Assembly (NCBI GenBank): GCA_001972305.1
Contig: BDDD01001638.1
Coordinates: 128,422 to 192,421 of the forward strand
DNA from: Cephalotus follicularis
Lineage: Eukaryota > Streptophyta > Magnoliopsida > Oxalidales > Cephalotaceae
Direction: 5' to 3'
Length of the DNA: 64,000 nucleotides
The position numbers and the translations under genes were made by a program. The notes below the pieces were generated by a model, which worked only from the letters and a program-made list of their open reading frames with translations, searched no databases and was not told the origin of the DNA. Of this stretch, positions 1 to 64,000 are shown in pieces. The number at the start of each line of letters is the position of its first letter. Within the stretch, counting starts at the first letter, position 1.

Positions 1-252
1 GCGGAAGGGGGGTCCTACTGCTTAGTCAGCGGGCAGGGGCTCAGGGGTAGCGCCCCAAGAAGAAAATTGAAATTGGATATTTGTTTTTGATGAATGTCAT
101 GTTGAAAGCATCAATGGGGGTTCCGTTCCCCGGTGAGCGGAAGGGGGGTCCTACTGCTTAGTCAGCGGGCAGGGGCTCAGGGGTAGCGCCCCAAGAAGAA
201 AATTGAAATTGGATATTTGTTTTTGATGAATGTCATGTTGAAAGCATCAATC
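1..252 (+). repeat. 136-bp tandem duplication within the 5' LTR
   Basis: The text starting GCGGAAGGGGGGTCC at position 1 starts again at 137 and runs almost unchanged to about 252. The matching part of the 3' LTR (about 9690-9810) has a single copy, so the duplication arose in this LTR after insertion, or the 3' LTR lost a copy. More copies may lie left of the window. Confidence 0.9.
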
Positions 253-480
253 TCAAAGGTTAAGAGTTGACAAAGATGTCTAAAGCGCCGACGGTTCCAG
301 GTAAAGAGTCGACGCGTTGGAGGCAACCGACGATGCTCTAATTGTAAACGTCGACGCGTTGAAGTCAAGTGTGTCAGTTGACCTAGACGATACTTAAAGC
401 GGCGAGCGCTTTAGTCGGGATAGAAGTTGGAGAACTCAGGACAAGCCGTGACCGGCGACGCTTAGGAAGAAAACGTCGAC
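244..480 (+). promoter_or_regulatory. Type I GTCGAC palindrome array, 5' LTR of A
   Basis: Eight-base sites of the form GCGTCGAC and close variants (GAGTCGAC, ACGTCGAC, GCGCCGAC, GAGTTGAC, GCATCAAT) start at about 244, 264, 285, 306, 348, 452 and 473. The steps are 20, 21, 21, 42, 104 and 21 bp, mostly multiples of about 21. The function is unknown. The core resembles the CRT/DRE site of plant CBF/DREB factors. Confidence 0.7.
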
Positions 481-2268
481 GCTTTGAGCTACAGACAAAT
501 TGTAAAATATGACTTTTTGGCATTTTGTGAGTAAAAATCTTTAATTTTGGACATGTGGTAGGCCAGGGGAGGATGATTTGAGATGTTATCAGATGATCTA
601 ACAAGTGTCATCAGTTGGATTGGCTGAATTTGAGCACATGGGCTGCCAAGAGAGAGAGTTGAGTTATGTGAGAGGGGGAAAAAACTTGCCTCCCAAGTAA
701 CCATTCTATTTAATGACAAATAGGGCTGAGTTTTGTCATTTTGAATGAGAAGGAAAGTGCTCCTGCTGAGAGTGAAGTGGATATTTCATGGGAGAGCAAA
801 AAAGAAAGGAATTCTAAAGCAAAGTAAGGAAATCCAATACCCGTTTACTCCAAAATATCCCCTGTTTTACTTCCAATTTTACAGCAGATTGTTTTATTGA
901 TATCTTGCTCAATTCTTGATGAATTTTTGAATGGTTGATTGTTCTGGAAACGTTAGGATGTTCTCTTTAACTTTTATTCTTTACAGGTTTCAAGATTCTA
1001 TCTATTTCTTGACAAAAATCCAGGTTTTAAATTTCTCTTTGGGTACTATTTTATTCCTGGATTATGCAGCAACTTCTTTAAATCATATCTTGCTCATTTC
1101 TTGATGCAAAATTAAACGGTTGGATGTTTTGTAAACCTTAAGATGTCCTCTTTAATTGTTAAGTTTTATGAATCTTGAAATTCTATCGAATTCTTGATGA
1201 GAATCAATATTTCATTTTACTGCTCATGCCCTGTTTTCATATGGAACCAACCACTTTCAAAAATTCATAACGGATTCAATTCTCAACCAATTGTTATGAT
1301 TTTGAGTTTTCTGAATTCTTAAAGATGTCTAATTTAATGTTTGTGTTTTAAGTTATCTCTGAAAGTGTTTTTTCTATATGAATTATCACTTTTAGCAAAG
1401 CTATGCAAAACTGTTTTATGAACTCATTTTAGTCAATTACTCAAATGAAGAGAAAAGTTTAAGAATTGTGAAAGAAATGTTATGAAATGATTTTTATGAA
1501 TGCTTTGATCTGATCACTCAAAGTAAATGATGAATGAACTGCCCTTGGATTGCGATCCAAGGGGAATGGAGAGAGATGCTCAATGTTAATGGAGCGTAAA
1601 GTGCTCGCGGACATGCATGTGATGTAAGGATAGTAGTCGGGGAGTGCACAAAGCCTCGGTGAAGTGGTCTAAAAGGGTTCATTAAGGTTTTTATGAATTT
1701 CATGTTTTCGAAATGATCTAGTTATGATTTTAACTAGAAAAGTGATATGTTTTATGAAATGTTTTAGTCATATATGTTGACTAGAAAAAGGTTACGATGA
1801 AATGTGTTTACAGTAAAAATACCTTACTAGGCTATTTTCAGCTCATTCCTTTCGATGTTTGTTTTCAAGTAAAATGTTTTCAGGAAAGGATTAAGAGGAG
1901 AATGCGAGCTTAGAGGGAGCTCTTAAGAAGGGGTTTTTTTAAAAGAAAGGCTATGCAATAATGTTTGCATAAATGTTTTGATATGTAATAAGAATGAAGT
2001 TTTTCAGCTGTATTATATGTTTATGTTGATGGATGATCCTGTGTATATGTAGACCAATGATATGGTTATGACATCTTTACATAAGATGATTACGTGTAAA
2101 GTTTGAATTTAAGATTATGTATTATGTTGCAAGACATGAGTTTATGATGTAATGTACTTTTAGACAAGAGTACCAAAGGATGTAACGGTTCACACCCAAT
2201 GTAACGCAACCGATCCTCGGAGTTCTCTTTGAGCTATTAGCGAGCTCGGGTCAGGGACGTTACAAGAA

Positions 2269-2280
2269 TGTTATCAGAGA
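2269..2280 (+). other. Primer-binding site of element A (tRNA-iMet type)
   Basis: Four bases after the LTR end lies TGTTATCAGAGA, matching the plant initiator tRNA-Met complement TGGTATCAGAGC at 10 of 12 positions. It lies where reverse transcription would be primed. Confidence 0.8.
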
Positions 2281-2337
2281 GGTAATTGTGATACATGTTG
2301 AGGATAAGATTTGTGTATTTGCTGACCTGTTTTTTAG

Positions 2338-2724
2338 ATGTCAACAACGAGCGAATCTAACTCCAATTCTAGTACAGGATTCTCCCGTTGTGGGTCATCA
2401 GAAATGGTACACTGGCGAGTACCAACCCTGATAGCTGAAAACCAACAATTACGTGAAGAAAAGGAAGAGTTAAGACAATTGGTAGCAAACAATAAAGAGC
2501 AATTCTATACATACATTTACCAAATGGAGGCAGAGTACCATCAAGAATTAGAAAGGAAAGATGAAATCCTCAGAGAAATTAAATCTGGCCTTAGGGTACT
2601 TATGAGATATATTTGAGGACTTAATGACATTGTGATGACTGGTGTTAGAGAGAACCTCGGAATGATGATAAGACGGATTCAACAAGAAATACCTGACGAT
2701 GATGTCCCTAGTGATGAAGACTAG
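2338..2724 (+). pseudogene. Extra coiled-coil ORF between primer site and gag of element A
   Basis: An ATG 58 bases after the primer site opens a 92-codon frame ending at TGA 2614-2616; the same frame continues 35 codons to TAG 2722-2724. The first stop could be a decayed CGA, giving an ancestral protein near 128 residues. The N-terminus is Ser/Asn-rich. Residues 31-82 are strongly charged with leucines at 31, 38 and 45 in heptad spacing, which looks like a coiled coil, and the extension ends in an acidic Asp/Glu tail. It has no zinc knuckle and no gag motif, so it is separate from gag, which starts at 2941. Extra ORFs are known in some plant Ty3/gypsy lineages, but I do not recognise this one. 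Its function is unknown; a chance open frame is possible, though composition argues against it. Confidence 0.5.
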
Positions 2725-2940
2725 GGTAACGATAAGAAAGATTTTGTATAAATGTTTAAATGTGAACATGTGAAAATGTGACATAAGTGTGAAATGAAGT
2801 GTAGGAAATGTATAAAGGTCTATGAGATAAATAAAGTTGTTAGTTCCTTGTATGATCTTGAGCATTAGAATTAAACTGCTTTAACTAGCATATGAGTAGA
2901 ATTGCTTAAGATTAAGAACTAACCTATGGATGCTAACTAG

Positions 2941-3990
2941 ATGGCCGATGCGAGGAGAGGAAGAGGACAAAGAAGAAACGAAAATGCACAAAACAACGAG
3001 AATGATAATTCGCTGAGTGCGATTTTAAACAGATTGACTCAAGTTATTGCCGACAACAATGGCAATAATCATCAAGAGCATCCACCCTCATGACCGACGC
3101 TAGAGCAGTTTGCGAGGCACAATCCAAAAATCTTTTCGAGAACAACCGATCCTTTGGAAGCGGAAGCCTGGATCCAAGGGAACGAGAAGATTTTTAGAGT
3201 GTTGGATTGCACAGACTGACAGAAAGTAGTGTTTTCAATATACAAGTTAGATGGAGAGGCGGATCAACGGTGGTGTATGGTTGAGAGAACCAAGACCCGT
3301 CGAGAAAGAGAAGTGATGACATGGTAAGGATTCAAAGGAATATTCATGGACAAGTACTTTCCACAAGCCATGAAAGATAAAATGGAGGAAGATTTTCTCC
3401 AACTGGAACAAGGTGAGTCTGAAACAGTGGCTCAATATGAGGCAAATTTCGCAAGGATGTCCCGGTACGTAACTCATCTAGTGTCCATAGAAGAGAGAAG
3501 GGCTACTATATTTTCTCATGGTTTGAAGCCTTATATCCGAAGGCTGGTGATAGAAAAAGACCTGTAGATGTACGACGCAGTTTTGAGGTGTGCATTGAGA
3601 ATTGAAATTGATAGAAAAAGATATCAGCAAAAACATATGGAGTAGGGACACGGGAAGAGAAAGGATGGCGAATCCTCCGATAACAGCAAGCATAAGAAAG
3701 CAAGGTCCGATGGAGGACAGGACTAAAAAATTTGTCAAGGATGTGGGAAAAGACACCGTGGGAAATGTTTGTATAGGACGAGAGTTTGTTACAAATTTGG
3801 AAAGCAAGGACACCAAGCTAAAGAGTGTCAACAACGACCAAACAAAGCCCAGAATCAAAGGACGATCATATGCTACAACTGTGGACAGGAAGGTCACATG
3901 TCCAAGCAATGCACCCAACCAAAGATGGGNAGGGAAGGGAGCCCGACAACAAAGAGCACCAGCAAGAACCTATGCCATGACTGCTGACGA
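2941..3990 (+). pseudogene. gag: gag of element A (capsid and nucleocapsid), disrupted
   Basis: Gag forms the particle that packages the RNA. The frame starts at ATG 2941 with a basic Arg/Gly-rich stretch, then a capsid-type domain typical of plant gypsy gag (about 3100-3620, including FPQAMKDKMEEDFLQLEQGE). Three cysteine clusters follow: CQGCGKRHRGKC (about 3736-3771), CYKFGKQGHQAKEC with Phe in place of the second Cys, and CYNCGQEGHMSKQC, an intact CCHC knuckle. Six in-frame stops are visible: 3091, 3217, 3325, 3565, 3643 and 3724. The frame must shift by one near the ambiguous base N at 3930 to meet the protease. Gag and pol are normally one frame in this lineage, so this is decay or an unresolved base. 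Confidence 0.88.
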
Positions 3991-4487
3991 GGTGGAAAAT
4001 CCCAATGATGTGGTGACAGGTGTTTTTCCCGTATGCTCTAAATCTGCATATGTATTGTTTGATACGGGAGAGACGCATTCTTTTGTGTCTTTATCTTTTG
4101 CACGATGTTTAAGTACCCCATTACAAGATTTGGAGATAGGTTTAACTGTCGAAACCCCAAGTGGTAATACCTTGATGGCAGACAAAGTATATAAGTCTTG
4201 TGACCTAATATTATGTGATAGGATGATGCTATTAGACTTAGTACCTCTAGCAATCCTAATGTTTGATGTCATACTAGGCATGGATTGGCTTTCGGCGAAT
4301 CATGCTAGTGTTGACTGTTTTAAGAAGGAAGTTAGGTTTGCTATACCAGAACAACTTGAGTTTGTTTTCTGAAGCATGGGAGCCAGCTAACCCTTAAAGA
4401 TCATATCGTCGATGCAAGCTAAGCGATTGTTGAAAAAAGGATGCGAAGGCTATCTTGCCTATGTGATGTATACCGATAAAGAGAAGA
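3990..4487 (+). pseudogene. pol: Aspartic protease of element A
   Basis: This pepsin-like protease would cleave the Gag-Pol polyprotein. The active-site motif LFDTGETHSF is at about 4058-4087, with Asp-Thr-Gly intact. The second signature DVILGMDWL is at about 4266-4292. Stops at TGA 4370-4372 and a TAA shortly after break the link to RT. The open frame otherwise runs to 4487, where a solo LTR interrupts it. Because the LTR plus its 5-bp duplication totals 2115 bp, a multiple of three, the frame resumes unchanged at 6598. Confidence 0.88.
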
Positions 4488-6597
4488 TGTAATGACCCAA
4501 GTTTCTATGTAAGATATTATTTATGGAATATGATTGCTATTGCGTATATTGGCAGATAGTTTAAGGGACCCGTAGTATGACCCTACGCTCGGGGAGTACG
4601 GGGGTTCCACTTAAAGCGCCGACAGTTACACTTAAAGCGCCGACGCTTTGGGTAAGAGTCGATCTCCTATTTTTAAACGTCGACGCGTTGAAGTTATATG
4701 TGTCAGTTGACTTAAAGCGTCGACGCCTTGGTATAAAGAGTCGACGCTTTAGTCGGGATAGAGGTGAAAAACTCAGGTAAAACCCTTAAGCGCCGACGCT
4801 TAGAAGGAAAGGGTCGACGCTTTAGCTACAGACAAAAGGTAAAATCTGACTTTTTGGCATTTTGTGAGTAAAATTCTTTTATTGGGGACATGTGGCAGGC
4901 CAGGGGAAGATGCTATAAGGTGATATCTGGGGATCTAACAAGTGCAACACTTGGATTGGTTAAATTTTTGTCACATGGGGAGAGAATTAAGTGTGTGAGA
5001 GGGGGAAGAAACTTACCCCATAAGCCATCCTTCTATTTAATGGCAAAGAAGCTTGATGTCAGTCAATTTGAGCTGAGAAAGAGAGTAATTCTGCTGTGAG
5101 TGAAGTGGAGAAATTGTGGAAAGCAATAGAGAAAGTAATTCTAAAAGATAAGGTAAGGAAATTCTTTACCCATTCTTTACAAAGCATCCCCTGTTTTGTT
5201 CTTAATTTTACAGCAGATTCTTTTATTGATAACTTGTTCAATTCGCAATGGATTTTTGAATGGTTGGATGTTCTGGAACTTTAGAATGTCCTCTTCAACT
5301 GTTATGCTTTGAATGTTTCAAGATTCTATCGTTTTCTTGATGAAAATTTATGTTTTAAAACTGCTGTTTGGGTACTGTTTTATTCATGAATTATGCAGCA
5401 ACTTCTTTAAATCACATCTTATTCGTTTCTTGATGAAAAATTAAATGGATGGATGTTTTGGAAACCTCAAGATGTTCTCTTTAACTGTTATGTTTTATGC
5501 ATCTCTAAATTCTATCGAATTCTTGGTGTAAAGCTATATTTTCTTCCACTGCTCATGCCCTATTTTGTTATAGAACCAGCCACTTTAAAAAATTCATATA
5601 GGATTCAATTCGCAACCAATTGTTATGATCTTGAGCTTTCTGAAATATTCAAGATGTCTAATTTAATGTTTATGTTTTGAGTTTTGTCTGAAAATGCTTG
5701 TTTCTATATGAATTATCCGTTTTCGCAAAGTTGCGCAAAACTGTTTTCTAAAGATTTTTTTGAGTTAATTACTCAAATGAAGAGAAAAGTTTATGGATTG
5801 TGAAAGAGATGTTATGAAATGATTTTTATGATTGCTTTGAGCTGATCACTCAAATTAAATGATGAATGAACCGCCCTTGGATTGTGATCCAAGGGGAATG
5901 GAGCGAGATTGCTCAAAGTTAATGGAGCCGAGCGTGCTCACGGACATGCATGTGATGTAAGGATAGTAATCGGGGAGTGCACAATGCCCCGGTGTAGCGG
6001 TGTAAAGGGTTCATTAAGGTTTTTATAATGTTTATGTTTACGAAATGATGTAGTTATGATATTAACTAGAAAATGATATGTTTTACGAAATGTTCTAGTT
6101 ATATATACTTTGGCTAGAAAAATGTTATGATGAAATGTGTTTACTATAAAAACACCTTACTGAGCTATTTTGAGGTCATTCCTTTCAATGTCGTTTTCAA
6201 ATAAAATGTTTTCAGGAAATGAATGAGTGGAGAATGCGAGCTTAGAGGAAGCTCTTAAGAAGGAATTTTTGAGAAACGAAGGCTATGCGATGATATTCGC
6301 ATTATGTTTCGTTATGTAATAAGAATAATGTTTTTCCGCTATAATATGTGTTTATGTAAAAGAACGATCCTGTGTAATGTAGACCTATGATATGGTTATG
6401 ACGTCCTTTTATAAGATGACTATGTGTAAAGATGAATTGAAGATTATCTACGATTTTACAAAGACGTGAATTTATGATGTTATGTACTTTTAGAAAAAAA
6501 AAGTACCTAAGGATGTAACGTTTCACACCCAACGTAACGCAACCGATCTTTGGAGTTTGCTTTGAGCTTAAAGTGGACTCGGGTCGGGGTCGCTACA
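4488..6597 (+). mobile_element. Solo LTR nested in pol of element A
   Basis: This 2110-bp LTR starts TGTAATGACCC and ends GTCGCTACA. It is the same family as the LTRs of A but visibly diverged. The five bases before it (4483-4487) and after it (6598-6602) are both GAAGA, a perfect target duplication. There is no internal region or second LTR, so it arose by insertion followed by LTR-LTR recombination. Confidence 0.95.
4616..4824 (+). promoter_or_regulatory. Type I GTCGAC palindrome array in the nested solo LTR
   Basis: Sites start at about 4616, 4637, 4656, 4677, 4717, 4738, 4790 and 4811 (GCGCCGAC, GAGTCGAT, ACGTCGAC, GCGTCGAC, GAGTCGAC). The steps are 21, 19, 21, 40, 21, 52 and 21 bp, close to two helical turns or multiples. 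Several are full palindromes of the form GCGTCGACGC. Confidence 0.75.
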
Positions 6598-8161
6598 GAA
6601 GATCAGGATAGAAGAATTACATGTTGTTAAGGAGTTCATTGATGTTTTCCCTGAAGATTTACCTGGTATGCCACCGGATCGAGAAGTGGAGTTTACAATT
6701 GACGTGGTATCGGGAACAGCTCCTATTTTGAAGGGCCCTTACCGCATGGCAGCAGCTAAGCTGAAAGAGTTGAAGGATCAATTACAAGAGCTTTTGGATA
6801 AAGGATTTATCCGACCGAGTGTATCACCATGGGGTGCACCGATACTATTTGTGAAAAAGAAGGACGGGACAATGAGACTCTGCATAGACTACCGAGAGTT
6901 GAATCAAGTCACCATCAAGAACAAGTACCCACTACCAAGGATTAACGACTTGTTTGATCAACTCAAGAATGCTCGATACTTCTCGAAGATTGATCTTTGA
7001 TCGGGCTACCATCAAGTGAAAGTCAAGAAAGAGGATATACCTAAAACTGCTTTTCAGATAAGATATGGACAATACGAGTTTTTGGTGATGTCGTTTGGAT
7101 TAACAAATGCTCCAGCAGTGTTTATGAGTTTGATGAACAAGATCTTCAGTGAATTTTTGGATCAGTTCGTTATAGTCTTCATTGATGACATCCTAGTATA
7201 CTCAAAGAGTATAGAGGAGCACGATGAGTAATTAACCTGTGTATTACAGATACTGTAGAAGGAGCAGCTCTATGCTAAGTTCAGCAAATGCCAGTTCTGG
7301 ATGGAAGAGGTATCCTTCTTGGGACATGTGATCACATGGGAAGGTATATCGGTAGATCGCGCCAAGATGGAGGCAATAAGAGAATGGCAGAGACCTACCT
7401 CAGTAGCCGAGATACGGAGTTTTCTGGGACTAGCAGGCTATTATCGAAGGTTTGTTGAGAATTTCTCTCGTATTGTGAACCCACTCACAAGGTTGATGCA
7501 GAAGAATGTAAAGTTTGAGTGGTCTGACCAATGCGAGAAGAGTTTCTTGGAGTTGAAAGAAAGACTGATGAATGCCCCGATATTAGCATTACTGATGGAA
7601 TCAGCAAGTTTTGTGGTGTATAGTGATGCATCTCACAACGGACTTGGTTGCGTGCTAATGCAACAAGGAAAAGTGATTGCCTATGATTCCAGACATCTTA
7701 AAGCACATGAACAGAATTATCCTACGCATGATTTGGAATTGGCCGCAGTTATCTTCGCGCTAAAGATTTGGAGACACTATCTATATGGAGTGAAGTGTGA
7801 AATCTTCACCGACCAGAAAAGCCTCAAGTATATTTTCACCCAAAAGGAGTTAAACATTAGGAAAATGAGATGGTTAGAGCTTATCAAGGATTACGATTGC
7901 ACCATTCAATACCATCCAGGTAAAGCGAATGTTGTGGCAGACGCCCTAAGTCAAAAAAGTATGGGGAACTTGGCTATGATGATCACTACACAGGAAGAAT
8001 TGATAAGAGATTTCCAACGAACGAACTTGGAAGTGATAAGACCAGGAGGAGGGGTTTCCCTATTTCAAGTCATAGCACAACCTTCTCTAGTTGAGAGAAT
8101 AAAGCAAAGTCAGTTTGAGGACTTGGAATTTAAGGAGATAGCAGAGGGGGTAAGGAATTGA
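6598..8161 (+). pseudogene. pol: Reverse transcriptase and RNase H of element A
   Basis: RT makes cDNA from the element RNA and RNase H removes the template. The region opens with the linker ending FPEDLPG, then RT with [16 protein letters not shown] (about 6853-6903) and the catalytic FIDDILVYS (about 7178-7204), both aspartates intact. The RT connection [14 protein letters not shown] is followed by RNase H with [17 protein letters not shown] (about 7613-7663) and the tail [14 protein letters not shown]. One frame spans the stretch but holds stops at 6998, 7229, 7256 and 8159. The first fits CGA to TGA in the conserved DLRSGYHQ context. The reading order and motif spacing are otherwise full length. 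Confidence 0.93.
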
Positions 8162-9523
8162 AAAGTATCACGCTTGAACTTGGGAGCTGACAACGCATTG
8201 AGATTTGATACAAGATTATGCGTTCCAGCTAAGGTAGAATTGAAAGAGGAACTAATGACGGAAGCACATAGTTCAAATTTCTCAGTACACCCTGGAAGTA
8301 CAAAGATGTGTAGAGAATTGCGAGATCTCTATTGGTGGAATAATATGAAAAGAGAAATTGCGAACTTTGTGTCAAGATGTCTTGTTTGTCAACAAGTGAA
8401 AGCTGAGCATCAGTTGCCGAAAGGAACCTTACAGTCGCTTCCCATACCGGAATGGAAGTGGGAACATATCAGCATGGATTTTGTAACCGGACTTCCAAGA
8501 GCAGCCAAAGGGAATAATTCTATATGGGTGATTGTGGATCGATTAACGAAATCGGCTCATTTTCTACCAATCAAAGATAGTCATTCATTGAGTCAATTGG
8601 CAAGGGTATATGAACAAGAGATCATCAGACTACATGGTATACCAGTATCGATCATTTTGGATTGAGATCCCCGTTTCACATCACGCTTTTGGAAGAGTTT
8701 ACAGAATGCTTTGGGTACAAGGTTGATTTTCAGTACGGCGTACCATCCGCATATAGACGGACAATCAGAACGGACTATACAAACATTGGAAGACATATTA
8801 CGTGCTTGTGTAATAGATTTTCAAGGGAATTGGGAGCAACATGTCACTCTGATTGAGTTTGCCTACAACAACAGTTTCCAAGCAAGTATACAGATTGCAC
8901 CTTTTGAAGCACTTTATGGACGAAGATGTCGAACGCCTATCTGTTGGGAAGACGTAGGAGAATGGAAGTTATTGGGACCAGAAATATTACAAGTAACTAC
9001 CAAAAAAGTAAAACTGATTCGGAAACGCCTCTTAATGGCCCAACGTAGACATAAGAGCTACGCAGACAAGAGACGGAGAGAACTACAGTTTAAAGTGGGA
9101 GATCATGTTTTTCTCAAAGTATCGCCATGGAAAGGAGTAAGCTGGTTTGGCAAGAAGGGAAAGCTTAGTCCCCGATACATTGAACCATATAAGATTTTAG
9201 AAAGGATAGGAGAAGTTGCGTATAGGCTTTCCTTGCCACCAAGTCTATCTCATGTACACAAGATATTCCATGTATCGCTACTACGGAAATATATGGCCAA
9301 CCCATCTCATGTTCTAAGAGTTGAGCCTATTCAAGTGCATGAAGACTTGTCATACAATGAGCAACCAGTGGAGATCCTGGATTACAAAGAAAAAGTCATG
9401 CGGACCAAGACCGTTCTGTTAGTAAAAGTTTTATGGAAAAACCACGAAGTTGATGAAGCCACCTGGGAATTGGAAGACACCATGAGACAAGACTACCCTC
9501 ATCTTTTTAAGTTTAATGTATAA
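8162..9523 (+). pseudogene. pol: Integrase with C-terminal chromodomain of element A
   Basis: Integrase inserts the cDNA into the chromosome. The HHCC zinc domain is at about 8262-8395 (HSSNFSVH ... CLVCQQ). The core has SMDFVTGLP (first Asp), a damaged second-Asp region around the stop at 8663, and DGQSERT with the catalytic Glu at about 8765. The GPY/F-like module [18 protein letters not shown] is at about 9157-9210. The last 55 residues ([20 protein letters not shown], then [13 protein letters not shown]) are a chromodomain of the kind thought to steer chromoviruses toward heterochromatin. The only stop is TGA 8663-8665, consistent with CGA to TGA; the normal stop follows at 9523. Confidence 0.93.
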
Positions 9524-9548
9524 CAAATTTTGAGGACAAAATTTTTAT

Positions 9549-9561
9549 AAGGAGGGTAGAA
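9549..9561 (+). other. Polypurine tract of element A
   Basis: The purine run AAGGAGGGTAGA lies just before the 3' LTR start TGTAATGACCC. It is the expected primer for plus-strand DNA synthesis, with one T interrupting it. Confidence 0.85.
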
Positions 9562-11846
9562 TGTAATGACCCAAATTTCCATTAAATATATTAATTATGG
9601 AAATATGATTTTTATTGTGTAAATTGGCAAATATTTCAAGGGACCCGTAGTATGACCCTACGCTCGGAGGGGGGGTCGAGGGTTCCGCTCCCTGGTGAGC
9701 GGACGGGGTGTCCAGCTGCCCGGTCAGCGGGCAGGGGCAAGGGGGCAGTGCTCCCGGAAGAAAATTAAAATTGGATATTTGTTTTGGATGAATGTCATGT
9801 TGAAAGCGTCAATCTCAAAGGTTAAGAGTTGACAAAGATGTCTAAAGCGCCGCCGGTTCCACGTAAAGAGTCGACGCTTTGGAGGCAACCGATGACGCTC
9901 TAATTGTAAACGTCGATGGGTTGAAGTCAAGTGTGTCAGTTGACCTGGACGAGACTTAAAGTGGAGACGCTTTGTAAGAAAGATGTTAGCGCTTTAGTCG
10001 GGATAGAAGTTGGAGAACTCAGGACAAGCCGTGATCGGCGACGCTTAGGAAGAAAACGTCGACGCTTTGAGCTACAGACAAATTGTAAAATCTGACTTTT
10101 TGGCATTTTGTGAGTAAAAATCTTTAATTTTGGACACATGGCAGGCCAGAGGAGGATGATTTAAGATTTTATTAGATGATCTAACAAGTGTCATCACTTG
10201 GATTGGCTGAATTTGAGCACATGGGCTGCCAATAGAGGGAGTTGAGTTATGTGAGAGGGGGAGAAGACTTGCGTCCTAAGTAACCATTCTATTTAATGAC
10301 AAAGAGGGCTGAATTCAGTCATTTTGGCTGAGAAGGAAAGTGCTCCTGTTGAGAGTGAAGTGGATATTTCGTGGGAGAGCAAAAGAGAAAGAAATTCTAA
10401 AGCAAAGTAAGGAAATCCAATACCCATTTTCTCCAAAGTATCCCCTGTTTTACTTCCAATTTTACAGTAGATTGTTTTACTTATATCTTGCTCAATTCTT
10501 GATGAATTTTTGAATGGTTGAATGTTCTAGAAACGTTAGGATGTCCTATTTAACTTTTATGCCTTACAAGTTTCAAGATTCTATCTATTTCTTGACGAAA
10601 ATACATGTTTTAAATTGTTGTTTGGGTATTGTTTTATTCCTGGATTATGCAGCAAGTTCTTTAAATCATATCTTGCTCATTTCTTGATGAAAAATTAAAT
10701 GGGTGGATGTTTTGAAAACCTTAAGATGTCCTATTTAACTATTATGTTTTATGTATCTCGAAATTCTGTCGAATTGTTGATGAGAATCAATATTTCAGTT
10801 TACTGCTCATGCCCTATTTTCATATGGAACCAGCCACATTCAGAAATTCATAACGAATTCAATTCTCAACCAATTGTTATGATTTTGAGTTTTCTGAATT
10901 CTTAAAGACGTCTAATTTAATGTTTCTGTTTTAAGTTATCTCTGAAAATGCTTATTTCTATATGAATTATCAGTTTTAGCAAAGCCATGCAAAACTGTTT
11001 TATGAACTCATTTGAGTCAATTACTCAAATGAAGCGAAAGGTTTAAGAATTGTGAAAGAAATGTTATGAAATGATTTTTATGAATGCTTTGAGCTGATCA
11101 CTCAAAGTAAATGATGAATGAACCGCCCTTGGATTGCAATCCAACGGGAATAGAGCGAGATCTCAATGTTAACGGAGCGTAAAGTGCTCGCGGACATGCA
11201 TGTGATGTAAGGATAGTAGTCGGGGAGTGCACAATGCCCTGGTGAAGTGGTGTTAAAGGGTTTATTAAGGTTTTTATGACTTTCATGTTTACGAAATGAT
11301 CTAGTTATGATTTTAACTAGAAAAGTGATATGTTTTATGAAATGTTTTAGTCATATATGTTGACTAGAAAAAGGTTACGATGAAATGTGTTTACAGTAAA
11401 ATACCTTACTGAGCTATTTTGAGCCCATTCCTTTCGATGTTTGTTTTCAAATAAAATGTTTTCAGGAAAGGATTAATAGGAGAATGCGAGCTTAGAGGGA
11501 GCTCTTAAGAATGAGTTTTTGTAAGAGAAAGGCTATGCAATAATGTTTGCATAAATGTTTTGATATGTAATAAGAACGAAGTTTTTCTACTATATTATAT
11601 GTTTATGTAGAAGGATGATGCTGTGTATATGTAAACCAATGATATGGTTATGACATCTTTACATAAGATGGTTATCTGTAAAGTTTGAATTTAAGATTAT
11701 GTATTATGTTGCAAGACATGAGTTTATGATGTAATGTACTTTTAGAGAAGAGTACCAAAGGAAGTAATGGTTCACACCCAACGTAACGCAACCGATCCTC
11801 AGAGTTCGCTTTGAGCTATTAACGAGCTCGGGTCGGGGACGTTACA
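9562..11846 (+). repeat. 3' LTR of element A
   Basis: This 2285-bp LTR starts TGTAATGACCC and ends GACGTTACA. It is the only complete LTR of the element itself and can be compared with 1-2264 for relative dating. It lacks the 136-bp duplication of the 5' copy. Confidence 0.93.
9806..10063 (+). promoter_or_regulatory. Type I GTCGAC array, 3' LTR of A
   Basis: Sites start at about 9806, 9826, 9846, 9868, 9910, 10035 and 10056, with steps of 20, 20, 22, 42, 125 and 21 bp. They match the 5' LTR sites one for one, with point changes such as GTCGAC to GTCGAT at 9910. Confidence 0.7.
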
Positions 11847-13328
11847 ACAAGTGTACTTGTCAGAGTGCCAAAACATCGTCATTTCCTTCCAGTGCACCTC
11901 ACACTGAAACTGAATAGAAATTGTCATACGGAAGACCTCAACCGTGTGCTGTGCTATCCCCAAAATGTCCACACCATTAAACGAAGGTCGTGGAAGGCCA
12001 ACAATGGGACAACTTTATGTCCCACCGCTTATGGACTTATTATTTCACAAGCTGGAGGTATTTTGGTCTCATCAAATTTTATTTATTACCATAGCCATTT
12101 TAGATAAATTAATTATCTTCCAATCCATTTGGATGGCTGAGCATGCTTGGACGTGTTTGGATTGTTTGCAAAAAGAAAAAAACATCCACCTTATGCATCC
12201 TATAAAAATGGCCTGACTTGGGACTTTAACTATTAAATGATCACGTGAGCCAAACGTGACCACTCGGTCTCCTAGGTGATAATTATTTAATAACAAATTT
12301 ATTATAGTATTCATATCATGCATACATGGCCTTCATTTGGACTTGCATTCTTCTTGATCTTCTCCTCCAGGTCCATTGCTTCTATTCTTAAAATTACATC
12401 ACTAGTATTATAAAAGAATAAGAAAACAATGTTGAGGGAGAAGAGACATTTCTACTACAAGAAATAAAAGAAAAGAAAAAATAATGACGCATGCAGACAG
12501 CCTTATTACAATCCAAATGAATACCATTGTAATAAAGAAATTAAACAACATCCATGAAACAAAACCAGAAACTAGGTCGACTCAGTCTACCAGCATGCAT
12601 AAAAAATTCATAGAAATATATTCAACTAATATATTTAATGAATAAACACGTAAATTTAATATTTAATGGGTCGTCGATTTGTTTACTAGACAAAACTAAA
12701 TTCCACTCTCAGTAGATAAATTAAAATTTAGTCACTCTATATATGTAGTTCCACACTACATGAACACATTGATCCCATACATTGATCTATTTGAGTGAAA
12801 ACAATGCAAATATATTAGAATAAACTAATCTTAATATCCCCTTCAATAAATTGCACTATTTAATGAACTATGTTCATAAGAGAATTGAATCTCCATTAGA
12901 ACACCCTCGTATAAACTTATGAATGGTAACTGCCAGAAAGTCTACACTCAACTAGTGTAGAAAATCTGAAAAGAAACTAATGCTCACAACCAGTTTTCTA
13001 CAGAAATTTGAGACACTTTTAAACACCACATTTAATGACTTTTTAAACTCCATTTGAGATCTTAAATCACACGTACGAATGTTGAAATGCCCCATGCATC
13101 ATCAACACAGAATGTATTAATCTTTGGATCATGAAACTATCCAAAATTTAGTCATCTACACTAGTTCAATTCATTGGCAAAAATCAACAGGAAAACACAC
13201 GTTCCAATTGACCAAAATTTGCCAACTTTCACTCTAGGGTTTGGGAGTCCAAATTTCGGCTTAGGGTAAAATACATCAAGACAATCCACTAGACATCAAA
13301 AAGATGTCCAATTGAGCCTAATTATGAG
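11847..13328 (-). mobile_element. Non-coding leader of copia-like element D1
   Basis: On the minus strand this lies just downstream of the primer-binding site at 13329-13340, so it is the internal 5' part of an element whose 5' LTR is at 13343-16061. I see no gag motif and no long open frame; the sequence is AT-rich. Long untranslated leaders occur in Angela-type copia elements, which fits the related RNase H remnant at 33360. The remainder was probably displaced by the insertion of element A at 11846. Confidence 0.6.
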
Positions 13329-13340
13329 GCTCTGATACCA
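13329..13340 (-). other. Primer-binding site of element D1
   Basis: The plus strand reads GCTCTGATACCA, the exact complement of TGGTATCAGAGC. Two bases separate it from the LTR edge at 13343. This fixes the orientation of D1 as minus. Confidence 0.92.
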
Positions 13341-13342
13341 CT

Positions 13343-16061
13343 TGTTGGAGATGGGTCAAGCGGGTTGGAACATTAAGGGACATTAAGGTTGCGGAATACA
13401 TATTAAATTTTTCAATCCCATAACAAAGGGATACCCTAAAAACAATGTCCATTAGTGTCCCATTAAACCCGAGGATCACTAATTAGGGTATCAATATAAC
13501 CTATACCACAACCTAAGCATGTTAGGGTTGGCGGCTGGAAGTATAGGGAATCCACTACCCAAAAGTTTGATCACCACAAAATTGTGTCGAGGTAACAAAC
13601 CAAAACCTTAACACAAAGCTCCAAACCCTAAACCTTAACCTAGCCAAAAGGCTAGGGAACCATACAAACAACATATGGTCACAAGCAAGAATGGCGTTTA
13701 CGCTTAAAGCAACTAGACACCTTAAGCATTAACGCCAAAGCAGGAAGGAGTTGGCACTTTGCAGCAAAGCATCAACGCCATGCAAGAAGGAATGGATAGC
13801 GTCGACGCCATGCACACAAGGCCTACACACAAAAATGCCAAAGCGTCGATGCCATGCATACCGAGATGCAAAGCATCGACACAAACAGGCAAGCGTTGAC
13901 AACATGCACACCAGGACGCAAAGCATCAATGCCATGAAGCAAAGCATCGATGCCCTGCACGCCTGATACAACACAATGACACAGAACAACCTGTAAAGAA
14001 GGCCATCCCAGCCCACCAACACAACACCACAAGCATCATAACATTACATAAACACAGAAGAAAAGAATTAGAACCATTTACATAATTCTTAGCCCACTTC
14101 CTCAAAGTTTGTGTTTCTTCAAAGTTGAAATCGTGGAACAATCTTCAAAAATATTGCTCCACATCCACTCAACAGCATCTTTAAAGAAGAGAGATCCTAT
14201 GAGGTTGAAGGATAAGATTGTGACCTAATCTGATGTTCAATAGAGATAAAGAAGGAATCCATTTTGGAAACAATTTCCACCTATAAAGATCTTTGGAGGG
14301 TGAGAGGAGGTGTTATTGTGTTCTTTTCTTCCAAAAGCATGAAGCTTTTTGGCGTCTCCAATGGTAGAGGAAGAGAGATGCACTGCAGGAAGAAAAGGAA
14401 GAGAGGAAGAGAGAAACGAGTGAGGGTAGAGAGAAATAAGAAATTAAGGTTAAAGATATTAACACAAATATCTTAAGTCACTTAAACATGATTTCACTTT
14501 GATTCTCCACCATAGGGCCGGATATACATTCAAGATAATGTGTGCCAAATAAATTATGTGCAAGCATGCCATAATTAATAATAGACCAAGACTTTGTCAA
14601 CCGATGCAACTCATGGTTAACCAAAATAAGTCATGAAGCGTAATGTGTCTCAAAAGACATTTGGGTCGGCCATAACCTTATCCCTATAGAGGCATAGGGG
14701 GTCCAAGGTAGGAAAATAATTCCTAAACCCATAGCGCTGCAAAGCCCTTAAGCTCTCTATACAAATAAACGCCAACTACACTTATTTGTTCACAATAAAC
14801 CCTTTGCAGAGAACATTTCATTATGACGATGCTCACATTCATTTCACGAGAAGTGATACATATCAAGCAATTGAAATATTCTTTAGCAAAGTAACATGTC
14901 TCTTAGATGCTAACCTCTCACTAAATGACGTGTGCCCTCCACACGTCAACCTGTTCCAAAATCAGGCAGGACCCAAAGCCAGGTTGGAATTCCGGTACAA
15001 TGATATATTTCCCAGAACATCCCAAGGTTCAGGTACGACTATCCTAGTAATAGTCCCAGTGTGATCTTCAATCACCCCCATATCCGTGGACTACAAAGTT
15101 CCACGTCAATCATTTATTAGCTGGTCCCCCGTGATTTATCATTGTCATTGGTTTGTGTGCCATGTATCCTCAGCCATCTCAGCTCTAACCACGGACTAGG
15201 GTTTGGATAAATGTCACCCCTAGGTAAAACCGTGATAACTATAATTCTACGAACACATTGAGAGTATGAGAGATATCCTAATAACTCTCTCGGTCCCAAT
15301 CTCCCAGTGCCTGGCCGGGACATTAAGTCTTCAATGGTCATAGGTGTTATAGAGCCTATAACCCTCAACATGGGTGTGACGATCCTGTCTTGCACCCTTG
15401 ACCATACATCTCAATGCAGCTCCCACAAGGCCCAAAGACAACCCTTTTGCCAGCACATGGCTGGTGCTAGGGAAGGCAAAAATCAAAGCCAAGTGGTTAC
15501 TACACAACACATGATAGCCGCTAAAGTCTGAGGATACAACGTAAATCACGTATGATCTACTAGTCCTTTTGACTAAACACTACCACGACAATAGGAACTC
15601 TATTAACGGAGATGTTGACTCTCCAAAGAGATAACCTATGTTGTGTTAGTTCAGTGTCATGCCTCTGCATGCACTCGTATTAGCTTTCTGATCCATCCCC
15701 CACACTCAAGAGCGCAAGCATATTACTGCAAGTCTTTGCGGTTCATCAATTGCCCTAAGAAAGTGAACCTATGACTTAGAACTTTTGTCACCAGGGAGTA
15801 AGGATCTCATTCTTATAACCTCTCAGGCATGAGATCCAACCCTTTATGGATAGGGTGTTATATGTGTATTCAGTTGACACGGTGTTCAACTGATCCATTG
15901 AGATGGTTTGGGATAATACATATAGTCAGATGCCAATGTTTATTAAATATGCACATTAGAACAGGAACAAAATTAAGATTGTACGATTCAAGAGTGTGTC
16001 ATATGTTCTGAACATATGTTTGCAGCCTCCTCCTAGCTTGCAATGGTACCCTAATCTAACA
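13343..16061 (-). repeat. LTR of copia-like element D1
   Basis: On the plus strand it starts TGTTGGAGATGGG and ends CTAATCTAACA, giving TG...CA termini and 2719 bp. It is homologous in reverse to the D LTR at 51028-53991 and to pieces at 30573-31262, 31263-33356 and 61390-61650. Its 5' end (TGTTAGATTAGGG on the minus strand) lies about 490 bp inside the longer D LTR, so it is either a shorter subfamily or truncated there. It carries a GTCGAC-type array at 13769-13951. Confidence 0.75.
13769..13951 (-). promoter_or_regulatory. GTCGAC-type array in a copia LTR
   Basis: Sites of the form GCGTCGACGCC, GCATCGAC, GCGTTGAC and GCATCAAC start at about 13769, 13799, 13843, 13873, 13893, 13923 and 13944. 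The steps are 30, 44, 30, 20, 30 and 21 bp, near multiples of half of 21. Several are followed by ATGC. The longer D LTR at 51028 lacks an array. Confidence 0.65.
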
Positions 16062-16206
16062 CGAGATAGTACCCCCACCATCTATACACCCTTCGTGCCA
16101 TAGCCATTTGGAGCATAGGAAAACCCCGACCACATAATCGGTACCATACCATAACATAATACTAGTCCCGAAGGTACTAGCCCATAGTAAAGATCTATGC
16201 AATCTA
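16062..16206 (-). repeat. Left fragment of the 3' LTR of element B
   Basis: The text AGATAGTACCCCCACC and what follows matches 29736-29880, inside the right LTR of element B. It is cut on the left by D1 and on the right by element C. Confidence 0.75.
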
Positions 16207-17634
16207 TGCCAACGACCCGAATTTCATAAATAATTATTATGAAATTGGTGCTTGTACAGTTGCGATAAAATCGATAGAGGCCCAGAGTAATAAAAAGGCA
16301 TTACGCATTTAAGCCGTAATCGTGTTGGCCAAAACGGCTAATGAAGCCTATTTTTAATGCGCGACAATAAAGCCCAAATGCTCGCAATATTATTGTGATT
16401 ATTTTGGTGGTCGTTTGGATAATTTATGTCGCGATTCACGAAAAAATTGGGACCCAAACCTTAGTATTTTGCCAGTAAATACTAAAGAGAAAGCAAAAGA
16501 ATAAAGGAGGGGAGAGAGGGACACGGGCGCATCACGCGCCCGTGCAAAAGGAAGCCAGTTGGCGCTCTGTGCACCCGCGCCAGAGAGAGAGCGAGAGAGA
16601 GTGGGAGAGAGATCGAAGCAGAGGGAGAGAGAGTGCGCCGGAGCCAGCCACCGGACCGGGAGAGCACGCCGGTCAACCCAGGCATGCCAACGGACGGTAA
16701 CTCCTCCTTCCCCCTTCTCTGTTCTCTTCTTTTTCTTCTCCTCTATCGCACCTCCTCCCGGCATTTCTCAGCACTGTTAGCATCGCGGATGGCGTGGGTT
16801 ATGGTTTACAAGGCCCGCTCTACCCATTTCGACCACCGGTGAGGCGTGATTCGGTCGGAAATGGCCGAAATCAGTTCACTGAGTCGACTAAGTGAGTCTA
16901 CTCACTGTCGCCTGAGACGGTTTATTTGACGTCGAGTCTCGGCGAGTCACGGGCAGTACGTGTAGGACTGGTGAATGTGTGGCATTTTCGGGTGGTGATC
17001 AGAACTGTTGAGGTCCGACGAGTTCACTCAGTGAGTCACAACTCACTGCTGGCTGTGGCGCGGTGTTCAATGCCGATTCCTGGTGAGTGTTGACCAATTT
17101 TGAGTAGACCGTTCAATGTGGAACCCGTTGATGGGTGTTTCATGAGATGGATGAGTCGGTCAGATTCTGGTCTGCGTTTCGGCGACGGAAATGCTTTGTG
17201 CGTTGATCGTAATGGAAATGTGTTGTATGTGCAGTGGGCGAGTGGCAATTGGATTGGCAGTGAGGACTTGATCGATTGGCGAGAACCGGGTTCGGTTCAA
17301 CGGTTTGGAAAAGGTTCGACAATTGAACCTACGGCTCGACTGTGCTGGTGATACTGCGATTCCTAACTTGGAATCAAAGGTAGGGGATGTTATAAATGTG
17401 GTTTGAGTTCAATTATAATAAATGTTCCTTGACGAAATGCGTGCATATAGTGTCTTGGAATGATTGTAGGCTATGGATTGTGATTTGTGTGATTGTGTTA
17501 GGGTTGCTATTAATAGTTGACCCGTCATGCATATTATGTTTTACGATGATTATAGATCGGATTGCATGTGTTGTATGCCTTGAACTCGATCGGTTTTGAG
17601 ACGTGTTGAAGGAACCATGTTTTGGTTTGCTTAA

Positions 17635-17735
17635 CCGTTGACGCTTAGGAAAGAAGCGTCGACGCTATAGATTGTTATACGGAGAATGAGTCCTGGTTCA
17701 CGATAAATGTCGACGCTTAGAGATAACGCCGATGC
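17635..17735 (+). promoter_or_regulatory. Type I GTCGAC sites, 5' LTR of C
   Basis: CCGTTGAC at 17635, GCGTCGAC at 17656, ATGTCGAC at 17707 and ACGCCGAT at 17726 form two pairs with inner steps of 21 and 19 bp. The second pair is repeated in the 3' LTR at about 23440-23470; the first is decayed there. Confidence 0.65.
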
Positions 17736-17817
17736 TATGATTTATTGTGTGTTAGAATGGATCATTGTGAGTTGTGGCTTTGTTTTGCTGCAGTTTTTCT
17801 GCACTGTCTGCAGAATC

Positions 17818-18105
17818 CAGCTGACTGTCCAAGAGGACAGTCGACTGCTCGAGTGCGCCAGTTGACTGTTCAGTACGAATACTCAACTACTCATGGATCC
17901 AGCCGACTGTGCTTGGGAGCCAGTCAATTGTCCATGTGTGTTACTGAGAAATGCCTGCAGAGGCTTGAGTAGCTGACTGTTGTAGGCCAGCGGCCGACTG
18001 TTGGGTATAAACCGCCGACTGTCGAGTGTGGGCAGCCGGCTGCCAGTTTAGGACAATCGACTGTTGAAGGAAAACAACCGACTGTCAGCGAGGGACAATC
18101 GATTG
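17818..18105 (+). promoter_or_regulatory. Type II CAGCCGACTG array, exact 21-bp phasing
   Basis: Ten-base sites CAG(T/C)CGACTG and variants start at 17818, 17838, 17859, 17881 (weak), 17900 and 17921, then at 17970, 17991, 18012, 18033, 18054, 18075 and 18096. The last seven are exactly 21 bp apart. The 11-bp spacers between them show no clear resemblance, so this is not a simple recent tandem duplication. Most sites contain the CRT/DRE core RCCGAC or its RTCGAC variant. Confidence 0.85.
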
Positions 18106-19371
18106 TTTATGTCTGTCTTGCATTGTGGGCATGTGTATGCATCTTGTACTGTGATGAACTGTAATTTGTGACTGAGTATTGTTGATTGTGAATTGCGATT
18201 CGTGACTGTATATTGTTGATTGTGAATTGTGAATTGTGACTGAGTATTGTTGATTGTGAATTGTGGTGAACTGATTGTGCATCGAGATAACTGATTGTGA
18301 ACTGTTGTATCATCCTTTGGAAGTGCATTCATGATCATTATAAATCATTACCTTACACGAAAATGTATGTTTCAAGCAAATAAATATTTTCAAAGGACTG
18401 TGAAAATGGCTTCCAAACATCGTGAACTGAGTTTTGTAACATCGTGAATCGCGAACCGTGACATCGTGAAAATGAGTTTGTTTTCAAGTATTTTGTTTTA
18501 TAAATTACTTGGAAAACTGTTTTGAGCATCGAGATGACTGTGATTGTGATTGAGCTTGACCGTGATTGCTGATTGTGATTCTGATTATGACCGTACTAGT
18601 TGCGTGGCGGAGATGCCAGCGATGACTAGTGGTCGGGTCGACTCAGGGTCCAGGAGTTGGCTGGGTGACTCACTGCATCATGACCTGCATCGTGCCATCC
18701 GGAGTCGGGGCCGATAATGGGATGTACGACGTTGGGGCCAGGAGTTCGTGACGCTCTTCGTACCCATCAAGATTGTGTAGTCCTTTTTGGGACGTGATTG
18801 TGAACCATGAAATGTGATATCGTGTTATTGTGCATTGTGATACTGTGACATCTTGAACTGTGACATTGTGGATGGGCATATGTATATATATATGTGCATC
18901 GGGATATAGTATGTATTGCATCATGTTGCATTCATTACATAGCATTGTTTATCGTTGACCCCAAATAATGTTTAAAACTTAGCCGAGTGAGGACAAAGGC
19001 TAACCCCCCTACAGTTTCAGATTGATTTCAGGTTGATGCAGCGGATCGTTACCGTTGAGCTCCGTGGAGGAAAGTGGAGTTATGTTGTTTTACTTTTGAG
19101 AAACGTTATTGGATCATTGTAATAAATGAATCGATGTATTGATGAATATTGTTCATGCTCCGTTTAAGGGCAGTTAACTTTGATGATGTTTATTGTTGTA
19201 GCATGTAGTATGGGATGCATGTTACATTTTAATTCGGCTTATATTTAAATGCTTCCGCAAGTTGTTAATGGCTATGGAAAGTTTTAAATTTATGGTAAAT
19301 TGCATAAGCCAGATTTATATGTTGATTGCCACCACTTTTATTGTTGTTATGGGAACGGGGTGTGACAGTAG

Positions 19372-19383
19372 TGGTATCAGAGC
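19372..19383 (+). other. Primer-binding site of element C
   Basis: TGGTATCAGAGC is a perfect 12-base match to the plant initiator tRNA-Met complement, four bases after the LTR end. Confidence 0.95.
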
Positions 19384-19586
19384 TTATATTCCTTTTATAA
19401 GCTATCGCTGGGATACTATCCTCGGCAAGTAAATAATAGGATGAAGGAACTTTTCCAAGCTAATAGGTTCCTTGGCAATTAACGATTGTTTCCTCGAGAA
19501 GAACCATGACATCTTTCCTTATAGGAAACAAAATGGACGGAAGGAGAAGACGCGGAAGGCCTTGAGCCGCTAATGGAAGTGTTCCT

Positions 19587-19890
19587 GAGGAAGTAAATGA
19601 TAGAACGGACCTTATGAGCCGTATAGCGGATTACTTCCAGAAGCAGATGGATGCGAATGCTACAAATATGGAGGATGTGGGTCGATTGTACGCACAAGCA
19701 TAGCCAAGGCACATGGCTCCGGGCAATGTTGCACGTGATGATGGAAATTAGTTTGGAAGGAATCTTGACAGATTCATGGAGCATAATCCTTCTAGTTTCA
19801 ATGGGGAACTTGATACGACTATTGCTGAAACATAGTTACAAGATATGGGGAAGATCTTTACTGCTATGGGTTGCCCGGATGGCTGGCCTT
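19587..19890 (+). pseudogene. gag: gag N-terminal remnant in element C
   Basis: In the frame beginning GAGGAAGTAAATGAT the translation runs through ADYFQKQMDANATNM and then reaches PSSFNGELD, followed about 16 residues later by GKIFTAMGCPD. This matches the plant gypsy capsid start, where F-x-G-x-x-D is followed by a short linker and an (E/G)KIF-x-x-(M/L)-x-C motif. At least three in-frame stops interrupt it, and the capsid body and zinc knuckle are absent. Element F has a partial counterpart on the minus strand at about 49520-49745. It is too short and broken to encode a functional Gag. Confidence 0.65.
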
Positions 19891-20004
19891 AAGAAGGCAG
19901 ACCTCCTGAATCCTATGGGATATATCGAATGAAGAGATAGTGAGGCCTTTGAAGTCCGGAATGGTCAAGTGACCAACCGAGTAAGTCGTAATGGCTAAGT
20001 GGTC

Positions 20005-20184
20005 GATCGAATGGGCCGTTGTTGAACGGATAGTGATCGTTTGAACCGTTGTTGAGCGGTTAGCGATCGTATGAACTGTTGTTGAGCGGTTAGTGATTGT
20101 ATGAACTGTTATTGAACGGTTAATGATCGAATGGGTCGTTATCGATCGAATAATGGTCGAATGGACAGTTATCGAATACATGGG
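20005..20184 (+). repeat. 30-bp tandem repeat in the interior of C, about 6 units
   Basis: Units start at 20005, 20035, 20065, 20095, 20125 and 20155. A typical unit reads GATCGTATGAAC then TGTTGTTGAGCGGTTAGT. AACCG and CGGTT flank the middle and could pair as a small hairpin. A related, more expanded array lies in element F at about 48795-49065 on the other strand. Confidence 0.85.
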
Positions 20185-20279
20185 CATTGCGTGGATGCTC
20201 GGACTAGATTGCGAATGAACTGATAGGGCGGCCAACTACTTATATGTGCTGGTATGGGACAATATATATATTTAGTCGA

Positions 20280-21400
20280 CCGTGAGATGACAACTACATA
20301 TGTTGTTAGCCTCTAGATTCCTGGTAGAGGGTAAACGGATATGAATTATTGATTGATATTGACCGTAAATGGCTGTGGGCCGTAAACGGATAGGAATTGT
20401 GAATGGATATAGACCGTAAACGGCTATGGATCGTAAACGGATGTGAAATGTGATGGATAGAGCACAATCATGGATTGATACGGGACGAAAGGCCCCGGAT
20501 AATGGTAAATGGTTGATTTACTGATGATGAATTGTGTTATGACTTATGTAGATGTGAAATGACATTTTTCAAATTTCTTATGCTATGTACGCATCTCATA
20601 TGATTGACATTATATGTATATCTGCTACACCTCAGCATACATTCATTGCATATGTATATTGTACACAGCCATAGGCTGCTGACCTGTTTCCTTGAAATGA
20701 AGTGGGTCAGGTTCAGGTTCATATGACAGCTACAGTGATTAGTCAAGACAAGCGCATGGTAAGAAATTACATTTCTCCAGCCTATCTTGTGTTGTATGAA
20801 TAAAGTAAAGGAACTGATATTTTGAGCCTTGTTATTGTACATTATATGACCTACCGGCCTGTGGCAGTGCTGCAAATGAATGTGTGTTGATGTATTGGAC
20901 CTGCTGGCATGTGGCAGTGCATAAGTTGATCGGTGTATGATATTATTGGATATGATCAAACCCATCATTGACGGTATTGAAAGGATTGTCCTTTGCATGT
21001 AAATGATATATTTAGATTGAGATGTAGTCTGGTGTGGGTGGAGCCCCCAGCATACAGGTTGTGATGAGATGAGGGTTGATCCCCAAACATATAAACTGTG
21101 GTTTTATCAGGTGGCATGGAGTCCAATAAACGAATACTTCATGCCAAAATTTCGAGAAATCCTAAGAGTGATTTTAATGGATTCATTACTTCAGATATTA
21201 GAATGATGTTTTGGATCTAAATTATGGTTTATTGAGGGCTGAGCCCATTTATGACTGTTGGTTCCTCCTTCGGGAGTGTGGATATAAATTGTGTTTTCTT
21301 TACAGGGGGCATAGTCCTGCAAACGAATACTTCATGCCCGATTTTCGGGAGATTATAAGAGTTGAAATGTATTCAACTGATTATTCCGCTGACATGATGT
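20280..21400 (+). repeat. Degenerate duplicated modules in the interior of C
   Basis: No coding signal is visible. A GACCGTAAACGG-type word repeats at about 20360-20450. A module with GGCCTGTGGCAGTGC and GGCATGTGGCAGTGC recurs near 20858 and 20908. A longer module with AACGAATACTTCATGCC occurs at about 21130 and again at 21319, each followed by similar AGA/GAGAT text. The order is kept in element F in reverse. Confidence 0.6.
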
Positions 21401-21699
21401 GATTGTTTAAAGATTGAGATTATAGAACTTTTGATTATGATTGATATATGATTGTTTGAATTGGGCGGAACTATGCTGGATACACCAGTGTAGGATCCTT
21501 ACTGTTTGGGAGATTGAAAGTGATTAACTGAATAAGTGCTAATTGGAGTTATTTGGAGTTGCGAAATAATAATGGGTAAGATGTTGGGTTCTTGGAGACC
21601 CAGTGATGTGGAAATAGTATGGTTACAGATTGAACGGATACAGATTGTTCGGTTACGGAATGTGCGGTCATAAACCATATGACTATGGATCGTATGATT

Positions 21700-21849
21700 A
21701 TGAATGGGCTGATGTGGATGAGCTGTGGTCTCAAGCCTATCGCTCCAGTTTCTCCGTACATCCGGCGATTAGCAAGATGTATCGAGATCTGAAGCTCGAT
21801 ATTGGTGGAAATGTGATGGTAATACCATGGGCTTGGAGAGCCACTTAGA
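21700..21849 (+). pseudogene. pol: Integrase zinc-domain remnant in element C
   Basis: The translation includes AYRSSFSVHPAISKMYRDLK, which matches the conserved start of gypsy integrase (His, S-x-H-P, K-M-Y-R-D-L). The expected Tyr-Trp-Trp that follows is replaced and the frame ends at a stop after 40 more bases. No catalytic core is present. F has the same scrap at about 47085-47185 on the minus strand. Confidence 0.7.
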
Positions 21850-21921
21850 ACGTGAGGGAGAAGTGAAGGAATTCTACCTTCACATGTTTAATCAAGGGAA
21901 TCTCGGGATGAGATTTCTTTA

Positions 21922-21933
21922 CGGAGGGGAGGA
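21922..21933 (+). other. Polypurine tract of element C
   Basis: GGAGGGGAGGA lies directly before the 3' LTR start TGTAACGCCCCG. Just upstream AATCTC and GAGATT could pair; F has the same arrangement. Confidence 0.88.
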
Positions 21934-24750
21934 TGTAACGCCCCGAATTTCATAAATAATTATTATGAAATTGGTTCTTGTACAGTTGCGATAAAATCGA
22001 TAGAGGCCCGGAGTAATAAAAAGGCATTACGCATTTAAGCCGTAATCGTGTTGGCCAAAACGGCTAATGAAGCCTATTTTTAATGCGTGACAATAAAGCC
22101 CAAATGCTCGCAATATTATTGCGATTATTTTGGTGGTCGTTTGGATAATTTATTTCGCGATTGACGGATAAATTGAGACCCAGACCTTAGTATTTTGCCA
22201 GTAAATACTAAAGAGAAAGCAAAAGAATAAAGGAGGGGAGAGAGGGACACAGGCGCATCACGCGCCCATGCAAAAGGAAGGCAGCGGGCTCTCTGTGCGC
22301 CCGCGCCAGAGAGAGAGCGAGAGAGAGTGGAAGAGAGATCGGAGCAGAGGGAGAGAGAGCGCGCCGGAGCCAGCCACCTGATCGGGAGAGCACGCCGGTC
22401 AACCCAGGCACACCAACGGACGGTAACTCCTCCTTCTTTCTTCTCTTTTCTCTTCTTTTTCTTCTCCTCTGTCGCCACTGTCGCGCCTCTTCCCGGCATT
22501 TTCGGGCACCGTTAGCGTCACGGATGGCGTGGGTTATGGTGTAGAAGGCCCGCTCTACCCATTTCGACCACCGGTGAGGCGTGATTCGGCCGAAAACGGC
22601 CGAAAACAGTTGACTGAGTCGACTCAGGGAGTGGACTCATTGTCTCCATAGACGGCGCGTTTGGCGCCGAGTCTCGGCGAGTCACGGGCAGTGACGTGTA
22701 GGACTAGTGAATGTGTGGCATTTTTGGGTGGTGACCGGACCTATTGAGGTCCGGCGAGTTGACTCAGTGAGTCGCAACTCACTGCCGGCTGTGGCGGGGC
22801 GTTCGGTACCTATTCCCGGTGAGTCTTGACCGGTTTTGAGTAGACCGTTCAATGTGGAACCCGTTGATGGGTGTTTCGTGAGCTGGATGAGTCGGCCGGA
22901 TTCCGGTCGGCGTTTCGGCGATGGCAATGCTTTGTGCGTTGATCGTAATGGAAATGTGTTGTATGTGCAGTGGGCGAGTGGCAATTGGATTGGCAGTGAG
23001 GACTTGATCGATTGGCAAGAATAGGGTTCGGTTCAACGGTTTTGAAAAGGTTCGGCAATTGAACCTACGGCTCGACTGTGCTGGTGATACTGTGATTCCT
23101 AACTTGGAATCAAAGGTAGGGGATGTTATAAATGTGGTTTGAGTTCAATTATAATAAATGTTCCTTGATGAAATGCGTGCATATCGTGTCTTGGAATGAT
23201 TGTGGGCTGTGGATTGTGATTTGTGTGATTGTGTTAGGGTTGCTATGAATAGTTGACCCGTCATGCATATTGTATTTTACGATGATTGTAGATCGGATTG
23301 CATGTGTTGTATGCCTTGAAATCGATCGGTTTTGATACGTGTTGAAGGAACCATGTTTTGGTTCGCTTAACCGTTGAGGCTTAGGAAAGAAGTATTGACG
23401 CAATAGATTGTTATACGGAGAATGAGTCCTGGTTCGCGATAAATGTCGACGCTTAGAGATAACGCCGATGCTATGATTCGTTGTGTGTTAGAATGGATCG
23501 TTGTGAGTTGTGGCTTTGTTTTGCTGCTGTTTTTCTGCACTGTCTGCAGAATCCAGCTCACTATCCAAGAGGACAGCCGACTGCTCGAGTGCGCCAGTCG
23601 ACAATTCGGTATGAACAGCCGACTACTCATGGATCCAGCCGACTGTGCTTGGGATCCAGTCGATTGCCCATGTGTGTTACTGAGAAATGCCTGCAGAGGC
23701 TTGAGTAGCCGACTGCTGTAGGCCAGCGGCCGACTGTTGGGTATAAACAGCCGATTGTGAAGGATGACAGCCGACTGTCGAGTGTGGGCAGCCGACTGCC
23801 AGTTTAGGATAGCCGACCGTTGAAGGAAAACAACCGACTGTCAGTGAGGGACAACCGATTGTTTGTGTCTGTCTTGCATTGTGGGCATGTGTATGCATCT
23901 TGTACTGTGATGAACTGTGATTTTTGACTGAGTATTGTTGATTGTCAATTGCGATTTGTGACTGTATATTGTTGATTGTGAAGTGTGAATTATGACTGAG
24001 TATTGTTGATTGTGAACTGTGGTGAACTGATTGTGCATCGTGATAACTGATTGTGAACTGTTGTATTATCCTTTGGAAGTGCATTCATGATCATTATAAA
24101 TAATTACTTTACGAGAAAATGTATGTTTCAAACAAATATATATTTTCAAAGGACTGTGAAAATGGCTTCCAAACATCGTGAACTGAGATTTGTAACATCG
24201 TGAATCGAGAACCGTGACATCGTGAAAATGAGTTTGTTTTCAAGTATTTTGTTTTATAAATTACTTGGAAAACTGTTTTGAGCATCGAGATGACTGTGAT
24301 TATGATTGAGCTTGACTGTGATTGCTGATTGTGATTGTGATTGTGACCGTACTAGTTGCGTGGCGGAGATGCCAGTGATGACTAGTGGTCGGGTTGATTT
24401 CAGATTGATTTCAGGTTGATGCAGCGGATTGTTACCGTTGAGCTCCGTGGAGGAAAGTGGAGTTATGTTGTTTTACTTTTGAGAAACGTTATTGGATCAT
24501 TGTAATAAATGAATCAATGTATTGATGAATATTGTTCACGCTCCGTTTAAGGGCAGTTAACTTTGATGATGTTTATTGTTGTAGCATGTAGTATGGGATG
24601 CATGTTATGTTTTAATTCGGCTTATATTTAAATGCTTCCGCAAGTTGTTAATGGCTATGTAAAGTTTTAAATTTATGGTAAATTGCGTAAGCCGAATTTA
24701 TATGTTGATTGCCACCACTTTTATTATTGTTATGGGAATGGGGTGTGACA
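21934..24750 (+). repeat. 3' LTR of element C
   Basis: This 2817-bp LTR has TGTAACGCCCC...GGGTGTGACA termini. Compared with the 5' LTR it has lost about 370 bp after GACTAGTGGTCGGGT (near 24395) and has one extra 21-bp unit in its type II array. Confidence 0.93.
23553..23861 (+). promoter_or_regulatory. Type II CAGCCGACTG array, 3' LTR of C
   Basis: Sites start at 23553 (weak), 23574, 23595, 23616, 23636 and 23657, then at 23706, 23727, 23748, 23768, 23789, 23810, 23831 and 23852. The steps are 20-21 bp inside each block. The second block has eight sites against seven in the 5' LTR; the extra one is at 23748. Confidence 0.85.
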
Positions 24751-25078
24751 CGTATCATATCCATGCCATACCATATCCATCAACAATGCGGTGATCCCCG
24801 TAGGTTCACCCAAAAAGGGAGGATAATCATATCAAAAATATGTGGCCTACACCCATAATGCTTCATGACGGAAATGAAGATTATGAATGGGTAATCCCGA
24901 GAAGTCTCAACTATAACAAACCATCAATCATAGTTGTACCATACCCGTAGTCCATAACCATATTTCCATTTAAAGTATAGGGCCCTAACCATAAAGGATA
25001 ACATAGGATCCGTCCTTCAAAACCATTTTCAAAACCATTTTTCTATAACCTTTTCTTTGTCCCTATCGGAGTTGTAAA
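24751..25078 (-). repeat. Right fragment of the 3' LTR of element B
   Basis: It matches 29885-30198 in the right LTR of B (for example GCGGTGATCCCCGTAGGTT). It ends abruptly at 25078, where it is fused to RT coding sequence rather than to a polypurine tract, so a deletion removed the LTR start and the rest of pol. Confidence 0.8.
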
Positions 25079-25770
25079 CCCAGAAGAGCCACCTCTGATA
25101 ACCAGAATTCACATTCGCTGAACTGGGCATATAACTGATGATCTCTCAGAATCTGCAATGCCAAGTGCAAATGTTCCTTATGCTCATCCATATTCCTGGA
25201 ATACACCAAGATATCATCAATGAAGAACACGATGAACTGGTTGAGATAAGGGCTGAACACCCTATTCATAAGACTCATGAATACGGCAAGGGCATTGGTC
25301 ACCCCAAATGGCATCACCACAAACTCATAGTGCCCATACCTTCACCTAAAAGCTATCTTTGGAATGTCCTCAGTTCTAACCCTGAGCTGATGATATCCTT
25401 ATCTGAAATCCAACTTAGAGAACACCGAAGCACCTCTCAACTGATCAAACAACTCATCAATATGTGGCAATGGGTACTTATTCTTAATATTAACCATGTT
25501 GAGCTACCGATAATCGATACACATCCAGAGGGATGCATCATTTTTCTTCACAAACAAGATAGGTTCTCTTCGAAGGTAAAAACTCGGCCTGATAAAACCT
25601 CTATCGAACAACTCCTGCAACTGAACTTTCAACCCTTTCAACTCAGGAGAGAGCATACAATAAGGAGCTCTCGATATCAGTGATGTCCCTGGAAGCAGAT
25701 CAATCACAAACTCCGTATCCCTCTCTGGGGTAAAGATGTCAACTCATCCGGGAAAACATCCGGATACTGA
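25079..25770 (-). pseudogene. pol: Partial reverse transcriptase of element B
   Basis: Read on the minus strand it runs from a DVFPDEL-type linker (about 25755) through LLPGTSLISRAPY, LQELFDRGFIRPS, ILFVKKNDASLWMCIDYR and [20 protein letters not shown] to the catalytic FIDDILVYS (about 25185-25211), with both aspartates intact. It stops after [13 protein letters not shown] at 25079, fused to LTR sequence. RNase H and integrase are missing. A frameshift lies in the linker and there are at least two internal stops, so it is dead even apart from the truncation. Confidence 0.88.
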
Positions 25771-25930
25771 TAAACAACTACAACACCTCTAACCTCGGCA
25801 CCCATTTCCTGCTATCCGTCACATGTACCAGGAAACCACGGCAACCCCATCTCATAAGCATGTATGCGTGAAGGACTGATATCATCTAAATTGGCTTGTG
25901 CTCTAAAGTCCCAATAAACTGGAACTGAGA

Positions 25931-26300
25931 CTATCCTGGCATACTGAAGGTCACGACCTTCCCGTAACAATCCACATGGGCATAATGTGTCGCTAACCAA
26001 TCCATCCCAAGGATCATATCCAATTCACCCATCGGCAACACTATAAGATCTGCTAGCAAAACATGGCTGACGATCTCTAAGACACAAGAGTTGCATACCC
26101 ATTTTGAAATAACAAACTCTCCCACAGCGGTACTAACCTCCATCACAAGAGGCAAATCCTCAGGCTCCACTTTAATGTGGCATATAAAATGTGATGCAAT
26201 GTATGAATGGGATGAGCCCGGATATATAAGGGTTCGTGCCATATCCAGAGAGATTCAAATAGTACCTCATATCACTAATGTAGATCCTCCTACGACCCCC
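25931..26300 (-). pseudogene. pol: Aspartic protease of element B, catalytic Asp replaced
   Basis: The minus-strand translation has RTLIYPGSSHSYIASHFI, where the catalytic Asp of the usual D-(S/P/T)-G is Tyr, followed by LDMILGMDWLATHYAHVDC, the second conserved motif. The substitution alone would inactivate the enzyme. It lies between the zinc-knuckle end of gag and the RT linker, as expected for a gypsy polyprotein. Confidence 0.85.
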
Positions 26301-26410
26301 TGATCCATGGCATATACCCTACCCTGCACGGTAGGCGTCGGTCCCATAGCCTGCTTCCCACGATCTCTCCCTGCTACTGAAGGCGAACTAGTACTGGGAT
26401 GACCCTACTG

Positions 26411-27440
26411 CTACTGTCTGGAACCATGGCTCTGCTGGACACCAATACTCAGGTTCTGTTGGGAACCTCTTTGAGATGAACCTGAACTCTGCCCTGGTTG
26501 ACTCCCTGAACCATGTCTATCATGATGGCACTCTCTAACTATGTGATTGAAAGCCCCACAAACCATGCATTTACCAGCTCTCCACCAAAAATCATCTGAT
26601 GTGTGGTTAGTGCATCCACAGTGCACGCACGGCTCAATAGAAGCATGTCTACCACCATTGGAAAGTCAAGAGCGACCTTCCCAAGAAGATGTCCTCCTTT
26701 GTTCCCTCTGCCAGGAGCTATGTCCTCAAACCCTCTGCTGCGACCCTCTGGATTGCCCTCTCTGACTAGAAAAACTTGGTGGACTGCCGACACTATTAGG
26801 TGAGCCACCCTGACCAGGATTGTTATTCCTGGATCTATGGGACTTATTACTACTCCCAGAACTCCTCCCCAACTTCCATCCTGAAGAAGAAGGTTTGCTA
26901 CTACCAGCCTGAATCTACAAATTACGCAGCTCTTCTGATACAACCTCAATATCTTTGGCTCTGCTAGCCAACTCAAAGAAGGATCTCAGCCTAAGCGGTA
27001 CCATCTTCTGTCGAATATCTAGTCTGAGGTGACCAACAAACTTCTTAGCCTTCATTGCTTCTTTGCCAACCATATGAGGAGCTATCCTTGACAATTCAAT
27101 AAATTTTGCCTTGTACTGGGCTACAGTCATGTTACCTTGGGCTAAGCCAAGAAATTCAGCTTCCCTCTTATCAACTTCTGTCTCGGGAAAATACTGCTCA
27201 TTGAACTCTGTTTTAAACATGTCCCATGAATTGGATATTCCCGATTCTTCCCAGGAGGCAGCAACCATTCTAAAGTAATGTTTCGCTTCGCGCTGTAGCA
27301 TATAAGTGGCGAAGATAACTTTCTCAGAGTATGAACATCTCAAGACTCGGAAGATTTTCACTATTTGCATCAGCCATCTCTCAGCAGTAACAACATTAGG
27401 GTCCCTTGTAAAAGCTGGACGATTTAACTTTAAAAACTTG
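26411..27440 (-). pseudogene. gag: gag of element B
   Basis: The minus strand encodes a capsid domain from about 27440 (DPNVVTAERWLMQIVKIFRV) through YMLQREAKHYFRM, FNEQYFPETEVDKREAEFL and LAQGNMTVAQYKAKFIELSR to about 26915. A Ser/Gly/Gln-rich linker with at least two stops follows, then cysteine clusters at about 26520-26626. CMVCGAFNHIVREC is an intact CX2CX4HX4C knuckle, preceded by a CMHCGCTNH cluster. The composition is that of chromovirus gag. The coding is close to continuous apart from stops after RNL (about 26915) and in the linker. Confidence 0.88.
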
Positions 27441-27970
27441 ATTTAGCGATCCTCCCTGGGTGTAGGTAGATCAACTAATCTCCTTATTGCTTCGACACGC
27501 CTGGCGGGCCTTACTACTGGAGTTTGCTCTGGTGCCTCTACTACACAACTAACCGGCCTTGTAGTTGGGGTTTTCTCAACTGTAGACACTTGCCGCTGCA
27601 TAAATTCATTCATTCAATTCATCATCTCATACATCTTCCTCATAAAACCTCTGGGTTCCCTTTTGGCCAACAACGACAAATTCTGCTTCTTGGCTCACAT
27701 TTTGTTCCTCTTATTCTTCGACATCTCTGATGGCTCGGGTATGTCTAGTCGACGTCCATACCTTTACTTTTCCTGCAGCTCCTCTTTGACATCCATCCAT
27801 ATCTACCTTGTATAAGAGACAAAAGGTCAGCTACCCTTTTTTTTTTATAACCATGATTCCAACACAGATACAGTAACCAACATGCTTATCAATATCACTC
27901 AATTCCAATAGCCAATGATACTATCTTGGCATAGCCAATGATGCTATCTTGGCATAGCCAACATAGCGTG
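27441..27970 (-). other. gag start and leader of element B, decayed
   Basis: This lies between the primer site and the recognisable capsid domain. The minus-strand translation has several stops, and I cannot choose a start codon. A polypyrimidine run is at 27838-27848, and a short AGCCAATGATRCTATCTTGGC-type word is tandemly repeated at about 27910-27960. Confidence 0.5.
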
Positions 27971-27982
27971 GCTCTGATACCT
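27971..27982 (-). other. Primer-binding site of element B
   Basis: The plus strand reads GCTCTGATACCT; its complement matches TGGTATCAGAGC at 11 of 12 bases. It fixes element B as minus-oriented. Confidence 0.85.
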
Positions 27983-27989
27983 CCTAAAC

Positions 27990-30570
27990 TATCACGCCCT
28001 GAACCCCAAGGCTAGACACGTGGAAAGTTCATCCATACGATCCATCACATTCGTAGCGTCATACTCTAAAATACGCTACAAATTTAAAACTTTAATATAC
28101 AACATGCAGGTGGAAGAAATCTTTCAAAAGATGAACCGAACTATAACCATAATATCAAACATAAATCTTAAGCGCTACCACAAGCAGGTAGGTCATTAGC
28201 TGAAATACATACGGTCTCTTATACCTCAAGCATTTTTATACAAGGTAGGTCAAACCACAATTCTTATACACGTCCACTCTCGCACAAGGTAGATAAAAGA
28301 GATCTGAGCCACTAACCAGGATCTGCCTGGGAAGTCTGATCTGTCTCAATCTGCCTCACGTCAATGCATCACTTGTACCTGATCCATTACAAGAATGGGG
28401 ATATGTAGGCTAAACTATATTCTATGAAATGCAACAGTTATACAGATACATATATGCATGACATGTGAATTGCATGAATGCCAATTGTGGACAGTGTCAG
28501 CATAATAACTGTCCCTAAGCAGATGTGACGCCCCAGATCCGAGTCCACTTTATGCTCAAAGCGAATTCGGGGATTCGGTGCGTTACGTGGGGGTGAAACC
28601 TCTAATCCTTTAACAATCTTACTTAATTCCTATTATCTATAAATAACTTGATATACTAAACCTTAAAATTTTATACTCTTATTTAAATCATCATACATCA
28701 TAACAATTATAGTCAACATCTTACATTTCCACAGGATCTATCAAAAGGCCTTATACAGCGGAAAACATTAGTTTATAATGTCATAAACTATTACACAAAA
28801 CTATATTCGTAACATAATTCCTAAAATAATTTCCTTCCGAAATATCACTTATGAGCTCCTGCCAAAGCTCGACTTTCCTCGTTCAATCTTTTCCTGGAAA
28901 AATTTTAGTTGAAAACAAAAACATTGAAAGGAGTGAGCACCAAAATAGCTCAGTAAGAATTATCGTAAGAAAACATTATTGAAATTCATTTTCTGGTATT
29001 TTTATAAAACCAATATATTTCACATTCATTCATTTCTTTTATGATCATATCTCATGAATCATAATATTTTATAAATACTGAGGGGTTTATAAACTTAAAT
29101 AACCTTGTTGAACCATTGCTTCACCGGGGGCATTGTGCACTCCCCGATTGCTATCCTTACATCACATGCATGTTCGAGAGCACTCTCCGCTCTTTCACAT
29201 TAATATTTTACTAGATTAATCCACCCTGAATCGCAATCCAGTCGTTGTTCATCTCAGTTTGTTGCCTTTTCTCATTTTCGTAAAAATAATCATTTCCTGA
29301 TACATTGAGTGATCAGCTCAAAGTATTCATAAATAATTTTGTACATCATTTTTCCAGAATTTATATTTCAAACGGAAATATTTTAAAATATTAATACAGA
29401 ATTTTGTTAAGAAATCTGCAGTAATTCAACATTGAATTTAAGAATTTACATAAATTTATTATAGACATTTACCACGAATATTGGCAGAAATTTAAAATAC
29501 AGGAACGTAATCGTAGGGTCATACTACGGGTCCTTTGAAATATTTGCTAACTACACAATAGCAAACATAATTAATATCTTACATGGAAATTTGGGTCCTT
29601 ACACCAGAGGTATACTTGGCCAGTCCTAAACACATCAAAGGCCATAGGCCTGCAGACACTGCATAGAAACAATCCATAACCATCAATGGGGATAATCAAT
29701 CTATAGGGTCAAGCACTTATCTGCCACTCCGGCCCAAGATAGTACCCCCACCGTCTATACACCGTCCGTGCCATAGCCATGTGGAGCATAAGATAACACT
29801 GGCGACATAATCCATACCACACAATAATACTAGTCCGGAAGGTACTAGCCCATAATAAAGACCTATGCGATCTATGCCATAACCATACCATATCCATCCA
29901 CAACGCGGTGATCCCCGTAGGTTAACCCAAAAAAGGAGGATTACCATATTTATGGTATGTGGCCTACACCCATAATGCTTCATGACAGAAATGAAGATTA
30001 TGAATGGGTTATCTCGTTAAGTCTCAACCATAACAAACCATCAATCATAGTCGTACCATACTCGTAGCCCATAACCATATTTCAATTTAAAGGATAGGGG
30101 CCTAACCATAAAGGATCACATAGGAACCGATCGTCAAAACCATTTTCAAAACCATTTTTCCATTACCATTTTTTTTGTCCCTATCGGAGTTGTAAAACCA
30201 TAGAGAGGAAGTCCAACTAGGATATCCGCATCCAGATGCCCCAATTGAGCTATCCTAACCATTTATTGAAAACCATTTGAGTAAAACTCTTTTGTTGAAA
30301 CTTTTATTCAAAGAATCACTTTGAAAGTTGGTTTGAAGATTAAAAGATGTTAAGAGAGGATTCAGATAGGCTACAAGGCCTTATGGAGGCTTCCTATGGA
30401 ATCCATTTGAAGATAAAATCATTTGGGATTGAAAAACATGTTGAAATCACATGTTTGCAGTGTAGATCCCTGTTTGTGCGTCAACGCTTATGTAGCGCGT
30501 CAACGTGTTAGGCGCTGAGAACGCATAGCACTTCGAAGTACATGTATGATGATTCTCTATTGCAGGCCTG
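27990..30570 (-). repeat. 5' LTR of element B, interrupted by a solo LTR
   Basis: The LTR edge next to the primer site reads TATCACGCCCTG on the plus strand (expected TGTCACG). The outer edge is not sharp; homology with the left fragment ends at 30198 because that copy is truncated. I place the outer limit where copia D sequence begins near 30573. A GCGTCAACGCTT and GCGTCAACG pair lies at 30478-30508. Without the inserted solo LTR the length is about 1.5 kb. Confidence 0.65.
28524..29603 (-). mobile_element. Solo LTR related to element A, short form without the array
   Basis: On the plus strand it starts TGTGACGCCCC and ends GGGTCCTTACA. The right end (GGGTCATACTACGGGTCC, then GGAAATTTGGGTCC) is the reverse of the A-type LTR start. 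The 1080-bp length is half that of the A LTRs and the GTCGAC array region is absent. The flanks GCAGA (28519-28523) and CCAGA (29604-29608) are a target duplication with one mismatch. Confidence 0.87.
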
Positions 30571-30572
30571 CC

Positions 30573-31262
30573 CATACGTCTCAATGTAGCTTCCACAATA
30601 CCCAAAGACAACTCGTTTTCCAACACGTGGCTAGTGCTAGGAAAGGCAAAAACCAAAGCCAAGCAGCTACCACATAACACATGCAGCTGCTCAAGTCTAA
30701 GGATACAACGCGAGTCTTAAATTACCCATTGGTCACATTTGACTAAACACTACCGAGACAATATGAACCATATTGACAAAGGTATTGACTATCCAAATAG
30801 GTATCCTATGTTGGGTCAGTTCCATGTCATGCTCTTAGCACGCACCTGCATCAGCTTTAGGGTAAACCCAAATGGCAACGAGACGATCCATTCCCCACAC
30901 ACAAGAGGGCAAGCATAATACGACAAGTCTTTGCGGTTCATCAATTTCCCTATGAAAGTGAACCTATGACTTGGAATGTTTGTCAGACGGGAGTAAGGAT
31001 CTCATTCTCATAACCTCCCAAGCACGAGATCCAACCCTTTTGACGACAGGGCACTATATGTGTATTCAGTTGACATGGTGATGAACTAATCCGATTCAAC
31101 GGATTAGGATAGTAGATATAGTAAGATGCCAATCTGTAATAGAATATAAAGGTTGAACATGAAAGGAATTCATATTGTACGATTAAGGAGTGTATCATAT
31201 GTCACAAACATATGCTTGCATCCACCTCATGGATTGCAGGAACACCCTAATCTAACCCCATT
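30573..31262 (-). repeat. Copia D LTR fragment, minus
   Basis: It matches 15405-16060 of the D1 LTR in the same orientation (for example TAACCTCCCAAGCACGAGAT against the 15810 region) and ends at the same ACCCTAATCTAAC word. It abuts a plus-oriented D LTR piece at 31263. Confidence 0.8.
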
Positions 31263-33356
31263 TGGGTTTGCCCAAAAGCTAATGCGGGATACATGCTGGA
31301 AAGCATTACATTGAACCTACCTACCATAGGAAACCTATTTGGATAGTCATTATCTGTGTCAATAGGATTTCTATAGTCGCGGTAATGTATAGTCGATGGA
31401 GACTAGTAGGCCATACGTGACCTACGCTGTTTCCTTAGACTTGGGCGGCTGTCATGCATTGTGTGGTGACAACATGGCTTTGATTTTTGCCTTCCCCAGC
31501 TCTATCCATGAGTTTGCAAAAGGGTTGTCTTTGGGTCTTATGGAAGCTGCATTGAGATGTATGGGCGAGTGCACAACATAGGATCGTCACACCTACAATG
31601 AAGGTGAACGACTCTATAGTATCTATGTCCGTTGATGACTAAAATCCTGGCCATGTGTAGGAACACTGGAAACGGGGATTCCGGGGAGGTCTGCCGATGG
31701 TCTCAGTGCGAATAGAGATTTGTAGTTATCACGGTCTTACCTAAGGTTGAAATTTGTCAAAACCCTAGTATGTGGTCAGAGCCAAGAATGATGAAGGATA
31801 CGTGACACATACACCGATGACAAGATAAAGCACTGGTTAATCGGCTAACATATGATAGACGTGGAACTTCATTCCACAGATCCGGGGGATGATTTGGAAT
31901 CACACCGGGGCTATTTTGATAGTCGGGGACTATCAGGATGGTCATACCAGGAATCTAGGATGTTTTGGGAAACTTATCATTATACCATAACCCAGCCGGA
32001 CTTTCGAGTCCCACCTAATTTTGGAACAAGTTGATATGTCAGGAGACATACCATTTAGTGAGAGGTTAGCATCTGGGAGATGTTACTTTGCTAGTGATCA
32101 TTTTATTTGCTCAACATATATCACTTCATTAGAAGTGATTCAAGCATCACCATAATATAATGTTCCGAGCAAAGAGTTGTTTGTTCAACTGATAAGTGCA
32201 TTGGGAATTTGTTGGTAGAGAGAGCTTAAGGGCTTTATAGCATATTGGGCTTGGGAATTACATCCCTAGATGAGCCAAAATTGGGCCTTAGAAATGCCTA
32301 TGAAATGGTCAGCCCAATGTGAGCACAAAATGGCCCAAATGTAAATATGCATAGCCTACTAATATTGACTTGGTCCAAGGTGTGTTTATAATTCTTAACG
32401 GGCTTAGTCTTGGCTTCTTTTGGCCTTGTAAAAGCGTCGGCCGTATGGGCAAATGAAGAGAGAAACGTTTTGTTAATCTTATACTTGAACGAAAATAAAA
32501 GGATATAAAATATCCTACGTACATGACTTAACTTGCACACTTGGAATTGAATTCTCTCATTCATTCCTTCTTTTCACCCGTAGAAGTCATGAGCTCTCTC
32601 ATTCTCTCTGCTTCTTCTTGCCATCTCTTTTCTTCCATGAAAAGACACAGTAAGAGCTTTGGAGCTCCTGAAGAGATAAGGGTAAATTAATATCCTCTCA
32701 CCATCCATTATCACTTTAGGTGGAGGTTGTTTGTGCCTTGAATCCAACCTTTACTTATAGTGATATTAGTACAGGTTAAACACTTTGTAGGCCTCCAACC
32801 CCCTTGGGTCCTCTTGGCTGTGAGTTCCTATGGCTTTATCATGAAGATTGGAGCTTGGATTAAAGAGTAGAGGGAGCACTTAGAGGAAGGAGTGGAAGAC
32901 TATGGATAAAGCCTTCTAATCTTTCTCTTATCATGTTTGATTTTATGGTTTTTGTAATTGGAGGATTCGAGTTCAAACTAGGGTTTTCATACCCTAGCTA
33001 AACCCTAATGTTCCATTGTGGGAACCCTAAGAAAGCCTAAGAGTTTGTGTGGTTTAGGGTTCAGGTTTGGAGGTATTGGTGCTAGGGTTTTTTTGTGCAA
33101 ACCCTAGCCCTAATTTTGGTACACTTAAAGCTAAGGTTGGTGAAACTCTAGCTCCACCCGAACCCTACCCTTGCTTGGAATCCATATATGGTTTAATTGA
33201 TTGCTACATTAGAACATCCTTAATCTAATTAAGTCAATTGTGGATATAGGATTTAGGATGTCATGTTGCTTGGTGACTAGTTAGATAACAAGTTTTGAAA
33301 TCTAACCCTAAACCCTAATTCCATAATTGAACCATTCTGTATTTGACCCATTCACA
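31263..33356 (+). repeat. Copia D LTR fragment, plus (5' LTR of a deleted element)
   Basis: It is homologous to the D LTR at 51028-53991 from about its position 870 to its end. The 3' part carries the same AACCCTAA-rich text. It ends near TTCACA at 33356, directly before RNase H sequence, so everything from the primer site to the RT domain is missing. Confidence 0.78.
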
Positions 33357-33359
33357 ATA

Positions 33360-33859
33360 GGAAATAGTTTGAAGGTAGAGGGTTTTATTGAGTTTGACTC
33401 TCAAATAGATGTGGATGATTCTAGATCTACAATGGGTTGCGTATACAATTTGAATGGTTATGCAGTGAGCTGGAAGAGTTCCAAGCAACCAACCACTGTA
33501 GATTCAGTCACTGAGGCTGAATAAATTGCAGCATCAGAAGCTGCAAATGAAGGTTTGTGGATCAAGAAGTTCATCACAAATCTTGGTGTGGTTCCTACCA
33601 CTGATATCCATTATCTTTATATTGTGACAACGATGAGGCTATTGCAAAGGCCAAGGAACCACGGTCAAACCAAAGGTCTAAACACATATTGTAGCGCTTC
33701 CATTTGATTAGAGAGATCATTGGAAAAGGAGATATCAAAGTCGAGCCAGTACTAGGAGAAGACAACATAGCAGAACCCTTTACAAAAGCCTTGTCGAATA
33801 GCGTCTTCGACAAACATCTTTCTGGGATGGGTGTGAGAGACAAGGGTAATTGGCTTTAG
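33360..33859 (+). pseudogene. pol: Ty1/copia RNase H remnant (Angela/Tork type)
   Basis: The translation contains SRSTMGCVYNLNGYAVSWKS, then SKQPTTVDSVTEAE, then a TAA, then IAASEAANEGLWIKKFITNL. After a frameshift near 33620 it continues through RFHLIREIIGKGDIKVEPV and PFTKALS to a stop at 33857-33859. This is the conserved C-terminal RNase H of Ty1/copia pol, which degrades RNA in hybrids. The RT, integrase, protease and gag parts are gone. The polypurine tract and LTR start follow at once, confirming it is the end of pol. The lineage call is from recognised sequence style and less certain than the superfamily. Confidence 0.9.
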
Positions 33860-33860
33860 T

Positions 33861-33873
33861 ACAAGAGGGAGGT
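33861..33873 (+). other. Polypurine tract of the deleted copia D element
   Basis: ACAAGAGGGAGGT lies between the pol stop codon and the LTR start TGTCAGGGATAAG. Confidence 0.85.
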
Positions 33874-33993
33874 TGTCAGGGATAAGTCCTGAAAGTTAGG
33901 TTATCGTTTAATAACAATAGTTCGTAATAAAAATTATAGTTCAATAAATGATATATATATGTATACTATACACACACACACACATATATATTG
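33874..33993 (+). repeat. Start of copia D 3' LTR, cut by element E
   Basis: It matches the first 120 bp of the LTR at 51028, ending in a (CA)n/(TA)n stretch at 33967-33991. Element E begins at 33994. The rest of this LTR is not seen on the far side of E and F. Confidence 0.85.
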
Positions 33994-36949
33994 TGTAACG
34001 GCCCGCATTAATTTTTTGGTAAATTGATGTTTGGGGCTTGGGGAAAATTTTTCTTTTTCTCCTTAGTTGTGGTCGGCTTGGGCTTCTCTTCTTGGATATT
34101 GTTTGTTTGGTTTGGGCTCGGTGGAGGCCTAGTGGTTTGTTATGGTTATGTGATGAAGAAATATTTGTATTGGTGTTGGGATATGTGCAAAGCTTACTTA
34201 CGAAGCTTTGGCAGTTCGCTTTCAGCAGACATCACATCCATCATCTCACGCCTAAAGAAGCATTTGAAAGAGTGAGCTTTCATCTTTCTTCTTTCTTCTT
34301 CGTCTTTCTTCTGAAGCTTCGATTGTTGTTTGAGGTTGGGACTTTCCTTACCCGTCTACACGTCTAGCAGGTAAGAGTCCTCCTCAGTACGTTGTGGTAC
34401 GTTGCTTTGTTGGTGTTGAGAGGATCTTTAAGGCCAAGAAAGAGCTTTGCCCTGGTTTTCATGGATGTATGTGGTTCATGCATGACTTCATAAATGTTTG
34501 TTCATGGTGGCTAAGCATTGTTGTGTGTTGGTCTTGCAGAGGAGGATCTAGGTACGAGTCCGCACAACAAGGAAGCTAGCCGAGGAAGCTACTGATACTA
34601 GTGAGTGGGATGTTCTTTCCATCAATTGATAACTGAGAGTTTACTGTTTATATGCCCTTCCATGATATTATATTTGACTAGGATTTCTTCTCCTGTCATC
34701 TGTTGAAATTGCATGTGAATATTGTTGTTCCGAGCTGCGGACTCGATGCCCGGGTTGAACTTGTTGTTTCCCCTTCTGTTTTTGTATTCATGCTTTATCT
34801 TGATATCATGTGTTGTTGTCCTCATGTACTGGTTACTGATTACTGGTTACTTGGTTATGCATGAGACTTATTGTGGTTGATGGAGGAGTGGGCGTTCGAT
34901 CCCAATTCCATTCAGCAGTGCCATTGTCTATGATAAACTGTTGGGTGTGACTGTGCCTGGGTTCCATACCCGGATCTGCTCATTTCATTGGCCTATGATG
35001 GAACGATGTGTGAGGGTAGTCGAGGATCCACTATCTTCTCTGGTGAGGGCATAATGGAGTCTTCGGGCATGAGATTGCCGGCCCGAGATGGTCTAAGTAG
35101 TGATACACTTACCTCTGAGTCGATGTTCTCCTCTGTCATCTCGTCAAGGGTAGAGCCGAGAGGTGATTCGCGGGCACCTTGGAAAATACCAACGCTATGT
35201 GATTATCGACGAGGTAGCTCCTCTATCGATGTTCATATGGTGTAGTGCTGAGCTCGTGATTACCGACGGGGGTGGGCTTGCGTAGCCCCTCGATCGATGT
35301 TCATGTAGTGAGGTGCGCCAACTTGTGATTGCCAAAGAAGGAGTGCTTGCATAGCCCTTCTATCTATGTTCATGCGGTGCTCTGGAAGCAGGCATCTATA
35401 TGCGTATATAAGGGATGTGTACAGTCCTGTAGCCCATGACCACGTTGATGGATCTTCAACGGAGCTTTTATTTGTGCTTGCCAAGGTGGTTCCGACTATG
35501 GAAGTGTGTGAGTATAATGTGTGCAGGTGTGTGTGTGTGTGGAAATGTGCTTGTGATTGATACAGTTCTGGTAGTCCCCTAATAAATGTTGATCCTTAGA
35601 GTATGTTCTTTTGTTGATCCTCGGATCCCTGGCATGATTGATATATATATAACATGTTGTTCTCGTCTTTCCTTGAGGTCGGTCATTGAGTTGGTAGCTC
35701 TGACGTCTCCTCGGGTTTCCTTTTTATTGATATCTTTGTACATATTCACGTCTGCCTTTTTTTGTTGAGTAGGAGATATGGGTTGTCCTCGGCCCAGTTG
35801 GGGCAGGGCACGTTTACCTTGGCCCTTGGCAGCCCGGTGGAAGTGGGTTTGCACAGAATATTCCTTGATCTTACTCACTAGTCAGTTGGACTAATCCCCT
35901 CTAAGTTTTGTGTGCAGAGGAAGCGGGGCAGCAGGAATCTTGATATCCACTAAGGATAACGTGTTGAAAGAGGTAGACGCCTGATGAAGCACCTTAGGAT
36001 GGCTCCTCGGCCACGGCCACCTTCATGCATTTGGGGACATTCTTAGGGTTTTTGTGTAGACTTTGTTATTGTCTATGTCTTGTAAACCCTCTTTTGTAAA
36101 CACGTATATGACTTCTTGGATGTTGTGGGTCCTCGGCATTTTGCCTGGGACCGTATATAATTCACTTGTTGTTTTATATACCTTGTTGTTCTGAGATGTT
36201 TTCCCATCCCTGTTGTTGTTTATGCTTAGTGTTTGGGGTGCAGGGACGATGCACTAGTTTGGGAGTTGTTTTACCCTAGGCAGAGGAGCAGGTCTTCCCA
36301 GCCCTGGCCTTGGTGAAACCTCAGTGTTTCTCCCCGAGGCCTTTTCAGCGTGGCCCCTCTGCTGAGATGCTGGGGGAAGGGTGGCTATGTTCATGGTTAG
36401 TCAAACCTTAGGTTGACCTTGAAGCTCGGGTTGGTTGACCCTAAGCTAAGGTCTGGTGACGTCTCCGGGTGTTTGTCCCTGGGCATACCTTGTAGGCGTT
36501 AAGTGAGAGTTGAGGTTTTCCTTACTTTTGCCTATCCTCCCGACTTCGGACCAGCTCTGTCCCTGGAGGTGTTTTGTTGTGTGGGCCCTGGTGGATCCCT
36601 TGGGTACTTGGTTGGGGTGAGATTTCATCTCCTTAGTGTAAGTTGAGTGCTAAGGGACCTCGGGTAGTTGTCCCAGGCTTTGCGTTTGCCCCCGGGCCCT
36701 TGTGTTGATCCCAGGCTTAGCTTTATGGTAAACGTTGTCGGTTTTGTGCCCGAGCATATCCTTGTTTGTATGCCTTAGGTGCGTTTGTCCTAGGGAGCGT
36801 GGCTCTCCTTGGCAGCATGTTTTAACGCCTGCCCTGGCCTTAGTGTTAGTCTTTGTTTGTTGGGGTTTTGGTTAGGGATCCGGGTGGAGGATCCTTCCAC
36901 CTAGCACGGCCGTCCTCAGGCGGGGGTGCTCGAGAACGGGGCGTGTAAG
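33994..36949 (+). repeat. 5' LTR of element E
   Basis: It starts TGTAACGGCCCGC and ends near GGGGCGTGTA, about 2.96 kb. It matches 41793-44100 closely. It contains three copies of a 57-69-bp repeat at 35199-35385. It has no GTCGAC array. Confidence 0.88.
35199..35385 (+). repeat. 57-69-bp tandem repeat in the 5' LTR of E, 3 units
   Basis: Units start GTGATTATCGACG (35199), GTGATTACCGACG (35256) and GTGATTGCCAAAG (35325), each with a CATAGCCC/CGTAGCCC word and a CGATGTTCATG-type word. The 3' LTR has only two units (about 42941 and 43011), so unit number changed within one element. Confidence 0.8.
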
Positions 36950-36954
36950 CTTTT

Positions 36955-36966
36955 TTGTATCAGAGA
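36955..36966 (+). other. Primer-binding site of element E, degraded
   Basis: TTGTATCAGAGA matches TGGTATCAGAGC at 10 of 12 positions, a few bases after the LTR end. Confidence 0.7.
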
Positions 36967-37076
36967 GATCGATTTAGTTGTCTTCTGTTTCTTTAGACAC
37001 TTTTGGGGAGGTATACAATGCATGCATTCATGTAGTATACATGTTAGTCATGCCCTAACCTTGCATGTGAAGGTAG

Positions 37077-38180
37077 ATGGTGCCTTCGCGTCAGACACGA
37101 GAACGTGGTCGGGGTAGAGGAGGAGAGACCTCACCACCACATGTGGATCAAGAACTGCCTCCTGTTAGACCTGGTGTGCAGGTTAACCCTGGGATGGTTA
37201 GACAAGAGACTGGACCGGCTGTGGCAGCCGATGTCTCGGTAGCGCAGGTACCTCCTCCGATTTGTACTGGTAGTCAAGCGGAGTGGATGCAGTTTGCTAC
37301 GATGATAGCACAAGCTTTGAGTGGTTCTTGACCTCAAGCTTTACCGGTTGAACGTTTGCAACATTTAGACGCTATAACCTTCGAGGGAACAGATGATCCA
37401 GTGGATGCAGAGCCATGGTTGAATCATCTGGAGATAATCTTTGCACAGATGGGAGTTTTTGACGACTCATGCGTTGGACTTTCCATCTTCTTGGTAAGGA
37501 AGAATGCTCTTCGATGGTGGGAAGCTCTCCAAGCTAGGCATACCGATGTTGCTATGATCACTTGGGATGTTTTCAAGAGAGAGTTTTGTCAGTACTTCTT
37601 CCCGGCTACCTTCATGAAGGAGAAAAGGAGAAAGTTTCTGCACTTGCGTCAGGGGAATATGACCGTGACCCAGTATGAATACCGCTTTATAGAGTTGTCT
37701 CATTTTGCTCCGGCTTTGGTTGTAGACCAAGAGGAGAGGTGTGAGAAATTCTTGGATGGGTTGAGGCCCGAGTTGAGACATACTATGCCAGCAACCAACT
37801 GGACTATCTTTAGAGATTTGGTGGAATCTTCCAAGAGGGTTGAGCAAAGTATTGTGGAGCAGAGGAATCGCCAGGATAGGGGATTTTCCCAAGGACAAGG
37901 GAAACGAAGAAGACGTTTCTCCCACAAGCAAACTGACGGTGGAAACTGGGGACAGGACAAGTCTGATGGCCAGGGGACATTTTCTTCGCAGCAGATGAGT
38001 CCTCCTACATCCAGTGGTGCGCAACAGAGTAAGCACCCGAGTTCATCAGTTTCTCAATAGCCTCCTAAGTGCCAGAGGTGTGGTCGCTTCCACTTTGGAA
38101 ACTGTAAGGCAGAGACCCGTGAATGTTTTCATTGTGGCCAAGTTGGCCACATCAAGGCGAATTGTCCACAAGCTTAGTAG
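37077..38180 (+). pseudogene. gag: gag of element E
   Basis: The frame starts at ATG 37077 with a basic Arg/Gly segment and Pro-rich text and meets TGA 37329-37331. The capsid domain (about 37356-37850) includes FEGTDDPVDAEPWLNHLE, IFAQMGVFDDSC and LRQGNMTVTQYEYRFIELS. A basic Gln/Ser-rich linker leads to two cysteine clusters, CQRCGRFHFGNC (about 38072-38107) and CFHCGQVGHIKANC (about 38129-38170), the second a canonical CCHC knuckle. Other stops are TAG 38058-38060 and a double TAG at 38175-38180. The single frame continues into the protease, as is usual for a Gag-Pol polyprotein. Confidence 0.9.
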
Positions 38181-39783
38181 ACCTCGACGACACCTGGACC
38201 AGCTGCTTCTAATAGACAACCTGCGGGAGCCAGAGGTCGATCAATGGCTTCGCAAGTGGGATCATCCAGGGCTAGTGGAAGTCATCTATACGGTAGACCA
38301 GCGGCAACACCTAGAGTCTATGCTCTGAAAATAGAAGATGCTCTCGGATCCGTGGACGTGGCTATAGGTAAGGCTCTTAGCTTCGGCAGAGATGCCACGG
38401 TTTTGTTGGACACAGGAGCCTCCTTATCCTTTGTTGCCCATGCATTTTGCATACATGCATGTGGAGTGTTAAGTTCCCTGGACAAAGAGATCGATGTATC
38501 TGTTCCTACAGGCCATAGTTACCATGTAGAACGAGTCTACAGAGGTTGTGATGTTGTGATCAAGGAACGGAGTTTTGTAGCCGACCTTATCCCCTTCAAG
38601 ATTGAGGACTTTGATGCCATCCTGGGCATGGATTGGCTGGTAAAGCACCGAGCAGTGGTCGATTGTTCGCATAAGGTTGTTTCCTTTTGCTTGCCCGACG
38701 AGTCAGGCATGGAGTTAATCTGCAAGCAGTGCCTGGCACCTCTAAATTTGATCTCTGCTATGGTTGCACGTAAGGCTTTGGGTAAAGGTGCGCAATGATT
38801 CTTAGCTCATGTGATGGATACTCGGATGTCTAAGCCAGAGGTAGGGGACATACCCGTGGTTTGTGAGTTTCCCGATGTCTTCCCCGACGAGTTACCAGGT
38901 CCACCTCCGGACAGGGAAATAGACTTTGAGATTGAGTTGATCCCTGGTGCGGCTCCCATATCCCTTGCTCCTTACCGTATGGCACCTGTACAGTTGAAAG
39001 AGCTAAAGGTACAGTTGGAAGACTTGTTGGACAAAGGATTTCTCTGACCTAGTAGTTCTCCATGGGGTGCTCCGGTCCTGTTTGTGAGGAAGAAGGATGG
39101 AGCTATGCGCTTGTGTGTCAACTATAGGCAACTCAACAAGGTCACTGTGTGTAACAAGTACCCGTTACCGAGGATAGATGACTTGTTTGATGAGTTGCGA
39201 GACGCCTGTGTGTTCTCTAAGATAGATCTTTGGTCTGGATATCACTAGTTGAAGGTGAAAGAAGAGGATGTTTCGAAGACAGCCTTTAGATCTCGTTATG
39301 GTATCTATGAGTTCTCAGTTATGCCTTTTGGATTAACCAATACATCGGCTGCTTTCATGGATTTGATGAATTGAGTGTTCCAACCCTTCTTGGACACCTT
39401 TGTGGTGGTGTTCATAGACCTCGTGATGGTATACTCGTAGAGTATGGCTGAGCACGAGGAACATCTGAGGATTGTTTTGCAGACCTTGAGAAATCATGAG
39501 TTGTATGCTAAGCTCAGTAAGTGTGAGTTTTGATTGGACAAGGTTGTGTTTTTGGGCCCTATGATCTCGGGACAAGGTGTTGAAGTAGACCCGGGGAAGG
39601 TTGAAGCCGTGTTGGCCTGGGAAAGACCCAAGAGCATACCTGAAGTGCGGAGTTTCCTAGGACTTGCTGGCTACTACCGAAGATTTGTGGAGGGATTCTC
39701 GGCAATAGCGGCTCCTCTGTCGAAGTTGACAAGGAAGGACGTGAAGTTCGTTTGGTCAAAGGATTGTTAGAAGAGCTTCCAGC
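38181..39783 (+). pseudogene. pol: Protease and reverse transcriptase of element E, RT active site lost
   Basis: The protease has VLLDTGASLSF (about 38402-38434, Asp intact) and FDAILGMDWLVKH (about 38610-38648). The RT linker has [21 protein letters not shown] motifs include [20 protein letters not shown] and [14 protein letters not shown]. Where other copies have FIDDILVYS, this one reads FIDLVMVYS (about 39411-39437), so the second catalytic Asp is gone. Stops lie at 39045, about 39246, 39372, 39438 and 39531. A frameshift near 39783 moves RNase H to another frame. Confidence 0.9.
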
Positions 39784-41452
39784 GCTGAAGGATAGGTTAA
39801 CGTCAGCTCCGGTGTTGACCCTTCCTTCTCCGGGGGTTGGTTTGTGGTCTACATTCATGCTTCTTTGCATGGCCTTGGTTGTGTGTTGATGCAAGAAGGG
39901 AAGGTTATTGCCTATGCTTCTCGGCAGTTGAAGGTTCATGAGCTCAATTACCCTACGCGTGACTTGGAGTTAGCTGTAGTGGTGTTTGCTTTGAAGATAT
40001 GGCGTCATTATCTGTATGGTGAGGTCTGCCAGATCTTTACTGACCACAAAAGTTTGAGGTATTTGTCTTCTCAACCACATTTGAACATGAGGCAGAGGGG
40101 ATGGATTGAGCTCATCGAGGATTTTGATTGTACCATCGAGTATCATCCTGGTAAGGCCAACGTGGTTGCTGATGCATTGAGCATGAAGTCGTGCGCTTCC
40201 TTGGCTCATGTATGGTTGGTTTACTTGTCGATGTTGGAACAGTTGAGATCTTTGAGGGCAGAGTATCTGTCGAGGTCAGTGGAGCGATGTTAGCTTCTCT
40301 GCGAGTGAGGTCTATTTGGGAAGAGCAGATCCAGGGATCGCAAGAGAAGGAGTGGAGGTTGGTTAAGTTAATGAAACAAGTCAGAGAGGGTTCTCGGACT
40401 GACTTCCACATCAGAGGTGATGGTGCTCTGATGTTCAGGGAGAGGATATGTGTACCACATGTCAAGACGATCAAGCAAGAGATCCTGGAAGAAGCTCATC
40501 ATTCTCCTTGGTCAATGCATCCAGGAATTACCAACATTTATCGTGACCTAAGGCAGTCTTTTTGGTAGCGGGGCATGAACGTGAGATTGCCAGGTTCGGG
40601 CAAGGTGCTTGACGTTCCAACAGGTGAAGGCTGAGCGACAAAAGCCTTCAGGTCTTCTTCAACCGCTTCCTATTCCAGTATGGAAATGGGACAACATATC
40701 GATGGACTTTTTGACAGGTTTTCCTCATACAAGGAGTAAGCACGATGCAATCTGGGTGATTGTTGATCGTCTGACCAAGTTGCTCACTTCATACCTATAA
40801 GGAAGGACTTCATTTTGGACAAGTTAGCTCGGTTGTATGTGGACAGTGTGATCAGGTTAAATGGGATCCCCAACAGCATAGTTTCAGATAGAGATCCGAG
40901 GTTCACAACAAGATTCTGGCAGAGCTTACAGAGGACGTTCGGTACGGAGTCACGACTCAGTACGGCATACCATCCTCAGACGGATTGGCAGTTTGAGCGT
41001 GCTATCCAGATTCTTGAGGACATGTTGAGAGCCTGTGTCATGGATTTCCGAGGAAGTTGGGATGATCATTTGACTTTGATCTAGTTTGCCTACAACAACA
41101 GCTATCAGGCGTGCACTGGTATTGCTCCTTATGAGGCTTTATACGGCAGACGTTGTCAAACCCCTTTTTCTGTTGGAATGAGGTGGGGGAACACCAGTTG
41201 TTAGGACCAAAGTTGGTCCAGGACGCAACAAAGAAGGTAAAGGTGATCCGAGATCGTTTGCGTGCGGCCCAGAGTAGACAGAAGAGCTACGCAGACAAAT
41301 GCCGTAAGGACTTGGAATTCACTGTAGGTGACAAGGTTTTCCTCAGGGTTTCACCTTACACAGGGATTGTTCATTTTGGCAAGCGTGGGAAGCTTAGCCC
41401 AAGGTACATAGGTCCCTTTGAGATCGTGTAAAGGATCAGACCAGTGGCTTAT
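39784..41452 (+). pseudogene. pol: RNase H and integrase of element E, multiply frameshifted
   Basis: RNase H (39790-40290) keeps [20 protein letters not shown] and the tail [14 protein letters not shown], but the usual Asp after VVY is His (VVYIHAS), which would remove a catalytic residue. The integrase zinc domain (AHHSPWSMHPGITNIYRDLR) is at about 40495-40556 in another frame. The core follows with [22 protein letters not shown] and TAYHPQTDWQFER, where the normal Gly-Gln-Ser-Glu reads Trp-Gln-Phe-Glu; the Glu is kept. The GPF module [14 protein letters not shown] is at about 41389-41430. At least four frame changes and several stops are needed to follow it. Confidence 0.9.
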
Positions 41453-41486
41453 CGTCCGGCGTTGCCCGAGGGGATGGCCATAGTGC

Positions 41487-41765
41487 ATGACGTGTTCCAC
41501 GTATCTGAGGAAATACGTTGCTGATCCTTCCCATGTGTTGACTGAGCCAGTGGTGTTGTCCGAGGAGGATTTACCAATGTTGGCTTATAAGGAAGCCCCA
41601 GAGCAGATCTTAGAATGTCGAGAACAGGTGTTGAGGAACAAGACCATTCCCTTGGTGAAGATCTTGTGGAGAAACCATGTAGCAGGGGAGGCTACCTGGG
41701 AATGTGAGGACCAGATGAGGGAGCGCTACCCTGACTTGTTCCCTGGACCCGAGCTGGAATTTTGA
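41487..41765 (+). pseudogene. pol: Chromodomain end of element E pol
   Basis: The last coding segment reads YLRKYVADPSHVLTEP, then EQILECREQVLRNKTIPLVK and ILWRNHVAGEATWECEDQM, and ends at the normal TGA 41763-41765. This is the chromodomain fused to integrase in chromoviruses, and the match to element A over the same span supports a shared lineage. It is frameshifted from the integrase core just upstream. Confidence 0.88.
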
Positions 41766-41778
41766 GGACAAAATTCCT

Positions 41779-41792
41779 TAAGGGGGAGAGGA
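41779..41792 (+). other. Polypurine tract of element E
   Basis: AAGGGGGAGAGGA directly precedes the 3' LTR start TGTAACGACTC. Confidence 0.9.
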
Positions 41793-44100
41793 TGTAACGA
41801 CTCACATTAATTTTTGGGTAAATTGATGTTTGGGGCTTGAGGGAAATTTTTCTTTTTCTCCTTAGTTGTGGTCGGCTTGGGCTTCTCTTCTTGGATAGTG
41901 TTAGTTTGGTTTGGGCTTGGTGGAGGCCCAGTGGTTTGTTATGGTTATGTGATGAAGAGATATTTGTATTGGTGTTGGGATATGTGCAAAGCTTACTTAG
42001 GAAGCTTTGGCAGTTGGCTTTCGCAGACACCACATCCATCATCTCATGACTGAAGAAGCATTTGAGAGAGTGAGCATTCATCTTTCTTTTTTCTTCTCCG
42101 TCTTTATTCTGAAGCTTCGTTCGCTGTTTGAGGTTGGGATTTTCCTTAACCTTCTACGCGTCTAGCAGGTAAGATTCCTCCTCGGTACGTTGTGGTACGT
42201 TGCTTTGTTGGTGTTGAGACGATCTTTAAGGCCGAGAAAGAGCTTCGCCTTGGTTTTCATGGATGTACGTTGTTCATGCATGACTTCAGAAATGTTTGTT
42301 CATGGTGGCTAAGCGTTGTTGTGTGGTGGTCTTGCAGAGGAGGATCTAGGCACGGAGTCCGCACAATAAGGAAGCTATTGATACTAGTGAGTGGGATGTT
42401 CTTTGTATCAATTGATAACAAAGAGTTTACTGTTTATATGCCCTTCCATGATATTATCTTTGACTAGGATTTCTTCTCCTGTCATCTGTTGATATTGCAT
42501 GTGAATACTGTTGTTCCGAGCTGAGGACTCAATGCCCGGGTTGAACTCGTTATTTCCCCTTCTGTTTAAGTATTCATGATTTATTTTGATATCTAGTTTT
42601 GTTGTCCTCGGGTACTGGTTACTGGTTACTTGGTTATGTATGAGACTTATTGTGGTTGATGGAGGAGTGGGCGTTCGACCCCAATTCCATTCAGCAGTGC
42701 CATTGTCTATGATGAACTGTTGGGCGTGACTGTGCCTAGGTTCCATACCCGTATCTGCTCTTTTCATTGGCCTATGATGGAATGATGTGTGAGGGCAGCC
42801 GAGGATCCGTTATCTTCTCTGGTCAGGCCAAAATGGAGGCTTTGTACATGAGACTGCCGGCCCGAGATGGTCTAAGTGGTGATACACTTACCTATGAGCC
42901 GATGTTCTCCTCTGTCATCTCGTCAAGGGTAGAGCTGAGCGTTGATTGCCGACGGGGGTGGGCTTGCGTAGCCCCTCGATCGATGTTCTTGTAGTGAGGT
43001 GCGCCAATGTGTGATTGCCGAAGAAGGAGTGCTTGAGTACCCCTTCTATCGATGTTCATGCGGTGCTCTGGAAGTGGGTATCAATATGTGTATATAAGGG
43101 ATGTGTACAATCCTGTAGCCCATGACCACGTTGATGGATCTTCAACGGAGCTGTTATTTGTGCTTGCCGAGGTGGTTTGGGCTTTGGAAGTGTGTGAGTA
43201 TGATGTGTGCATGTGTGTGTCTGTGGAAATGTGCTTGTGATTGACACAGTACCAGTAGTCCCCTGATAAATGTTGATCCTTAGAGTATGATATTTTGTTC
43301 ATCCTCGGATCCCTGGCAAGATTGATATATATATAACCTGTTGTTATCTTCTTTCCATAAGGTCGGTCATTGAGTTGGTAGCTCTGACGTCTCCTTGAGT
43401 TTCCTTTTTATCGATATCTTTGTACATATTCACCTCTGCCTTGTTTTGTTGAGCAGGGGATATGGGTTGTCCTCGGCCCAGTTAGGGCAGGGCACGTTTA
43501 CCTTGGCTCTTGGCACTCGGTGGATGTGGGTTTGCCCAGGATATTCCTTCACCTTACTCACTAGTCAGTTGGACTAATCCCCTCTCAGTTTTGTGTGCAG
43601 AGGAAGCAGGGCAGCAGGGCTGTTGAGATCCACAAAGGATAACGTGTTGAAAGAGGTATATGCCTGATGCAGCACCTTAGGATGGCTCCTCGGCCACGGG
43701 CACGTTCATGCATTTGCGGACATTCTCGGGGTTTTTGTGTAGACTTTGTTATTGTCTATGTCTTGTAAACCCTCTTTTGTAAACTTGTATATGATTTCTT
43801 GGATGTTGTGGGTCCTTCACATTTTACCCGGGACCGTATATAATTCACTTGTTGTTTTATATACTTTGTTGTTATGAGCTAATTTCCTAGCCCTGTTGTT
43901 GTTTATGCTAAGTGTTTGGGGTTCAGGGACGACGCACGGGTTTGGGAGTCATTTGACCCTGGGCAAAGGAGCAGGTCTCCCCTACCCTGGCCTTGGTGAA
44001 ACCTCAGTGTTTCTCCCTGAGACCTTTTGAGCGTGGTACCTCTGCTGAGAAGCCAGGGGAAGGGTGACTATGTTCATGGTTAGTCAAATCTTAGGTTGAC
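41793..44100 (+). repeat. 3' LTR of element E, truncated by element F
   Basis: It is colinear with the 5' LTR until GTCAAATCTTAGGTTGAC at 44100, where F begins. The last 550 bp or so of this LTR are not found on the far side of F, so a deletion accompanied or followed the F insertion. Confidence 0.92.
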
Positions 44101-46971
44101 TGTCACACCCCGTTTTCGACAAACGCACATAAAGGTGGTAAAGGCAATTAACATTAAGGTTCAGCTTATGCAGTACCATAAAATTTAAACTTTTCAAATA
44201 ACACATCAGTTGCGGAAGCATCAAAACTCATAAGCTGAAAACACGTAATGTGCATCCCATACTGCATGCTACTCAATACAAACCTGTCATTGTTAAAAGC
44301 GCAAAAAATGGAGCGTGATCATAAAACATTAATAAACCCCATCGTTAAACAAATCCAAAAGTACGGTACATCAGTATTCAATAAAGCAAAACCAGTTTAT
44401 TAAAATCCAAAAGAACATAATACCATTAACAACATAAAAGCTTGTTTTTCGTCCCTGCTGGTCCAACACCGGTCCATTGCATCAATCTATAAAGTAGGGG
44501 GTTAGCCTTTTTCCTTACTCGGCTAAGTCATAAAAGTAGTTTGGGGTCAACATTGCATGCATGTCATGAAATGTATACATAGATGATGCAGTGCAGTAGA
44601 AAACACCACTTTATATATATAAATATATGAAAATATATATACTAGCAGTACAGTAAAATAATAGTAGGGATATATATATAAAAACATATGTATGCAGTAA
44701 AAGTACAGTAGTAGCCCAGCCAGGGCTACATCAACAGGAACAGTAATGTCTGAACAGGACCAGTAAACAGTACAGTATGTCCACAAAGGGACCACAACAG
44801 GCAGGCAGGATGTGTAACGCCGCCAACTCCTGGCCGCACGTTACACTCCCACTTCGGTTCCAACTCCAGGCAACCATGCAAGACAACAGTACAGTACATT
44901 GAGTTACCCAACCCACTCCTGGCTCCTAGGTGAACCCTGCCACTAGCCGGCGCTGGCAGTCTCCGCCATGTAACTAGTGGTTCAAGCACAGACACAGTAA
45001 ATTCACAGAGCAATCAGTGAATAATCGCAGTAAACAGATCAGTAGTGATCGTTAGATCAACATCAGGCAGTTTATTTCAAATTGTTTTTGAAAGTCATAA
45101 ACATTTGAAATATGTATTTTCAGCAGTGGAAAATACTTTTAAACAGTTCAGTAGGTGAAAATTGCTTTCCAATATGTTAAAAAATATACAATACTCATTT
45201 TATATTTTCGTACTCGACATAGTAGTTTACAACTCATATATGCATTTCTAATGTAACAATACTTAGAAATCATAATCAATTTATAAACAGTCAATAAACA
45301 GGCAGTAAACAGTACATATGCAAAGCATACAAATGCTCGAATGCATCATAGGCAAAATCGGGGTTGTCGGGTATCAAAATTGTGAAAATTGTCCAAATAG
45401 GACCCTAAAGCGTCGACATTTATTCCTCAGGCGTCGACGCTTATGTCCTTTAAGCGTCGACATTCAGTCCCATAGCGTCAGCGCTTTCAGTGCCTGGGCG
45501 TCAATGTCACCTTCCATAGACGTCGACATTTAAAACGCATTAAACATATAAAACGCAGTTCACAATACTAAGCGTCGATGCTTACCAAAGGCGCCGACGG
45601 TTTCAAGCAGCAGTCGTCTTCTTCGTCACGACATCACCAAACTGTGACATTTCCACAACAATAGCATGCAATCCAACATGTATAAAGCCTAGAAAATCGA
45701 CATGCCACATCATATTACACATCCAGTACAACATAGCATCATGTCAGTGATAAAAACAGTTCAACCGGCCATGTAATCTATGCATAAACATCACTAAACA
45801 AACACCAATCATTGAACACAAAATACAATTATAGCTTCCCCTACCTCTGATTCCAAGTTATGAATCGCAGTAGCAACAGCACAGTCAAGCCACAGGTTCA
45901 ATTTCGAACCTTTCCCAATAACCTTTGAACCGAGCCTGGTTCTTGTCGATTGATCAATTCCTCACCGTCAAATCCAATTGCCACTCACACATTGCACATA
46001 CAACGCATTTCAATTATGCTCAACATATAAAACATTGCCGTCACCAAAACGCTGGCCGGATTCCGGCCAACTCATCCAGCTTATGAAACACCCATAAACC
46101 GGTTCCCCATTGAACGGTCTACATAGAACTGCTCAAGACTCGCCATGAATCGGCGTCGAACCCGGCGCCATGGCGGGCAGCGAGTTGCGACCCAAAAATG
46201 CCACACATTCACCAGTTATACATATCTCTGCCTATGATTCTCTGAGACTCGGCGCCAAACGCACGGTCTCAGGCGGTAGTGAGTCGACTCAGTCGACTGA
46301 TTCCGCCCGATTCCGGCCGAAATACGCCACACCGGTGGTCTAAATGGATAGAGCGGGCCTTCTAGATAAAAACCCCTTCCATCCGCGACGCTAACGGCGC
46401 CGAGAAACGCCTGCAAATGGCACACACAGTGACTGCAGAGGAGAAGAAAAAGAAGAAAAACGGGAAGGGGAAGGAGGAGTTACCGTCTGTTGGCGTGCCT
46501 GGGTTGACCGTCGTGCTCTCCCAGTCCGATAGCTTGCTCCAGCGTCCTTTCTCCTTCTCACTCTTAGTTTCTCTCCAGATCTCTCTTTCTCTCTCTGGTG
46601 CGGGTGCACAAAGTGCCCACTGTCTCCTTTCTTGCACAAGAGTGTGATGCGCCTGTCTCTCTCTCTCTACCTTATAACATTTGTTTCCCCCTTAGTAATT
46701 TCTGGTAAAATACTAAGGTCTGGGTCCAGATTTTTCCACAAACCGTGACATAAATTATCCAAATAGCCACCAAAATAATTGAAATAATAATGCGAACACT
46801 AGGCTTTATTGTCGCGCATTAAAAATAGTCTTTATTAGCCATTTTGGCCAACATAATTACGGTTTAAATGCGTAATGCCTTTTTTATTTCTTCGGGCCTT
46901 TATTCGTTTTATTTACGATCGTACACGCACCAATTTCATAATAATTATTTATGAAATTTACGGGCGTTACA
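44101..46971 (-). repeat. 3' LTR of element F
   Basis: On the plus strand it starts TGTCACACCCCG and ends GGGCGTTACA, 2871 bp. Its inner parts match the LTRs of C in reverse, including the GA-rich tract (46430-46680) and GAGTCGACTCAGTCGACTGA at 46271. It has a type I array but no type II array. Confidence 0.92.
45410..45600 (-). promoter_or_regulatory. Type I GTCGAC array in the F LTR
   Basis: Plus-strand site starts are 45410, 45431, 45454, 45475, 45498 and 45520, with steps of 21, 23, 21, 23 and 22 bp, then 45572 and 45591. Sites read GCGTCGAC, GCGTCAGC, GCGTCAAT, ACGTCGAC, GCGTCGAT and GCGCCGAC. Confidence 0.8.
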
Positions 46972-46983
46972 TCCTCCCCCCTT
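46972..46983 (-). other. Polypurine tract of element F
   Basis: The plus strand TCCTCCCCCCTT is the complement of a purine run directly before the 3' LTR on the minus strand. Confidence 0.9.
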
Positions 46984-49909
46984 AGAGAAATCTCATCTCG
47001 AGATTCCCTAGATTAAACATGTGAAGGTAGAATGCCTTTACTTCTTCCTCACGTTCTAAGTGGCTTTCCAAGCCCATGGTATTACCATCACACTTCCACC
47101 AATATCGAGCTTCAGATCTCGATACATCTTGCTAATGGCCAATTGTACGAAGAAACTGGAGCGATAGGCTTGCGACCGCAGCTCATCCACATCAAACAAT
47201 TCATAATCATACAATCCATAACCATATGGTTTATGACCGCACAATACGTAACCGTACAATCTGTCTCCGTTTGATCTGTAACCATACCATATCCATATCA
47301 TTGGGTTTCCAAGAACCCAACATATCACCTATTATTATTCCACAACTCCAAATAGCTCCAATTAGCACATATTTCTTTAATCACCCTCAATCTCCCAATA
47401 GTAAGGATCCTACACTGGTATATCCAGCATAGTTCCGTCCAAATCAAACAATCATATGTCAATAATACAAAAAAGTGCTATAATCTAGAAATTTAAACAA
47501 TTACATCATATCAGCAGAATAATCAGTTGAATACATTTCAACTCTTATAATCTCCCAAAAATCAGGCATGAAGTATTCTTTTATCGGACCTATGCCCCCT
47601 GTAAAGAAAACACAATTTATATCCACATTCTCGAAGGAGGAACCAACAGTCATAAATGAGCTCAGCCCTCAACATACCACACCCAATAGAATTACATCAT
47701 TCTAGAACCTCAAGTGATGAATCCATTAAAAATCATACTCTTAGGATTTCTCAAAATTTGGGCATGAAGTATTCGTTTATAGGACTCCATGCCACCTGAT
47801 AAATCACAGTTTATATGTTTGAGGACCAGCCCTCATCTCATCACAATCTACATGCTGGGGGCTTTGCCCACACCAGACTACATCTCAACTAAATCCAAAT
47901 ATATCATTTGCATGCAAAGGACAATCCTTTCAATACTCTCAATGATGGGTTTGATCTAATCCAATAATATAATACACATGCAAAGGATGATCATGTCAAA
48001 ACCTTAGAAGATGGGTCTGATCATATCCAATAATATCATACACCGATGAAATGATGCACTGCCACATGTCGGCAGGTTCAATACATCAACGCACAATTAT
48101 TTTCCAGCACTGCCACAAGCCGACAGGTCATATAATGTACAATAACAAGCCTCAAAACATCAGTTCCCTTACTTTATTTGTATAATACAAGATAGGCAAG
48201 AGAAATGAAATTCTTACTCTACGCTTGTCCTGACTAATCACTGTAACTGTCATCTGAACCTGAACCTGACCCACTTCATTTCAATGAAACAGGTCAGCAG
48301 CCAATGGCTATGTGCAATACACATAAGTAATAAATGAGTGCAGAGGTGTAGCGGATATATATATAATCGATCATGTGAGATGCATATCTAGCATAAAAAT
48401 ATATATATATATATATCGATCATGTGAGATGCGTACATAGCATAAGCAATGTCATCAATGTAATTTCATATCTATATAAGCCATAACACAATACGTGATC
48501 AGTAACTCTACCATATACCATCATCCGGGGCCTTTCGTGCTGTATCAATCCATGACCGTGCTATATCAACTACATCTCATATCCGTTTATGGTCTGTAGC
48601 CATCTACGGTTAGCCATCTACGGTCCATATCCATTCACACGCTACTAGGAATCTAGAGGCTAACAACATATGTAGTTGACATCAAACGGTCGACTAAATA
48701 TATATACTATCCCATACCAGCACATATAAGTAGTTGGCCGCCCTATCAGTTCATTCGTAATCTAGTTCGAGCATCCATGCAATGCCCATCTATTCAATAA
48801 CAGTCCATTCGACCACTACCCAATCAATAACGACCCGTTTGATCACTAACCTCTCAATAGCAGTTCATACGATCACTAACCGCTCAACAACGGTTCATAC
48901 GATCACTAACCGCTCAACAACGGTTAAAACGATCACTATTCATTCAATAACGGCCCATACGATCGCTAACTATTGATGATGATACATTCAATCACTAACT
49001 GCTAGATAATAGTTCATACTATCGCTAACCGCTCAACGATAGTTCATACGATCTTGATACGATCGATAACGACACGATACGATCCATGACGATACACTAG
49101 CCATTCGCAATGACCATTCATATTCTATTCCGATCAATCACTATTCGATACGAAAACTTTCCTGACAACACTTATGCTTTCGGCTCATCCGATCGACCAT
49201 TTCACCATTACGGCTTATTCGGTCGGTCACTTAGCCATCGTGGCTCATTCGGTCGGTCACTAATCTCTATATAGTTCATAGCCCTCATTGTCACTTCATT
49301 TGATATATCCTGTAGGATTTTAAGAGGTCCGCCTTCTTGAGGTTGGCCTTCCTGGCAAGTCTATACTGCTTGGTACCCTTAGGCACTAGTTTGGAGACTT
49401 AAACAGTAGCCTGATCTCAATCGGAATCAAGATCCATGCAAAACAGGGCAGTTTCACCAAAACAGGGCTATTGGCGTCAACACCACCCTTTAGGCGTCGA
49501 CGTCATCACTCTAGGTATCTACGTTCATATCAGGCTCTTCCAAAATGGTTTCCATCATGACGTGCAACATGGTCAGGAACCACGTGCCTTTGCTATGCTT
49601 GTGCGTACAATCGACGCATATCCACCATGTTTGCAGCATTCGCAGCCATCTGCTGCTTGAAGTAATCCGCTACACGGCTCATAGGGTCCGTTCTGTCATT
49701 TACTTCCTCCGGAACATTTCCATTAGCGGCTCAAGGCCTTCCGCATCTTCTCCTTCCGTCAATTTTGTTTCCTTTAAGAAAATATGACAATTAATCATCT
49801 TAAGGAAACAATTGTTAATTGCCAAGGGACTATTAGCCTGGACAAGTTCCTTATTCAATCCTTTAATTTCCAAGGATAGTATCCCAACGATAGCCTATAA
49901 TTAATATAA
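46984..49909 (-). mobile_element. Interior of element F: coding scraps and repeats
   Basis: On the minus strand an integrase zinc-domain scrap (YRSSFFVQLAISKMYRDLK, about 47085-47185) has lost the His of S-V-H-P. Duplicated modules span about 47580-48300. A (TA)n block lies at 48402-48417. The 30-bp GATCACTAACCGCTCAACAACGG-type repeat covers about 48795-49065, with more units than in C. A gag scrap is at about 49520-49745; it diverges from C where a stretch holding GCGTCGACG (about 49495) replaces the next part of gag. No complete ORF is present. Confidence 0.8.
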
Positions 49910-49921
49910 GCTCTGATACCA
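49910..49921 (-). other. Primer-binding site of element F
   Basis: The plus strand reads GCTCTGATACCA, the exact complement of TGGTATCAGAGC, three bases from the 5' LTR. Confidence 0.95.
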
Positions 49922-49924
49922 TGT

Positions 49925-51000
49925 TGTCACACCCCGTTTTCGACAAACGCACATAAAGGTGGTAAAGGCAATTCACATTAAGGTTCAGCTTATGCAATAC
50001 CATAAAATTTAAACTTTTCAAATAACACATCAGTTGCGGAAGCTCAAAACTCATAAGCTGAAAACACGTAACGTGCATCCCATACTGCACGCTACTCAAT
50101 ACAAGCCTGTCATTGTTAAAAACCCCAAAAACGAAGCGTGATCATAAAACATTAATAAATCCCATCGTTAAACAAATCCAAAAGTACGGTACATCAGTAG
50201 TCCATAAAGGAAAACCAATTTATTACAATCTAGAAGAACATAATACCAATAACAACATAAAAGCTTGTTCTTTGTCCCTGCTGGTCCAACATCGGTCCAC
50301 TGCATCAATCTGTAAAGTAGGGGGTTAGCCTTTGTCCTCACTCGGCTAAGTCATAAAAGTAGTTTGGGGTCAACATTGCATGCATGCCATGAAATGTATA
50401 CGTAGATGATGCAATGCAGTAGAAAACACCACTTTATATATATAAATATATGAAAATATATACACTAGCAATACAGTAAAATAACAGTAGGGACATATAT
50501 AAAATATATGTATGCAGTAACAGTACAGTAGTAGCCCAGCCAAGGCTACATCAACAGGCACAGTAATGTCCGAACAGGACCAGTAAACAGTACAGTATGT
50601 CCACAAAGAGACCACAACAGGCAGTATGTGTAACGCCGCCAACTCCTGGCCCCATGTTACACTCCCACTTTGGTCCCTACTCCAGGCAACCAAGCAAGAC
50701 AACAGTACAGTACAGTGAGTTACCCAGCCAACTCCTGGCTCCTAGGTCAACCCTACCCCTAGCCGGCGCTGGCAGTCTCTACCATGCAACTAGTGGTTCA
50801 AGCACAAACACATTAAATTCACAGAGCAGTCAGTGAATAATCGCAGTAAACAGTGCAGTAAACAGTACAAGAGTGATCGTTAGATCAACATCAGGCAGTT
50901 TATTTCAAATTGTTTTCGAAACTCATAAACATTTGAAATATGTATTTTCAGTAGCGGAAAATACTTTTAAACAGTTCAGTAGGTGAAAAATGCTTTCCCG
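49925..51000 (-). repeat. 5' LTR of element F, truncated
   Basis: It starts TGTCACACCCCG (plus strand) and matches 44101-45175 of the other LTR closely, then breaks off at ATGCTTTCCCG, at a TA-rich palindrome. The missing part includes the array region. Confidence 0.92.
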
Positions 51001-51023
51001 TATATATATATATATATATACGG
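50998..51023. repeat. 26-bp perfect palindrome at a truncation junction
   Basis: CCG, ten TA dinucleotides and CGG form an exact palindrome. It lies between the broken F LTR and the tail of a copia D polypurine tract (GGAGG at 51022-51026). Confidence 0.85.
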
Positions 51024-51027
51024 AGGT

Positions 51028-53991
51028 TATCAGGGATAAGTCCTGTAAGTCAGGTTATCTTGTAATAACAATACTTTGTAATAAACATTATAGTTCAATA
51101 AAGGATATTCTTTGTTATAATCAATGGCAATTGCTCATTTATGTATGTTTGCATATATATAGACACACACACACACACAGATATATACATATATATAATT
51201 AGTGAATGTCCATGAAATAAAGTTTGATCACTAATATGATGATTAGATAATGTTGTGAGACATAGCTCATCAGTAAGCTTTATTCTAGAACCTTCATAGT
51301 CGTAGGATTAGATACTTGGACATATGATATTCGAATAGACTAGCACGTTGCATGCCAACTCGTTGAAGAGGTTGACTGTTCTCACAAGTCATCATGTAGT
51401 GACTATATGTCATACACATGGGTGCTCATTATTTTATGAGTTCACTGAAGTGGCTCACTGTAAGAATTACTGTATGGAGCTTTACTTTTAGGCAGGCTTC
51501 CTGTACTACCATTTTTAGATAGGGGTGTCCTTGCAAGCAAAAAGGCGGCTGCATCCATATGTATTTTACATATGATACAATATGTGTCCATGCATTCTTA
51601 GTTCTTAGTTCCATTCATGTTCTATAGTGTAGATTCAGTAAGATTGGCATTTGCTATATGTATTATACCTAACTGTTGATACGGATCAGTTAATCACCAT
51701 GTTAACTAAATACACATATAGCGCCCTATCGTTCAAGGGGTTGGATCTTGTACCTAAGAGGTTATGAGAATGAGATCCTTACTCCTTTCTGACAAAACGT
51801 TCCAAGTCAAAGGTTCACTCTATTAGGGCAATTGATGAATCGCAAAGACTTGTTATGTTATGCTTGGTCCGAATGGTAAAGGAGGATGGATTATCTCATT
51901 TCCATTTGGGTTTAGCCTAAAACTGATGAGGGTGAATGCTAGATGCGTGTCACTGAACTGACCCACCATAGGTTATCTATTTGGAGAGTCAACACCTCTG
52001 TCAACAAAGTTCCTATCGTCTCGGTAGTTTATAGTCAAAGGTGACTAGTAGATCATACGTGATTTGCGTTGTGTCCTTAGACCTGAGCGGCAAGCATGCA
52101 TTGTGTAGTAACCGCTTGGTTTTGATTTCCGCCTTCCCCAGTGCTAGCCACGTGCTAGTAGAAGTGGTTTTCTTTGGGCACTGTGGGAGCTGCATTGATA
52201 TGCATGGGTGAGTACACAAGATGGGATCATCACACCCGTTTTGATGGGTTATAGGCTGTATAACATCTATGACCCTTGAAGACTTCGAGTCCTGGCCAAG
52301 CACTTGGGAGATTTGAAACAAGTCGTTTCCTGGGATGGCTCCCGATAGTCTCATTGCGTTCGTAGAATTATAGTTATCGCGGATTTACCTATGGTTGACA
52401 TTAATCCAAACCCTGGGCCGCGGTTAGAGCAAAGATGATGAGGGATACATGACACATAAACCGGTGATAGTGACAAAGTACTGGTTAACCAACTAATAAA
52501 TGGTAGATGTGGAACTTCGGTCCATGGTTCCGGGGGTGATTGGAGATCACACAGAGGCTATTTAGAGAGTCAAAAGACTATTGGGATGTTCTAGGAAATT
52601 TATCATTGTACCAGAATCCAACCTGGCTTTCGACTCCAGCCTGATTTTGGAACAGGTTGACATTTGTAAGAGACACATGTCATTTAGTGAGACATTAGCA
52701 TATAAGAGAGATGTTACTTTGCTATTGAACATTTTATTTGCAGGACATACATCCCTTGTTTAGAAGTGAGTTCGTGCATCGCCATAATAGAATGTAACGT
52801 GCAAATGATTGTTTGTGAAACTTTAAGTGCATTGGGTTTTTAATTAAAGAAAGAGCAAGTGGGCTTTATGGCATTTTGGGCTTTGGACATGCTTCCCATT
52901 GTGGGCCAAATTTTGGGCTTCCCTTTGCCTTGAATTGTGCCTTTGCATTTGAAAGAGAGTGCTTGGCCCAATTGTTATTTCTTAGCCTACTTATGTTGAC
53001 TATTCAATATGACATCACTTGTTTTGGGCTTGTTCTCAATGCATGCACCCGACGTTTTTTCTTTGAAGTGTGGCCGGCCATTAGGTGATATTATGGAGAG
53101 AATGGGTGAGTCATGATGCTTTAAGCATAAATATCTTTGACTAGTCTTCATGAGGGATGATAACTTAAGACTTAAGATATTTTTTGGAATGACTTACACC
53201 TCACACCTTCCTTCATTCTCTCAATTCTCACCGGTTCATTCTCTCTTCTCTTTTCTCCTCTCCATTGTCGTGAGCTCTCTTCTTAATTGAAGAGTTTGAA
53301 GGACCTTTGAAGCTCTTTGAGTGAAAAGATCACAAACATCTTCTTCTCACCATCCAAACTCTATATAGGTGGAGATATTTTCCTCCATGGATCATATCTT
53401 TCCTTGTAAAGATTATTAGTTTAGGTTTAAACTTCAAGACACTTCACAAAGCCTCTTTTTCATGTCCATTGGAACATCTTTTGTGAAGGAGGAAGTCTTG
53501 ATTCAAAACTTGGAGTACACCAAACTTTTGGGCAAAGAATTAGGTAATGATTCTAATTCATCTCCTTAATATTTTGTGTCCTTTGTGATTGTTTTGGGAT
53601 GATGTTGAGGTCAGGTTTGAGGGCTGGGATTGCCATCCCAGCCATGCCCTTTTCTTGTAGGTTGAGTATCCTAGAAAACCCTAAGGGTTTCCCAGGGTTA
53701 GGGTATGGGTTTGTGGAGCAAATGTGTTAGGGTTTGGTGTGTTACCCTAATGAATATTTTGGGAGAGCCAATGCTAGGGTTTGTATAACCCTAGCTCCAA
53801 CCTGCCACCTTTCATGCTTTGAGATGTTTATAGGTTCGATTGATACCCTAATGAGAGATCCTAGTGCATGTTGGGACAATTCTAGAGTTAAGATTTAGGG
53901 TATCTATTTGATTGGAATTAAAAAGTTTTTGAAAGTCACCCTAAACCCTAATTCCAAAAATCTTCCAAACATTTTTTGAGCCAATCCAACA
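51028..53991 (+). repeat. Copia D LTR, near full length
   Basis: It begins TATCAGGGATAAG (TG mutated to TA; compare TGTCAGGGATAAG at 33874), preceded by polypurine-like GGAGG. It ends near CCAATCCAACA, followed by a possible degraded primer site (TAGTGTCAGTGG). The length is about 2.96 kb. It contains (AC)n at 51164-51179 and AACCCTAA-rich text near its end. It has no GTCGAC array, unlike the D1 LTR. Confidence 0.8.
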
Positions 53992-54289
53992 ACAATAGTG
54001 TCAGTGGTCCTTAGACCTGAGCCAGCACTAGATGTCTTGTGCATAAGATATCATGCTTTGATAATGCTTAATTACATCTTATAACCATGAGGAGTATGCA
54101 GGTAGTTGTTGGGTATGGTAGATTATGCATGAAGAAATGTGAGGGAGCGAGATGGAATCTACCGTTCCCAGTAGATGGAGTTTATGCTTAGGGTTCTTAG
54201 CTATAAGATTTCCTGGCTAGGATGAATTGGAATGTTGATTGCAATATCAGAAATCAAAAAAGTGGAATGGGTTTCTTATTTGATCGTGA
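53992..54289. other. Unassigned AT-rich sequence
   Basis: It follows the D LTR and precedes the H LTR piece. It could be D leader sequence, since a degraded primer-site-like word is at 53996-54007, but I see no coding signal or repeat. Confidence 0.3.
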
Positions 54290-55271
54290 TAGCTAACTAC
54301 CTACGATATCATTTTAATGAATGAACTATTAGGGCTTGACATGTTCCTTGCCCTAGGTTTAATTCGATTATTGCCGGTAGAGGGACTATACGTACATGTA
54401 ACTATAGTTAGATATAGTTAAAGGTTCAATGTTATATTAATGTTACTTAGGGGTCAATATGCATTGCTAGATGTCGATATTGGTCATTAGGATAACCAAG
54501 ATTAATTGATTATTAATCATGTGTGACAAAGAATTAAAATCATGGTTTAATTCTTTTATTTCGATTATAAGTTTCTAATGCGATGAGGAATGACTAATTG
54601 GACAATCATAAGTGTTATGATTAATCCTATGTCTGACGCAATTATGAACCCATAAAGTCACACAAAATACAAGTGTGAGAATGCAAGAGAATTAGAGAGA
54701 GATAATTAATTATAATAATGCAATTAGTTCAATTGAATAATGTTACGAGATAAGATTATGTGATTAATTACATGTAACATTCACTTAAGTTATCTACCTT
54801 TGACTTGATCTCGTCAAAGCTAATAACTCACCTTATCACTTAGTATATATACTAGTGTTGAATGGGTGAATGGTTAAGAGTTCATTTCTCCATAAGGAGA
54901 AAAGAGACTAAGGCATTACAGACTAGCATCTCCTCCTCGGTTCTATTCTTCTTGTGCCACAATTTTTCCCTTTCTCCTTACAAACTCTTTTGTTTCTCTC
55001 TTGGTTTGGATACTCTTGGAGGTGGCATAGCTTTGCCACTGATCAAAGTTCCTTGAAGTTGATAGTGTATTGAAAGGAGTATAAGGAGTTAAAGAACTCA
55101 AAGTAAGTGTTACTTTCATCTTCTTAATTCTCCTTTTCTTTTGTTTTGGTTTATCAAAGTGATCTTGGAATTAGCTTTTGTTCCTAGTAAATCTATTCCA
55201 TTTTAGGGTTTGCTAGTTTTGGTTACATTAAGTGTTAATCTAGCCATTTTTTAGTGAAACCAGCAATGACA
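54290..55271 (+). repeat. Second copia-type LTR family (H), plus fragment
   Basis: It matches 59053 to about 60100 in reverse, with moderate divergence (for example GAGGGACTATACGTACATGT against the complement of 59920-59940, and CAATATGCATTGCTAGATGTC against 59855-59875). It ends near CAGCAATGACA. The AT-rich body with a GTGTGAC/GTCACAC word near a conserved GAACC is typical of plant copia LTRs. Its 5' limit is uncertain. Confidence 0.6.
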
Positions 55272-55400
55272 CATTCCCGCAAAAAAAAATCCTTCTAAAA
55301 AGATCAGGTACTCGATAAAAAGGTCCTATAGAACGTTCTAACACGTGGAAAAAGGATGGCTAGTTGTCGTGAACACGTGGCAGAAATCTGGATAAGGCAA

Positions 55401-55666
55401 CTCTAAGCCTCAGAATCTGACCTACCTCAAACATCTGGGTTTCATATCGTGTTGTCTTGAACCTTCGTATAGCTCGGATTAGGAAACTCTAAGCCTCAGA
55501 ATCCGAGATACCTCAAACATTTCAGTTTCATACCGAGTTATCTTGCACCTTCCTAGTGCACAGATAAGGGAATTCTAAGCCCTTAGAATCCGAGCCGTAT
55601 CAAACATCTCGGTTTCACACCGAGATATCTTCCACCTGCATAGTGCTCGGATAAGGCAACTCTAAG
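55401..55666 (+). repeat. 86-bp minisatellite, first block
   Basis: Units start at 55401, 55487, 55573 and 55660 (CTCTAAGCC or similar), with periods of 86, 86 and 87 bp; the fourth is cut by the solo LTR. Each unit holds an inverted repeat of the form ATCTCGGT-TTCAT-ACCGAGAT, a stem of up to 8 bp, and a GTGCTCGGATAAGG word. Confidence 0.9.
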
Positions 55667-55810
55667 TGTAACGCTCGGGATTTTCATTTATGTGTAATAT
55701 TGCTTTTCCAATGTAATTTTACACCTTGTGTTAATGAGAACCGTGTTTTCCCTCTTTCCCGTGTTGAAGTGTTGCAAGAAAGTGTGTTGTGGTGTGTTTT
55801 TGTGCAAGTG

Positions 55811-55942
55811 CAGCCGACTGCCAGTGGGAGGCAGCCGACTGGATCCCTTGCTGAGGCGTGGCAGCCAGCTGCCAGGAGGAGGCAGCCGGCTGGTGGGAGT
55901 GTCGGCAGAAACAGCCGACTGCCAAGGCAAGGCAGTCGACTG
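55811..55942 (+). promoter_or_regulatory. Type II array, upstream block of solo LTR
   Basis: CAGCCGACTG-type sites start at 55811, 55832, 55862, 55883, 55912 and 55933. The steps are 21, 30, 21, 29 and 21 bp, about two and three helical turns in alternation. Confidence 0.8.
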
Positions 55943-56468
55943 CCATGCGCCAGACAGCCCACGTGTTGTCTGCCTTAAGTGAAAAAAGGGAGAGTGTTTT
56001 GGATTTAGTGCAATGGCAGAGGAGGGGTCGGGGGTTTCTCCTTAAAACACAGCCTTTCTCTCTACTTTCTCCATCATTCTCTGTGTTTTCAAGAGATTTC
56101 TTAACAGTTTGAGAGTGAAAGTGTGTGTGTGTTGAGGCTACGGAGCTTGTGTGTTGAAACCGTGAAGATTGGAGGCTTGGCAGTGGGAGTCCGGACCAGT
56201 GAAGGTTGCTGGACGTGTTGGGGTTGCAAGAGCATCAGATTTAGACACAAAGAGGTGGATTGCAACTCCTAACTTGGAGTTCTAAGGTAGGGGGAAGTCA
56301 TTTTCGCAACGTAATTTCAATTGTAAATGTTTTTGATGAAATAAAATGCATGTTTATGTTGTATTGTGAGCTTGGAACGTGTATGTGCATAAATATGTCA
56401 TTTTGGGTTGTGTTGGGTGTGTGATTGTGGCTGTTTTAGCAGCTGGTTTTTACACCTGCTGCAGAATC

Positions 56469-56777
56469 CAGCCGATTGCCCACCTTGGGCAGTCGACTGC
56501 CTATAGGTCCAGCCGACTGTTCTAGGGAGGCCAGTCGACTGCCCGTGTTTGTTTCTAGAAAATGTCTGCAGGGGTTGTGTAGTCGACTGTTGTAGGTCAA
56601 CAGCTGACTGTGGGGGTGTGGACAGCCGACTGTCCTGAGGGCCAGCCGACTATCGATGGTGGGCAGCCGACTGTCTGTGTAGACAGCCGACTGCCTGGTT
56701 GTGTAGCCAGCTACCTGAGAGTGGCAGCCGACTACTTTGAGGGGGACAGCCGACTGCCAGTGGTAGGCAACCGACTG
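56469..56777 (+). promoter_or_regulatory. Type II array, downstream block of solo LTR
   Basis: Sites start at 56469, 56490, 56510 and 56532, then at 56580, 56601, 56623, 56643, 56664, 56684, 56704, 56725, 56747 and 56768. The steps are 20-22 bp inside each block. The gap between blocks is 48 bp, as in C (49 bp). Spacers differ from those in C. Confidence 0.85.
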
Positions 56778-57985
56778 TTGGGGGCCTGTTTTGCCCGTGA
56801 ACATATGTATGCATCGTGTATTGTGGTGTTTTGCTTCGTGAAGCTTTATAAACTGTATATGCTATCGTGATCATTGAGTTTGAACTGTTATAACATATTT
56901 CTGGAAGTGCATTGTAGTTAATGAAAAACCATTACTTTACACGAAATTATATGTTTTGAGAAATATATACTTTTGAACCGTGAAAATGGCTTCCAAAAAC
57001 ACCGTGAACTGAGTTTTGTGACATCGAGAACCGTGAACCGTGACATCGTGAAAATGAGTTTGTTTTCAGGTATTTTGTTTTATAAACTACTTGGAAAACT
57101 ATTTTGAGCATCGAGATGATTGTGATTGTGATTGAGCTTGACTGTGATTGCTGATTGTGATTTTGATTGTGGCCGTACTGGTTGCGTGGCGGAGATGCCA
57201 ACGATGACTAGTGGTCTGGTCGACTCAGGGGCCAGGAGTTGGCTGGGTGACTTACTGTATTGTGACCTGCTTCGTGCCGTCCAGAGTCGGGGCCGATGTC
57301 GGGATGTACGACGTCAGGGCCAGGAGTTGGCGACGCTCTTCGTACCCACCGTGTACCGTGAACCGAGTATTGTGTAGTCCTTTGGACTTGTTTGAGACCG
57401 TGCATTGTGATATTGTGACATTGTGACACCGTGGTTTCGGTGATATCGTGACATCGAGTTTTGGCATATGCATATCTATATTTATATATATGCATCGAGA
57501 TATAGTATGTACTGCATCATGCTGCTTTCATACTTTGGTTTTATTGATATTGTGTTGTTTTTATGACTTTGGCCGAGTGAGGACAAAGGCTAACCCCCCT
57601 ACTGTTGCAGATTGATGCTGCGTTTGGACCTTGCCGAGCATGGATGTTTTGACTGTGAAGTGACGGAGTTTTGTGCTTTAAGTGCTTTGTAAAGCATTGT
57701 AGCGAACATGTTGTACTTTGGTTTATGTACTAATGTTTTGCTGTTATTGTTGTAACAACTTTGGATCATGCTCCGTTTGTGGGCTTTTTAACATGTTTAC
57801 GATAAGGATGTTGTGAGGATCATGCGGTATGGGACGCATGGTTCCGTTTGTGTTCAGCTTATATCTATATATGCTTCCGCAAGATGATGTCTGTTTAAAA
57901 ATTTTAAATTTTATCGTTCTCTGTATAAGCTGGACATCTGTTAAATTGCCATGTTGTATGTTGTTAATGCAAGCGGGGTGTGACA

Positions 57986-58413
57986 CTAAGCCTTACAATC
58001 CGACCTCCCTCAAACATATCGATTTCATACCGAGTTGTCTTGCACCTTCGTTGTGCTCAGATGAGGAAATTCTAAGTCCTTAGAATTCGAACTACATCAA
58101 ACATCTCGGTTTCATTCCAAGATATCTTGAACCATCGTAGTTCTAGGATAGGAAAACTCTAAGCCCTTAGCATCCAAGTTGCATCACACATATCGATTTC
58201 ATTATGAGTTGTCTTTCACCTTCGTCATGCTCGAATAAGGCAATTATAAGGCCTTTGAATCCGAGCTACATCAAACATCTCGGTTTCATACCGAGATGTC
58301 TTGCACCTTCATAATGCTCGAATAAGGCAACTCTTAACCCTTAGAATCCGAGTTGCATCAAACTTCTCGGTTTTATATTGTCTAGCACCTTTGGAATGCT
58401 CGGATGTAAAAAA
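57986..58413 (+). repeat. 86-bp minisatellite, second block
   Basis: Units start at about 57986 (remainder of the split unit), 58070, 58157, 58244 and 58331, with periods near 87 bp. The array decays after 58414. With the first block there are about eight units. Confidence 0.9.
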
Positions 58414-58617
58414 ACTCAAACCTGGGATGAATTCCCTCGTTGGTGAAAAATGGATCTCGGACGAAACAATTTCAAACATCTCGGTTCTAACAGAGATAAA
58501 TTCCCCCCAGAAAAAGCGTTCAACTTCGGTCAAAGAAAGAATTCATCTTATCCGATTGCCATAGTGTTTACAAGTTAGACAAAACTTCCCAAGCAACATC
58601 GGAAGATTACAAACTTA

Positions 58618-58629
58618 GGAAGTGGGGGA
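58618..58629 (+). other. Polypurine tract of the Tat-type element
   Basis: GGAAGTGGGGGA is followed by CT and the LTR start TGTTAAGGATGG. Confidence 0.75.
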
Positions 58630-58631
58630 CT

Positions 58632-59052
58632 TGTTAAGGATGGGGGGTTTTTGTCCTTTTCCTAGGAGAGATCCAAACCCTAAGTCAAGATCCAAGATAT
58701 AAGGTCCGAGAAGTAGTACGCCTCGGTGTGTGTCTATTCTTGACCAGCACTCCAAAGGTCGAGACAATAGCCTTTTATGAAAACGTCCACTAATGATGAT
58801 CTGATTGCTCATTTAATGTGGGAGTGACATGTCAGCTCCCAGTCATATCAATAAGAAGAGGCTACAGAAATTTAACATATCTCGTTCGATACAGAGGAAA
58901 TTACAAAAATACCCTTGTTCTGAGACAACTAGAGAGGACAAAATCGACTTCCAGGCACACTTATTGCACCTGTAAATACCCCAACCACCACATTGATACG
59001 AGTTGCACACTTTCTCTCTCTACATCTGACATAAATCATCCCAGTATCCTTC
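58632..59052 (+). repeat. Tat-type LTR, truncated
   Basis: It starts TGTTAAGGATGGGG and includes CTCTCTCTACATCTGACATA near its broken end, a word typical of the R-U5 part of Tat LTRs. It is cut at 59053 by the minus-oriented H LTR. Confidence 0.65.
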
Positions 59053-60100
59053 TGTTGGAACCTTATGGTGATTAAACAATAATCTAGAGGCATGCATCCT
59101 AACACAAAACCGTTGTCATCTAATGACCAAAAACCATATAGTTCAATCCCATAATCATTTGTGCATATATATACAGTTAGAAATAACATATATAAAACAA
59201 TAAGAAAGAGTAGGCGGAATATACTCACAAAATGGAGCAGCTCCTTCTTTGATGATTACTAGTTCTAGCCTCCAAGAATAGCAGGCCTCCAAGGTATCCA
59301 CACCAAGCCTTTATCACCAACACCCGACTTCTCAAGTGAACAACACTTGTTTTTCTGTGTTTTTCTTTTGTTCCTAAAAGAACCAGGAGAAAAACTTTGA
59401 GAGATAGGAAATGAAAATGGCAGGAGTGTTAGGAGAGAAAACGTGTTCACAGTTTTTATTGCTAGATAAAAACGTGTTGAGCTAAAATTTTCAATCTCCT
59501 AGTTTATGCAAGAATCTCATCTAGCATAAATAGCATTTCTTCCATTTATATTATTTCTTTCCTTCATCGCATTAAGAATATTTAATCTCATTAAATATAA
59601 TTTGAAAATAATATTCCAATTATTTTTCCCTCGTACGGTGTCGAAAATATCAGCCTATATTGTGTGTGACCCTAATGGTTCACTATTACGCTGGTCGTAA
59701 GATTAAATTGTGACACTCGCAATTATCTGATTAAATATTTATTATTACATAAAAAATATTATCTCAGACATTTTGAATTAAAACTCTTTAAATTCTTTTC
59801 TTGCAAGATTAATTATCAATTTAATCTCAGGCATCCTACAGGTCGACATTGACATCTAGCAATGCATAATGACCCCCGTGTAATATGAATTATCTGCAAA
59901 CCACTATTTACAGGTACATGCACGTATAGTCCCTCCATTGACAATGCTCTGATTAAATCTAGGGTACGAATTATGTCATACCCCAATAATTTAATCTTTA
60001 GCCTCGTGACTATCTTTTGTCAGCCTAAATAATATTAGATGTGTCCCTCTAATACTCAACCAGTGATATCACACTCTTGATTGTTGGAAACCAGAGAGAG
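59053..60100 (-). repeat. Copia-type LTR H, minus copy
   Basis: On the plus strand it begins TGTTGGAACCTTATGG and carries GTGTGTGACCCTAATGGTTC at 59664. It matches 54290-55271 in reverse. The outer limit near 60100 is where I lose the match, so the true LTR may be longer. Confidence 0.6.
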
Positions 60101-61389
60101 CTCCCGGTCGATTTTGGGTCTAGGACACAGGTGTGCATAATTTTAATTTTTCAAACACACCGAGACAGCAAGTCAAGGTTGACACTTACATCTTAGTACC
60201 ATAATCAATATGCCAAGGAACCCCGTTTAATTAACAATCGAACTAAAACAAAATCAATCACGCAAAAAATAATAAAAATAAATCGAATACACATCGTTTA
60301 TCATAAATACAAAAGGGTAGCGACCATACCAACGTTGGGGGCTCCACCACTTTGCCGCTGCGTGCTTGCAGCAACCACATCCCGTCATTGGACCACTACC
60401 AGATTCTAGCCAGCCTGTCAGAACGCTGACCAAGACACCAACGGACTCCAGAAGCGCTGATCTACTCGCTGGTGGCGAAGACTTGGTAGGAAGCACCGTG
60501 AATCACTTGGGTGCAGCTGGCAGTGGTGGTGACTCACTGAGTTGGACTCAGTGAGTTCCAATTCAACCCGCCATGGACCGACCGCCCCAAAACCAGTCTC
60601 CAAAAATCGTGATCTTTTCAATGGTGGTTGAGATTCGCTGTGACTCGCCAGGGAACGGGCGCTCACAGCGAATCAGGGCCCACCACTTCAGCCTCGCTCC
60701 ACAGAAGCACTGATCTATGGGCCGAAAACCAAGACCCGCCGTGACTCACCGTGAAAAGACAAGTCACTGCGGCCGACGCATCCACTCGACAGAGTCCACT
60801 CAGCAAACGCAAACCGGAAAAAAACACAAACGAAAAATTCCTAAACTAGAATCAAAATGGATAGAGCTACTGATTGGCTCCACCCATTGTGATCATCAGT
60901 AGCAGAAAGAGAAGTCGGGAGCAAAAATGGCAAAAACGGAAATTTCCGCCAGGGAGAGAAAAAGGGAGAGAGAGGGGAGGAGGCATACCATGGAAGGATG
61001 CTTGCCTTCTCCTGGCCACTGGAGCGAAGCGCCGTACATCTTCCCGGGCCGAGATCGCGTCTCTCTCGCGCTGAACACGTTGAACGTGTTCCTCTCGCTC
61101 ACCAAAACGCACGTAGTGCGTTTTTGCCTTGTAAAAGGAATTAATCAATAACGCCTAATATTTCTCCTTTTAATATTTAAAATCTCTTTCAATTTTTATG
61201 ACTTTCTCTCCTTTTTGATTTAATTAATTAAAGTCTCTCACTTTATAATTTAATTTAAATCATGCTCTGGCTTAAAAATCTCTTTATATATCAAGATGAC
61301 AATTAGTGGAATGAGAAACAAACCACTAATGTCAAATTAATATATACAAGTTAGAAACTAGATTTACCACCAAGCGAGCATGTGTGCAG
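60101..61389. other. Unassigned LTR-like stretch with GA-rich tract and palindromes
   Basis: I recognise no gene. On the minus strand it resembles the transcribed part of the C-type LTRs in style: a GA/CT-rich tract (60900-60985) and CACTGAGT palindromes (ACTCACTGAGTTGGACTCAG at 60532). It may be a diverged LTR leader or the 5' part of the H LTR. Two perfect inverted repeats lie at 61073-61091 and 61104-61124. Confidence 0.4.
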
Positions 61390-61650
61390 CATGCGACCCT
61401 TTTCCAATAATCAGGTGGGACCCGAAAGCCCGGTGGAATTCTGGTACGATGATAAATTTTTCAGAACATCCCAGAGTTCTGGTACGACAATCTAGCTAAT
61501 AGCCCCGGTGTGATCATAATCACCCTCGAATTCATGGACCAAAAATTACCACGTCTATCATTCGTTAGCCGGTTCTTCAGTGCTTTATCACAGTCATTGG
61601 TTTGCGTGCTGGGTATCCTTCGTCATCTCGGCTCCTACCACGGACTAGGA
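61390..61650 (-). repeat. Copia D LTR fragment, minus
   Basis: It matches 14958-15200 of the D1 LTR in the same orientation (for example ATCAGGTGGGACCCGAAAGCC, CCACGGACTAGG). It is cut at 61651 by the next LTR. Confidence 0.75.
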
Positions 61651-62865
61651 TGTCACGCCCCCGTTTTGAGAAGACATCATTAAAGCAATAAAGGCAATTA
61701 ACAAATAAATTCAGCTCATGCAAATACCATAAAATTTAACTTATAAACAAGAGATCAGTTGCGGAAACATAAGATTCATAAGCTGAAAACTCGTAACGTG
61801 CATCCCATACTACACGCTACTTAACACAAATCCGTCATTGTTAATAGTCCACAAAACGGAGCGTGATCACAGTACAATATTCAATCCCATCATTAAACAA
61901 AACCATAAATACAACACGTAGTAGTCCTTAAATAAAACTCGGTTTATTACAAAAACATGAGAAAAAGTAAAACCAAGAACAAAACAACATAATATCTTGT
62001 TCTTCGCCCATGCCAGTCCAACCGGTCCACTGCATCAATCTGTAAAGTAGGGGGTTAGCCTTTGTCCTCACTCGGCTAAGTCATAAAAGTAGCTCAGGAT
62101 CAACAACAAATGCATGTCATGTAATGTATGCATAAATGATGCAGTGCAGGAAATACCAGTTTATATATATATGTGAAAAATATATATATATTTTGCAGTA
62201 CAGTAAAATAATAGTGGGTACATATATAAGGAAATATATGTAAACAGTAACAGTACAGTAGTGATCCGGCCAAGATCACTTCCATAATTAGAGTAATGTC
62301 CGAAAGGACCAACACGCAATACAGTATGTCCATAAGGGACCACAACAGTCAGGCAGTATATGTAACGCCGCCAACTCCTCGCCCCACGCTAGACTCCCAC
62401 TTCGGTCCCTGCTCCAGGCAACCAAGCGAGGCAACATTACAGTACAGTGAGTCACCCAGCCAACTCCTGGCCCCTAGTTCAACCCTACCACTAGCTGGCG
62501 CTGGCAGCCTCTGCCATGCAACCAGTGGTTCAAGCACAACCACATAGAAATTCACAGAGCAAACAGTGAATCAAACAGTAAACAGTACAGTGGTGATCGT
62601 TTAGATCGACAACAGGCAGTTCATTTTCAAATATTTTTGAAAGTAGTAACCAATACATATTTTCATATTCAAAATAGGACACTCCGAGTTCACATGAGCA
62701 ATTCTAAACATCACAACTTTAGAAATCATAAACGATTTACAAACAGTAACCAAACAGGCAATAAACAGTGTATATGCAATGTATACAATTGTTCTAATGC
62801 ACTCTAGGTGAAATTGGGATCGTCGGGTATCAAAACCGTAAAAACTGTCGAAACAGGACTCTAAA

Positions 62866-63054
62866 GCGTCGACGTTCATTCCTTAGGCGTCGACGCTTAT
62901 GTCCCTTAAGCGTCGATGTTTAGTCCCTTAGCGTCAGCACTTTCAGTGTCTAGGCATCAATATCTCCTCCCTTTAGACGTCGACGTTTTAACGCTTTCAA
63001 CATATAAAACGCAGTTCACAGTATTAAGCGTCGACGCTTACCCAAGGGCTCGAC
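62866..63054 (-). promoter_or_regulatory. Type I GTCGAC array in the right-edge LTR
   Basis: Site starts are 62866, 62887, 62910, 62931, 62954 and 62977 (steps 21, 23, 21, 23, 23), then 63028 and 63047. The pattern and spacing match the F LTR site for site, though the spacers have diverged. Confidence 0.8.
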
Positions 63055-63834
63055 GGTTTCACGCAGGGGTCATCTTCCACCTCATGACAGGAGGAAAACA
63101 GTGACATTCACATGGCAGTAGCATGCAATCCAACATATCTGAGCCCAGAAAACTGGCATGCAATAGCACATCATACATCCAGTATAACATAGCAACATTT
63201 CATTGATCAAAAACGGTCCAACAAGCCATGCAATCTATGCAAAACATTACTGAACAAAACATCAATTATTGAACACAAAATACAATTATGGCTTCCCCTA
63301 CCTCTGGCCTCAAGTTAGAAGCCGAAAGTCCACCTCTTTTAGTATCCAACCAGTCACTTTGAGCTCCCAGGTACGGTTGAAAGTTCCCTGGTTCGTCCCA
63401 GCAGTGGGTGTGCAAGCTCCAACCTTCCTTTGCTCAACAATGGTGGTCTCTCTCTCTCTCTTTCACTCTCTTTTACTCTCTTTGTCACTCACAGTGTCAC
63501 TAATTCCTCTGGCTTTCAGTAACAGATGAGAGGGGTGAGAGGAATCGACTTTTTCTGCAGATTTCGTTGTGCCTTCTCTGCATGTTCTCCTAACTTCTTT
63601 TCCTCTCTTGAACTGGCAGCCTGGTGCAACAGGTGCCCAAACCTCCCCTTTCACAGGCCATGCACTCAGAGGTTGTCCCTCTGTCCCATGCCCTTTTGTT
63701 GTAGGTAATACTGGCATTAAGGGCATGCCTGCCACGTTCTTAAAGTGCCTACTACGATGCTTGAAAAGTGTCACAAAATCACCTCCCTGCGACATGTCCA
63801 TCTGCTGTTATGTGTATGCAGAACACACCTCAAA

Positions 63835-63932
63835 GCGTCGACGTTTACATGCAGGCGTCGACGCTTATGTGTTTAAATTTAAACTCGCGTTTCAATCGCT
63901 TAAGCGTCGACGCTCCAAATCTAGGTGTCAGC
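63835..63932 (-). promoter_or_regulatory. Second type I block in the right-edge LTR
   Basis: GCGTCGACG at 63835 and 63855, GCGTCGACGCTC at 63904 and GTGTCAGCG at 63925 have steps of 20, 49 and 21 bp. It occupies about the position that the first type II block occupies in the solo LTR at 55667, counted from the LTR start on the minus strand. Confidence 0.75.
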
Positions 63933-64000
63933 GTTTTAACCTCAAAACTGTGTCGTTTAACTAAATTTACACTTTTAACATTTCTCTAACAATTGGACTC

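Follow-up and report, generated by a model that had tools for sequence, protein, structure and literature searches.

The window, a 64,000-nt stretch of the Cephalotus follicularis genome (1.577 Gb), raises the question of what short palindromes with the core GTCGAC are doing in the LTRs of unrelated retrotransposon families. The earlier note had counted roughly forty exact GTCGAC words where composition would give about ten, and both figures hold: the window contains 42, with 10.2 expected from composition or 5.9 from a second-order Markov model, while GCCGAC occurs 32 times in the same 64 kb with 5.2 expected. Most GTCGAC words were said to lie in clusters, which is correct for LTR-like stretches (30 of the 42, in eight hand-chosen stretches covering 17,982 of the 64,000 bases), and less so for strict pairs, 14 of the 42 having a GTCGAC, GCCGAC or GTCGGC partner at 20-22 bp and none at 30-32 bp. 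The proposed stepping by about 21 bp extends to the whole genome, in which 105,145 GTCGAC pairs are spaced exactly 21 bp apart. This is 167 times the mean of 628 pairs per spacing for steps of 11-18 bp; the corresponding means are 1,260 for steps of 31-38 bp and 9,910 for steps of 28-29 bp. The Markov expectation and the genome counts rule out a chance origin, and the phased palindrome arrays are real and genome-wide.

Each site is a dyad with the core GTCGAC, taking in the window the form CAGYCGACTG or about AAAGCGYCGACGCTTT, and its dyad-symmetric flanks are version-specific (CA..TG, GC..GC, AAAGAC..GTCTTT). Nine arrays begin in the window at 287, 4618, 17658, 23445, 45412, 55813, 56492, 62868 and 63837, and their 47 steps include 23 of 20-22 bp, 6 of 40-43 bp and 6 of 48-52 bp. 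These arrays, together with a decayed one, are the following:

287..480, + strand: GC-version array in the 5' LTR of W1, sites at 287, 308, 350 and 475 (site scan, LTR match)
4618..4818, + strand: GC-version array of 7 sites, with steps of 21, 40, 40, 21, 52 and 21 bp (LTR match, sites)
9870..10063, + strand: decayed GC-version array in the 3' LTR of W1, exact sites remaining at 9870 and 10058
17658..18040, + strand: CA-version array preceded by two GC-version sites, within W2's 5' LTR (16211-19367)
23445..23817, + strand: CA-version array within W2's 3' LTR (21937-24750), with 9 phased sites and a further site of the GC version
45412..45598, - strand: GC-version array within the LTR stretch 44101-45860, which is gypsy-type
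55813..55940, + strand: CA-version array W5a (site scan)
56492..56754, + strand: CA-version array W5b, 10 sites, with spacers homologous to those of W2
62868..63035, - strand: GC-version array within another copy (61651-63317) of the LTR family at 44101
63837..63911, no strand assigned: GC-version sites at 63837, 63857 and 63906 (site scan)

W1 is a gypsy element whose LTRs (~118-2268 and 9680-11850) match at 91.9% and in which gypsy pol was found, its chromodomain match falling below the cut-off; the array at 4618..4818 sits in an additional LTR (4612-6597) that belongs to this family. W2 is a non-autonomous gypsy-type element, with TGGTATCAGAGC following its 5' LTR and a gag trace at 19752-19880. 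The stretch 44101-45860 probably corresponds to an LTR that the earlier note had called copia D1, an identity that is not supported: the LTR copies at 49925 and 61651 start with TGTCACRCCCC, which is a gypsy-type LTR end read in reverse complement, the copy at 49925 has the reverse-complemented TGGTATCAGAGC ahead of it, and 13 query proteins revealed no copia coding trace in the window other than the one at 33611-33835. Copia carriers of the arrays do occur elsewhere in the genome. Rfam returned no match at the gathering threshold, the tRNA search returned none, and viral contigs gave no match to one CA-version pattern.

The spacing of the sites was analyzed over 314 kb, of which 200 kb are a single contig end. 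Of the adjacent non-redundant steps of up to 100 bp, 77 out of 150 measure 20-22 bp, whereas the same count in the four control word sets was 14, 0, 0 and 0, the set with 14 overlapping the GC version. With 13 non-homologous array representatives, 22 of 48 steps fall at 20-22 bp, and the vector strength is 0.70 for a period of 10.25 bp and 0.64 for 10.5 bp (null maximum 0.42 at 10.5 in 2,000 draws). Values of 0.65 and 0.60 are likewise reached for 24-bp and 7-bp periods, so vector strength alone is no proof of helical phase. Moreover, steps of 28-29 bp, which amount to ~2.7 turns and are out of helical phase, are over-represented genome-wide as well, so that the claim of every site lying on one face of the DNA goes too far. 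The gaps of 40-43 bp conceal a decayed site, as the best partial site is at +20/+21 in 18 of 22 (one further being tied), while gaps of 48-52 bp (n=16) display no partial site at a constant position. The common spacing set comprises about 21, 41, 50 and 84 bp, with 28 bp less frequent, and it repeats with different motifs in the LTR stretches of T7, L032 and L035.

A constant step may also result from duplication of a 21-bp unit, and spacers aligning across units had been named as the sign of it. Neighbouring 21-bp spacers match at 3.5 of 11 positions versus 3.16 at random (12 pairs), and since they fail to align, the arrays are not plain tandem duplications. It is accordingly highly improbable that they represent neutral minisatellites; the constancy of the step and a few short runs reported by Tandem Repeats Finder would agree with such an origin, but the near-random likeness of neighbouring spacers and the retention of sites, not of spacers, between elements speak against it. 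In all 17 between-element rows, which represent about ten family pairs, identity is higher at sites than in spacers (for example 0.975 vs 0.687 and 0.967 vs 0.729), a conservation that is partly ascertained, the sites being pattern-found and used as alignment anchors, and in which LTR copies are not independent of one another. Between the LTRs of a same element, sites exceed spacers in 2 of 6 pairs, by margins of 0.007 and 0.004.

The core RYCGAC is present in three of the four motif versions (CA, GC and AC), each of which occurs in copia and in gypsy-type elements, and in T2, T4, T5 and W1 a gypsy pol is flanked by array-bearing LTRs. The fourth version, GCGTYRACGC, mostly devoid of a CCGAC or TCGAC core, is found at loci with another envelope-like ORF type, and in L035 it keeps the common LTR spacing set. 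Among 16 hand-picked LTR pairs, phased pairs are present in both LTRs for 8, in neither for 6 and in one only for 2 (W1 and W3), the W4 array falling outside the stretch counted. The gypsy-type LTRs carry the three Sirevirus motif versions on unrelated spacers, and they can switch version with the remainder of the LTR still homologous. Comparison of masked spacers (n=66) reports clear homology only for T1-T3, T2-T5 and W2-W5 (z over 20), which argues against nested pieces of Sirevirus LTRs as the source of the gypsy arrays. Eight other comparisons yield z values of 3.1-5.1. Two of these eight pair a Sirevirus array with W2 or W5 (z 3.1, reached by 1-2 of 100 shuffles) and may reflect an old exchange between Sirevirus and gypsy-type arrays. 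The AC array inside T4, which had been considered a Sirevirus piece, actually belongs to a gypsy-type LTR nested there, a relative of W2 and W4.

Among known systems, the nearest is the "repeated motif" of Sirevirus copia elements, which is also palindromic. These high-copy boxes come in one version per element; they cluster in the upper LTR half ahead of the TATA box, and further copies precede the ENV-like gene (Bousios et al. 2010, PMC2829016). Both locations are found here too, and at least 8 copies per element are present in T1, T3 and T7, their LTRs counting 11 and 10, 15 and 14, and 12-13 sites, respectively, with smaller arrays of 4 sites in the gypsy elements T2 and T5. The upper half of the LTR is occupied in T3 (sites 183-606 in a 1,221-bp stretch beginning ~15 bp before the LTR) and in T7 (166-557 of 1,152). 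In the T1 Sirevirus LTR, the last site at 529 is followed by a TATA box at 579, 44 bp past the array end; the equivalent positions are 480 and 557 in L033, and in L035 a TATA box lies 38 bp past the start of the last pre-ORF site. T3 and the gypsy elements T2 and T4 show no strict TATA pattern beyond the array, and the sole one in T5 is far downstream, near the stretch end. Regarding the second location, an array lies upstream of the PF20167 envelope-like ORF at 6 of 8 loci (T1, T3, L032, L035, L037 and L038), L036 having no upstream DNA and L039 being interrupted by a gypsy LTR. Wherever the LTR stretch was seen (T1, T3, L032 and L035), it carries the same version as the array before the ORF. 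The CA array beside the type-3 ORF of L039, a candidate mismatch between motif and protein, belongs to the gypsy LTR inserted next to that ORF. In sequence, the Vitis repeated motif CGGTCGACCG (PMC2829016) and CAGTCGACTG are two transitions apart. However, the Sirevirus core is CGG-CCG, in contrast with GTCGAC, RTCGAC or GTYRAC here, Tnd-1 likewise lacking CGG-CCG in that paper. The arrays described here are also present in Ty3/gypsy LTRs (T2, T4, T5, W1), not only in copia, and they follow a phased spacing set, for which a word search of PMC2829016 met only reference titles. Our literature searches found no paper combining GTCGAC, LTR retrotransposon and palindrome. New here are three motif versions that each span the copia/gypsy divide, together with a common spacing set.

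Taken as sequence features, the arrays are probably cis-regulatory binding-site arrays of the Sirevirus repeated-motif kind, used by one factor family. What the sequences show is the enrichment, the spacing, the position, spacers without homology and the stronger conservation of sites between elements; protein binding, activation and a single factor family behind all versions are what we infer. A shared cis-regulatory array in unrelated LTR families, as first proposed for the window, is favoured by the LTR location, the TATA box 44 bp further on in T1, conservation beyond that of the spacers and an origin other than tandem duplication. The fixed spacings would set bound factors mostly on one side of the DNA, able to touch. 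For Sirevirus copia elements, its presence in the LTR and before the PF20167 ORF, in certain families ahead of a TATA box, makes it most likely that the array drives the two promoters. Several element families seem to have arrived, whether convergently or by exchange, at one shared family of trans-acting factors, as suggested by gypsy-type LTRs that carry the same versions on unrelated spacers and switch between them. If so, a regulatory code of motif and spacing would be common to copia and gypsy within one genome, much of whose mobile DNA would then answer to one family of trans-acting factors, and two questions would be joined, namely what Sirevirus palindromes bind and what plant "envelope-like" genes do.

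RYCGAC is the CBF core, CRT/DRE sites (RYCGAC) are the elements of CBF/DREB regulons, and ONSEN carries heat elements in its LTR. The earlier note had seen in the arrays cold- or drought-responsive enhancers gained by several LTR families and read by a host CBF/DREB (AP2) activator, which is possible but appears unlikely. The core of the CA, GC and AC versions fits, and of the 14 arrays with at least 2 asymmetric sites (LTR copies included) none mixes GCCGAC with GTCGGC; unmixed sites and an RYCGAC core suit a directional RYCGAC reader such as CBF/DREB. In the gypsy element T4, the GCCGAC orientation runs against transcription. The identity of the factor fares less well, as the array flanks are dyad-symmetric and vary by version, whereas to our knowledge the DRE does not include such flanks, and as GCGTYRACGC shares the LTR spacings mostly without an RYCGAC-type core. 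The likeness to CRT/DRE lies in the core of three of four versions and that to ONSEN in the idea of stress sites in an LTR, but the present arrays are phased, have dyad flanks, reach 15 sites and include a GTYRAC version. A different reading, in which the palindromes act as RNA or DNA hairpins or small-RNA targets and not as protein sites, is very unlikely: Sirevirus palindrome clusters do show an excess of mapped small RNAs (Bousios 2016, cited in PMC10760457), but neither a constant 21/50-bp spacing nor asymmetric variants that all point one way would be expected of hairpins.

Alternatively, the factor may be encoded by the elements themselves. By analogy with Tas of foamy viruses or VANC of VANDAL elements, the PF20167 protein would be no envelope. 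It would instead act as a sequence-specific trans-activator or anti-silencer, oligomerising on the phased arrays so as to activate or unsilence both the LTR and the internal promoter of its own ORF, and it would coevolve with the motif by lineage, its sites being copied or reinvented by Ty3/gypsy parasites. We consider this doubtful; were it so, much of the mobile DNA of this genome would be under a regulator from a single element family. Such a protein would account for arrays preceding the six ORFs and for the same version in the LTR stretch. Three PF20167 types correspond to three motif versions (identity to type 3 is 22-24% for type 1 and 32% for type 2), and the close pairs T1-T3 (60%) and L035-L037 (75%) each share a version; however, this co-variation draws on three types, each of 1 and 2 compared to 3, and may be mere lineage divergence. 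The dN/dS of 0.13 for L035 vs L037 and the lack of a hydrophobic N-terminal window in all 7 sequences with a known start also agree with such a regulator, while inner windows reach Kyte-Doolittle values of 1.6-1.7 in 3 of 12 rows and may represent a membrane segment. In addition, ENV-less Sireviruses carry LTR motifs too, according to Table 3 of PMC2829016. A DNA-binding fold was not found: the two models are of poor quality, with pLDDT values of 37.7 and 55.0, a fold search with the second returned nothing below E 1.9, and sequence searches up to E 1 gave no solved structural relative.

Two systems with element-encoded proteins resemble the preferred cis-regulatory arrays in part. One of them, a target array for a VANC-like protein, was the main alternative of the earlier note and may still hold. 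VANC bears DUF1985, which has no match in this genome, nor in the control genomes. VANC, the anti-silencing protein of VANDAL elements, which binds its motifs and removes methylation, has dense, short, family-specific motifs of one orientation in non-coding element parts (PMC5735166), but these arise via tandem repeats, whereas the array spacers here are not repeats (3.5/11 vs 3.16/11), and VANDALs are DNA transposons, whereas the present hosts are retrotransposons. Lastly, the foamy virus Tas/Bel1 system has response elements in the LTR and in an internal promoter (PMC517496); the likeness is one of layout, with one set of sites in the LTR and a second preceding an ORF close to the 3' end.

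The palindrome arrays constitute a real, strong and genome-wide system, which is most likely cis-regulatory. Over 1,577,397,061 bases in 9,746 contigs, GTCGAC occurs 849,481 times, as compared with 231,366 occurrences of the reversed word CAGCTG used as a control. Pairs of GTCGAC spaced exactly 21 bp number 105,145, against 1,224 for the reversed word and ~457 expected per spacing under uniform placement (arithmetic from the genome GTCGAC count), and the 21-bp step proposed in the earlier note extends to the whole genome. Summed pairs amount to 5,024 at 11-18 bp (eight spacings), 19,820 at 28-29 bp (two spacings) and 10,082 at 31-38 bp (eight spacings); GTCGACTCGCTGAGTCGAC, with a 13-bp step, is recurrent among the listed pairs at 11-18 bp. 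In the 64-kb window, which spans C1638:128422-192421, GTCGAC is found 42 times (5.9 expected, Markov order 2), in agreement with the roughly forty words counted by hand in that note, and GCCGAC 32 times (5.2 expected). A 314-kb scan covering the window, C1:1-200000 (contig C1) and five other 10-kb stretches reports steps of 20-22 bp in 77 out of 150 non-redundant adjacent steps of at most 100 bp, while four control word sets return 14, 0, 0 and 0, the set with 14 overlapping the GC version of the motif. A partner lies 20-22 bp from 14/42 GTCGAC words in the window, 87/141 in the C1 tiles and 6/16 in the five other stretches; at 30-32 bp, the corresponding numbers are 0, 4 and 0. A further, TGAGTCGACTCA-like GTCGAC palindrome is located off the 21-bp grid at window positions 16883, 18637, 22618, 46283/46292 and 57219.

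Among the 48 steps of 13 non-homologous array representatives, 22 measure 20-22 bp, 6 measure 40-43 bp, 5 measure 48-52 bp and 3 measure 27-30 bp, with 12 others. The 40-43 bp gaps usually hide a decayed site, the best partial match being at +20 or +21 in 18/22, tied in 1/22 and elsewhere in 3/22, and the 48-52 bp gaps (n=16) return no partial site at any constant place. Among the periods tested on the 13 representatives, vector strength peaks at 10.25 bp (0.70); it is also high at 24 bp (0.65) and 7 bp (0.60) because few step lengths dominate. Array sites therefore mostly share one helical face, as the earlier note had claimed for every site, the exception being the off-phase 28-29 bp class. 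Many listed 28-bp spacers, pooled irrespective of family homology, contain a central CAACACG or CACGTG-like word (C1:67028-67061 and 476189-476222, C4:611711-611744), and this class may thus hold the site of a second factor. The LTR spacing set is constant across different motifs, as illustrated by T7 (an element of C1) and by L032 and L035, two PF20167 loci:

T7 LTR: steps 21, 21, 50, 22, 21, 20, 42, 19, 50, 20, 84, 21
L032 stretch, homologous to the T7 LTR: steps 22, 49, 22, 48, 22, 21, 21, 48, 42, 20, 42, 19, 52, 19, 84, 20, then 147
L035 LTR: first step 143, then 21, 51, 21, 49, 41, 22, 40

The arrays preceding the ORF in L035 and in the further locus L037 are less regular, with steps of 19-62 bp.

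Four motif versions are observed in total: CA (CAGYCGACTG), GC (about AAAGCGYCGACGCTTT), AC (about AAAGACRTCGAYGTCTTT) and GCGTYRACGC, the latter in the loci L035, L037 and L038. The dyad flanks of non-redundant GTCGAC sites are CA..TG in 42/130, GC..GC in 18/130 and GA..GC in 7/130. GCCGAC and GTCGGC are never mixed, since all 14 phased arrays with at least two asymmetric sites, LTR copies included, are one-way; their direction is that of the element in T1, T3, T6, W1 and W2, and opposite to it in T4 (T, elements of C1; W, elements of the window). The GCGTYRACGC version is not one-way, as L037 and L038 contain both GTTGAC and GTCAAC.

The carriers belong to both copia and gypsy elements:

T2, C1:66362/73096, gypsy coding between array-bearing LTRs
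T4, C1:168030/178592, gypsy coding between array-bearing LTRs
T5, C1:184062/190085, gypsy coding between array-bearing LTRs
W1, window, gypsy coding between array-bearing LTRs
T6 and W4, gypsy-type, LTR end and TGGTATCAGAGC primer site
W2, gypsy-type, LTR end, TGGTATCAGAGC primer site and gag trace
LTR nested in T4, C1 about 172182-175205, gypsy-type, AC array
T3, copia, AGGGGGAG-AT-TG junction of the Sirevirus type and, by visual reading, a copia pol tail
T1, copia, spacer homology to T3 and its own PF20167 ORF
T7 and L033, copia, copia gag between array-bearing repeats
L032, copia, copia RT before the PF20167 ORF

The copia gag between the T1 LTRs may stem from a nested piece resembling T7, as C1:5076-7196 matches T7. 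The CA version is carried by copia T1 and T3 and gypsy T2, T4, T5 and W2, the GC version by copia L033, gypsy W1 and gypsy-type W4, and the AC version by copia T7 and L032 and the gypsy-type LTR nested in T4. LTR identity of the carriers ranges from 91.9% (W1) to 99.0% (T2). Of 16 LTR pairs chosen by hand (12 in the C1 tiles, 4 in the window, the W4 array falling outside the stretch used), phased pairs occur in both LTRs for 8 (T1-T7, W2), in one only for 2 (W1; W3, a single pair) and in neither for 6. The internal region is devoid of phased pairs in 11/16; in the remaining five, the pairs come from the array that precedes the ORF (T1, T3), from an extra LTR (W1) or from nested LTRs (T4, W4). 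All four matches of a gag ORF from the window at E 1e-10 or better are Cephalotus follicularis proteins (65-72% identity), and the genome is treated as the Cephalotus assembly CFOL_v3. Tandem arrays of 86/87 bp lie on either side of the W5 palindrome arrays (window 55390-55666 and 57986-58377).

Related gypsy-type LTRs bear different arrays in the same zone (C1 about 172182-175205, window 21937-24750 and window 44101-45860). The LTR nested in T4 is 82% identical to that of W2 over the first 1.2 kb and 73-89% near the end, and 70-73% identical to that of W4 on either side of the array zone, which is CA in W2, AC in the nested LTR and GC in W4. A conserved LTR backbone can hence switch from one motif version to another, and the three LTRs provide a natural example of array replacement.

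When array regions were compared two by two, 23 rows scored above the cut. In 17/17 between-element rows (about ten family pairs), identity is higher for sites than for spacers, an excess that is partly ascertained because pattern matching located the sites and the alignments were anchored on them. LTRs of one element diverge only after insertion; in the six same-element pairs, sites come out ahead of spacers in two (margins of 0.007 and 0.004), level in one and behind in three, the gap being widest in the old W2 (0.833 for sites vs 0.957 for spacers), an outcome expected of CpG decay. Such a pattern is predicted if active lineages are under selection and inserted copies decay neutrally.

According to the portions of PMC2829016 available, the Sirevirus repeated motif (RM) sits in the LTR and before ENV, is absent from classic copia elements and reads CGGTCGACCG in Vitis, gypsy elements receiving background and discussion mentions only. 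Small RNAs on Sirevirus palindromes are attributed to Bousios 2016 in the cited part of PMC10760457, VANC features are described in excerpts of PMC5735166, and those of PMC4029996 report CpG islands in Del LTRs, with none in its eudicot group. The literature searched returned no report of palindrome arrays common to copia and gypsy elements.

An array precedes the envelope-like PF20167 ORF in 6/8 loci:

T3, array C1:159091-159153, ORF frame 159183-160430
T1, array C1:7492-7667, open frame 8148-8882, start missing
L032, array L032:3824-3978, ORF 4326-5519
L035, L037 and L038, GCGTYRACGC array before the ORF (L037 and L038 91% alike)

Of the two others, L036 has no upstream DNA, and the region before the L039 ORF is interrupted by an inserted gypsy LTR bearing CA arrays. 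A TATA box follows the array in L035 (1177) and L037 (1201); the patterns used found none there in T1, T3 and L032. Cephalotus is very rich in PF20167 frames. The genome search reports 13,073 first-look candidates, of which 150 were scored, 150/150 being above the cut-off; an internal stop is present in 30/150 (author's count) and about 120/150 have none. The dN/dS ratio is 0.13 for L035-L037 and 0.52-0.97 for young copies, dS being saturated for T1-T3. Type 1 proteins share 22-24% identity with type 3, and type 2 shares 32%; structure predictions and fold search assigned no fold to PF20167 proteins. Lastly, an envelope-like ORF of C1 matches the Cephalotus protein CFOL_v3_00005 with 100% identity across 83% of the ORF length.
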